Source of the DNA: Ignavibacteriales bacterium
GTDB lineage: Bacteria > Bacteroidota > Ignavibacteria > Ignavibacteriales > Ignavibacteriaceae
Direction of reading: 5' to 3'
Assembly (NCBI GenBank): GCA_012517155.1
Contig: JAAYVN010000053.1
Span: 1-38,775, forward strand
DNA: 38,775 nucleotides
Positions 1-38,775 of the stretch are shown here, piece by piece; within the stretch, counting starts at the first letter, position 1, and the number at the start of each line of letters is the position of its first letter. The notes below the pieces were generated by a model. That model made no database searches and was not told where the DNA came from. It saw nothing but the letters and a program-made list of their open reading frames with translations. Position numbers and translations under genes: made by a program.

Positions 1-98
1 ACCGCAGAGTTTTATCCGGTAGCTAACGGACAGAGACCACAGAGATAAAAACACAGAGGCTACAGAGAAAAACTTTATAAGATTGTTTTACAATAAAT
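1..98 (+). repeat. Dispersed intergenic repeat, copy A
   Basis: Bases 1-45 match 3057-3101 with four mismatches, and bases 62-98 match 16383-16419 with one mismatch (a 37-base block, acagagaaaaact followed by t/a, then tataag onward). This copy contains both halves, whereas the other two copies each hold one. All three are in the same orientation and lie between genes. The element has no coding potential I can support and resembles the 'cacagag' intergenic repeats common in this lineage. Confidence 0.75.
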
Positions 99-185
99 AG
101 TTGATAAACATAAAATATAAAACCCCCCTTTTAAATCCCCCCTTTAATTTCCGCCTCGGCGGAGGGGGGAAAATCCATTCCCCCT

Positions 186-204
186 CTCCGACTGAGTCGG
201 AATG
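186..204 (+). repeat. REP-like palindromic element, copy 1
   Basis: The 19-base string ctccgactgagtcggaatg contains the perfect 13-base palindrome ccgact-g-agtcgg. An identical 19-base copy sits at 256-274. A related, weaker palindrome (tcccggctctgtcggga) lies between them near 222-238. It is a short REP-like intergenic element. Confidence 0.6.
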
Positions 205-255
205 ACGGCGCAGCTAAACTTGTCCCGGCTCTGTCGGGATGACTATTAATGACTA

Positions 256-274
256 CTCCGACTGAGTCGGAATG
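256..274 (+). repeat. REP-like palindromic element, copy 2
   Basis: This is an identical 19-base copy of the element at 186-204, in the same orientation, 70 bases further on. The perfect inner palindrome can form a short hairpin in RNA or cruciform DNA. Its place between a dispersed repeat and the first RiPP gene suggests a repeat-rich intergenic junction. Confidence 0.6.
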
Positions 275-369
275 TCCGCGAAGCTTAGCGACGGGTTGTT
301 TTTTGTTTTTATTTAAGAAATAATTCGGCTTATATTTATGTATGTTTTTTAAAAAAATATTTTTTGAGT

Positions 370-1806
370 ATGCATAACAATAATAATCTGACTTTCTCCG
401 TGCAGTGGCATATTACTACTAACTGCAATAATAACTGCCGCCATTGCTATATGTACGATGAGAAAACTTTTGCGGATGAACGCAAGAATACGCTATCTGA
501 TGAACAGCTTATCCGCGTGCTGGATGATCTGACGGGATTCGAAAGGAAGTATGGCGTAAGGTTCTCTACTTTTAATCTTTCCGGTGGTGATCCTGTCAGC
601 CGCCCGGGATGGGACGGGTTTGTGAAGACGCTGAGGGACAGGGGGAAACGGGTTACTATCCTCGGCAATCCGGAATTGCTCTCCGCTGAAAATATAAGTA
701 AGCTGAAATCGCTCGGCGTTAGCCGCTATCAGATGAGTCTGGACGGGCTTGAAAATGACCATGACGATTTCCGCTCCCCGGGTAGTTTCAAACGGACGGT
801 CGCTAAAATTTCCGAGCTTGAGGCAGCGGGCATCCCGTGTCAGATTATGTTCACTTACTACCCCGAGAACAGGAAGCACCTTTTTCCGCTGATTGAATTT
901 CTCTCGGAAAATACGCCTCTTAGCAGTTTCAGTTTTGACATCGGCTGCTCGGCGGGGAATGCGGAGAATCTCAGTACTGATTTCAGCAGGGAGGAAATTA
1001 AAGATGTGCTTGAAAGATATCTGAGGCTGAAGGAGTCGCTTATAAACAGCGGGAAGAAGCTGTTGCTGAGGGAGAAATCCCATTTTCTCCGGCTTTTCAG
1101 GTTTCCGGCTGCTCCGGAGGATCTGAAGACTTTTGAGGCGTTCCCGGTTGCCGAGGGGTGCCACGCTGCGTGGAGCTCGGTGGCGATTCTGAGTGACGGT
1201 AGGCTGATGGCTTGCCGCAGGATGCCGGTGACTTCGGGGAAGATGCCGGAGCAGTCGTTTGAGGAGCTTTTTCTTGGCGATCCGTTTTTCAGGAAGTTGC
1301 GGCGCCGCACTTTCTATAAAGGGTGCTTTGATTGCGCCTATTATCAATACTGCCGCGGCTGTCCCGCATATTGCGAGGGGGAGACGGGGGATCCGTTTGC
1401 GGTTAATCCGGTCTGCATTAAGGAGCTTCTGGATGATACCGGCAAAGTAACCGCCACTTATCCCGACCCGCCGCTTGATGTATCTTTTGGGGAGGAGATG
1501 GATTTTGTTAAATCGGCTTTTCATTATAATCCGGAGAAGTTTTTTGAGCGGCTGAAGGGAAATCCCGTTTTGCGCAATGCCCTGTTCCGGCTTGCCGATG
1601 ACCGGGAGGAGTCCCAGAAGTATATTAACAGTCCTACCAGCTATGCCGGGGAAGAGGGGTTTGATCTTGATGCTTACGATCTTCTGCTGCTGAGGCATTT
1701 CCTTAACTGGGTGGTCTCGGACGGGCTGCTTGTAAGGAAGGATACGGCTCCGGGTATACGGCAATATATTAACTGGCTGAAGTATTACCATATCAGGCAG
1801 AATTGA
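370..1806 (+). CDS. Radical SAM/SPASM RiPP maturase (rSAM-1)
   Basis: This is a radical S-adenosylmethionine enzyme, about 478 aa, expected to modify a co-encoded precursor peptide. The N-terminal CxxxCxxC cluster motif (CNNNCRHC, Cys19/23/26) is the SAM [4Fe-4S] site, and SGGDP near residues 71-75 is the GGEP-like SAM-contacting loop. A SPASM-type auxiliary-cluster region follows, with cysteines near 264, 282, 319, 322, 328, 331, 335 and 349 (pattern GCFDCAYYQYCRGCPAYC). About 120 residues after the SPASM region match nothing I recognise and may bind substrate. I chose the ATG at 370; a TTG at 364 would add two residues. No clear Shine-Dalgarno sequence precedes either. The stop overlaps the start of the toroid gene, so the two are probably coupled. 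The family is certain; reaction and target residue are unknown. Confidence 0.9.
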   Translation: MHNNNNLTFSVQWHITTNCNNNCRHCYMYDEKTFADERKNTLSDEQLIRVLDDLTGFERKYGVRFSTFNLSGGDPVSRPGWDGFVKTLRDRGKRVTILGNPELLSAENISKLKSLGVSRYQMSLDGLENDHDDFRSPGSFKRTVAKISELEAAGIPCQIMFTYYPENRKHLFPLIEFLSENTPLSSFSFDIGCSAGNAENLSTDFSREEIKDVLERYLRLKESLINSGKKLLLREKSHFLRLFRFPAAPEDLKTFEAFPVAEGCHAAWSSVAILSDGRLMACRRMPVTSGKMPEQSFEELFLGDPFFRKLRRRTFYKGCFDCAYYQYCRGCPAYCEGETGDPFAVNPVCIKELLDDTGKVTATYPDPPLDVSFGEEMDFVKSAFHYNPEKFFERLKGNPVLRNALFRLADDREESQKYINSPTSYAGEEGFDLDAYDLLLLRHFLNWVVSDGLLVRKDTAPGIRQYINWLKYYHIRQN

Positions 1807-2762
1807 TGGGGCTTGCCGGGATTGATCGTTCGGTTGATTTCCTCGCCGGGGCGCAAAACAGTGACGGATGCTTTCCCGAGTATATTTTTGTACTGAAGGA
1901 TAATGCCTGGCGGAGGAGCAGACCAACGGTTTTTTCCACTGCCCTGATTGCCGGCGCACTGAGTGAGGTGCTGAAGTACAGGGATTTGCCGGGGGACCGG
2001 AGCAGAGCCGCATGTGAAACTATGCTTAAGAAATCCCTCGATTTTTTTATCGGCCGGATGAAGATGCCCGGACTGTGGAAGTTCGGAATGGCAGGGGATG
2101 AACAGTGGAAGAATCTTCCTTATGATCTTGACGATACCTGCTGTGTTTCGCATCTGCTGAAAAATTACCATCCCTACATCCATTTCGGAATGAATAAAAG
2201 TATTATTATGAAGAACCGGAACAGCGAAGGGATTTTTTATACCTGGCTGCTGCCCGCTTCAATGGCGCACCGGAATGATACGGATACGGTGGTTAACGCC
2301 AATACAATACTTTATCTGGGGGAAATACCGGAGACTGTACGCACAATTGACTATATTTGCGAACTGGTCAATGCCGGAAAGGAGGAGGGGAGTTTCTATT
2401 ACTACCTCGACAGACGGGCGCTTTATTATTTCATTTCGAGGGCTTATTCTGAGGGGGCGGGGGGATTCTCAAAATGCAGGGACAGGATTATAAGCAATAT
2501 TACCGGAGATGATCCGGAGGAAGCCGGTTTTCTGATGAATGCAATGGGGGTCTCCACGCTGGTTAATTTCGGGTGCCGGGATGAGGTGCTGATAACACGC
2601 AGGGTTAAGCAGGTTGCGGAGAGGATGGAAGCGCAGGGGTACTGGGAGAGGTGTCCTGTTTATCAGGGGGAGGAGTATCCAAAACCGGTCGGACTTTACT
2701 GGGGTTCTGAATGTATCTCAACTGCCCTTTGTATTGAGGCAATTGTCAAATCCTCTTTTTAA
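1806..2762 (+). CDS. Alpha/alpha-toroid (squalene cyclase/prenyltransferase-repeat) protein with DLDDT motif
   Basis: This protein of about 318 aa looks like a single alpha/alpha-barrel of the terpene cyclase/prenyltransferase-repeat type. It has an N-terminal QNSDGCF repeat motif and a C-terminal GLYWGSECISTALCIEAI segment of the kind seen in such barrels. Residues 107-111 read DLDDT, the same pattern as the DxDD(T) catalytic-acid motif of class II terpene cyclases; whether it is catalytic here is inference. The start ATG at 1806 shares its A with the TGA stop of the upstream radical SAM gene (TGATG), so expression is probably coupled and a joint role is likely. No signal peptide is visible, so it acts in the cytoplasm. 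Options are a peptide-modifying cyclase, a true terpene cyclase, or a non-catalytic scaffold. A LanC-type zinc site is not evident. Confidence 0.75.
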   Translation: MGLAGIDRSVDFLAGAQNSDGCFPEYIFVLKDNAWRRSRPTVFSTALIAGALSEVLKYRDLPGDRSRAACETMLKKSLDFFIGRMKMPGLWKFGMAGDEQWKNLPYDLDDTCCVSHLLKNYHPYIHFGMNKSIIMKNRNSEGIFYTWLLPASMAHRNDTDTVVNANTILYLGEIPETVRTIDYICELVNAGKEEGSFYYYLDRRALYYFISRAYSEGAGGFSKCRDRIISNITGDDPEEAGFLMNAMGVSTLVNFGCRDEVLITRRVKQVAERMEAQGYWERCPVYQGEEYPKPVGLYWGSECISTALCIEAIVKSSF

Positions 2763-2763
2763 T

Positions 2764-2802
2764 TAATCCGCCGGAGGGGGATTATCTTTTGATCTTTTTT
2801 CC
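2764..2802 (+). terminator. Probable intrinsic terminator after the toroid gene
   Basis: Directly after the stop codon, taatcc (2764-2769) can pair with ggatta (2779-2784) around a G/C-rich loop. It is followed by tcttttgatctttttt. The stem is only six base pairs, so this is a moderate call for the end of the rSAM-1/toroid transcript. Confidence 0.45.
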
Positions 2803-2865
2803 GTTTTCTGATGAGGTTCTTAGGCAAATGGCTGCGCTTAAACGACAAGTACGCAATCTGCCTGC

Positions 2866-3048
2866 GCAGGCTGTTGCAGAACCCATGAAAAAAGAGAATA
2901 TTTAAGAAAATATCCATTTATCTGTCTCTCAAATGGGCTTCTCAGGTGATTTATGGCTTTTAAACGCCAAGTCACGCAAAGTTTTTCGCAAAGTAACGCA
3001 AAGTAAAAAGCAATGTCATGAAAGAAATTACTCATTGCAACAGCCTGC
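2866..3048. repeat. Short inverted repeat bounding a 157-base spacer
   Basis: The 13 bases gcaggctgttgca at 2866-2878 are exactly the reverse complement of tgcaacagcctgc at 3036-3048. The interior is A+T rich and includes short acgcaaag-type repeats. It resembles a small non-autonomous repeat unit, but no target-site duplication was recognised and there is no transposase, so mobility is not shown. Confidence 0.5.
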
Positions 3049-3056
3049 TGCGGCGG

Positions 3057-3101
3057 ACCGCAGAGTTCAATCCGTTGGCTAACGGACAGAGACCACAGAG
3101 A
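3057..3101 (+). repeat. Dispersed intergenic repeat, copy B
   Basis: This 45-base block matches bases 1-45 of the window with four mismatches (it begins accgcagagtt and ends accacagaga). It lies just right of the inverted repeat and corresponds to the left half of copy A only. Confidence 0.7.
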
Positions 3102-3277
3102 GAAATTCCGTATCCATTCACCCATTCACTGTTAACTGTTTGCTCTTTCCCTTTACCTTGCCCTTCCTTCGGCGATTGATAGTTCTTAACCACAGATTTT
3201 ACCGAATGCGGGAAGAATTCCCCGGCAGGATTTTCGGATTCCACCGGGGGTAAATGAGCTTTTGTGCTGAAGATTTC

Positions 3278-3559
3278 TCAGGTGCAGGAGCAGGAGGATT
3301 CGATACAGTCATCCCAGCAAACTCCGCCGGAAACGGCTGAAAGTTCCAGCTCGGACAACTCTTCCTTCGGTTCGCTAAGCACAAGGTTCAGCTTTTTGGG
3401 AGTATCTACATGCACAACCACTTCAAGATCATCCGGCAACCGGAAATTGATTCTTTCCTGAATCACCGATTTGGGATCGGCAATCAGTTTTTCCCTGAAT
3501 TCCGGAGACTCGGAAGCCATCTGCATCAACTTCTCAATGAATTTTTCCTTGGAAGCCAT
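3278..3559 (-). CDS. NHLP-leader RiPP precursor peptide P1
   Basis: A 93-aa precursor peptide: a 79-residue nitrile-hydratase-like leader ending SAVSGG, then a 14-residue core VCWDDCIESSCSCT. The leader has the family pattern: ESPEFREKLIADPKS, LP near residue 41, a short strand (EVVVHVDTP), then NLVL and the ELSELEL segment before GG. The core is rich in Cys, Ser, Asp and begins x-C-W like three of its sisters. The start at 3559 is chosen because AAAGGA sits at proper distance; a GTG at 3574 would add five residues (MKGKK) and overlap that site. It is the last of five tandem copies. The leader should be recognised by the radical SAM machinery and cut after GG by the C39 exporter. The mature product is unknown. 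Confidence 0.88.
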   Translation of the reverse strand: MASKEKFIEKLMQMASESPEFREKLIADPKSVIQERINFRLPDDLEVVVHVDTPKKLNLVLSEPKEELSELELSAVSGGVCWDDCIESSCSCT

Positions 3560-3628
3560 TTTTTTTCCTTTCACTTTAGTGAGAAACAGTAAAATTAAAA
3601 ACCAGGCAGAGGAAAACCGGTGACGGTA

Positions 3629-3907
3629 TCAGGTACAGCCGCAGGAGCCATCGTCGTAATCCCAGCAGACACCGCCGGAAACGGAAGAGAGTTCCATTTC
3701 TGACAATTCCTCCCGGGGTGAGGGGAGTACGATATGAATTTTATCCGGGCTGTCTTCAAGCACAACCACCTCCATATTTTCGGGTAATTTGAACTTGAGT
3801 TTTTCTTCCATCATGCTTTTCGGATTTGCCATAAAATTAGCTCTGAATTCGGGCGATTCTGCCGCTTTCACAGCTATTCTTTGCAGAAAATTTTCTTTTA
3901 TTGCCAT
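3629..3907 (-). CDS. NHLP-leader RiPP precursor peptide P2
   Basis: A 92-aa precursor with a 79-residue leader that ends SSVSGG and a 13-residue core VCWDYDDGSCGCT. The leader is closely similar to P3 and P4 (ESPEFRANF, ANPKSM, EDSPDKIHIVLP). The core shares the VCWD opening with P1 and an ending with two cysteines two residues apart (SCGCT versus SCSCT), so P1 and P2 form one core subtype. AGGAGAA lies 7 bases upstream of the ATG at 3907. It sits between P1 and P3 in the same orientation, with short intergenic spacers, consistent with co-transcription. Confidence 0.88.
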   Translation of the reverse strand: MAIKENFLQRIAVKAAESPEFRANFMANPKSMMEEKLKFKLPENMEVVVLEDSPDKIHIVLPSPREELSEMELSSVSGGVCWDYDDGSCGCT

Positions 3908-3932
3908 AACTTCTCCTTTATTGATTGATGAA

Positions 3933-4211
3933 TTAATATGGGCTGGGTGTTGGTGTGTCGTCGTCCCAGCAACCCCCGCCGGAAACGGCTAAGAGTTCCG
4001 TTTCTGACAACTCTTCTTTGGGCAGGGGGAGTACGATATGAATTTTATCCGGGCTGTCCTCAAGCACAACTATTTCCATATTCTCCGGCAGTTTGAAGCG
4101 GAGTTTCTCCTCAATCATGCTTTTTGGATTTGCTATAAAATTAGCTCTGAATTCGGGTGATTCCCCAGCCTTATCAACTATTTCCTGTATGAATTTTTCT
4201 TTTGGTGTCAT
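3933..4211 (-). CDS. NHLP-leader RiPP precursor peptide P3
   Basis: A 92-aa precursor with a 79-residue leader ending LAVSGG and a 13-residue core GCWDDDTPTPSPY. The core keeps the x-C-W-D-D opening but has only one cysteine and a proline/threonine tail, so a disulphide or Cys-to-Cys link within one peptide is not possible. That makes Cys2, Trp3 or the Asp residues the likely shared modification site. The leader is nearly identical to that of P4 at DNA level over about 70 bases, indicating recent duplication. AGGAGAA precedes the ATG at 4211. Confidence 0.88.
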   Translation of the reverse strand: MTPKEKFIQEIVDKAGESPEFRANFIANPKSMIEEKLRFKLPENMEIVVLEDSPDKIHIVLPLPKEELSETELLAVSGGGCWDDDTPTPSPY

Positions 4212-4228
4212 AACTTCTCCTTTATTGA

Positions 4229-4543
4229 TTAATTAATTAATCCACTAAGACCGCCAGTGCCTCCCCCGCCATTGCTTGCTGTACAATCGTCCTGCCAGCA
4301 TATACCGCCGGAAACTGCCTCCAGTTCTATTTCTGACAATTCCTCCCGGGGAGGCGACGGGAGGACGATATGAATTTTATCCGGGCTGTCCTCAAGCACA
4401 ACTATTTCCATATTCTCCGGCAGTCTGAAGCGGAGTTTTTCTTCGATAATGTTCTTTGGATTTGCCCTGAACTCAGCTCTGAATTCAAGCGATTCCGCAG
4501 TCTTATCAATTATATCCTGCAGGAATTTATCTTTTTCTTCCAT
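4229..4543 (-). CDS. NHLP-leader RiPP precursor peptide P4
   Basis: A 104-aa precursor with an 80-residue leader ending LEAVSGG and the longest core of the set, 24 residues: it opens ICWQDDC and continues into a Gly-rich tail with GGGG and GG blocks ending GLIN. The one extra leader residue is an additional proline in the LPSPPREEL segment. I chose the ATG at 4543 because AAGGAGAG lies just upstream and the N-terminus (MEEKDKFLQDI) then aligns with P1-P3. The longer open frame starting at 4603 adds 20 residues without support. Its Gly-rich tail could be removed or left unmodified. Confidence 0.85.
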   Translation of the reverse strand: MEEKDKFLQDIIDKTAESLEFRAEFRANPKNIIEEKLRFRLPENMEIVVLEDSPDKIHIVLPSPPREELSEIELEAVSGGICWQDDCTASNGGGGTGGLSGLIN

Positions 4544-4679
4544 AATCTCTCCTTGTTGATTAATGAATAACCGATTTTTTTCATCTTCTTGTTTTTCAAA
4601 CAACCATTTTTAATCCCTTTTGAAAAAACAAACGGTTCCGAATGTTAAATATAATAAATTTCCATTCAAGTTATTCAGT

Positions 4680-4699
4680 ACCGGAAAAATATTTCCGGT
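4680..4699. other. Stem-loop between precursor copies P5 and P4
   Basis: accggaaa pairs with tttccggt (8 bp, 4-base loop), 12 bases after the P5 stop on the minus strand. No U-run follows, so it is not a standard intrinsic terminator. It could be a processing site or attenuator separating the precursor array from the upstream biosynthetic genes and helping to raise precursor mRNA levels; that role is inference. Confidence 0.45.
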
Positions 4700-4711
4700 C
4701 ACGCTTGGAGC

Positions 4712-4990
4712 CTATCCGAATGTCTCGCAAAAATAACAGTCCACCATGCAGCTTCCCCCTGCGACCTTGCCGAGTTCTTCTGTGCTTAAATCGTGTTCCG
4801 GCGAAGGGAGGACTATAAAAATCTACTTTGGTGTCTCCTCGCGAACCTCGATTACATACTGCGCGGGAAGTTTGAAACCAAGCAGTTTTTCAACCGCAAT
4901 TTTTGGATTTGCAATCAGCAGCGCCCTGAATTCCTTATATTCCTCCGCCGCTTCTACAACTTTCGCAACTATTTCATTTCTGTTTTTCAT
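4712..4990 (-). pseudogene. NHLP-leader precursor P5 with in-frame amber codon in the leader
   Basis: Reading from the ATG at 4990, preceded by AAGGAG, gives MKNRNEIVAKVVEAAEEYKE and on to EETPK. There is then a TAG at 4823-4825, after which the frame continues IFIVLPSPEHDLSTEELGKV-AGG and a 13-residue core SCMVDCYFCETFG, ending at TAG 4712. Counting the stop as codon 56, the leader is exactly 79 residues, as in P1-P3. Codon 56 is Lys in P1, P2 and P3, so one A-to-T change (AAG to TAG) explains it with no frameshift. The core has three cysteines and keeps Cys at position 2, but has Met instead of Trp at 3. It is the most diverged copy and closest to the maturase gene. It is either a recently killed gene, a sequencing error, or a gene read through at low level. 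Confidence 0.85.
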
Positions 4991-5018
4991 ACCTTCTCCT
5001 TTTTAGTATTAACAACAA

Positions 5019-6500
5019 TTACCTTGCCGGTCTGTATGCAAGGCAGTCAGCGAATAATTCCGGATGGTTTTCCGGTGAATAATGATAATGCTCCGGTTTG
5101 AGTCTTTCCGGGACCAAAGCCGGTTCCGCAAGCAGTTTTTTCCAGAGTGTTGCCGAAACGCCCCGGATATAGTCGCACCGTTCCGGTTCAACGCTCATGA
5201 GTTCCCCGTTCTTTCTGTAACTCTTTACCACGCACCCCCCTCTGCATACATATTCCAGAAAACACTCTCCGCATATCTTTAAATTTTCCGTGGTTCTTTC
5301 CCTCAGGTCCTTTATTCTCTCCCTGAAGAATTCAACTTTCCCTTCGCTGTTTATCCGTCCGCCGAAGAATGTATTCGCCGCAGGATCATCAAGCATCGAA
5401 ACCTCGGGGCAGGGGGACAAATATCCTTCAGGAGTGACTGCGAAGCTGTTTTCCTCGTAATTGTTGCAGAAGAATGGTCGTCCCAGTCTGAGGGACATAG
5501 TAGAAAAGCCCAGAATCGGAATTCCTTTTCTGAGCGAATAATCCCATACGCGGATAAAAGTCTCTTTATATTCATCGTCCGTGAGGGTTTCCGTTTCAAT
5601 AGTGTCCGATCGTCCGAACGGATAAAGCTTGTCAAGGTTGATGCTGGTAATTCCCGCTTCCCGGCAAGTGTCAACAAAGGCGATAAGGTTATCGCGGTTG
5701 TAACTTCCGACCGTTGCTCTCACGGCGCATTTCAGTCCGCGCGAGGTTAGTTCCCCGATATTGCTGAATGCCCTGTCAAACGAGCTTTTGCCGTCGAGGG
5801 AAGGGCGCATCCGGTCGTTAAATTCCTTTGTGCCGTCAATACTGAAGGCAAGTCCCGCCTTCTCTTCAGCAAACCACTCAAGCACATCCCGGTTGAAATT
5901 GCCGTTGGTGATTGACCGCAGACTGCAGTGCAGTCCTTTTTCGGCGCATTGTTTTTTTACCTCGTTCCAGATTTTTTTCAGCAGGGGAAAGGAAACGGTC
6001 GGCTCTCCACCGCCGTGGAAGAGGACCTCAACAGACATTATCTCCGGGGAAAGGTTACCGAGGAGGTGATCAATCCATATTTTTGCATGCGCAAAATCAA
6101 GCTGTTTTGGGGTGGATTCCCCGGCGGATGCATAGCAATAGATGCACCGGAGGTTGCATGAATTCGTGGGGTAAAATGTAATGTTGAGGGTGTTGATTTC
6201 CGGATACTTCTGCACAAGTTCCGGCTGATGGAGGATGCGGTTCCGCCTTAAAAACGAGAGGAGATCAAAAATGCCGGAATCAAGTTTATGCCGGACGACT
6301 ATTTCATTGGTTGTTTGTTCCCCGTCGAAATCATTCAGAAACCGGCGCATTCCATCGCTCAGTTCCATGAAGGATATTACGGGGACGAAACGGTTTAGGT
6401 ATGCATAATCTTTTCCGTCTTCCCGGAAATATTTTATGTTCCTGTTAAGCAGAAGCTTTTCAGCGTTGAGGGAAAAAAGTTCCTGTATTGGTATACTCAT
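5019..6500 (-). CDS. Radical SAM/SPASM RiPP maturase (rSAM-2) with PqqD/RRE-like N-terminus
   Basis: A 493-aa radical SAM peptide maturase. Residues ~20-95 look like a PqqD-type leader-binding (RRE) segment (LSDGMRRFLNDFDGEQTTNEI, broken at residue 68, then HKLDSGIFDLLSFLRRNRIL). The SAM cluster motif CNLRCIYC is at Cys115/119/122, the SAM loop GGGEPT at 163-168, and the SPASM region has Cys345, 364, 410, 413, 419, 423 and 442 (CGECFLEYVCRGGC). The architecture matches the anSME/sactipeptide-type maturases, which make thioether or C-C crosslinks or other changes on peptides; which applies here cannot be read from sequence. It lies 28 bases upstream of P5 and is the likely main modifying enzyme of the array, since it carries its own leader-binding domain while rSAM-1 shows none. 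Confidence 0.92.
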   Translation of the reverse strand: MSIPIQELFSLNAEKLLLNRNIKYFREDGKDYAYLNRFVPVISFMELSDGMRRFLNDFDGEQTTNEIVVRHKLDSGIFDLLSFLRRNRILHQPELVQKYPEINTLNITFYPTNSCNLRCIYCYASAGESTPKQLDFAHAKIWIDHLLGNLSPEIMSVEVLFHGGGEPTVSFPLLKKIWNEVKKQCAEKGLHCSLRSITNGNFNRDVLEWFAEEKAGLAFSIDGTKEFNDRMRPSLDGKSSFDRAFSNIGELTSRGLKCAVRATVGSYNRDNLIAFVDTCREAGITSINLDKLYPFGRSDTIETETLTDDEYKETFIRVWDYSLRKGIPILGFSTMSLRLGRPFFCNNYEENSFAVTPEGYLSPCPEVSMLDDPAANTFFGGRINSEGKVEFFRERIKDLRERTTENLKICGECFLEYVCRGGCVVKSYRKNGELMSVEPERCDYIRGVSATLWKKLLAEPALVPERLKPEHYHYSPENHPELFADCLAYRPAR

Positions 6501-6565
6501 TTATCTTTTACGGCAATTATTAATCGTGAATAAAACATATTTTCTTTAATCAGACCTGAAACAGG

Positions 6566-7654
6566 TCAGGTATCCATCCCTTTCCTGCCAAAGCCCGCCC
6601 ACAGATAAACCTTGGCGAAATTTTCCCTTCCCGCTCCCGGCGTGAACTTGAGATGATGCAGCGCCTGGGCATAGAATTCAGGGGGATAAGGGGCGCTCAT
6701 TAATTCCGGCACGCCGGCGGTTGCAACCTTGCGCGGGAAATTCAAAATTTCATTCATCATATTCCCGCTGCAGTAATTCTCCTTCACCAGCAGTGCGAGG
6801 ACCTCCTGCCATCGTTTCTCGTATGCCGGCTGTCTTTTTTTATTGTAGTAGCACTCCACCCCCCATTTCACAATCACGCCGCGAAGGACGTCCAGTGAGA
6901 GGGCGAAATGGTCGAAGAACATTCCGTACTTTTCCACAATTTCCTTTACTTCCGCTGCCATGCCGGAAGGGGGAAAGAGATCGCCGGCAATGCTGAGAAG
7001 TTTTTCACCGGTAAATCTTTTCAGGCAGACTCTCACCGGGGAATCCGGTCTGGAGAGCATTATACCGGTTTGAAAAAGCGAATACTCCGGAAATATCTTT
7101 TCCGAAGTTTCCCGCATGAAGGCAGCCGTATCCGCATTTAACGGGGAGCCGGAAAGTTTTCCGATTCCTTCATTAAATACATTCAGCCGGTTAAAAAGTT
7201 GGTTCTTGTTTTCCGGATGGTCCTGAATAAATCCCTTTTCAATTCCCAGAAAGAGGGACGGGGTGGTGTTGCCGGCGAGCAGGGAATCGAAATCGAATTC
7301 AAGGCAGATCACTTCAGGCACAATCCCCCCGGCGTCCGGAACATCTTTCCACCGGGAGGTGCAGGCTTCCAGCCTTTTCCAGGCGGGGTCTTCATCCGCC
7401 AGTTTCTTTAATCCGGGAAACGTGAACGACGAATTGAAATTAAACGGAGCGGGTCTGGTCACTGATCCCGAAACCGCGAGATCGGCTTTTCCTTCTTCGC
7501 TCGCCAGTTTTTTTTCGTACCCGAAGACGGAGTAGGAAAAAGTATCGGGGAGAAACTCCAGGCTATTCAGCATCACCAGCTTGTTTTTTTCGGAGATTAT
7601 TTCCGGGGAAATATGCTTAAGTGAGAATCCGAGATATTTGCCGAACGTGTCCAT
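6566..7654 (-). CDS. Uncharacterised 362-aa RiPP-cluster protein
   Basis: I do not recognise an established family. The protein is soluble in appearance, with no signal peptide or membrane segment. Distinct blocks are VICLEFDFDSLL followed by TPSLFLGIEKG (about 113-140), GIMLSRPDSPVRVCLKRF (about 197-214), and a C-terminal HLKFTPG then AKVYLWAGFGRKG (last ~30 residues). From memory these blocks recall uncharacterised proteins encoded beside other RiPP clusters, but this is not verified. It lies between the C39 exporter and rSAM-2 in the same direction with short gaps (25 and 65 bases), so it is almost surely part of the operon. It may be a modifying enzyme, an immunity factor or a carrier protein. 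The C-terminal beta-rich pattern is loosely like ABBA-fold prenyltransferases, a weak idea only. Confidence 0.75.
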   Translation of the reverse strand: MDTFGKYLGFSLKHISPEIISEKNKLVMLNSLEFLPDTFSYSVFGYEKKLASEEGKADLAVSGSVTRPAPFNFNSSFTFPGLKKLADEDPAWKRLEACTSRWKDVPDAGGIVPEVICLEFDFDSLLAGNTTPSLFLGIEKGFIQDHPENKNQLFNRLNVFNEGIGKLSGSPLNADTAAFMRETSEKIFPEYSLFQTGIMLSRPDSPVRVCLKRFTGEKLLSIAGDLFPPSGMAAEVKEIVEKYGMFFDHFALSLDVLRGVIVKWGVECYYNKKRQPAYEKRWQEVLALLVKENYCSGNMMNEILNFPRKVATAGVPELMSAPYPPEFYAQALHHLKFTPGAGRENFAKVYLWAGFGRKGMDT

Positions 7655-7679
7655 TTATTTTCTCAATATGAAAGATTAA

Positions 7680-9830
7680 TTACTCTTTAATTAGCTTCTG
7701 ATAGAGTCCGGGGACATTTTTAAGTTCATCATGAGTGCCGCGCTGTACAACCTTTCCGCCGTCCAGCACTATTATTTCGTCGCAGTCCCGTATGGTGCTG
7801 AGTCTGTGAGCAATAATAATGCACGTGCACCCCCGTTTTCTGATATTATCGTCAATGGTTTTCTCGGTTTTTGCATCCAGCGCGCTGGTTGCCTCGTCCA
7901 GTATAAGTATGGAGGGACGGTTTACCAAAGCCCTGGCAATATCGATTCTTTGTCTCTGTCCGCCTGAGAAATTCTTTCCCCCTTCGGAAACTTTTGAATC
8001 GTATCCCCCCGGGCGGGAGGTAATATCATCGTGCATATCTGCATCTTTTCCCGCCTGGATAATTTCCCCCTCGGGAATATCGGTATCCCAGAAGGTAATA
8101 TTATCCCTTATCGTCCCCTCGAACAGGAAGATATCCTGATCAACCAGGGAAATTGAATGCTGCATGACAATCGGTGGAATGTTTTCCCGTTTCATTCCGT
8201 CAAAAAGAATCTCACCGCTCCATGGCTTGTAAAGCCCGCCGACGAGTTTTGAAATGGTTGACTTGCCGCTCCCTGTTTTGCCGACGATTGCCACTCTTGA
8301 GCCGGGTTTCATTGTCAGGGAGAAATCGGAGATTAGCGGTCGCTCCAGTCTTTCATATCCGAAAGTCACGTTCCTGAGTTCCAGATAGCCGTCCAGTTTT
8401 ATTTTACCGTCGGAGGTTCTTGAATCATCGCTGTAAACATTTACCGGGTCTGCCGGATAGTTATGCACGTCATCAAGTCTTTTAAGATTGCCTTCGATAA
8501 TCTGCATAGTGCTGCCGAGATTTACGAGCATGCTGACCGGCATCATAAGACTAACCGCAAGGCTCTGAACCGCAACCAGTATGCCCACCGTCATTTCCCC
8601 CTGCATTATTCTGACCGCCCCGGCTATCAGGATGATTACGGAGAGAAGGGAATTGAGAAACACCGGAACGAGGTTGAGGAACTGGGTAAGGAATACAAGT
8701 TTCTGCTGAGAGTTGATAACCCTTGAGTGAAGCCCTGTCCATCTGGAGAAGAATTCGCTTTCCGAAGCCCGTGCTTTTATCGACTCAATCATCTGCAAAC
8801 CCGCGGTGGAGAAGGCATAGAGCATTCCCCGCTCCTGCATGGAAATCTGATTCTCGTCCCTGCGCCTTGCGGAGAAATATTTCAGGGCAAAAAAGTTCAG
8901 AGTGGAAAAAAACACGGTAATAAGCGCCAGGGTAATATCGTAATAAGCCATCAGCAGGAGATAAAAAACAATCATCAGCAGGCTGAGGAGGGTATTGGCA
9001 AGCTGCCCGGTGAGCATTTCCGCTGTGCCGTCGTTGATTATCAGTCTTTGCCCCAGCTCGTTCGGAGACCGCTGGGTGTAGAACTCGGCGGGGAGTTTAA
9101 GCAGGTGACTGAAGAATTTTCCCGAAGTCCCTGCAGAGATTCCAATTTTCAGCTTGAGCAGGAAATTCTGCTGGATGAAAGTGAATATACCTTTCACCGC
9201 GGCGGCAAGGAGAAGCCCTCCCAGCAAGGGGATTATCCAGTTAGTGGTTTCCTTTATCCACACCTCGTCTATGTACATTTTTGAAATGACCGGGACGATG
9301 ATATTCGGAATAATAAGTGCGGCACCGGTAAGCAGGAGAAAAAGCAGCGGGGAAAGGAAGGGGAGGAGCCGCTTTTTAAGCGATGAGTAGAAAGTGTTCT
9401 TTACACCCCCTTTAACGAAATCCGGTCCGGGGGAGAAGGTCATCACCACACCGGTGAATGATCTGTCGAATTCGGCAAGGGGGACTTTCCGCTTTCCGGA
9501 GGCGGGATCGTTTACATATATGAACTCGTCCGAAAATCCCTCTACAACTATAAAATGATAGAACCTCCAGAAGACAATGAGCGGGAGCTGCATTTTTTTA
9601 AGATCCTCAGGTTCCTTGCTGTAGGCTTTCACCTCCAGCCCGTGTTTTCTTGCTGCCCGGGCTATGTTGCTTGCCTTGCTTCCGTTCCTCGAAATTCCGC
9701 AGTCCAGCCGGAGTGCCTCAAGCGGTATGAACTTACCGAAATAGGCAAGCACCATTGCAAGCGAGGCGGCACCGCACTCGGCTGCTTCCATCTGCAGGAT
9801 TGTGGGGGTATTTATTCTCTTTCTTTTCAA
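7680..9830 (-). CDS. NHLM-type ABC exporter with C39 leader peptidase
   Basis: A 716-aa peptidase-containing ATP-binding exporter (PCAT). The N-terminal C39 domain has catalytic Cys19 (MEAAECGAAS), His92 (RFYHFIVV) and Asp108 (VNDPASG); it should cut NHLP leaders after the GG ending and pass the core outward. A transmembrane domain with about six helices follows (about 165-445). The ATPase has Walker A GKTGSGKST, signature FSGGQRQR, Walker B ILILDEATSALD and the H-loop IIAHRLST. All catalytic residues are present. The start is TTG at 9830, nine bases after the HlyD stop; ATG choices would remove part of the C39 domain. This matches the family named NHLM bacteriocin system ABC transporter, peptidase/ATP-binding protein. 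Confidence 0.93.
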   Translation of the reverse strand: MKRKRINTPTILQMEAAECGAASLAMVLAYFGKFIPLEALRLDCGISRNGSKASNIARAARKHGLEVKAYSKEPEDLKKMQLPLIVFWRFYHFIVVEGFSDEFIYVNDPASGKRKVPLAEFDRSFTGVVMTFSPGPDFVKGGVKNTFYSSLKKRLLPFLSPLLFLLLTGAALIIPNIIVPVISKMYIDEVWIKETTNWIIPLLGGLLLAAAVKGIFTFIQQNFLLKLKIGISAGTSGKFFSHLLKLPAEFYTQRSPNELGQRLIINDGTAEMLTGQLANTLLSLLMIVFYLLLMAYYDITLALITVFFSTLNFFALKYFSARRRDENQISMQERGMLYAFSTAGLQMIESIKARASESEFFSRWTGLHSRVINSQQKLVFLTQFLNLVPVFLNSLLSVIILIAGAVRIMQGEMTVGILVAVQSLAVSLMMPVSMLVNLGSTMQIIEGNLKRLDDVHNYPADPVNVYSDDSRTSDGKIKLDGYLELRNVTFGYERLERPLISDFSLTMKPGSRVAIVGKTGSGKSTISKLVGGLYKPWSGEILFDGMKRENIPPIVMQHSISLVDQDIFLFEGTIRDNITFWDTDIPEGEIIQAGKDADMHDDITSRPGGYDSKVSEGGKNFSGGQRQRIDIARALVNRPSILILDEATSALDAKTEKTIDDNIRKRGCTCIIIAHRLSTIRDCDEIIVLDGGKVVQRGTHDELKNVPGLYQKLIKE

Positions 9831-9839
9831 GTTCGCCTG

Positions 9840-10715
9840 TTATTTGTCAAATATAAAGCTTAAAATAGTCTTGCTTTCCGTGATTATCTTCAGTGTGCAG
9901 TAGCTTGTCCTTATGAAATCAATGGATGCCCCCCTGGCGGAAGTCCATTTCAGTTTTCCCGATTCATACACGGGGGTTATCAGTATCTCGAAATAGTCAT
10001 CCTTCGAAATATCGGACAGCAGCTGGTTTTCGCGCACAAGCATTTTCTTTCTTTCCGGGGAGACCGGGTAGTTTGCAATTTTTGTGAGCGTCCCCGTCAG
10101 ATAGCCGAATTCCTTTGCATCAATATTATGGGGGGAGATAAGGACCTTATTCCCCGTCCTTACGGAGTTTACCTGCTTTGCCGATAAAAATCCGGTGATG
10201 GTGAATTTGTTTTTCAGCGAGTCAGCCAGATCCTCATTGCCGGAAACCTCGACGGAGAGGAGCTTGTCTCCGATGCGTACAAAATCACCTTCCGAAACAT
10301 TTATCTCGAAGACCGTGCCGCAGGCAGGGGAAAGAATTGCGGAGCTGGTTGGAGAGGAGACCGGTCCGGAGGTTTTTGTGCTGAGGGAAGCGAGCTCATC
10401 CGCAGTCAGAAGATCCGCAAGGAAATCCCCCTTCTTTACCGGAGCGCCCGGAAATACCGAGAGATTTTTTATGAAACCCTCCCTGAGTGCGGGGATGCCG
10501 GTAACCGTGCCCTGCCTTACAATCAGTCCGCGGCACCCGGTCTCCCGGCTGATATTGCTGAAGCCCAGCCAGAAAAAGAGGGTGAAGGAAATCAGAATAA
10601 AAAGGAGGAGGAGTATCCAGCTTCTTATTGTTATTATCTGGACCGCTCCGTCTGTCTCTTCCGGTTTCGTGAAGCGCTCCATTGCCTTGTCTCTGAAAAG
10701 TTTTTTATTAAACAT
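9840..10715 (-). CDS. NHLM-type HlyD-family secretion adaptor
   Basis: A 291-aa membrane fusion protein: short cytoplasmic N-terminus, one transmembrane helix at about residues 31-52 (SWILLLLFILISFTLFFWL), then a periplasmic barrel-sandwich region with lipoyl-like halves (LIVRQGTVTGIPALREGFIK and GTVFEINVSEGDFVRIGDKL). It should link the two inner-membrane ABC proteins to the envelope. It lacks the long coiled coil of classic HlyD, as is usual in the NHLM type. No outer-membrane TolC gene is in the window. It sits between the two ABC genes, with a nine-base gap on its downstream side. Confidence 0.9.
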   Translation of the reverse strand: MFNKKLFRDKAMERFTKPEETDGAVQIITIRSWILLLLFILISFTLFFWLGFSNISRETGCRGLIVRQGTVTGIPALREGFIKNLSVFPGAPVKKGDFLADLLTADELASLSTKTSGPVSSPTSSAILSPACGTVFEINVSEGDFVRIGDKLLSVEVSGNEDLADSLKNKFTITGFLSAKQVNSVRTGNKVLISPHNIDAKEFGYLTGTLTKIANYPVSPERKKMLVRENQLLSDISKDDYFEILITPVYESGKLKWTSARGASIDFIRTSYCTLKIITESKTILSFIFDK

Positions 10716-10761
10716 AAGTCAAAAAATATTTAAACATCTGCCCTGCGGGCATGAAATAAAT

Positions 10762-13677
10762 TTATGCGGTTTCATTCAGCTGTCTTTTAACCAGCTCCGT
10801 GAAGAAACCGTTTTTACTGTACAATTCCTCGTAGTTCCCCGATTCCACAATTTTTCCCTTCTCCATCACGTATATCATATCGGCATCCTTAATTGTGCTC
10901 AGTCTGTGCGCAACGATAATTCTTGTTGCCTGTATATGCGAAAAATAATCAGCAAGAACTTTCTGGGATTCATTATCAAGAGCGCTGGTTGCCTCGTCAA
11001 GGAAAAGGACTGATGGCTTGTTTATGACCGCCCTGGTAATAAGTATTTTCTGGCGCTGCCCTCCGGAAAGTGTGCTGAGTCCTTCGCTTACCGGGGTGAA
11101 GAGTCCCATCGGCATGGTTTTCAGATCCTCATCAAGTCCGGTAACTTTACAAACCTCATTCACATACTCGACCGGATAATTCGTAACTCCTGCGATATTA
11201 GTATAAATATTGCCGGGCATCAGCCGGGTGTTCTGCATTACCGTACCGATTTTCCGCCTAAGGCTCCCCGCATCAATAGAGTCGATATTCAGATTGTCAT
11301 AATAGATCGATCCCAGTTCCGGGGTTTCAAAACCCAGGAGCATTCTCAGCAGGGTGGTTTTTCCCGAGCCTGAAGCCCCCACCACCGCAACAAACTCCCC
11401 GGGATTAACGGTCATGGAAATATCGGAAAGAATATATTCCCCCTCTTTATCATACTTGAAGAAGAGGTGGTCAATCCCGATTTTCCCTTTCAGTGCGGAT
11501 ATGCTTTCCTTCTTAACCGAGTATTCGGGAAGTTCATTGAGTATTTCCTTTGCGTTTTCAAACAGTGGGAGCGCCATGAAAAGATTTACCGCCACGTTGC
11601 TCATCTGCATGACGGACAACATAAATACGTTGAATGCCGTCAGGAAGGAGAGGAGTGTGCCGGCGGAGAATGCGATATATCTTTCAGAGGTAAAAAGAAA
11701 ATATATGAAAATGGTGGCGAGCACCGGGAAAACGGAATTCAGCACTACTATTGCACTGGAATGTTTTTTCATGCTCAGATTTTCACGCTGCTGGACCACG
11801 TACTTATCCGCCCAGAGTTTGAATGCCTGGTTCTCAACTCCTGCAATCCTTATCTTCGAAATGCTGTTCAGCAGCTGGTTGACCAGACTTGAGATCTTGT
11901 TCTCCTGTTTTATTACCCGGTAGTTTACTTTCCTGACCTTGTTTCCGAAATAAATTACCGTCCGGATAAAAAGCGCAAAGAGAAGCGCAGACAATATCCC
12001 GAGCAGCCAGTCATAATAAAACAATATGAAAAGATTCGAGACCAGGAAGAGATTGTAAACAATTGTATTTATGATTGTGAGGGATAGCATCTGCTTGAGC
12101 ATTGCAATACTGTTGGCTTTGGAGGCAAGCTCCCCCGATGAGAATTTCTTAAAGAAAGAAACGGGAAGGTTGATCAGCCTGTCCCATACAGCCGACTGGA
12201 CAACCAGGTCGGTTTTCGCATCCAGCCGCTGAAAACTCAGCCCCCTGATCACCTGCGCAATCATGAATGCAAAACTGGCGAACAGCAGGGAAATTCCAAG
12301 CCCGGTGAGTTTTGAATAATCATTTGCCGGTATAGCGGAATCAAGAATAACCCCGGTAACCAGGGGGACGAAGAGACTGAGCAGACCGCCGATGGTTCCC
12401 GCGCCTAGCAGGAAAAGCACTTCCTTCCTTGCCGAGGAGAGTATGAACGTGAAAAGTTCTTTTGCTGTGATCTGCCTGTTCGGGAAAGGACGGTAAAAAG
12501 TGAATGCATTTTCTCCGATCCTTTCTGCCAGTTCCGGAGTCAGTCCGGCATCAATATTTTCAGCCGGTATAATAATCCTGTATCTCCCGAATGCATTGGG
12601 AATAAGCACAGCCGGATTTTTTGTATCCTCAGTATAAGAAATGAAAGCGCTTGAGTCGGTCTTTGCCCAGTTTTCCTGGAGTTTCAGATGCCTTAACGCA
12701 AATTTGGAAAAAGCCGCAATCTGTTCCGGTCCCGCAGAGTTTCCTTCCTTGTCTTCGGGGGGTTCGGAGATGGGGATGTTCAGGTGACGGGCAAGGATCT
12801 TTGCCGCCCGGAAAATTTTATTTCCCGATTCCGCTTCCTTTTTCCGGAAAGCATCCGGCTGCAGAACACTTTCAATACTCTTTTCCGCCTGCCTGCTGAT
12901 CTCCTTGCGCCGGTCGAGTTTTACTTTGTTCCGGACGAAGTTATCAACCAGCTGCATTCTTATATTGAGTTCTTCAAGTTCAAGGAGTTTCAGGTGATAA
13001 GTCTCGAGGAAGTACCAGAACCCGTCTTTCTGTATCAGAGTGTGAGTGGCAAGAGGTGCGGTTTCAAAATCCTTTGCAGATAATATCCACGCATTGTCGG
13101 TCAGGGGAAAGAAGATGCTTTTTTCAAATTCCAGCAATTCCGAATCAAGCAGGGAAACGGAGCCTGATTCAACCTCCATCCACAGCACTCCTTTTTTTGC
13201 GCGGACTTTCTGATTCTGCTTTACAATAACCGTCTGGGGTTTATTAATCCCTTCATCCGCCGGAGCGGAAACGGCAAGATCATATCGGAGGCTGTGGTCC
13301 CTTGCCACACCGGAGGTAATATTTAATATCCACTGATCGGTAAGATATGCAAGCTCATCAAGCCCCGTTAAAGAATCGGTCAGGGATTTACGGGAGACGT
13401 TTAAGATGAGAGTATCCGTATCTCCGGAAGCAAGGAAGCAGCGGTGTGATAATGAGGAGTCAAGGTCCATACCGAACAGGATGCTGCCTGAAGGGGCAGA
13501 GAAGAGGTAAGTCCTGGCTCCTTTTATCCAGCCCTCTTCCCGTTTTACGGAGAAGACATCAACGTTTCCCGATTTAATCAGCCAGATATTATCCCTGCCT
13601 TCCAGCAGGAGGGGATTATTATTCCCGGCTTTAAGGGGGGTGCCTTTGTGGTTGAAATATTCAGTAACTGATTGCAA
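10762..13677 (-). CDS. NHLM-type ABC transporter, ATP-binding/permease protein without C39
   Basis: A 971-aa ABC protein. The first ~380 residues form a long cytoplasmic part beginning with a cyclic-nucleotide-binding-like barrel (NIWLIKSGNVDVFSVKREEG). Then come about six membrane helices and an ATPase with Walker A VVGASGSGKTT, signature LSGGQRQK, Walker B VLFLDEATSALD and IIVAHRLST. There is no C39 peptidase. This matches the companion ABC protein of NHLM bacteriocin export systems; with the peptidase ABC and HlyD it completes the export triad. The only plausible start is TTG at 13677, since the next Met is around residue 69; no good ribosome binding site is visible. It is the first gene of the minus-strand operon, so the operon promoter should lie just right of 13677. 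Confidence 0.9.
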   Translation of the reverse strand: MQSVTEYFNHKGTPLKAGNNNPLLLEGRDNIWLIKSGNVDVFSVKREEGWIKGARTYLFSAPSGSILFGMDLDSSLSHRCFLASGDTDTLILNVSRKSLTDSLTGLDELAYLTDQWILNITSGVARDHSLRYDLAVSAPADEGINKPQTVIVKQNQKVRAKKGVLWMEVESGSVSLLDSELLEFEKSIFFPLTDNAWILSAKDFETAPLATHTLIQKDGFWYFLETYHLKLLELEELNIRMQLVDNFVRNKVKLDRRKEISRQAEKSIESVLQPDAFRKKEAESGNKIFRAAKILARHLNIPISEPPEDKEGNSAGPEQIAAFSKFALRHLKLQENWAKTDSSAFISYTEDTKNPAVLIPNAFGRYRIIIPAENIDAGLTPELAERIGENAFTFYRPFPNRQITAKELFTFILSSARKEVLFLLGAGTIGGLLSLFVPLVTGVILDSAIPANDYSKLTGLGISLLFASFAFMIAQVIRGLSFQRLDAKTDLVVQSAVWDRLINLPVSFFKKFSSGELASKANSIAMLKQMLSLTIINTIVYNLFLVSNLFILFYYDWLLGILSALLFALFIRTVIYFGNKVRKVNYRVIKQENKISSLVNQLLNSISKIRIAGVENQAFKLWADKYVVQQRENLSMKKHSSAIVVLNSVFPVLATIFIYFLFTSERYIAFSAGTLLSFLTAFNVFMLSVMQMSNVAVNLFMALPLFENAKEILNELPEYSVKKESISALKGKIGIDHLFFKYDKEGEYILSDISMTVNPGEFVAVVGASGSGKTTLLRMLLGFETPELGSIYYDNLNIDSIDAGSLRRKIGTVMQNTRLMPGNIYTNIAGVTNYPVEYVNEVCKVTGLDEDLKTMPMGLFTPVSEGLSTLSGGQRQKILITRAVINKPSVLFLDEATSALDNESQKVLADYFSHIQATRIIVAHRLSTIKDADMIYVMEKGKIVESGNYEELYSKNGFFTELVKRQLNETA

Positions 13678-14128
13678 GCTCGTCGTCCGATAAATTATTT
13701 ATAAATGATTAATGATAATGCAACTGTCCACTTAAAAATTTTATTTATGGTTTTAAATATAAATATTCGGGATATAAAATCACCACTAAAAAATTCCCGT
13801 GCATTCATTAAAAGAAAATCCCGGATACAGGCATACTCCCCGTACAATCTTTTCCCCTCCTACTTTTGACTTTCGACACATTCATCCATTCAATGCCTTC
13901 CTGCCTTCATGATATGTGATTTCCTCTGCACCCCGGATTGGCTTTTGTACTTGCAAATTATTTTGCTAATTTTCACCCGTGATTATAATCGGTTATTTTA
14001 TACCACCGGATCATATAACCCGGTTCTTTAATCTCGCCGGGGGTGCTGTTGAATCCGGATGCTCTTTGATATCTTTCCCTGCATTTATTAAGTGTGGAAA
14101 AGAGATTTTCCAATGAAAGGATAAAATC
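13678..14128. other. Divergent intergenic region
   Basis: About 450 A+T-rich bases between the RiPP export operon (minus) and the serpin-like lipoprotein gene (plus). It should hold both promoters. I see no convincing -35/-10 pair, operator palindrome or small gene. AAAGGAT at about 14117 is the ribosome binding site of the gene starting at 14129. Confidence 0.5.
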
Positions 14129-15181
14129 ATGAAAAAAATATTTTTTATAACCCTCGTTACCGCATGTCTGCTGTTATCGGCGGGCTGCAATAATCAGCAG
14201 GTTCAGGGGCAGCCCGAGATTGTCCGGGACACTAAAGCTAAAATCACGGATAATTATCTTGGAAGTGAATTCAAGGGGAATTTTATCTGGGGGGGTGCAA
14301 TGAATCTCGCCTGGAATGAGCTGAATGAAAATATCCTGAAGGAAAAACTGAAACTCGACACGGATGACGAAGTTGCCCTGAGGATGGCAGAAATTCTTAA
14401 CAATCCGGTATTTACCAAAAATGACCTGGATGAGAAAAGTTATTATGTTAAAAGCGGATATGGTCAGGAAACGGTGGATATCATAAACCGGGAATCGCGA
14501 AAGAAATTTCCCTCAAAAAGTTTTGCGGACCTGAAACTGGACCTGTCCCCGGCAGATATTATTTCCTACGCCTACTTTCTGAAGGAAGTGGAGTATCAAA
14601 CCGAGTTTGAAAAAAAGGATGTTTCCTTTGAGGGGGAAAATGTAAAAGGTTTTTATGCTAAAGTCAAAGGGGAACTGGACAATCTGAAAATCCTTAAATA
14701 TGAGAGCGATGATAAGTTTATTGTAAGTTTGCAGCTCAGGGATGAAAGTGATCAGCTGATTCTGGCAAAGGGATATGATATGGAGAAGCCGCAAAATGTG
14801 GTGGATGAAATCAACGGGAACGGCGGTAGTGATTTTATAAAAATCGGCGAACATGATCGTTTTGAGGCTCCCAAACTGCACCTGGATTACCATAGGGATT
14901 ATGTGGAACTGATTGGCAGGTATCTGGCAAACAAAGGATTTGAATCTTATTTTATCGGACAGATGTTTGAAAATATCAAGTTCGATATGGATGAAAAAGG
15001 AGCCAGGGTGGAAAACGAGGCGGTGATTGTGCTTCCCAAATCTGTCTCGATTGATAAGGATAAACCAAAGAACCTGATTCTTGACAAGCCCTACTGGGTG
15101 GTCATGAAAAGAAAGGATTCAAAAAATCCTTACTTTATCCTCGGGGTAAAGAATACAGAACTGATGGAAAAAGTTAAATAA
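14129..15181 (+). CDS. Serpin-like lipoprotein
   Basis: A 350-aa lipoprotein precursor: signal peptide MKKIFFITLVTACLLLSAGC with lipobox Cys20. The C-terminal third follows the serpin pattern: FDMDEKGARVENEAVIVL resembles the hinge (VDEKGTEAAAATAV), and 30 or so residues on LDKPYWVVMKRK...PYFILGVKNT resembles FxxDRPFLFLIR...ILFMGRVxNP. Mid-protein, IISYAYFLKEVEYQTEF then VKGFYAK is placed like the serpin NAIYFKGxWxxxF...VxM block. The hinge lacks the run of small residues needed for inhibitory serpins, so if the fold is right it may be non-inhibitory. It is a divergent member at best; the call rests on pattern memory. It is transcribed away from the RiPP export operon. Confidence 0.5.
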   Translation: MKKIFFITLVTACLLLSAGCNNQQVQGQPEIVRDTKAKITDNYLGSEFKGNFIWGGAMNLAWNELNENILKEKLKLDTDDEVALRMAEILNNPVFTKNDLDEKSYYVKSGYGQETVDIINRESRKKFPSKSFADLKLDLSPADIISYAYFLKEVEYQTEFEKKDVSFEGENVKGFYAKVKGELDNLKILKYESDDKFIVSLQLRDESDQLILAKGYDMEKPQNVVDEINGNGGSDFIKIGEHDRFEAPKLHLDYHRDYVELIGRYLANKGFESYFIGQMFENIKFDMDEKGARVENEAVIVLPKSVSIDKDKPKNLILDKPYWVVMKRKDSKNPYFILGVKNTELMEKVK

Positions 15182-15342
15182 ATCAATACTTCCGCGGACC
15201 GGCAATTTTGCCTGTAGCCCATGGATAAAGGGGATGCGCGATGTCCGTTATCTGAAGAAAGGCGTGTTACCGGCTGACTTCCATAAAATATAAAACCCCT
15301 CCTCCTACCGTATCGGCTTTGTAAAATATAAAATTGCATTCC

Positions 15343-15366
15343 CCCTCCCTTTTTGTAAAGGGAGGG
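15343..15366. terminator. Hairpin between convergent genes
   Basis: ccctcccttt (15343-15352) pairs perfectly with aaagggaggg (15357-15366) around a 4-base loop. It lies between the ends of two convergent genes and could stop transcription from either side, though neither strand shows a clean U-run directly after the stem. The C/G-tract style matches the intergenic sequence near 122-170, so it may also be part of a repeat. Confidence 0.45.
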
Positions 15367-15396
15367 ACGGGGAGGGTTAAAAACGTTACAAACGAC

Positions 15397-16209
15397 TTAC
15401 TTTGCTTCCTTGACGATGCAGAGTTTCCACTCGGTGCCGTAATAGTTCAATGTGGACCACCACACAGTCTTCGTTACCACCTTGGATTTTGAATTATCAA
15501 AGAAAGAGTAATTAGTATTTCCCTTTTCACCCTGAGCAACTTTGTGAGCCGCACTGATAAGTTCCGGAAACTGCTGATAAAGAGTATCCGTAAATGTGTT
15601 CCTTCCTATCTGGGTGGTATCGGAATCCCATAGCATGGTTCCGTCTTTCTGCATGACAAATATATCGTCGATGTCGGACTTGATTACCGGTCTGAGGATT
15701 TTGTTAAAGAAGATCTCTGGTTTTACAAGCATGCTGTAAGAACCTCCCAGAGCGCTGTCGAAGTAGAAAGGGACTTCCATATCGCATGCGTAAAATCCTT
15801 CCACACTCATAAAAAGGAGACTCAATACCGGTTTTTTTGTCTGCCACATTTGAATTACGTGCGCCTGGGCTGATATATCGGCGCCCTCATGATTTTGGTA
15901 TGCTGCAGGCTCAATATACTGCATTATGCCGAGGGGTGTTACAAACGCACAGTCAACCACTTCGGGAAAGTCCAGACACCATTTGGTGAACATGGTGCGG
16001 ATTTTTGTTTCGTTGATTGTTTTTTCTTTTGCAGTGGAATCTGCAAAAGTGGCAAGAGAGTTAAACATTTTGTTTACAACGGTGTTAACCGAATCGCTTA
16101 GCTGTCTTAACAGTTCCTGTTCAGGTTGTGAAACGGTCTCCACGGTATTATCGGAGCAGGAGAAGAATGACAGGGCGGTTATAATCAGCAAAGTTCTGAA
16201 TTTTTTCAT
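15397..16209 (-). CDS. Cache-domain lipoprotein
   Basis: A 270-aa protein with a lipoprotein signal (MKKFRTLLIITALSFFSC, Cys18) followed by an extracytoplasmic Cache-like sensor fold. The diagnostic stretch is VKPEIFFNKILRPVI, then DIFVMQKDGTMLWDSD and QIGRNTFTDTLYQQFPELIS, a pattern shared with Cache sensors of methyl-accepting and histidine-kinase proteins. Here there is no kinase or signalling domain, so it is a free-standing periplasmic ligand-binding lipoprotein. A helical stretch precedes the Cache part. It is convergent with the serpin-like gene. The ligand cannot be predicted. Confidence 0.75.
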   Translation of the reverse strand: MKKFRTLLIITALSFFSCSDNTVETVSQPEQELLRQLSDSVNTVVNKMFNSLATFADSTAKEKTINETKIRTMFTKWCLDFPEVVDCAFVTPLGIMQYIEPAAYQNHEGADISAQAHVIQMWQTKKPVLSLLFMSVEGFYACDMEVPFYFDSALGGSYSMLVKPEIFFNKILRPVIKSDIDDIFVMQKDGTMLWDSDTTQIGRNTFTDTLYQQFPELISAAHKVAQGEKGNTNYSFFDNSKSKVVTKTVWWSTLNYYGTEWKLCIVKEAK

Positions 16210-16525
16210 TTGTGGTTACTCAGGTTTACATTTTTTTTTCTTACTAACAGGTAAAATTACCTCTTTTTAAGAATTTATCAAAATACCGGGACGAAACCAA
16301 TAAGACTTCTTTTCTCACATGTCTTTAAAGTTTAAAGCCATGGGTGCATTGTCCGGCTTCGTCGGAAACACCCACTGAGCTCACAGAGAAAAACTATATA
16401 AGATTGTTTTACAATAAATGACTGCGCCGCCAGATGATTACTTAATGACACCTCTACACCTCAACATCTCACCGAATAAACAAATCAACTTTTCACCTAT
16501 CCACGCAGACATTACTTAATAAACC
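16210..16525. other. Intergenic region with repeat copy C
   Basis: About 315 bases without a gene. It holds dispersed-repeat copy C (16383-16419) and, near 16353-16366, gtccggcttcgtcgg, which resembles the palindromic elements at the left edge. Both flanking genes are on the minus strand, so the promoter of the Cache lipoprotein should lie in its left part. Confidence 0.5.
16383..16419 (+). repeat. Dispersed intergenic repeat, copy C
   Basis: This 37-base block matches bases 62-98 of the window with one mismatch, the right half of copy A. With copies A and B it brackets the RiPP locus and its flanking lipoprotein genes in one orientation. Confidence 0.75.
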
Positions 16526-18991
16526 CTAATAGTTGTTCATCATTTGTATTGATTCGGGCTCTTTTTTGCGATCGGTTATCTTGGGTCCGTTGTTCAGTCT
16601 GTAGGAAAAACCTAAAGATATCTGCTGCTGGTTCGGCTCGAATTTGTTCTCCATTGAGTATCCCGCTCCGCTGGTTGTGCTGGTGAAGCGCATCGACTTT
16701 AATATATCGCTTACCCTGAGGGTTACAGATGCCTTTTTGTCCAGGAAATCATATTTCAACGCCATGTCCATGAAGTAAAATTCGTTCCTCTTGCCCTGCG
16801 GAAATACCATTGCCGGACGGTAGAGCGCGAACACCTGCATTGACAAATCCTCCATCAGTATGAAGTTGGAATTGATCCTTCCGTTCCAGAGGTAATCGTT
16901 TCTGTCTATATTCAATCCCGGCAGCTCGGAGGTGAGTATTTGTTTATAGTAGGAAAGTGTTGCCCCAAGTGTCCACCATTGGAATACGGGAGCCTGATAT
17001 GTGAGATCAATTCCGAAGTTCCGGCTTTTGGCACCGTTCACGAATGTTGTGTTGATTACGCCGTCATTTCCCAGAAATGTGTACTGCGTGATTACATCCG
17101 CTGTGTATCTGTAAAAGAGTACAGGGGTGATTGACTGCTTGCCGAGGAACTTTGTGATTGTGAGTTCCAGTGCGTTTGTGTACTCGGGCGTAAGGGTTAT
17201 TGATCCGTATCGCGCATTGAGGGGATCAATATTGTTTTTCCAGGGGTTCAGCATCCATACGCTTGGTCTGTTGATCCTTCTTCCGTATGTCAGCTGAATC
17301 TGGTCGGTCTCATTGAATTTATATCCTGCGGCAAGGCTGGGGAAAACATCCGTGTAGTTCTGTTCATTTGTTATTTTACCACCGACAAGTTCGGTTTCCG
17401 CGCCGGTATATTCGCTTCTGATGCCTGCCTGATAGTTGAATGCATCGAATATTCCGGAATACATTGCGTATGCCGAGTAGATGTTTTCAGTGTGCCTGAA
17501 CCGGTCTTGCGAGTTCGGCTCCACTATCCACTGTCCCGGAATAATTGCATTTGTCAGTGTGAGGAAGTCGGAGTTGTAATTCCGGATTATCCCCTTTATA
17601 CCGGCTTCGAATTTGTCTCCCTTTTCAAACGGGCGGATATAGTCCGTCTGTGCGGTGTAGGTATTGATAAGGTTGTTCATGTTGTTTTCCCGTGATCCAT
17701 CCGGGAATTGTGAAATGGTATTACTGCCGGTGACCGGGATGAATCCATAGAGTGCGTGAGCATTCATTTCAAAGCGGGAGTAATAAAGGTCCATGGTTAA
17801 CTCGTGCCCCTTTTGTTCAAATTGCCGTTTTGAATTGAATACAACATCCATGCTTTCAAAGGGCTGGGTGGCTTGCAGTGTGCGGCTGTAGGAGCTGTTG
17901 ACCGCGCTGTTCTGATAGTTGTTGAAATTCATATTCCAGCCAATATCCGGAGAGTTGTAACGGTAGTTTGTATAAAGTGTAAAGAAGTATTCGGGGGAGG
18001 GGATAAGATCGAATCCTGCTTTTACGTTGTTCATTTTGAATTTCTCATAGATCATGCCCTCCTGAATGTAGTGGGAGGATGATCCGGAAGATTGTGTTGT
18101 GCGGGTTACCTGATTGGTCACCTTGTTGATTACGCTCATGAAGTCGTAATTCGCGAAGAGGTTGAAAATGCCCGGGTTGTAGTTGAAGTTAAGCGACGAG
18201 TTGTAACGGTCACCGGTTCCGCCGCTTACTGTCATCATGCCGTTAACTCCCTGTTCGCTTTTCTTTTTAAGGTTTATGTTGATAATCCCCGTTATTCCTT
18301 CTGCTTCGTACTTGGCGGAAGGATTGGTTATGATTTCGATATTTTCTATTGCGCTGGAAGGGATTTGCTGCAGCACGTTGTTGTTATTATCCCCTGCAAC
18401 GCTGGATGGTTTCCCGTCTATTAAAATTTTTACGTTCGCTTCTCCGCGGAGGGATACATTCCCTTGTGCATCGACTTCAACTGTGGGGGACATTTTGAGT
18501 ACGTCCACCGCACTGCCGCTTGAGGAGAGGATATTCTTATCCACGTCTATTATTTGTTTTCCTGCTTCGAAACGGACGGTCGGTTTTTCGCCGGTTACGG
18601 AGACTTCTTCCATTTCGACGGGCATGGGCTCAAGTTGTATTTTACGCACATCAAATTCGGTTCTCTCTTCCGTCAGGGTAATTGATTTCAGGACTTTGGT
18701 CTGATACCCGACGAACCGGACCCGGACTGTGTAATTGGAGAGCTGGAGGGACTGGAATTCAAAACTGCCGTTTTTGTCCGTGCTTGTTCCGTTTATATAT
18801 TCCTCATTCTCATCGCGGAGGAGGAGAATGGTTGCCCCGGTTAGCGGCGCTCCGGTGGACTGGTCTATTATCACTCCTTTGATCGTACCGGTTTTTACCG
18901 GTGCACTGAAGATCAGGGAGCAGAGTAAAAGCGTTATCAGGATGGTTAAGAAAACGTCCGTGATTTTAAGTGTCGCTGTTTTCGGTTTCAT
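16526..18991 (-). CDS. TonB-dependent receptor with N-terminal CarboxypepD-like domain
   Basis: An 821-aa outer-membrane protein. A signal peptide ends near residue 30 (LLCSLIFSA), followed by a carboxypeptidase-regulatory-like beta-sandwich (GTIKGVIIDQSTGAPLTGAT, ending VGYQTKVLKSITL), a plug domain (SAVDVLKMSPTVEVDAQGN, VSLRGEANVKILIDGKPSS), and a long beta-barrel of the OMP_b-brl_3 type (INRPSVWMLNPWKNNIDPLN). Such proteins import or bind bulky ligands using TonB energy; some are surface proteins of unknown ligand. No SusD-like partner, riboswitch or regulator lies beside it, so the substrate is open. It ends NNY with no sorting domain. Confidence 0.88.
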   Translation of the reverse strand: MKPKTATLKITDVFLTILITLLLCSLIFSAPVKTGTIKGVIIDQSTGAPLTGATILLLRDENEEYINGTSTDKNGSFEFQSLQLSNYTVRVRFVGYQTKVLKSITLTEERTEFDVRKIQLEPMPVEMEEVSVTGEKPTVRFEAGKQIIDVDKNILSSSGSAVDVLKMSPTVEVDAQGNVSLRGEANVKILIDGKPSSVAGDNNNNVLQQIPSSAIENIEIITNPSAKYEAEGITGIININLKKKSEQGVNGMMTVSGGTGDRYNSSLNFNYNPGIFNLFANYDFMSVINKVTNQVTRTTQSSGSSSHYIQEGMIYEKFKMNNVKAGFDLIPSPEYFFTLYTNYRYNSPDIGWNMNFNNYQNSAVNSSYSRTLQATQPFESMDVVFNSKRQFEQKGHELTMDLYYSRFEMNAHALYGFIPVTGSNTISQFPDGSRENNMNNLINTYTAQTDYIRPFEKGDKFEAGIKGIIRNYNSDFLTLTNAIIPGQWIVEPNSQDRFRHTENIYSAYAMYSGIFDAFNYQAGIRSEYTGAETELVGGKITNEQNYTDVFPSLAAGYKFNETDQIQLTYGRRINRPSVWMLNPWKNNIDPLNARYGSITLTPEYTNALELTITKFLGKQSITPVLFYRYTADVITQYTFLGNDGVINTTFVNGAKSRNFGIDLTYQAPVFQWWTLGATLSYYKQILTSELPGLNIDRNDYLWNGRINSNFILMEDLSMQVFALYRPAMVFPQGKRNEFYFMDMALKYDFLDKKASVTLRVSDILKSMRFTSTTSGAGYSMENKFEPNQQQISLGFSYRLNNGPKITDRKKEPESIQMMNNY

Positions 18992-19202
18992 ATTGTTTAC
19001 CTTTCAAAAAATACTGTGCAAAAATAGTTCCTGCAGGTAAAGCATGTACGGAGTTTTGGATGAGCGGATTTTTCAAGGGACGGGCGTTTCTATTTCCCCT
19101 CAACCGGATATAAGAAAATGGTGAGTTTTGGTTTTGATTTGGTTTCTTTAATTGCGCTGCCTGAAGGTAGTGGCAATTACTGTTTACTTACGAAAAAATG
19201 AC
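18992..19202. other. Short intergenic region
   Basis: About 210 bases upstream of the TonB receptor gene and downstream of the TauE-like gene, both minus strand. It presumably holds the receptor promoter. I see no repeat or RNA motif. Confidence 0.4.
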
Positions 19203-19976
19203 TTATATTACTCCGCCGCCTAATGCAAGAGCGATGATTATTAACAGTATGGCAACCAATGTCTGTATGAATTTCAGTGTGATCTTCTTTAACAACATGT
19301 TTCCGGCTACCGCTCCGGTTATTGCCGCTGAAGTGGCAATAACCACCACCCATATATTGTCTGCTAATCCGGAACTCAGGAATTTTGACGCATACACACT
19401 AAGCCTTGTGAAGTCTATGAAACATGCAACCACCACCCCCGTGGCTATGAAGGCTTCTTTGGTTAATCCCGCTTTGATTAAAAACGCACTTCGTAATGCT
19501 CCCTGATGGCCAGACAGACCTCCGAAAAATCCGCTGAGTAATCCTCCGAGTATCAGCTTGTTTCTTCCGAATTCGAGTTTGTTAAGATACGGCAGCAAAT
19601 CCATCGCCGCGAAGATTATCAGCAGTATTGCGATCATCAGCTTTACGGGATAAATGTGCATTTCTTTGCCAAAGAGTAAATATGTGTGGATGGGGCTCAT
19701 CCCGGACACGCTTATCAATAACGCTGAACCGATGAATGCAGCCACGATTGCCGTGAGACCGAAGCGAAGGAGTACCCCTTTGTCCGCCTTTTTACCGACA
19801 AGAATTAATTTGAAGAGATTGTTGAAAAAGTGCACAACTCCGGTCAGCGCTATCGCCAAATCAACCGGGAAAAAGAGGATAAATACAGGGGAGAGGATTG
19901 TGCCTAGTCCGAAACCCGAAAAGAATGTCAGTATTGAGGCAAAAAAAGCGGTTAGGGCAATTAATAATATTTCCAT
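19203..19976 (-). CDS. TauE/SafE-family (TSUP) membrane permease
   Basis: A 257-aa integral membrane protein with about eight hydrophobic segments and the family features FSGFGLGTILSPVFILFFP near the N-terminus and LGGLLSGFFGGLSGHQGALR in the middle. The two inverted-repeat halves with glycine-rich loops are typical of the sulfite-exporter/TSUP family, which move organic or inorganic sulfur anions and related acids. It starts 19 bases after the upstream M48 gene and is the last gene of a probable five-gene operon. The substrate is unknown. Confidence 0.85.
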   Translation of the reverse strand: MEILLIALTAFFASILTFFSGFGLGTILSPVFILFFPVDLAIALTGVVHFFNNLFKLILVGKKADKGVLLRFGLTAIVAAFIGSALLISVSGMSPIHTYLLFGKEMHIYPVKLMIAILLIIFAAMDLLPYLNKLEFGRNKLILGGLLSGFFGGLSGHQGALRSAFLIKAGLTKEAFIATGVVVACFIDFTRLSVYASKFLSSGLADNIWVVVIATSAAITGAVAGNMLLKKITLKFIQTLVAILLIIIALALGGGVI

Positions 19977-19995
19977 TCATGCGGCAAAGCCGGTA

Positions 19996-20838
19996 TTATT
20001 TCAACCGGCTTTTTATGTTCATAGTATATGCGGTCTTGAATAAAGTAGCATCGTTCGATGTGAACTCCAGCAATTTGAATCCCTGCCCTTTGAGATTCTG
20101 ATTAACCACCGCGATCCTTTCAATCGGATCGGGATGGGTTGACAGGAAGGTTGCAATTTTTCCGCTATTCGATGATACCGTTCCGTCACTCTTCATCTTC
20201 TCGAAGAAGAATTTTACGCCGCCGGGATAATATTTTGTCGTCTTGAGATATTCAACGGACAGACGATCTGCCTGGTCTTCATCGCTCCTGCTGTTCGCGA
20301 GGAATGCAAGTCCGACAAATAAATTGGTTGCAATTTCCGCAAGTGCGGATGGGTTCTGTCCGAGCACCAGACTTAATAGGAGTGAAACTCCGTAATTTGC
20401 GGAGAGCCGTTTTGTTGCATGCCTGCTTTCGATATGGGCAACTTCATGGGCGAGTACTCCAGCAAGCGCGGCTTCGGAGTCGAGGTATTTTAATAAACCC
20501 GTATATACGAATACCGGTCCGCCGGGAAGGGCGAATGCATTCATTACATCGTCCCTTCTGATTATCTCTATCCGGTATTTATAAACATTCCGTTTTTTGA
20601 CCTGCGGCGAGGCAAGTATCGGATTGAAGATATTTTCCTGAATATATTTTTTTAGTGCTGCGTCACCGCTGTTAACCGGGTACTCCTTGGGATTGGCAAG
20701 TATCTGCTGTACGAGATCGTCCCCCAACGCCACTTCGTCCTTGTCGCTAAAAAGATTTATGCCGGTTGAACAGCCGTAAATCAGTGCCGCAAACAAGATC
20801 AGCAAAAGTCCGTTAAGATAAATTCTCCGTTTAAGCAT
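19996..20838 (-). CDS. M48-family zinc metalloprotease lipoprotein (copy 2)
   Basis: A 280-aa lipoprotein precursor (lipobox YGC, Cys23) with an M48 peptidase domain. The zinc motif is HEVAH (His131, Glu132, His135), and the third ligand is probably Glu in the NSRSDEDQADRLS segment. Members of this family (BepA/LoiP-like) degrade or help assemble outer-membrane and periplasmic proteins. It is closely similar along its whole length to the gene just upstream (20860-21705), with shared blocks NAFALPGGPV, YTGLLKYLDSEAALAG and TFLSTHPDPI: a tandem duplication. The spacing to that gene is 21 bases. Confidence 0.92.
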   Translation of the reverse strand: MLKRRIYLNGLLLILFAALIYGCSTGINLFSDKDEVALGDDLVQQILANPKEYPVNSGDAALKKYIQENIFNPILASPQVKKRNVYKYRIEIIRRDDVMNAFALPGGPVFVYTGLLKYLDSEAALAGVLAHEVAHIESRHATKRLSANYGVSLLLSLVLGQNPSALAEIATNLFVGLAFLANSRSDEDQADRLSVEYLKTTKYYPGGVKFFFEKMKSDGTVSSNSGKIATFLSTHPDPIERIAVVNQNLKGQGFKLLEFTSNDATLFKTAYTMNIKSRLK

Positions 20839-20859
20839 ACCCGCCTCCTGAAATTTTAT

Positions 20860-21705
20860 TTATGGGAGTTTGTTTTTAATGTTAACCAGGTATTCGTTCC
20901 TGTAGATATCCGAATTGTTAGATGTGTAAGAAATAACCGGGATACCAAAGGCTTTCATTCTGTTATCCGCATCTTTTATCCTGTCTATCGGATCAGGATG
21001 TGTTGAAAGAAATGTTGCAATCGAATTGCTCTGGGAGGAGACCAATCCATCATCGCGCATTTTCTCGAAGAAGAACTTAACCGCTCCCGGATAGTATCTT
21101 GTATTCCTTAAATAAGTTACGGAGTATTCATCCGCTTCGTTCTCATCACTTCTGCTGTTGGCCAGAAACCCAATACCCACAAACAGATTAGCAGCTATCT
21201 GTGCGAGTTCTGAGGGATTCTGTCCCAGGAGGAGACTAATGAGTATGGAAACCCCGTAATATGCGGTCATTCTGTTTGTTGCGTGCCGTCTTTCGCAGTG
21301 TGCAATTTCATGTGCTATTATTCCCGCTAATGCCGCCTCGGAGTCGAGGTATTTCAGCAGTCCGGTGTAAACATATACAGGACCGCCTGGAAGGGCGAAA
21401 GCATTGTACACATCATCTTTATGAACTATTTCAAGTTTATACTGGAATACGCTTTTCTTCTTGACATCCGGCGATGCAAGAATGTGGTTAAAAATCCTCT
21501 GGGTGATATATGCTTTTATTGAGGGATCCCCGTTGAATATGGGATACTCGGCAACATTTCCTGCCATCTCCTGTTCTACCTGAAGGCCGAGCTGGACATC
21601 ATCAGAATCAGAGAAGAGGTTTATTGCCCCGGTTTCCGGATCACAGGCATAAAATGTGAACACCATGGTTATACCGAATAACAGCGCGAATATCTTTTTT
21701 TTCAT
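20860..21705 (-). CDS. M48-family zinc metalloprotease lipoprotein (copy 1)
   Basis: A 281-aa lipoprotein precursor (MKKKIFALLFGITMVFTFYAC, Cys21) with M48 motif HEIAH (His132, Glu133, His136) and NSRSDENEADEYS supplying the third zinc ligand. Catalytic residues are complete. It is a paralogue of the next gene in the operon. It starts 20 bases after obg. No TPR domain is present, unlike BepA, so a LoiP-like single-domain protease acting at the outer membrane is the best comparison. Confidence 0.92.
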   Translation of the reverse strand: MKKKIFALLFGITMVFTFYACDPETGAINLFSDSDDVQLGLQVEQEMAGNVAEYPIFNGDPSIKAYITQRIFNHILASPDVKKKSVFQYKLEIVHKDDVYNAFALPGGPVYVYTGLLKYLDSEAALAGIIAHEIAHCERRHATNRMTAYYGVSILISLLLGQNPSELAQIAANLFVGIGFLANSRSDENEADEYSVTYLRNTRYYPGAVKFFFEKMRDDGLVSSQSNSIATFLSTHPDPIDRIKDADNRMKAFGIPVISYTSNNSDIYRNEYLVNIKNKLP

Positions 21706-21725
21706 TTTACCACCTTTTTTTATTT

Positions 21726-22718
21726 TTAATAATTTCCTGATATATAGTACCAGACGGTTTCGAGCAATTCCTCAACACCATAGCCTGAAGCGGAGCTGAA
21801 CAGGACTACCGGCGCGTCTGTGTTTCTTATCTTTTTCTTTTTGAATTTTTTTAACTCTTTTTCATCCAGGAGATCAGCTTTGGATAAACCAATGATTGCA
21901 GGCTTCTCTGCCAGCAGGGGAGAATATTGCTTCAATTCGTTTATTAGTATTTTGTAATCCTTCTGAATGTTTTCTGACGTAACGTCAATCAGAAAAAGCA
22001 GGATTTTCGTCCGCTCTATATGCCTCAGGAATTGAAGTCCAAGTCCCTTGCCTTCCGATGCTCCTTCGATTATTCCGGGGATATCCGCAACGGTGAACGA
22101 GTTGTAGTTTTTATACCGCACTATTCCGAGGTTCGGCTCCAGTGTGGTGAACGGGTAATCAGCGATTTTTGGCTTTGCCTCGCTGATTGCGGAAATCAGG
22201 GTTGATTTGCCTGCATTTGGAAAGCCAACAAGCCCCAGATCCGCTATAAGTTTTAACTCGAGAATGACTTTAATCTGTTCCCCGCTTTTTCCTTTTTCGG
22301 CGAAACGCGGAGTTTGATTGGTCGGAGTTGCAAAGTTGGAATTTCCCTTCCCTCCTTTTCCCCCTTTTACAAGCAGGTGTTGTTTGCCCGGGGTATCCGC
22401 ATCAATTATTACCTCTTCTGTTTCAGCATTTTTTATCAGTGTCCCCGGGGGTACTCTGATAATTATGTTTTCTCCTCCCTTGCCGTCTTTCAGGGATGAG
22501 CCACCCGGTTTTCCGTCCTGTGCAAAGTAATCTTTTTTGTATCTGAAATCAAGCAGCGTATGAAGATTCGGATCTGCAACGATAAACACATCCCCTCCCT
22601 TACCGCCGTTTCCGCCTGCGGGTCCCCCTTTCGGGATATACTTTTCCCGTCTGAACGCTACCGCTCCGTCGCCTCCTCTGCCTCCTCTTATTAATATTTC
22701 CGCATAGTCAATAAACAT
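21726..22718 (-). CDS. obg: Obg/CgtA GTPase
   Basis: A 330-aa ribosome-associated GTPase involved in 50S assembly and stress control. The glycine-rich Obg fold fills the first ~155 residues (RGGRGGDGAVAFRREKYIPK, GGPAGGNGGKGGDV). The G domain has G1 GFPNAGKST, switch region TTLEP, G3 DIPGIIEGA, G4 SKAD and G5 SSASG. There is no C-terminal extension. It is followed directly by the M48 pair and preceded, eight bases away, by an uncharacterised gene. Confidence 0.97.
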   Translation of the reverse strand: MFIDYAEILIRGGRGGDGAVAFRREKYIPKGGPAGGNGGKGGDVFIVADPNLHTLLDFRYKKDYFAQDGKPGGSSLKDGKGGENIIIRVPPGTLIKNAETEEVIIDADTPGKQHLLVKGGKGGKGNSNFATPTNQTPRFAEKGKSGEQIKVILELKLIADLGLVGFPNAGKSTLISAISEAKPKIADYPFTTLEPNLGIVRYKNYNSFTVADIPGIIEGASEGKGLGLQFLRHIERTKILLFLIDVTSENIQKDYKILINELKQYSPLLAEKPAIIGLSKADLLDEKELKKFKKKKIRNTDAPVVLFSSASGYGVEELLETVWYYISGNY

Positions 22719-22726
22719 ATTCGTCC

Positions 22727-24223
22727 TTATTGATTAAAATAACTTTCAAGTTTTTCCTTTATTAACAGGATGTTTTTATCGTCCGGTTTAAGATTTTTGA
22801 GGAACGGGACTTCCTCAAGTTTTTTTACCGCATCTTCAAATGTACCGGCATCGCCAAGTATTTCCATTGTGTTAATGAAATCCAGCGGATCCTCACTGAA
22901 GCATTCGGACATGATGCGGTCACTCTCTTTTTCCGAGAAATATTCAGTAAGGGTTTTACGTCCCTCTTTAAAAACGTTTATGGAAGATGGTTCATTGCTT
23001 ATTGGATAAACATCTTTTAGATTCTCAGCAATTTCCATCATGGTAACGTCGAATTCCTCTTCCAGTTTTTTCTGGGCTTCTGCTTCGGGACTTAACGGTT
23101 TTTCCTCATTACCCTCTTCCTGAGTTGATTCCTGCTCCGGCTGTGGAGTGTCTTGCATTGCCGGTTCTTCCGGTTCGGATGCAAACTCCTCAGTTTCCGG
23201 AACGATCTCTTTATCTGGCGGGGTTCCGATTATTTCACTTTGGGCAATCTCTTCCATAACAGGAGTTTCGGGTTTGTTGTTCAATACACCGAAAAGCGTA
23301 TCCTCGCCGAACATGTATTCTTCCGGACCCGGTTCTTCGGGCTTAGCCGGTGTTTCTTCTTCTGCATCTGAAATTCCGGGCTTAAGGTATTCATCGGTTG
23401 CCGGTTCTTCGGGAGCGTATTCCGTTGTTCCGCTATCCCCGATTATTTTTTCGGGTTTTACTGTTACCGGTTTTACCGGTTCACGGAATATTATCTCTTC
23501 AATCATGGACAAACTGCACAAGCCGTTTGTTTCCTCTCCTAATTCAAGTGTTAGGTTTGTGAGAAATAGCGGATCCTCTTTTTCTTTGAGGTAAATCCTC
23601 ACAGCGGAAAGCGGGATGGTTGTGTCATCGGCGGGATTTAAGTATTCCGCAATTTGTTTCAACTCCCTTTTTATCACTTCCCGCGGCTTTGCTTTCATCA
23701 GCTTGTCTTGGAGATTTTGCATTAACTCGGTGAATTCATCTTTAGTGAATTCCGCAAGATTTTTCTTGTCAAAAAAGTTTAGAAGTATCTCTTTAATATA
23801 TGGATAGAAATGGATGTAATTCAGACATATTTTTATCTCCTCCACCGTTTTAACGAACTCCTCGTTATAGATGAATTTTACCAGCGTCCAGCGCGGACGA
23901 AGAAGGTAATAAAGATTATACAAAACCGCCTGCTCTATAAGTTTCGAAACCTCTTCCTGTTTGAGAACGGTTTTGGATTTAATCTCTTTGCTTATTTGCG
24001 AGAAAAGGGATTCGATTACATCCCCTGAATAGTCGAACAAAGAGCGGTGTATTAATTTCTTCCGGTCGGAGTAAACGAGGTAATCAATTTCCGCAGAGAC
24101 GTAAGTTACGATGGCAGGATTGATTCCGGAACCCGACAGCCCTGGAATTGTAAGGTAAGGACCGAGGGTTGAAATCTTTAATAAGTTTTCAGTAATTATT
24201 GTGTTAATTTCAGATTCGAACAT
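22727..24223 (-). CDS. Uncharacterised 498-aa acidic protein upstream of obg
   Basis: I do not recognise this protein. The N-terminal ~240 residues look globular and helical (AEIDYLVYSDRKKLIHRSLF; LYYLLRPRWTLVKFIYNEEF). Residues ~245-400 are a low-complexity acidic, Pro/Glu-rich linker with many EEP and PEE units. The C-terminal ~100 residues are again helical (KKLEEEFDVTMMEIAENLKD). There is no signal peptide or membrane segment, so it is probably cytoplasmic. Its stop is eight bases before the Obg start, indicating co-transcription. The two-domain shape with a flexible tether suggests an adaptor or scaffold, which is inference. Confidence 0.8.
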   Translation of the reverse strand: MFESEINTIITENLLKISTLGPYLTIPGLSGSGINPAIVTYVSAEIDYLVYSDRKKLIHRSLFDYSGDVIESLFSQISKEIKSKTVLKQEEVSKLIEQAVLYNLYYLLRPRWTLVKFIYNEEFVKTVEEIKICLNYIHFYPYIKEILLNFFDKKNLAEFTKDEFTELMQNLQDKLMKAKPREVIKRELKQIAEYLNPADDTTIPLSAVRIYLKEKEDPLFLTNLTLELGEETNGLCSLSMIEEIIFREPVKPVTVKPEKIIGDSGTTEYAPEEPATDEYLKPGISDAEEETPAKPEEPGPEEYMFGEDTLFGVLNNKPETPVMEEIAQSEIIGTPPDKEIVPETEEFASEPEEPAMQDTPQPEQESTQEEGNEEKPLSPEAEAQKKLEEEFDVTMMEIAENLKDVYPISNEPSSINVFKEGRKTLTEYFSEKESDRIMSECFSEDPLDFINTMEILGDAGTFEDAVKKLEEVPFLKNLKPDDKNILLIKEKLESYFNQ

Positions 24224-24235
24224 TGTTTTTGCCGG

Positions 24236-24274
24236 GAAAAAAGAAACCCCTTCCTCCGTCAGGAGAAGAAGGGG
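24236..24274 (-). terminator. Intrinsic terminator of the sdhCAB operon
   Basis: On the minus strand, ccccttcttctcc pairs (with a small bulge) with ggaggaagggg around tgac, followed directly by tttcttttttccc. The hairpin (24247-24274) starts six bases after the sdhB stop codon. This is a textbook rho-independent terminator and separates sdh from the downstream obg operon. Confidence 0.88.
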
Positions 24275-24279
24275 AGTGA

Positions 24280-25050
24280 TCAGTCAATTATTTTTTCGCT
24301 TGTGAATTTTGCCTTGATATAGTCGCGGTTCATCAGTGCAATATTCTTAACGGATATACCTTTAGGACATTCGGCTTCGCAGGCGTATGTATTCGTGCAT
24401 GCACCGAAACCAAGTTCGTCCATTTTCTTAACCATCCTCTGAACGCGTTCGTATCTTTCAGGCTGACCTTGCGGAAGCAGTGCATACTGGGAAACTTTAG
24501 CACTGACGAACAACATTGCCGATGCGTTTTTGCACGAGGCGACACAGGCACCGCAGCCAATGCAGGCTGCAGCGTCGAACGCCTGTGATGCAAAGTCCCT
24601 GTTTATGGGTATGGAGTTGGCATCCGGAAAACACCCCGTGTTCACAGATACAAATCCTCCAACCTGAAGGACTTTATCCAAAGCATCACGGTCAACAACC
24701 AGATCCTTGATTATAGGGAAAGCCCTAGCCCTGAACGGTTCTATCCAGATAGTTTCACCATCCTTGAAATTGCGCATGTGCAGCTGACAGGTGGCAATTT
24801 TTCGGAGTGGTCCGTGCGGCTCTCCGTTTATTACTAAACCGCAGGTCCCGCATATTCCTTCGCGGCAGTCGCTTTCAAAGTGAACCGGGATTTCTCCCTT
24901 ACGCTCCAGCGAGTCGTTTACTTCATCCAGTACTTCTAGTATGGAGGAATCCGGGGAACAGGTTATTTTATATTCGGCAAAAGCGCCTACGGACTTTGCG
25001 TCTTTCTGACGCCATATCATAAGTTTGAGATTTAATTTTATTTCGCTCAT
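24280..25050 (-). CDS. sdhB: Succinate dehydrogenase/fumarate reductase iron-sulfur subunit
   Basis: A 256-aa electron-transfer subunit linking the flavoprotein to the membrane quinone site. The plant-type [2Fe-2S] ligands lie in [10 protein letters not shown] near residue 62, with a fourth Cys in IATCQLH. The second domain has [11 protein letters not shown] and CEAECPKG for the [4Fe-4S] and [3Fe-4S] clusters. All ligands appear intact. The ATG overlaps the sdhA stop by one base (TAATG), so the two are translationally coupled. Confidence 0.95.
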
Positions 25051-26960
25051 TATTTGTAACTCCTCTGGGCTAATTTGATATATTCAAAAGTAAGGTCTTC
25101 TTTGTGAAGAGTCCAGTCTCCGGGTTTCCTGAACTCCCATGCGGCAACGTAAGAGTATTCCTCGTCGTTCCTGAGAGCCTCGCCTTCCGGTGTTTGAAAT
25201 TCTTCTCTGAAATGGCCTCCGCACGATTCATTTCTGCCGAGTGCATCCACCGCCATGAGTTCACCCAGCTCGAGGTAGTCCGCAACTCTTCCCGCGCGTT
25301 CCAGCGTTTGGTTGAATTCTTTATCTGTTCCGACAACCTTAACTTCCTTCCAGAACAGATCCCTTAGTTGGGCGATTTCTTTAATTGCTTCGGTCAGTCC
25401 CCGGGCATTTCTCCCCATTCCGACTTTGTTCCACATTATCCTGCCCAGTTTTTTGTGGATTTCATCGACAGTCATTTTGCCGTTGATTGAAAGGAGTTTC
25501 TTTGTAAAGTCATCAATTTCTTTTTGCACGCTGTCGAATTCGGGTCCTTCCGGTTTCATTGCAGCCGGTTTACTGGAAGCCAGGTAATCGCTTATCGTGT
25601 AGGGTATGATAAAGTAACCATCCGCAAGCCCCTGCATAAGCGCAGATGCTCCCAGTCTGTTTGCACCGTGATCAGAGAAGTTTGCTTCACCAGCTACAAA
25701 CAAGCCCGGGATAGTGGACATAAGGTTGTAATCAACCCACAGTCCCCCCATCGTATAGTGTGGTGCCGGGTAGATTTTCATCGGTACCTGATAAGGATTT
25801 TCGCCGGTAATTGTTTCATAGATCTCGAACAAATTCCCGTATCGCTCTTCAATCACGTTTTTTCCAAGCCGGGCAATCGAATCCTTAAAGTCGAGGTAAA
25901 CTGCCTCTTGACCCCGGGCTCCTCTTCCCGCGTCAAAAGCTTCTTTTGCGCTTCTGGATGAAATATCCCTCGGAGAAAGATTTCCATAACTCGGATATTT
26001 TCTCTCGAGATAATAATCCCGCTCTTCTTCGGGAATGTCGTTTGGTTGGCGCATGTCGCCAACAAGTTTGCTTACCCATATTCGTCCGTCGTTCCTGAGG
26101 CTCTCGCTCATCAGGGTTAATTTCGACTGGTTCTCGCCGTGAACCGGAAGGCATGTCGGGTGTATTTGGGTGAAGCAGGGATTTGCAAATAAAGCCCCGC
26201 GCTTATGTGCCCGCCAGATCGCCGTTGCGTTGCAGTTCATTGCGGCGGTTGACAGGAAGAAAACATTTGCGTAGCCCCCGGTTGCAAGAATCACGGCGTG
26301 AGCACTGTATTTTTCAATCTCGCCGGTTAGTAGATTTCTGGCAACTATTCCGCGGGCAACTCCGTCAACTAATACCACATCCAGCATTTCCCGCCGGTTA
26401 TAAAGTTTAACTGTACCTTTGCCGATCTGACGGTTCAGGGCGCTTACAGCTCCGAGCAGAAGCTGTTGTCCTGTTTGTCCCTTTGCATAGAATGTTCTTG
26501 AAACCAAAGCGCCGCCGAAAGACCGGTTATCAAGTAGTCCGCCGTAATCACGGGCAAACGGAACGCCCTGGGCAACGCACTGGTCAATTATATTATTCGA
26601 AACTTCAGCCAGGCGGTAAACATTTGCTTCGCGGGCACGGAAGTCTCCCCCCTTGACGGTATCGTAGAAAAGACGGTATACTGAATCACCATCATTCTGA
26701 TAATTCTTTGCTGCATTAATACCTCCCTGTGCCGCTATGCTGTGTGCTCTTCGTGCACTGTCGTGATAGGTAAACGCTTTGACATTGTACCCAAGTTCTC
26801 CCAGAGTGGCTGCTGCTGCTGCTCCGGCAAGTCCTGTTCCCACAACAATAATATCAAATTTCCTTTTATTTGCGGGGTTAACAAGCTTGCTGTTGAATTT
26901 GTGATTGGTCCATTTCTGCTCGACCGGACCTTGCGGGATTTTCGCATCTAATTTAACCAT
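25050..26960 (-). CDS. sdhA: Succinate dehydrogenase/fumarate reductase flavoprotein subunit
   Basis: A 636-aa FAD-containing catalytic subunit interconverting succinate and fumarate. It has the dinucleotide-binding [17 protein letters not shown], the covalent-FAD histidine in [11 protein letters not shown], substrate-site residues in [12 protein letters not shown] and the [20 protein letters not shown] block. Length and motifs match the three-subunit b558-type (Bacillus/Bacteroides/epsilonproteobacterial style) enzyme. The start ATG overlaps the sdhC stop (TGATG). Confidence 0.96.
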
Positions 26961-27619
26961 CAGTTACCTCCTCCAAATAAAAAATAAACGGGAATAGATC
27001 CAAATCCCACTGCCATGATAATTGCATAAACAGTTCCGGTTTTTTCTATAAGCGGTGTGTATTTGTTGTGTTTCCAGCCAAAAGTCTGAAAAGCACTCTG
27101 GAAACCATGGTTCAGGTGGAAGCCGAGCAGTATCATAGCAATCAGGTAAAAGACTGAATACCAGGTATATCCGAACAAGTCCGTCACCATTTCGTACAAG
27201 TTGATCTCTTTGCCGCCGGAAAAGTTGAATTTGTACCAGATAGTCTGAAGATGCACAACCAGAAAAATGAATGTTATGCTACCGGTAACAATCATAGTTC
27301 GCGAAAAGAAGGAAGAATTTTTGGAAGATCCATTGATTTTATATCCCACCGGTCTTGCTTTTTTATTGGCAAGCCATAGTGAGACTCCGTTTAAGATGTG
27401 AAATAAGAAAATCAGAGCGAGAATAAATTCAATAACCCTGATGAGGGGCTTTATATGTTCCAAAGTCCCTACGTATCCGTTAAATGCATCTGCTCCGCCA
27501 AATATCATTAAATTACCGATCAGATGTATAACGAGGAAAAGAATAAGACAGATACCCGTTACTGCCATAACGAATTTCTGACCTATCGAGGAGTTCCAGA
27601 AAGAAGTAAACCAACCCAT
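26960..27619 (-). CDS. sdhC: Succinate dehydrogenase cytochrome b558 subunit
   Basis: A 219-aa membrane anchor with five hydrophobic helices that binds haem b and quinone. Conserved histidines fall in the helices ([44 protein letters not shown]). It is the first gene of the C-A-B operon, whose promoter lies in the 27620-28000 region. The single large anchor replaces the SdhC/SdhD pair of other types. Confidence 0.93.
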
Positions 27620-28000
27620 TAAGCTCTCCTTTGGATATTTAAGAATTGTATGGTATTGTTATTAATTAAAAAAATATGTCAGGAAATATTTTTGACCTAT
27701 TGCAACATATTAAATAAAAATCAGATACGCAAGAGGAATTTTATCCGGCTGCGTACTGTTTCACCTTCCGGACAGACAAGAAAAATACGTCAACCGGTTA
27801 CTAATTAAATTGTTCTTTATAAACTATTGGTAATTTTGAAAAAGTATAATCTCATTTTCAAGAAAAAAATATGATTGATAAATAAAAAAAACTTTTTTCG
27901 CCCAAAAACGCAGTTTTATAATTGGCAATCAATGGCATTATTCTTGAAATTCAAAACCGGTTATTTGATAATATATATAAAGAAAACGAAAGGAAAGCAA
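27620..28000. other. Divergent promoter region between sdhC and the trefoil gene
   Basis: About 380 A+T-rich bases between oppositely directed genes. It must hold the sdh promoter and that of the gene at 28001. Just left of 28001 is aaaggaaagcaa, a good ribosome binding site. An open frame from a TTG at 27875 runs into that gene but lacks support. I see no riboswitch or obvious operator. Confidence 0.5.
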
Positions 28001-29026
28001 ATGACGAGAAAAGTGTTATTGTGTGTCTTATTATTGAGTGTTGCTGTTACTGCCCAGAACTTTATCCGCAACGGGACTTATCTAATTATATCTGCGGTAA
28101 ACAACAAAGTTCTTGATGTTCAGGGAGCCGGAAAAAAAGACGGTACGAACATCTGTGTGCATGAGCATCTGGGTAATCCCAATCAGGAATTCAAGGTTAG
28201 TTTCGATAACTCCGGTGTATGCAGTATTGTATCACTGGACACAAAGAAATATGTAAATGTTGACGGTGGTTCGCTGAAGGATCTTGCGAATATTAATCAA
28301 TGGGCAAGCAATAATTCGGATGCGCAAAAATTTATCATTGAACCTGTAACAGGAACCGATATGTTCGTAATTGTTGCTGTTCACAGCGGAAAAGCACTAA
28401 CGGTTGACCCGAACAGCAATAATGTCATTCAAATGCCTAAACCGCAGAGTAATGACGCAAAAGATGCAAACCTTAACCAGTATTGGAGATTCTCACAAAG
28501 AGTAAGCTTTAAAAATATGTCCAACAATAAGATGTTTGATATTCGAGGTGCTTCTGATGATACAGGTGCTAAGTTAATCACATTCGAAAATAACAATAAA
28601 AAAAATCAGGCGTTTGACCTTATTCCAATAGTTAACAGCGAAGACTATTTTTTGCGATGCGTTCACTCGGGGAAGTATCTTTCTGTTTCCGACGGACATC
28701 TGGTTAGTGGTTCCCAGATTGTACAACTCCCATTTGGTATTGTTACACCTCAGCGCTTTAAACTTGACCTCGTTTCGGATTTTACTTATTACATTGCGTC
28801 TTCAAAATCGAATCTGGTGCTTGATGGCGCGGGAAAGGAAGGAATTGTAGCTCTGGCGGATAAAAAGCCGGTTTCATCGCAACAGTGGAAAATGTATATG
28901 TTCAACCCGAAAAGTACAACTCAGCAGCTGAAAGAAGAACTCAAAGAAACGGGGAGTAAAACTATTGACAAGTTGAAAAACAATACAAAAAAGGCAAAAG
29001 ATAAAATTAAAAAGTTGTTCAAGTAA
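28001..29026 (+). CDS. Secreted ricin-type beta-trefoil (RICIN-like) protein
   Basis: A 341-aa exported protein: signal peptide MTRKVLLCVLLLSVAVTAQ, then two ricin-B-like beta-trefoils (YLIISAVNNKVLDVQGAGKK onward, and FKNMSNNKMFDIRGASDD onward) with repeats ending in Q-x-W/F-like positions (NQEFKV, DAQKFII, NQYWRF, NQAFDLI, SQQWKM). These folds usually bind sugars. A lysine-rich amphipathic tail of ~35 residues (QLKEELKETGSK ... KDKIKKLFK) follows and could bind nucleic acid, membranes or a partner. There is no catalytic domain and no T9SS sorting tail. The ATG at 28001 is chosen for its signal peptide and AAAGGAAAG site; the longer frame from 27875 is unsupported. Confidence 0.75.
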   Translation: MTRKVLLCVLLLSVAVTAQNFIRNGTYLIISAVNNKVLDVQGAGKKDGTNICVHEHLGNPNQEFKVSFDNSGVCSIVSLDTKKYVNVDGGSLKDLANINQWASNNSDAQKFIIEPVTGTDMFVIVAVHSGKALTVDPNSNNVIQMPKPQSNDAKDANLNQYWRFSQRVSFKNMSNNKMFDIRGASDDTGAKLITFENNNKKNQAFDLIPIVNSEDYFLRCVHSGKYLSVSDGHLVSGSQIVQLPFGIVTPQRFKLDLVSDFTYYIASSKSNLVLDGAGKEGIVALADKKPVSSQQWKMYMFNPKSTTQQLKEELKETGSKTIDKLKNNTKKAKDKIKKLFK

Positions 29027-29033
29027 ATTGGTT

Positions 29034-29072
29034 TTATATGCATAGACTTGCCGGACAAGTCTATGCATATAA
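29034..29072. terminator. Long perfect inverted repeat between convergent genes
   Basis: atatgcatagacttg (29036-29050) and caagtctatgcatat (29056-29070) are perfect reverse complements around ccgga. Pairing extends two more bases to 29034 and 29072, giving a 17-bp stem. It lies eight bases after one gene and 15 before the end of the facing gene, so a bidirectional terminator is most likely, although neither strand has a U-run right after the stem. Confidence 0.6.
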
Positions 29073-29087
29073 TGAAAGGGGGAAAAG

Positions 29088-30392
29088 TTACTTCTGCAGG
29101 ATCATTTTCTTTGTATTGGATCCCGCTCCCGTTGTCAGCGTATAATAATAAACGCCTGAAGCAAGTCCATCCGCATTAAATACGGCAGAATGTTTACCAG
29201 TGTGAAATTCACCTTCGAGTAATTGTGTTATTTCATTTCCTAGTATATCATATATCTTTAAAGTGATTAGTCCTCTATTTTCCAGCGAAAAACTTATTCT
29301 GGTTGATGGATTGAAGGGGTTAGGATAGTTCTGTGAAAGAAAGAAGGAGTTCGGGGTTTCCTCTTTTCCAGTGCCGCTTAATTGTTCCGTGTACTTGAAT
29401 ATTACTCGTCTGGGTATTTGTGAAGCGGCATAACTGTTTTCGAGCGTACCGTTTTCGCTGTGAACATTTAGAGATCCGGTAACCACAAAACTCTTTGCGT
29501 CTAAAACGTAATGTTTTCTTTCACTTGGCTCGAATTTGTATCCGTAATAAAAATTAGTCAAAAAAACTGAAGGAATGATTTCCGTTGCTGTGTTGTTCTC
29601 AGGATCAAATTTTACGATTGAATTGTTGAACGAAATAAAATAAAGCGCAGAGCTGTTCCTATCAACATTGATTTCTTTTTCAATACCATAGGTCGGGATT
29701 GAGTACTCGGACACTATGGAAAACGACGTGGGATTCACTTTGAAAATCCTTCCAGTTGCCGCATCACCCGGGCATGAAATCAGCAAATGGTTGTCATTCG
29801 AGATAACGAGTGAGGAGGGATCCTTTTTTACGGTTATTGTATGAACCACTGAGTCGTTTTTTGTATTTATTACCGATACCGTACTGTCTGAAGATCCGCC
29901 GTACAGACTTGTATTCGCAACGAAGATATAGCTGCCGTACGCTAAAATTTCCTGCGGGAAAACACCAACCGGAATTGTTTTAATTTCCGAAAGATCTTCA
30001 AGTTTGAGGACTGAAACATACCCTCCGGAGCCATTCGTTACATATATCTTTCCGTTAGTTATTGCCAGCGAGTAAGGGTTGGTACCGAATATGGCGGACT
30101 TCAGAACCGTGCCGTTTGTGTCGGCTTTGTATATTTTACCACTGCCGCCGTAATTCCCCTGTTCCACTATATATAAATGATTCTCATACAGGAGCAGACC
30201 ATCCGGGAAAAGTCCAAGATTAAAAGGTGAAAAGATGTTTTCGGTATAACTGTTATTTGTTTTGTCCAGCATCGAAAGTTTTGCAGTACCGGGAGAGAAA
30301 CCTCCTTCGCCAAGGACATATACTTTTGATAATTGTTGTGAAAAGATGAAACTGTTGAACAGCATTACAATAAAAAATATTTTTATCTTCAT
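29088..30392 (-). CDS. T9SS-sorted YncE-like beta-propeller, candidate BtuG-like cobalamin-binding protein
   Basis: A 434-aa secreted protein: signal peptide MKIKIFFIVMLFNSFIFSQQ, a seven-bladed-type propeller of about 320 residues with YncE-like blades (YVLGEGGFSPGTAKLSMLDK; FPDGLLLYENHLYIVEQG; YSLAITNGKIYVTNGSGGYV; FPQEILAYGSYIFVANTS), and a T9SS type A sorting domain over the last ~80 residues (FLSQNYPNPFNPSTRISFSL ... GVYYYTLTT ... KKMILQK). It begins nine bases after a BtuB-like gene that follows a cobalamin riboswitch. In Bacteroides, BtuG is a propeller lipoprotein capping BtuB and binding B12 with extreme affinity. The opening here resembles that family's ILNEG-type start. Function as the B12-capture partner is inferred from operon, fold and riboswitch. 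The sorting domain in place of a lipobox is notable. Confidence 0.8.
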   Translation of the reverse strand: MKIKIFFIVMLFNSFIFSQQLSKVYVLGEGGFSPGTAKLSMLDKTNNSYTENIFSPFNLGLFPDGLLLYENHLYIVEQGNYGGSGKIYKADTNGTVLKSAIFGTNPYSLAITNGKIYVTNGSGGYVSVLKLEDLSEIKTIPVGVFPQEILAYGSYIFVANTSLYGGSSDSTVSVINTKNDSVVHTITVKKDPSSLVISNDNHLLISCPGDAATGRIFKVNPTSFSIVSEYSIPTYGIEKEINVDRNSSALYFISFNNSIVKFDPENNTATEIIPSVFLTNFYYGYKFEPSERKHYVLDAKSFVVTGSLNVHSENGTLENSYAASQIPRRVIFKYTEQLSGTGKEETPNSFFLSQNYPNPFNPSTRISFSLENRGLITLKIYDILGNEITQLLEGEFHTGKHSAVFNADGLASGVYYYTLTTGAGSNTKKMILQK

Positions 30393-30401
30393 TTAGATTC
30401 C

Positions 30402-32363
30402 TTAATAATTCAGTGAAAATTTTATCAGATAATTACGGAGCGGCATCGGATATCCGGATATTACCTGAAAATCCGAGTTGGTTATGTTATTTGCTTCGAG
30501 CCTTATTTCCCCCCCGATTTTATAAAGACTAAATTTCCAGAAAATATTTGCATCCAGAATATTATGCGGTGGAAGTGTGATCTTATTCTCCATATCCGCG
30601 AACCGCATTCCCGAATGAGTGTAGAAAAAATTTAATCCGTATGAATTCCAAATAAATTGCGCGCTTGCTTTTATACTTTGCCGGGGGACGTAAAATATAT
30701 ATTTATCAAATGATGGATCTGTGGGGAAATCCCTGCTTGTTTTCCGGGCTTCAGTAAATGTCACCCCGCCCGAGAGAGATACGAAAATTTCGTTAAAACT
30801 TTTTTGAGTTGTAATATTCGCGAAAGCCACTTTGCTGTATGAGGTTGAGATATTCTTTGGAGTCCAGATAAAAGCTGTTTTTGGTGTCCAGACGATTTTA
30901 TCAACCGAATTTATATAAGTATACCCCCCTTCCAGCGTCAGGTTCAAGAACCGGGGGAAGATAAGTATTGCGCCGACTTCTGAATTTGTGGATTTCTCCG
31001 GGTTGAGGTCGCGGTTTCCTGAATCTTTCCAGTATAAGTCATTAAAGGTGGGGGCTCTGAAATTTGTACCAATATTTGCACGCACATGAAGGTTAAGAGA
31101 TTTTACCGGGCGTATATTAACTCCGAGCCTGCCGGTGATAACTTCTTTTGAAAGATCAGAGTAATTGTCGAAACGGAGCGAAGGGAAAAATCTGATAAAA
31201 TCACTTATGTTTACTTCCGATGAAAAGAAAGCACTATGAACATTCCGGTTGACCAGTGAAGCTAATTCCCTGCTTTCAGTTTTTGCGTTCATGAATTCAT
31301 ATCCTGCGCTAAGTTTAATATCGTTAAAATCCGCCCTTAAGTGTGTCTGAAACGAAGTGGCAAGATTCTTATAGACTGAATTAGTGAGTGGCCTTATCCA
31401 GTATCGTTGTAAATTATTCTGAAAGCCTAGCGATGCATTCAATGATACTGAGGACGAGAACAGTCTGTAATATGAAAGAATAGAATTCCAGTTTTTGTCA
31501 ATCTGACCCGATATGGGAGATGGAATACCGGTTTCAAGTCCCGGCAGTTCTTTCTCCTGTGATATATAAATAGAAAAGAGCCGGAATCGGGAAAGGGAGT
31601 CGGGGAAAAACTGAAGGGTTAATCCGAAATCAAAATTGCTGAAAGAAGAGTTGCTCCTTTCTTTCAGGATATTCCCGGTGCCGTCGTTAAAGTAATATTC
31701 GTAATTACCGCGACCATTTTCCCGGTTAAAGAACATGCCGGCTGAAATGCCTTTAAATCCTTTTGATAATTTAAGGAGATGCTTCTCCGTTCTATAGGAA
31801 GTTCGCGATGAGGAAAAGTTTACATTCAGGAAATTATCATTTGTCGGGATTCCATTATATTCCGTAAAAACACTTATTACTCCGGCCATTGCATCACTGC
31901 CGTATAGTGAACCGGCTCCGTTTCCCTGTATTTCAATTCTTTCAATTGATTCGAGCGGGAGCAGCGAGAGATCGAACACTGAGTTTTGAGCAGAATTCAT
32001 TTTTATGCCGTCAAGAATTACAAGTGTGTGTTCGCTTCCCATTCCGTTCATACCCGGCATGTTTAGGGCAGGGACAATACCATAGGACTTTATGACCAGG
32101 GGATATGCCATGCTTAAGGCATCCGCCAGGCGGGATCCGTTTACGGAGGAGAGTTTTATTTTGTCCAATACCTCTATCCTTGAAGGAGTGTGTATGACTT
32201 TTGTCTCCATTCTTCCCGCAGTCACCACAACCTGTTCAAGCGAATAGTTGAATTTGTACTCGGTTGAATCAGGATCAGACACAACTCTGCTAAGAGTTGC
32301 ATTTGCGCAATTCTGGAGCAGATAAATGATGAGAAAAATACAAACAGTTTTTATAGACAACAT
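30402..32363 (-). CDS. btuB: BtuB-like TonB-dependent cobalamin receptor
   Basis: A 653-aa TonB-dependent outer-membrane receptor. The signal peptide ends around CANA (residue 22), a TonB-box-like segment EQVVVTAG precedes the plug (RIEVLDKIKLSSVNGSRLAD; LVILDGIKMNSAQNS; IERIEIQGNGAGSLYGSDAM), and a 22-strand-type barrel ends in FSLNY with a terminal aromatic residue. Its size and lack of a CarboxypepD domain fit the BtuB/siderophore subgroup. The cobalamin riboswitch directly upstream assigns the substrate as vitamin B12 or a related corrinoid. The ATG at 32363 abuts the U-run of the control terminator, so no Shine-Dalgarno sequence is present. Confidence 0.88.
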   Translation of the reverse strand: MLSIKTVCIFLIIYLLQNCANATLSRVVSDPDSTEYKFNYSLEQVVVTAGRMETKVIHTPSRIEVLDKIKLSSVNGSRLADALSMAYPLVIKSYGIVPALNMPGMNGMGSEHTLVILDGIKMNSAQNSVFDLSLLPLESIERIEIQGNGAGSLYGSDAMAGVISVFTEYNGIPTNDNFLNVNFSSSRTSYRTEKHLLKLSKGFKGISAGMFFNRENGRGNYEYYFNDGTGNILKERSNSSFSNFDFGLTLQFFPDSLSRFRLFSIYISQEKELPGLETGIPSPISGQIDKNWNSILSYYRLFSSSVSLNASLGFQNNLQRYWIRPLTNSVYKNLATSFQTHLRADFNDIKLSAGYEFMNAKTESRELASLVNRNVHSAFFSSEVNISDFIRFFPSLRFDNYSDLSKEVITGRLGVNIRPVKSLNLHVRANIGTNFRAPTFNDLYWKDSGNRDLNPEKSTNSEVGAILIFPRFLNLTLEGGYTYINSVDKIVWTPKTAFIWTPKNISTSYSKVAFANITTQKSFNEIFVSLSGGVTFTEARKTSRDFPTDPSFDKYIFYVPRQSIKASAQFIWNSYGLNFFYTHSGMRFADMENKITLPPHNILDANIFWKFSLYKIGGEIRLEANNITNSDFQVISGYPMPLRNYLIKFSLNY

Positions 32364-32364
32364 T

Positions 32365-32424
32365 AAAACAAAAAAGCCTTATTTCTTCTTCATGGAATTG
32401 AACTTATAAAGAAAGAAATAAGGC
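32365..32424 (-). terminator. Riboswitch-controlled intrinsic terminator before btuB
   Basis: On the minus strand gccttatttcttt (from 32424) pairs with gaagaaataaggc (to 32376), forming a long A/U-rich stem followed directly by ttttttgtttt (32365-32375) and then the btuB ATG. Position between the cobalamin aptamer and the coding region makes it the probable expression platform: ligand-bound aptamer would favour termination. Confidence 0.8.
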
Positions 32425-32471
32425 ATTTCTTCGATACAATTCTCTTTTCCCACGAAGATAATTGATTGAAT

Positions 32472-32634
32472 ACTTAATGGCAGGTCTCCTGACTCAAGAG
32501 TAAAAACCCGGTTGCCTTCCCATCATTAAAGACAGTGGCGTGGTGGGTTCATTCTGAACATCTCTTTTACAGTTGCGGGGACAGTTACGGAATTTTACCG
32601 TATTCCCTATTAATGCAATAATGCAACCATTAGT
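32472..32634 (-). promoter_or_regulatory. Cobalamin riboswitch
   Basis: On the minus strand the conserved core reads ccgtaactgtccccgcaact (from about 32589 to 32570) and the B12 box is gagtcaggagacctgcc (32495-32479). The closing stem P1 pairs actaatgg (32634-32627) with ccattaagt (32480-32472). All hallmark blocks of the cobalamin aptamer are present. It governs the btuB-like gene and the propeller gene behind it. Confidence 0.95.
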
Positions 32635-32735
32635 AAATATTTTAAAGAACTAAGCAAAGTTAAATAATTTCCGGTCAACGGCAAAAGAAGAAATCAAAAT
32701 AAAGAAGAAATTTCAGGATCAAGATGAAAACCGGA

Positions 32736-34001
32736 CTATGACTTTGTTTTCAAAGCCCGTCTGATTTTTTCTTCGGTCTCGGGTTTGGCGGTATAGCTGA
32801 TCTCGGCGAAATCGTTAGTGTATTTTATTTCTGTTACATTTGCAAGACTATGGATTAACGAAATCAGCTTCGAGTCCGTAATTTTAAGTTTAATTCGTTT
32901 TTGACTGAATTCGTCTGTGATAATTCGCTTGATTTTGTTACGCAAGCTGCTGATGTTAATTCCCTTGAATGCCGAAATAATCAGGGAATCGGGATATTTA
33001 TTGTAGAGATACTGGATTTTATTTTTGTCCTGAACAAGATCAATCTTGTTGAATATTTTTATGACCTGTTTTTTAGCGCACTCAAGATCCTTTAATGTTG
33101 AATTAACAACCTCGATATGATCCTCATAATAATCATTCGAAATATCTATAATATGCAGAAGGATGTCTGATTCCCTAACCTCGTTAAGGGTGCTTTTAAA
33201 TGAAGCTACCAGGTGATGGGGAAGTTTTCGGATGAATCCAACCGTATCGCTAATAAGCACATTAAGGTTCTTTTCCAGTTCCAGAGTGCGGGTTGTGGAG
33301 TCCAGTGTGGCAAAGAGTTTGTTTTCTGCCAGAATATTCTCCTTCGTAAGCATATTGAAAAGTGTTGATTTCCCTGCATTTGTATAACCGATCAGAGAAA
33401 TTCTCACAAAATCTTTTCTTTTACGGGTTTGGGTGATTCTTTGTGATTCGATTTTGTCGAGTTTATCCTTGAGCAGCGCAATTCTTTCTTTTATTATTCT
33501 GCGATCGGTTTCGATCTGAGTCTCTCCTGGTCCCTTTGTGCCAATACCGCCGAATTGTTTGGAGAGGTGCGTCCATGCACGGGTTAGGCGAGGCATCATA
33601 TACTGCAGCTGGGCAAGTTCAACTTGCGTTTTAGCCTCCTTGGTCTTTGCCCGACCGGCGAAAATATCCAGAATGAGAGCACTTCTGTCAACAATTTTCC
33701 GGTTTATCAGTTTTTCAAGATTTCTTATTTGCACAGGAGTCAGGTCGTCATCAAAAATCACAAGTGATATATCGTTTAGTTCGGCCAGTTGGGCAATTTC
33801 TTCCGCTTTCCCCCGTCCGATATAAAATGCACTGTCCATCGCTTGTTTATCCTGAACAATCTTAAAGACAGTATCCGCTCCGGCAGTGTATGCCAGTTCT
33901 TCGAGTTCATCAAGATGTTCGCTTACCGTTTCTTTTGAAATATCTTTAGTCTTGAGGGCTACGAGAATTGCTTTTTCTTTTGTGGGTTTTAATTCTATCA
34001 A
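32736..34001 (-). CDS. hflX: HflX-family ribosome-associated GTPase
   Basis: A 421-aa GTPase that splits or rescues stalled 70S ribosomes. The HflX N-terminal domain carries the diagnostic GGIGTKGPGETQIETDRR, followed by a helical linker and G domain with G1 GYTNAGKST, G3 DTVGFIRKLPHHL, G4 NKID and a G5-like ISAFKG. The start is TTG at 34001, as no nearby ATG precedes the conserved fold. It is adjacent to the ECF sigma gene upstream in the same direction. Confidence 0.95.
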   Translation of the reverse strand: MIELKPTKEKAILVALKTKDISKETVSEHLDELEELAYTAGADTVFKIVQDKQAMDSAFYIGRGKAEEIAQLAELNDISLVIFDDDLTPVQIRNLEKLINRKIVDRSALILDIFAGRAKTKEAKTQVELAQLQYMMPRLTRAWTHLSKQFGGIGTKGPGETQIETDRRIIKERIALLKDKLDKIESQRITQTRKRKDFVRISLIGYTNAGKSTLFNMLTKENILAENKLFATLDSTTRTLELEKNLNVLISDTVGFIRKLPHHLVASFKSTLNEVRESDILLHIIDISNDYYEDHIEVVNSTLKDLECAKKQVIKIFNKIDLVQDKNKIQYLYNKYPDSLIISAFKGINISSLRNKIKRIITDEFSQKRIKLKITDSKLISLIHSLANVTEIKYTNDFAEISYTAKPETEEKIRRALKTKS

Positions 34002-34027
34002 ATCTTTATTATATATAATGTGCGTGA

Positions 34028-34597
34028 TTAATTCCTGTTACCATAACCCCGGCTTGATGCATACTTATGAAGTTTAGTAAATAACATTTTCCTGGCTCTG
34101 TGGAGACGCGATCTTACAGTTCCTACGGGGCAGTCAATAAAATCGGCAATCTCTTCATAACTGAATCCCTCGATATCCGATAGAATAACAACCGTACGAA
34201 AATCCTCCGGAAGAGATTCAATTGCTCTGGAAACCTCATCGTCCAAAAGATTGTCGAAAATTTCTCTTTCCAGGTGAGCGTCGTCAGTAGTGGAAGGTTT
34301 GACGTTTTCGTAAAAGTTCTCCACGTCCTCATAATCAATCTTATCAGGCTCTTTTGTGTTTTTCCGGTATGAATTGATATAGGTGTTTTTAAGAATTCTG
34401 AACAACCATGCTTTGCAATTAGTCCCTTTTTCGAACTTATCCCAGAACCGGTAAGCGCGCATATAAGTTTCCTGGATAAGATCATTCGCGTCATCCGAAT
34501 CTCCTGTCATCCTATAAGCAAAGTTATACAGGGCATCCATATGGGGAATGGCTATCTGCTGGAATTCCTCGTGTATTTTATTTCCGTTATTTTTCAC
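34028..34597 (-). CDS. ECF-type RNA polymerase sigma factor
   Basis: An extracytoplasmic-function sigma-70 factor of about 189 aa. Region 2 is MDALYNFAYRMTGDSDDAND, LIQETYMRAYRFWDKFEKGT, NCKAWLFRILKNTYINSYRK. Region 4 is AIESLPEDFRTVVILSDIEG, FSYEEIADFIDCPVGTVRSR, LHRARKMLF. I chose the GTG at 34597, preceded by a weak AAGGTG, because it gives the usual ECF N-terminus; a TTG at 34693 would add 32 residues without family support. No anti-sigma gene is adjacent (HflX is downstream, a carboxypeptidase upstream). Its regulon is unknown. Confidence 0.9.
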   Translation of the reverse strand: MKNNGNKIHEEFQQIAIPHMDALYNFAYRMTGDSDDANDLIQETYMRAYRFWDKFEKGTNCKAWLFRILKNTYINSYRKNTKEPDKIDYEDVENFYENVKPSTTDDAHLEREIFDNLLDDEVSRAIESLPEDFRTVVILSDIEGFSYEEIADFIDCPVGTVRSRLHRARKMLFTKLHKYASSRGYGNRN

Positions 34598-34732
34598 GCA
34601 CCTTACTGTTTGATGACCGGTTAATTTTATTAAGTCGGGCTTATTTGCCGGCGGGTTGAAGGGGAAATGAATACCCAAATACCGGTATCTCAAATAAGCC
34701 TCTTTTAAAGTTCCCTAATTTACAAAAATTTT

Positions 34733-36181
34733 TTAATTTATTTCGTTAGGAAATTCTAAAAGCTTAAAAAGATACCCATTAATGAGTAAAAATTGTTTTT
34801 TTTCTCCATTTTTAAATATTAGCGGGGTGCGATTTCCTAAGGAGAAAATACTTTTTTCCTCCATCAAAGGGGATTTTATCCCAACAAATAGGGATTTCCC
34901 GGGTGGTTGTTGGACTGGATTCGGTGCTGTCCGGAAACAACTGCCAGCTGGTACATTGCCGTTCCGGTTGTCTTTCTTGATTTCTTCTTCGCTTTCGAAA
35001 AATGAGATCTGATCGAGCGCGACTGGTTCTGCCACATGACCGGTGAGATCGAATTCATCAAGACCAAAGCGTGTTGAAAGGTCTCCTATTTCAATAACTC
35101 CGCTGCTCAATCGGGAAGAATTGTCCCTGTTCCCTCCACGGGAAACACCCAAGTCAATTTTTCTAAAAGTGGAATCTGTCCTAACCAGAATATTGCGCAG
35201 AACCAGGTCATAAAGCACTTCATCATTAAAAGGAAGGTTATTATATTGAGTAAAATCAAATTTCAAGTAATTCTCCGTTGCGATTGACGAGAAAGCGTTA
35301 AGCAGTATTAGGAAATTTAATTTACGTATAAACATTTTATTGGCATCGTTCTTCCAACCGCCCGATTCAATTAGTATCGTACTTGTTCCGCGGGACTGAA
35401 AGTTATCTCCAAAAGCCCGTGGTTCGAAATCATCGGAGTATTTTCCAATGTGGCCGGGAATAAAAATGGATAAATTGAATGTCAGCTCGCTAATTAGTCT
35501 AATTGCATTTCCCCTTATTGAATTGATGTTTTTTTCATGATCGAAGGCCGGAGCCAGGAATGAGATAGTCGCTTGCTTGTATGTCTGTCCCGCTGTTGAT
35601 AAATAATTCTGGTCGTGAAGATTAAATCCGAAATCCGCTTTGATTGAGTCAAAAGAATCAGAAAGAATTTGTGCTTCGGGAGTCGTCATTCTCAACGCAT
35701 CCCGGTTGATATCAATATCCAGTGCACTTCTTCTTTTAAATTGTTCCGCACCGTCAGGGTTCAACATCGGAAGGAAATAAAGGGATAGTTTTTCGGTAAT
35801 TAAATCCCGGAGTTCCTTAAACTCCGTTCCCTGATATCTCAGAAAATTAAAGATGTCAAAGATAGCCATGGTAGCTGTAGGTTCATCTCCGTGCATTTGC
35901 GACCAAAGAAAAACTTTTTTGTTGCCGTTCCCATATTTTATTAAGGAAATATCCCGTCCTTGTAATGAACGCCCGGCTAAGCGCAATGTGAAACGATCGT
36001 CTTCCTTTATTTTATCAATAAGCGGAAGGATGGTCTCATACTTAACGAATTTATCCTTAAATAACCCTTCTTGAAAGAGGGGATACGAATGATATAAATT
36101 GTTAATATCCGTGAAACTTTGAGGTTTCAGAGTATTAATAAAAATAAAAAATACTAAAAAAAAGAAATATCTGTGTTTCAT
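34733..36181 (-). CDS. Exported M14-family zinc carboxypeptidase
   Basis: A 482-aa secreted metallocarboxypeptidase: signal peptide MKHRYFFFLVFFIFINTLKP, then the M14 fold with zinc ligands His97 and Glu100 (MHGDEPTATM), substrate-binding DINRDA, the third zinc ligand His189 (FNLHDQN), and the catalytic Glu in TSTILIESGGW. The active site appears complete. The last ~100 residues are a separate, poorly conserved part. I chose the ATG at 36181 because it gives a proper signal peptide; the ATG at 36220 adds 13 hydrophobic residues. It is divergent from the regulator gene at 36324. Confidence 0.88.
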   Translation of the reverse strand: MKHRYFFFLVFFIFINTLKPQSFTDINNLYHSYPLFQEGLFKDKFVKYETILPLIDKIKEDDRFTLRLAGRSLQGRDISLIKYGNGNKKVFLWSQMHGDEPTATMAIFDIFNFLRYQGTEFKELRDLITEKLSLYFLPMLNPDGAEQFKRRSALDIDINRDALRMTTPEAQILSDSFDSIKADFGFNLHDQNYLSTAGQTYKQATISFLAPAFDHEKNINSIRGNAIRLISELTFNLSIFIPGHIGKYSDDFEPRAFGDNFQSRGTSTILIESGGWKNDANKMFIRKLNFLILLNAFSSIATENYLKFDFTQYNNLPFNDEVLYDLVLRNILVRTDSTFRKIDLGVSRGGNRDNSSRLSSGVIEIGDLSTRFGLDEFDLTGHVAEPVALDQISFFESEEEIKKDNRNGNVPAGSCFRTAPNPVQQPPGKSLFVGIKSPLMEEKSIFSLGNRTPLIFKNGEKKQFLLINGYLFKLLEFPNEIN

Positions 36182-36323
36182 CCATATGCTCGCTAAAAAT
36201 ATTGTATAAAAATAAATCATTCTTTTGATATAAACAAATATTTTGTACTTTATTTAACTTTTTATACATTTAAAATGGATTTATAATACTTTACGGTGTA
36301 AATAAAAATATCATAAGCCAAAG

Positions 36324-37712
36324 ATGAAATTTCATGTCCTCATCTATGATGAACAAAATTCAATACCTGCTTCTGTAGTTAAGACAATAACACGCTTTTC
36401 ATATGATACAAAACGCTGCAGTGATATGAATAAAATTTTTCACTTGCTGGAAAAATATGATCCCCCTATTCTTGTAAGTGATCCTGAAAAGAATTTCTGC
36501 AATGAAATTGAATTATTGAGAAAAATTCAACTCCATAATCCTGATCTGGTAATAATTTTATTTTTGAATTCCGATAATTATTTTAAAGCATTGAAAACAT
36601 TAAGGTTTGGAAGAGTTGAGTTCATAATTAAACCGGTTGATATGGACTTCATACAAAGGGTTTTAAGGAATAACTTCGAGATCATAAAAAATAAAATTGA
36701 GAACTCACGACTAAATGAGGTTGTAAAAATTCATGATCCCTATCACGAGTATTTTAAACGAGACAGATCTACCGCTAAAATGGTTTCAATAATTGAAAGA
36801 ATAGCAAAGAATGTGAATAATCCGGTTCTGATAAGAGGAGAGCAGGGTACCGGTAAGGCTTCGACTGCAAAATTTATTCATCTTGAAAGTTCAAGAAAAG
36901 AAAAACCGTTTGTTAGTATTAATTGTGCTTATCATACAAATTTTGCATTGTCAGCAGAACTTTTTGGAAGCGAGAATGAAAAGAACAAAGCAGGCATTAA
37001 CAGACTTAAACTTGGAAAGTTGGAACTTGCTGATGGCGGAAGTCTTCTAATTGAAAATATTGATCGACTGCCACTGAATTTACAGCAGAGGCTGCTTGAT
37101 TTTATTCGCTCTAAAAAATTCAAAAGGGATGGGGGGAAAAAAGAAATCTCGACCGATGTAAGAATTATTGGATCATCATGTCTTTGTTCCGATAATAATG
37201 AACAACAGATTGTTTCCGGGGACTTAGCTTCGGAGTTCTCAGGTGCCATGATCACCCTTCCTCCTTTAAGACTTCGCAAGGATTTAATTCCATATTTTAT
37301 TAGTATCTTTGTAGAGGAGTTCTCCCGAAGGTGTGAAAAGAAGATTAATAAGATTGATTCTTCTGTATTTGGTTTTTTCAACAATTTAGAGTGGCGTGGC
37401 AATATTAAGGAACTCCGGGCAACCGTTGAATTAGCTGTTATGCTGGCGAAGAGAGAAGAACTTTTTGCGGAGGACTTTTACTTTATTCAGACCCTGAATA
37501 AAAACGAAGAAAATACACCGGATGAACTTATAATTAAATTACCTTTAAAAGGGATGGAAATGAACGCTGTTTTAAAAGAGGTAATTTTAAAGACGTTGGA
37601 AATTGCAAAAGGAAATAAGACAAAAACCGCCCGAATTTTGGGAATTACCAGATCCAGATTATTATACAGAATTAAGCAACTGGGAATTTTAGATAAAAAA
37701 GCAAGGAAATAA
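36324..37712 (+). CDS. Degenerate sigma-54-activator-like response regulator
   Basis: A 462-aa protein with NtrC-like layout: receiver-like domain (about 1-120, Asp53 in ILVSDPEKN, Lys103 in IIKPVD), AAA+ domain (about 145-385; Walker A RGEQGTGKAS at 171-180) and a C-terminal Fis-type helix-turn-helix (NKTKTARILGITRSRLLYRI). Several key features differ from true sigma-54 activators. After ELFG (212-215) the GAFTGA loop is replaced by SENEKNKAGINR, and Walker B reads GGSLLIENID instead of FLDEI. LPPLRLRKDLIPYF is retained. It therefore probably cannot engage sigma-54 in the usual way and may act as a DNA-binding regulator of sigma-70 promoters, as in GAFTGA-less relatives. No histidine kinase is adjacent. 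Confidence 0.85.
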   Translation: MKFHVLIYDEQNSIPASVVKTITRFSYDTKRCSDMNKIFHLLEKYDPPILVSDPEKNFCNEIELLRKIQLHNPDLVIILFLNSDNYFKALKTLRFGRVEFIIKPVDMDFIQRVLRNNFEIIKNKIENSRLNEVVKIHDPYHEYFKRDRSTAKMVSIIERIAKNVNNPVLIRGEQGTGKASTAKFIHLESSRKEKPFVSINCAYHTNFALSAELFGSENEKNKAGINRLKLGKLELADGGSLLIENIDRLPLNLQQRLLDFIRSKKFKRDGGKKEISTDVRIIGSSCLCSDNNEQQIVSGDLASEFSGAMITLPPLRLRKDLIPYFISIFVEEFSRRCEKKINKIDSSVFGFFNNLEWRGNIKELRATVELAVMLAKREELFAEDFYFIQTLNKNEENTPDELIIKLPLKGMEMNAVLKEVILKTLEIAKGNKTKTARILGITRSRLLYRIKQLGILDKKARK

Positions 37713-37999
37713 AGCAAAAGGAATTTATATTTGTACCTTTCGCGGTGTAAAAATCGGGTAAAAAGTGGGGAAATTAAGAGGAAATCCGAGCAAAAACGCG
37801 TTTATTTTATTAAATTAAAAGAATTATCAATAATTTATTTGATTTTTAAATCTTTTTTTACGTATTTTGAGTACTTAAACTATAAAAAATATGGATTTCA
37901 GTGACAAAAAGCACAAGAAATGGAATTCTTAATAATTAACTTGAACATAGAAATTATAATAACTTATTTTTTTTCAACTAACTTATATTGGGAGGCTCT
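37713..37999. other. A+T-rich intergenic region
   Basis: About 290 bases, strongly A+T rich, between the regulator gene and the exported fibronectin-III-like gene, both plus strand. It should contain the promoter for the latter. I found no TGGCAC-N5-TTGCA sigma-54 site and no clear terminator hairpin. gggagg ahead of 38000 is the ribosome binding site. Confidence 0.45.
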
Positions 38000-38775
38000 A
38001 TGAGAAAACTCTTCATGACGTTTTTTCTGTTCTTTTTCATGATTACTGTTGCCTTGGCTCAGACCCCTTATGTAAATATTCCGATAACAGTTAAAGACAA
38101 TGATGGTACTGACTCGACTGTTATTTATTTTGGAATTGATCCATCAGGGACTGACGGCATTGATGCAAGTCTTGGCGAAATTTCACTTCCACCTGAACCC
38201 CCGGCGGGTTCATTCGAAGCCAGATTTCTGAACGCAGGTGGTTCGAATCTTGGATTTGGTAGTTATAAAGATTATAGATTTGGTAATAGCTCATCTATTC
38301 TTTTTGGCAAGGAATACCAATTTAAGGCGCAGAAATCTGCTGCAGCCACAACCAACTCATTTAGATTTGGTGATTTACCGCTTGGCGTTACCGGTTCATT
38401 TAAGTTGTCTACTTCTTTAACTTATGAACCAATCGTTCCCGGAACGGTTTATACTTATGGCGGACCTTCATTTATAGTTGATATTAAAATCGACTATGTT
38501 ATGACAATACCCGCTGTTCCAGTACTTTTTGCACCACCATCAGGTTCGATAATATTCGGATCACAAGCATTTTTGACGTGGTATAAATCATTCGGAGCAG
38601 CATCCTACGATGTTCAAGTTGCGAATGATCCGGGATTTACAACCGGTGTTCAGAATTTCACAGGTGTTTTAGATTCAACTCAGGTATTAACTACCGTAGT
38701 ACCAGGGCTTACTTATTACTGGAGAGTAAAAGCTAACAATGTACAAGGAAGCAGCGCATTTTCAGGTGCCTGGAA
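38000..38775 (+). CDS. Exported fibronectin-III-like protein, N-terminal part (runs off window)
   Basis: An open frame from ATG 38000 to the window end (258 complete codons, no stop). A signal peptide MRKLFMTFFLFFFMITVALA-Q is followed by a beta-rich domain (YVNIPITVKDNDGTDSTVIY; GIDASLGEISLPPEPPAGSF) and then, from about residue 170, a fibronectin-III/surface-repeat segment: PVLFAPPSGSIIF, LTWYKSFGAASYDVQVANDP, LTYYWRVKANNVQGSSAFSG. This layout is typical of T9SS-secreted surface proteins in Ignavibacteria, whose sorting domain would lie beyond the window. GGGAGG precedes the start with good spacing. The protein is incomplete, so its full function is unknown. Confidence 0.85.
   Translation, partial: MRKLFMTFFLFFFMITVALAQTPYVNIPITVKDNDGTDSTVIYFGIDPSGTDGIDASLGEISLPPEPPAGSFEARFLNAGGSNLGFGSYKDYRFGNSSSILFGKEYQFKAQKSAAATTNSFRFGDLPLGVTGSFKLSTSLTYEPIVPGTVYTYGGPSFIVDIKIDYVMTIPAVPVLFAPPSGSIIFGSQAFLTWYKSFGAASYDVQVANDPGFTTGVQNFTGVLDSTQVLTTVVPGLTYYWRVKANNVQGSSAFSGAW

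Follow-up and report, generated by a model that had tools for sequence, protein, structure and literature searches.

Genes and repeats at the locus

The window (the whole stretch of DNA analysed, 38,775 nucleotides) carries a ten-gene operon on the minus strand, with all genes in one orientation and running from 13677 to 3278 in the order exporters, a 362-aa protein, a radical SAM protein (radical SAM 2) and five precursors with NHLP leaders. A second radical SAM gene (radical SAM 1) and an alpha/alpha-toroid gene face it from the other strand, convergent and tail to tail. The features are as follows.

1..49, plus strand: 49-nt repeat at the contig end, to the left of radical SAM 1 and the toroid (90% identical to 3057-3105)
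364..1806, plus strand: radical SAM 1, SPASM protein, 480 aa (PF04055 73.4 bits, SPASM 28.4 bits)
1803..2762, plus strand: alpha/alpha-toroid protein with a DLDDT motif, 319 aa (family alignment A3)
3057..3105, plus strand: 49-nt repeat between toroid and precursors (90% identical to 1-49)
3278..3559, minus strand: NHLP precursor 5, leader 79, core VCWDDCIESSCSCT (TIGR03793 52.5 bits)
3629..3907, minus strand: NHLP precursor 4, leader 79, core VCWDYDDGSCGCT (TIGR03793 65.5 bits)
3933..4211, minus strand: NHLP precursor 3, leader 79, core GCWDDDTPTPSPY (TIGR03793 63.9 bits)
4229..4543, minus strand: NHLP precursor 2, leader 80, core ICWQDDCTASNGGGGTGGLSGLIN (TIGR03793 65.8 bits)
4712..4990, minus strand: NHLP precursor 1, in-frame TAG at 4823-4825, with GG and core SCMVDCYFCETFG only past the TAG (leader model, leader alignment)
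5019..6500, minus strand: radical SAM 2, putative SPASM peptide maturase, 493 aa (PF04055 46 bits; best NCBIfam model PapB)
6566..7654, minus strand: 362-aa protein, member of a RiPP-linked family without a name, for which Trp modification is proposed (ten-member alignment A2, neighbourhoods)
7680..9830, minus strand: NHLM exporter subunit 1, C39 peptidase/permease/ATPase, 716 aa (TIGR03796 1004.2 bits, cut-off 853.3)
9840..10715, minus strand: HlyD-type adaptor for NHLM export, short at 291 aa (TIGR03794 98.7 bits, under the cut-off of 156.2)
10762..13677, minus strand: NHLM exporter subunit 2, 971 aa, an ABC permease/ATPase extended at the N-terminus (TIGR03797 735.4 bits, cut-off 709.4)

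The first operon gene is that of exporter subunit 2, and from it through radical SAM 2 the intergenic distances are 9-65 bp, followed by 28 bp to precursor 1. The initial annotation had described a C39-ABC/HlyD/ABC export set and had proposed a profile search of the precursors against the NHLP leader model and of the transporters against the NHLM models; the set was recovered, and the NHLM cut-offs were passed with the exception of that for HlyD. The C39 domain of exporter subunit 1 is expected to cleave after GG. Profile scans of the seven large cluster proteins gave no LanM, YcaO/SagB or methyltransferase among the matches listed, in agreement with the earlier view of an NHLP/NHLM RiPP locus lacking LanM, YcaO and methyltransferase genes, and no epimerase was seen in the operon. 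Lanthipeptide and TOMM chemistries were considered and set aside, no such gene being seen in the cluster.

The radical SAM 1/toroid pair is tied to the operon by proximity only. The two genes overlap by 4 bp, 515 bp separate the end of the toroid gene from precursor 5, and the 22-nt core of the flanking repeats occurs in three copies in the genome. For radical SAM 1, the top NCBIfam model is the ACGX-system maturase TIGR04340 (225.5 bits, under the cut-off of 400), and a search of 115 other relatives with an E limit of 1e-25 gave no match. The DxDD motif previously read in the toroid is present as D-L-D-D-T; D108, D110 and T112 are invariant across the six family sequences and D111 is replaced by Asn in one. 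DxDD is the motif of class II terpene cyclases, of which the known ones, to our knowledge, use two domains, whereas the toroid is a single domain. One relative, L094, reaches 27.3 bits with the squalene-hopene cyclase C-terminal model, over the cut-off of 26.1; the window toroid itself gave no match to that domain at E up to 1 and no credible match in the PDB, and its AlphaFold model, built without an alignment, has a pLDDT of 35.2, too low to be of use. In all five relatives found, a UbiA prenyltransferase lies within 6 kb or is fused to the toroid, and no NHLP match was found at these five loci. The pair is not regarded as tied to the operon because it is convergent and repeat-bracketed and because the relatives of the toroid are near or fused to UbiA; it is probably a separate pair, whose role in the RiPP pathway, if any, is putative. 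The initial annotation had joined the 362-aa protein with radical SAM 1 and the toroid in one enzyme set, a grouping not supported here: of these enzymes, the operon contains only the 362-aa protein and radical SAM 2. It is judged unlikely that radical SAM 1 and the toroid act in the same pathway, attaching and cyclising an isoprenoid on the peptide together with the 362-aa protein: the short distance to precursor 5, the DxDD motif and the UbiA neighbours would suit such a role, but the opposite strand, the repeats on both sides, the lack of NHLP matches near the five relatives and the single domain argue against it.

NHLP precursors and the operon radical SAM protein

Five tandem precursors with leaders of 79-80 residues ending in GG had been annotated. 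The leaders stand (79, 80, 79, 79 and 79 residues up to GG for precursors 1-5), and all five have GG followed by a variable core, but precursor 1 reaches its own only past the TAG. The cut-off of the leader model TIGR03793 (50.9 bits) is passed in hmmscan by the four intact precursors, and by all five when stops are read through; precursor 1 scores 66.5 bits in this way and 40.4 bits as a 55-aa open frame. A reassignment of TAG was considered for this genome and dropped. To judge by the leader alignment, precursors 2 and 5 likely start at internal ATGs, at 4543 and 3559. The leaders of precursors 2-4 share 75-78% identity, whereas their cores share just 3-4 identical positions of 13. All five NHLP matches of the host genome are at this locus and none was found in 58 other close relatives, so the locus is not a chance pattern. 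The interrupted precursor 1 and the short HlyD might instead indicate an ordinary NHLP locus in decay; this is very improbable, as precursors 2-5, radical SAM 2 and both exporter subunits have open reading frames, each matching its model across the greater part of its length.

The cores are 13-24 residues long. Cys2 is found in all five and Trp3 in four, with a Cys-Trp pair in four. Cys-X2-Asp, counted from Cys2, occurs in 4/5 cores (matched by 900 of 20,000 shuffles), Cys-X3-Asp/Glu also in 4/5, and Trp-X-[DN] in 3/5 (380 of 20,000 shuffles). A C-terminal Trp is absent from the window cores.

Both distinct SPASM radical SAM proteins of the initial annotation were found, although radical SAM 2 matches the SPASM model weakly (14.9 bits vs 21.5). 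The top NCBIfam model for radical SAM 2 is PapB, at 121.5 bits and under its cut-off of 340, and the cyclophane models score lower (DynA 89 bits, YhhB 73 bits). The top PDB match is 5wgg (E 5e-19), which we take to be CteB. By these comparisons radical SAM 2 is nearest to the thioether-forming maturases PapB and CteB, and it is predicted to be a Cys2-Asp thioether crosslinker. Weak matches were found in just 6 of 394 other phylum genomes (E up to 1e-20); a contig scan of genomes gave none, in a type of scan that requires short exact or degenerate stretches and misses relatives of 25% identity. One relative, with 93% coverage and 27.8% identity, is followed after 32 bp by a Cys/acid-rich ORF, the Methylocystis peptide. 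In this peptide both Cys-X2-[DE] and directly adjacent Cys-[DE] are enriched, to the same degree (23 of 5000 shuffles reach the level of Cys-X2-[DE]), and Cys-X3-[DE] is depleted (1 of 19 Cys). A Cys-X2 spacing to an acidic residue is common to the Methylocystis peptide and to 4/5 window cores.

Radical SAM 2 could alternatively make a carbon-carbon cyclophane of the triceptide type between Trp3 and Asp5, in place of a Cys thioether. This possibility is rather doubtful: the frequency of Trp-X-[DN] and the presence of Trp3 in four cores are in its favour, while PapB and 5wgg remain the best matches ahead of DynA and YhhB, Cys2 is the residue present in every core, and the ORFs downstream of two relatives have clustered Cys.

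Relatives and possible role of the 362-aa protein

The 362-aa protein had been annotated as an unknown, a description that no longer holds, since relatives were found in plasmids and in phylum genomes: 4 of 72,556 plasmids and four credible genomes among 295 others of the phylum (a G039 match of 21 bits over 48 positions was excluded from the count as likely chance). The family numbers ten sequences so far; apart from those in genomes of the window's phylum, they come from one proteobacterium and three cyanobacteria. A contig scan of genomes with the 362-aa protein and a scan of viral contigs with family alignment A1 gave no match; the empty contig scans are not taken as absence because of the short exact or degenerate stretches that they require. 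The initial annotation had made its reading depend on whether these genes accompany NHLP precursors elsewhere. The 362-aa family does so, with NHLP/Nif11 precursors or an NHLM exporter at five of eight relatives' loci, and the toroid, judged from its five relatives, does not; for radical SAM 2 no close relative was found to judge by.

Family profiles match no family in Pfam or NCBIfam, five members gave no Pfam/NCBIfam match to the isoprenoid synthase family at E up to 10, and the PDB holds no credible match for the 362-aa protein, its Nostoc relative or profiles A1 and A2. Four charged residues are strictly conserved (Asp58 in 9/9 sequences, Asp121 in 10/10, Arg208 in 10/10 and Lys348 in 8/8) and look like an active site. 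A PalQ-type fold, a peptide arginase and a GNAT acyltransferase were each set aside as identities, with no model match.

The link to tryptophan comes from the partner peptides. A C-terminal Trp is found in 8 of 15 NHLP/Nif11 precursors at the relatives' loci, against none of 58 NHLP precursors from loci lacking the family gene (58 of the 60 NHLP matches outside the window's genome, the other two lying on stretches not included); seven of the eight come from a single locus, that of Azospirillum, and the Nostoc locus has none in five. Trp occurs somewhere in the core in 23 of the 58 controls, so that the window's own Trp3 proves little. From this association, we propose that the 362-aa protein may be a Trp-modifying enzyme, perhaps one with a prenyltransferase barrel. 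The evidence for this fold is no more than suggestive: Asp58 aligns with NphB Asp62 in 4/4 MAFFT runs (Lys348 with NphB Lys284 in 0/4), and the 10-member profile scores 21.65 against NphB, a value reached by 2 of 200 shuffles, with one of 19 unrelated proteins or families outscoring NphB (NtrC, 26.9). The 5-member alignment gave no significant score against NphB (20.19, reached by 18 of 300 shuffles and by one of two reversed controls), and the AlphaFold model of the protein, built without an alignment, has a pLDDT of 36.8, again too low to be of use.

Another possibility, which deserves some though limited credence, is that the protein is a non-catalytic leader-binding adaptor presenting NHLP/Nif11 leaders to whatever tailoring enzyme the locus has. 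In fact, the family co-occurs with varied enzymes (LanM, PoyD, an rSAM C-methyltransferase and radical SAM 2), as in the Nostoc locus, where it is found together with NHLP, LanM and PoyD; the Pseudanabaena member forms a fusion with a 2OG-Fe(II) oxygenase; and no profile connects the protein to an enzyme family. On the other hand, the four invariant residues resemble an active site, the partner peptides are associated with a C-terminal Trp, and the relatives in G457 and G362 adjoin peptides matching neither the NHLP nor the Nif11 model. Returning to a catalytic role, it is tentatively suggested that the family is a new leader-guided Trp-modifying class, most likely barrel prenyltransferases unrelated to PalQ, here acting on NHLP peptides alongside a thioether-crosslinking radical SAM enzyme, a pairing not seen elsewhere that looks new. 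In the boldest form of this suggestion, the DxDD toroid would cyclise the attached isoprenoid to give terpenoid-decorated crosslinked proteusins.

Proposed pathway and comparison with known systems

The genes are compatible with a proteusin-type (NHLP-leader) RiPP operon for a family of short crosslinked peptides, and the pathway as a whole, read from sequence comparisons, is given about an even chance of being right. The folded leader would deliver the core to radical SAM 2, which would join Cys2 to the nearby Asp as a non-alpha thioether, like PapB and CteB; the 362-aa enzyme would then modify the neighbouring Trp, possibly by prenylation; and the C39 domain of the exporter would remove the leader after GG, with secretion of the product. 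The former unknown becomes a testable protein family that is linked with NHLP/Nif11 peptides and perhaps also with a C-terminal Trp. Should Trp prenylation be its activity, the family would offer a tool for leader-guided lipidation distinct from PalQ, ComQ and the cyanobactin enzymes, and the natural cores are a ready substrate series to map the crosslink spacing of the radical SAM enzyme.

Polytheonamide and landornamide reportedly derive from NHLP/proteusin RiPP clusters with NHLM exporters. The available part of the nostatin A report describes another such cluster, which has in common with the window the NHLP leader, the GG and C39-ABC/HlyD/ABC export (PMC11583998). The window differs from proteusin clusters in its short Cys-Trp-Asp cores and in that LanM, YcaO, epimerase and methyltransferase genes were not seen in the operon. 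Clusters of NHLP or Nif11 precursors with radical SAM proteins occur in anaerobes, according to the excerpt of PMC4289311; these and the phylum clusters G595 and G477 share with the window an NHLP precursor near a SPASM radical SAM protein and short Cys cores such as TYWACERCTYPVV. In G595 and G477, however, the radical SAM protein is nearest to TIGR04463 (under cut-off), and the stretches examined there gave no member of the 362-aa family. For radical SAM 1 the closest model is that of the ACGX system (L065); the ACGX repeat is in none of the five window cores.

As to the crosslink, PapB is a ranthipeptide maturase in the consulted portion of PMC9413430. Among the models compared, PapB and CteB come closest to radical SAM 2, and Cys-Xn-Asp/Glu motifs are present in the window cores; the window differs in the missed model cut-off, in the NHLP leader and in that Cys-X2-Asp is as frequent as Cys-X3. 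Cys-X3-[DE] is the spacing for which PapB is known.

Several systems resemble the proposed Trp modification. In PalQ/PalX, as far as the text available goes, the conserved C-terminal Trp of an NHLP precursor is prenylated and a histidine kinase gene is present (PMC10853753). The PalX-type precursor resembles the partner peptides of the 362-aa family, but PalQ has an isoprene synthase fold (PMC10853753), for which the family gave no match, and the family looks alpha+beta. The lanthipeptide prenyltransferase MppC is, in the passages available, leader-dependent, with a Nif11 leader, a single modified Trp and an alpha-beta-beta-alpha barrel; the 362-aa family likewise occurs with Nif11 leaders and is proposed to be leader-guided and Trp-modifying, possibly with such a barrel. 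MppC acts on a lanthionine ring and is grouped by its authors with the cyanobactin prenyltransferases (PMC12715784), to which the 362-aa family gave no NCBIfam match. The proteusin Trp brominase SrpI resembles the proposal in its proteusin leader and modified C-terminal Trp, and differs as a flavin enzyme (PMC10858898, from the part available). Finally, the Pseudanabaena pPg_03 LanM/Nif11 locus has been called cyanotin-like, and the words prenyl and oxygenase are absent from the text of that paper (PMC11356792). This locus carries a 362-aa family member, the 2OG oxygenase fusion, with a Nif11 precursor ending in Trp; it differs from the window as a LanM locus, with no radical SAM gene annotated in the stretch examined. 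Taken against these systems, the class to which the operon belongs is a known one, and its gene combination and the 362-aa family look new.

The NHLP/NHLM operon and its precursors

The minus-strand genes from 13677 to 3278 form a real NHLP/NHLM RiPP operon, which, judged from its sequence, is probably functional (precursor 1 excepted) and would combine a predicted radical SAM crosslinker with a recurrent, apparently undescribed RiPP-linked protein of 362 aa. The window is the entire contig C124 (38,775 bp) of a 3.29-Mb assembly in 160 contigs, 99.65% complete.

Genes of the operon in order, all on the minus strand
first: NHLM exporter 2
second: short HlyD protein
third: NHLM exporter 1, with C39 peptidase
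6566 to 7654: 362-aa protein
5019 to 6500: radical SAM 2
sixth to tenth: five NHLP precursors, 1 to 5

Intergenic gaps from NHLM exporter 2 down to precursor 1 are 46, 9, 25, 65 and 28 bp, and those among precursors 2-5 are 17, 25 and 69 bp; precursors 1 and 2 are separated by about 170 bp (a calculated value that takes precursor 1 to end at its second stop). The ten genes would constitute a single transcript. Among ten proteins from the rest of the contig, nine belong to ordinary Pfam families (OBG GTPase, succinate dehydrogenase flavoprotein, M48 and M14 peptidases, TonB receptors, TauE, lectin, sensor domain) and one has no Pfam match. A cobalamin riboswitch (RF00174, 113 bits, 32462-32646, minus strand) lies upstream of a TonB-dependent receptor (30402-32363).

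As the initial annotation described, the five precursors carry leaders of 79-80 residues ending in GG (79, 80, 79, 79 and 79 as measured). Leader identity among precursors 2-4 amounts to 75-78% of positions and core identity to just 3-4 of 13; conserved leaders with variable cores like these are typical of RiPPs. Precursors 1 and 5 are further apart (37-57%).

Core sequences of the five precursors
precursor 1: SCMVDCYFCETFG, lying past the in-frame TAG at 4823-4825
precursor 2: ICWQDDCTASNGGGGTGGLSGLIN
precursor 3: GCWDDDTPTPSPY
precursor 4: VCWDYDDGSCGCT
precursor 5: VCWDDCIESSCSCT

Precursor 1 is otherwise a complete NHLP precursor, and its TAG may be a mutation, a read error or decay. Core position 2 is Cys in all five precursors and position 3 is Trp in four. 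Six motifs were compared with 20000 shuffles of the cores, the figures overstating independence because the precursors are duplicates: Cys-Trp in four of five cores was equalled by 6 shuffles, Cys-X3-[DE] (4/5) by 600, Cys-X2-[DE] (4/5) by 900 and Trp-X-[DN] (3/5) by 380, and neither Cys-X4-[DE] nor [DE]-X3-Cys was enriched in the five cores.

Radical SAM 2 and the predicted thioether

Radical SAM 2 matches the Pfam radical SAM domain at 46 bits, with SPASM under its cut-off; its top NCBIfam models are PapB (121.5 bits), CefB (118.4) and the SCIFF maturase (96), each under its own cut-off, and the closest solved structure is 5wgg (E 5e-19), which we take to be CteB. Among plasmid relatives of radical SAM 2, the fullest, from Methylocystis (93% coverage, 27.8% identity), is followed after 32 bp by an ORF that contains 19 Cys and 26 Asp/Glu (L063, 10458-10844), a likely substrate from its composition and position. 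When seven Cys-to-acid spacings were compared in the Cys-rich stretch of this ORF, Cys-X2-[DE] and adjacent Cys-[DE] were enriched, with ten occurrences each (23 and 27 of 5000 shuffles), and Cys-X3-[DE] was depleted (one occurrence). A Caballeronia relative is likewise upstream of an ORF bearing a Cys cluster. Because of the PapB and 5wgg matches and the Cys clusters and spacing in relatives' ORFs, a Cys2-Asp5 thioether is predicted as the product of radical SAM 2. PapB is described by its authors as tolerating Cys-Xn-Asp with n = 0-6 (PMC9413430). In two other genomes of the phylum, G595 (L035, 5530-7993) and G477 (L036, 13182-15432), radical SAM maturases whose nearest models are TIGR04463 and Clo7bot lie beside NHLP precursors whose cores are short and contain Cys.

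The radical SAM 1/toroid pair and the origin of the locus

Features beside the operon
1 to 49 and 3057 to 3105: 49-nt direct repeat, copies 90% identical
364 to 1806, plus strand: radical SAM 1
1803 to 2762, plus strand: toroid with a DLDDT motif

The initial annotation had counted radical SAM 1 and the toroid among the RiPP enzymes; we leave them out of the core pathway, since this pair, overlapping by 4 bp, lies on the opposite strand, tail to tail with the operon at 515 bp, and is bracketed by the repeat, and the toroid has UbiA-linked relatives. The 22-nt core of the repeat has three copies genome-wide, the third on contig C83, and contig C124 begins at one copy of the repeat. The nearest model to radical SAM 1 is the ACGX-system maturase (225.5 bits vs a cut-off of 400). 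At all five loci of toroid relatives (L093, L094, L095, L062 and L061) a UbiA prenyltransferase is near or fused: fused in Nostoc (C052), within about 1 kb in three and at 5.3 kb in G396. We know of no name for this pairing of toroid and UbiA genes. Several of these loci also hold glycosyltransferases or ABC transporters. Radical SAM 1 has no match in the three same-phylum toroid stretches, and a weak radical SAM 2 match (E 1e-5) is present at the edge of that from G396. Only the UbiA genes at the loci of toroid relatives and the hint of prenylation in the 362-aa family leave room for a joint terpenoid reading.

NHLP leaders were found in none of 58 other close relatives and in 12 of 394 other genomes of the phylum, the 362-aa protein as lone query in none of 293 other genomes of the class, and the toroid in none of 115 other relatives and 3 of 295 other genomes of the phylum. 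Because matches are so scarce in these samples, the locus would be an island within its lineage, probably acquired.

The 362-aa family and a proposed tryptophan modification

The 362-aa protein, initially listed as an unknown, indeed has no Pfam or NCBIfam family, nor do the other members scanned (one of them gives a stray BTAD match, E 0.31); nevertheless the family recurs, and RiPP context is clear at five of eight loci outside the window. Using tblastn, four of 72,556 plasmid records were matched (E 3e-14 to 3e-5). The Pseudanabaena member is fused to a 2OG-Fe(II) oxygenase and adjoins LanM and Nif11 precursors; in Azospirillum B510 the locus also holds LanM (402 bits) and eight NHLP-like ORFs, of which one was scored (82.5 bits); in Nostoc UHCC 0926 it also holds LanM (955 bits), a PoyD epimerase (573 bits) and precursors of both the NHLP and the Nif11 type; and that of Acaryochloris, two split ORFs, adjoins a Nif11 precursor and, by annotation, an rSAM C-methyltransferase. 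The approximately eight Azospirillum ORFs (L058, ~2100-8000) have long, hydrophobic cores and are un-annotated in the plasmid table. In the phylum, profile A1 of the family matches 5 of 295 other genomes, four being kept once G039 (21 bits) was left out. On a 3.9-kb contig of G500 (L091, 9-3948) the member comes after an NHLM exporter 2 gene (897 bits) and one for a DUF7005 protein, and that of G337 is downstream of a gene that matches HPr kinase weakly (25.5 vs 33.3). The intervening DUF7005 protein of G500 carries an HECTH motif. The members in G457 and in G362, the latter with two copies, have 7TM-DISM sensors nearby, as well as small peptides whose last residues are GGTW and NPNW.

Loci with a 362-aa family member and a 7TM-DISM sensor
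9590 to 13237 of L090: G457
8637 to 15040 of L092: G362

One of these sensors is a histidine kinase and the other a guanylate cyclase. Both loci could be ComX/PalX-style prenyl-peptide signalling sets without NHLP leaders. In the open literature searched by context, no account could be tied to the family, which has no searchable name, except for that of the Pseudanabaena locus (PMC11356792).

By our reading of the ten-member alignment, the family may have five strand pairs with helices after each, like prenyltransferase barrels. Asp58 (9/9), Asp121, Pro132, Gly197 and Arg208 (each 10/10) are invariant, and Arg202 (9/10), Lys348 and Tyr350 (8/8) are conserved. When the ten-member profile was compared with NphB and eight relatives, the top local match placed residues 171-242 on NphB 140-211, third unit on third unit; it scored 21.65, a value that 2 of 200 shuffles attained, and the reversed controls gave 15.9 and 16.9. 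Counting against it are an HH-suite probability of 1%, one higher decoy among 19 (NtrC, an unrelated single protein, 26.9) and a five-member alignment that matched NphB without significance. Asp58 aligns in all four runs with NphB Asp62, presumably a magnesium-binding residue, and Lys348 with NphB Lys284 in none of four. A prenyltransferase-type barrel seems to us about an even call.

By hand count, 8 of 15 NHLP/Nif11 precursors at relatives' loci end in Trp (Azospirillum 7/8; Pseudanabaena 1/2, the second looking frame-shifted; Nostoc 0/5), vs none of 58 control NHLP precursors, 23 of which contain Trp anywhere; the controls come from 12 genomes of the phylum, in stretches where no relative turned up at E 1e-3 when family members served as tblastn queries. 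Fisher P is 5e-7 with precursors as units, yet a single locus supplies seven of the eight. The Acaryochloris Nif11 ORF (56 aa), outside the 15, terminates in YWH. The G457 and G362 peptides are Trp-terminated, a biased count because they were spotted by that residue. Among mechanically called small ORFs at eight loci bearing a family gene, 28 of 1059 end in Trp. That the family prenylates Trp is a tentative proposal, to which we give somewhat less than an even chance. Precedents for Trp modification on long-leader peptides come from three enzymes: PalQ prenylates the C-terminal Trp of an NHLP peptide, aided by a leader that is not essential (PMC10853753), MppC geranylates Trp in a Nif11 lanthipeptide (PMC12715784) and SrpI acts as a brominase on a proteusin's C-terminal Trp (PMC10858898), the leader being required by the latter two.
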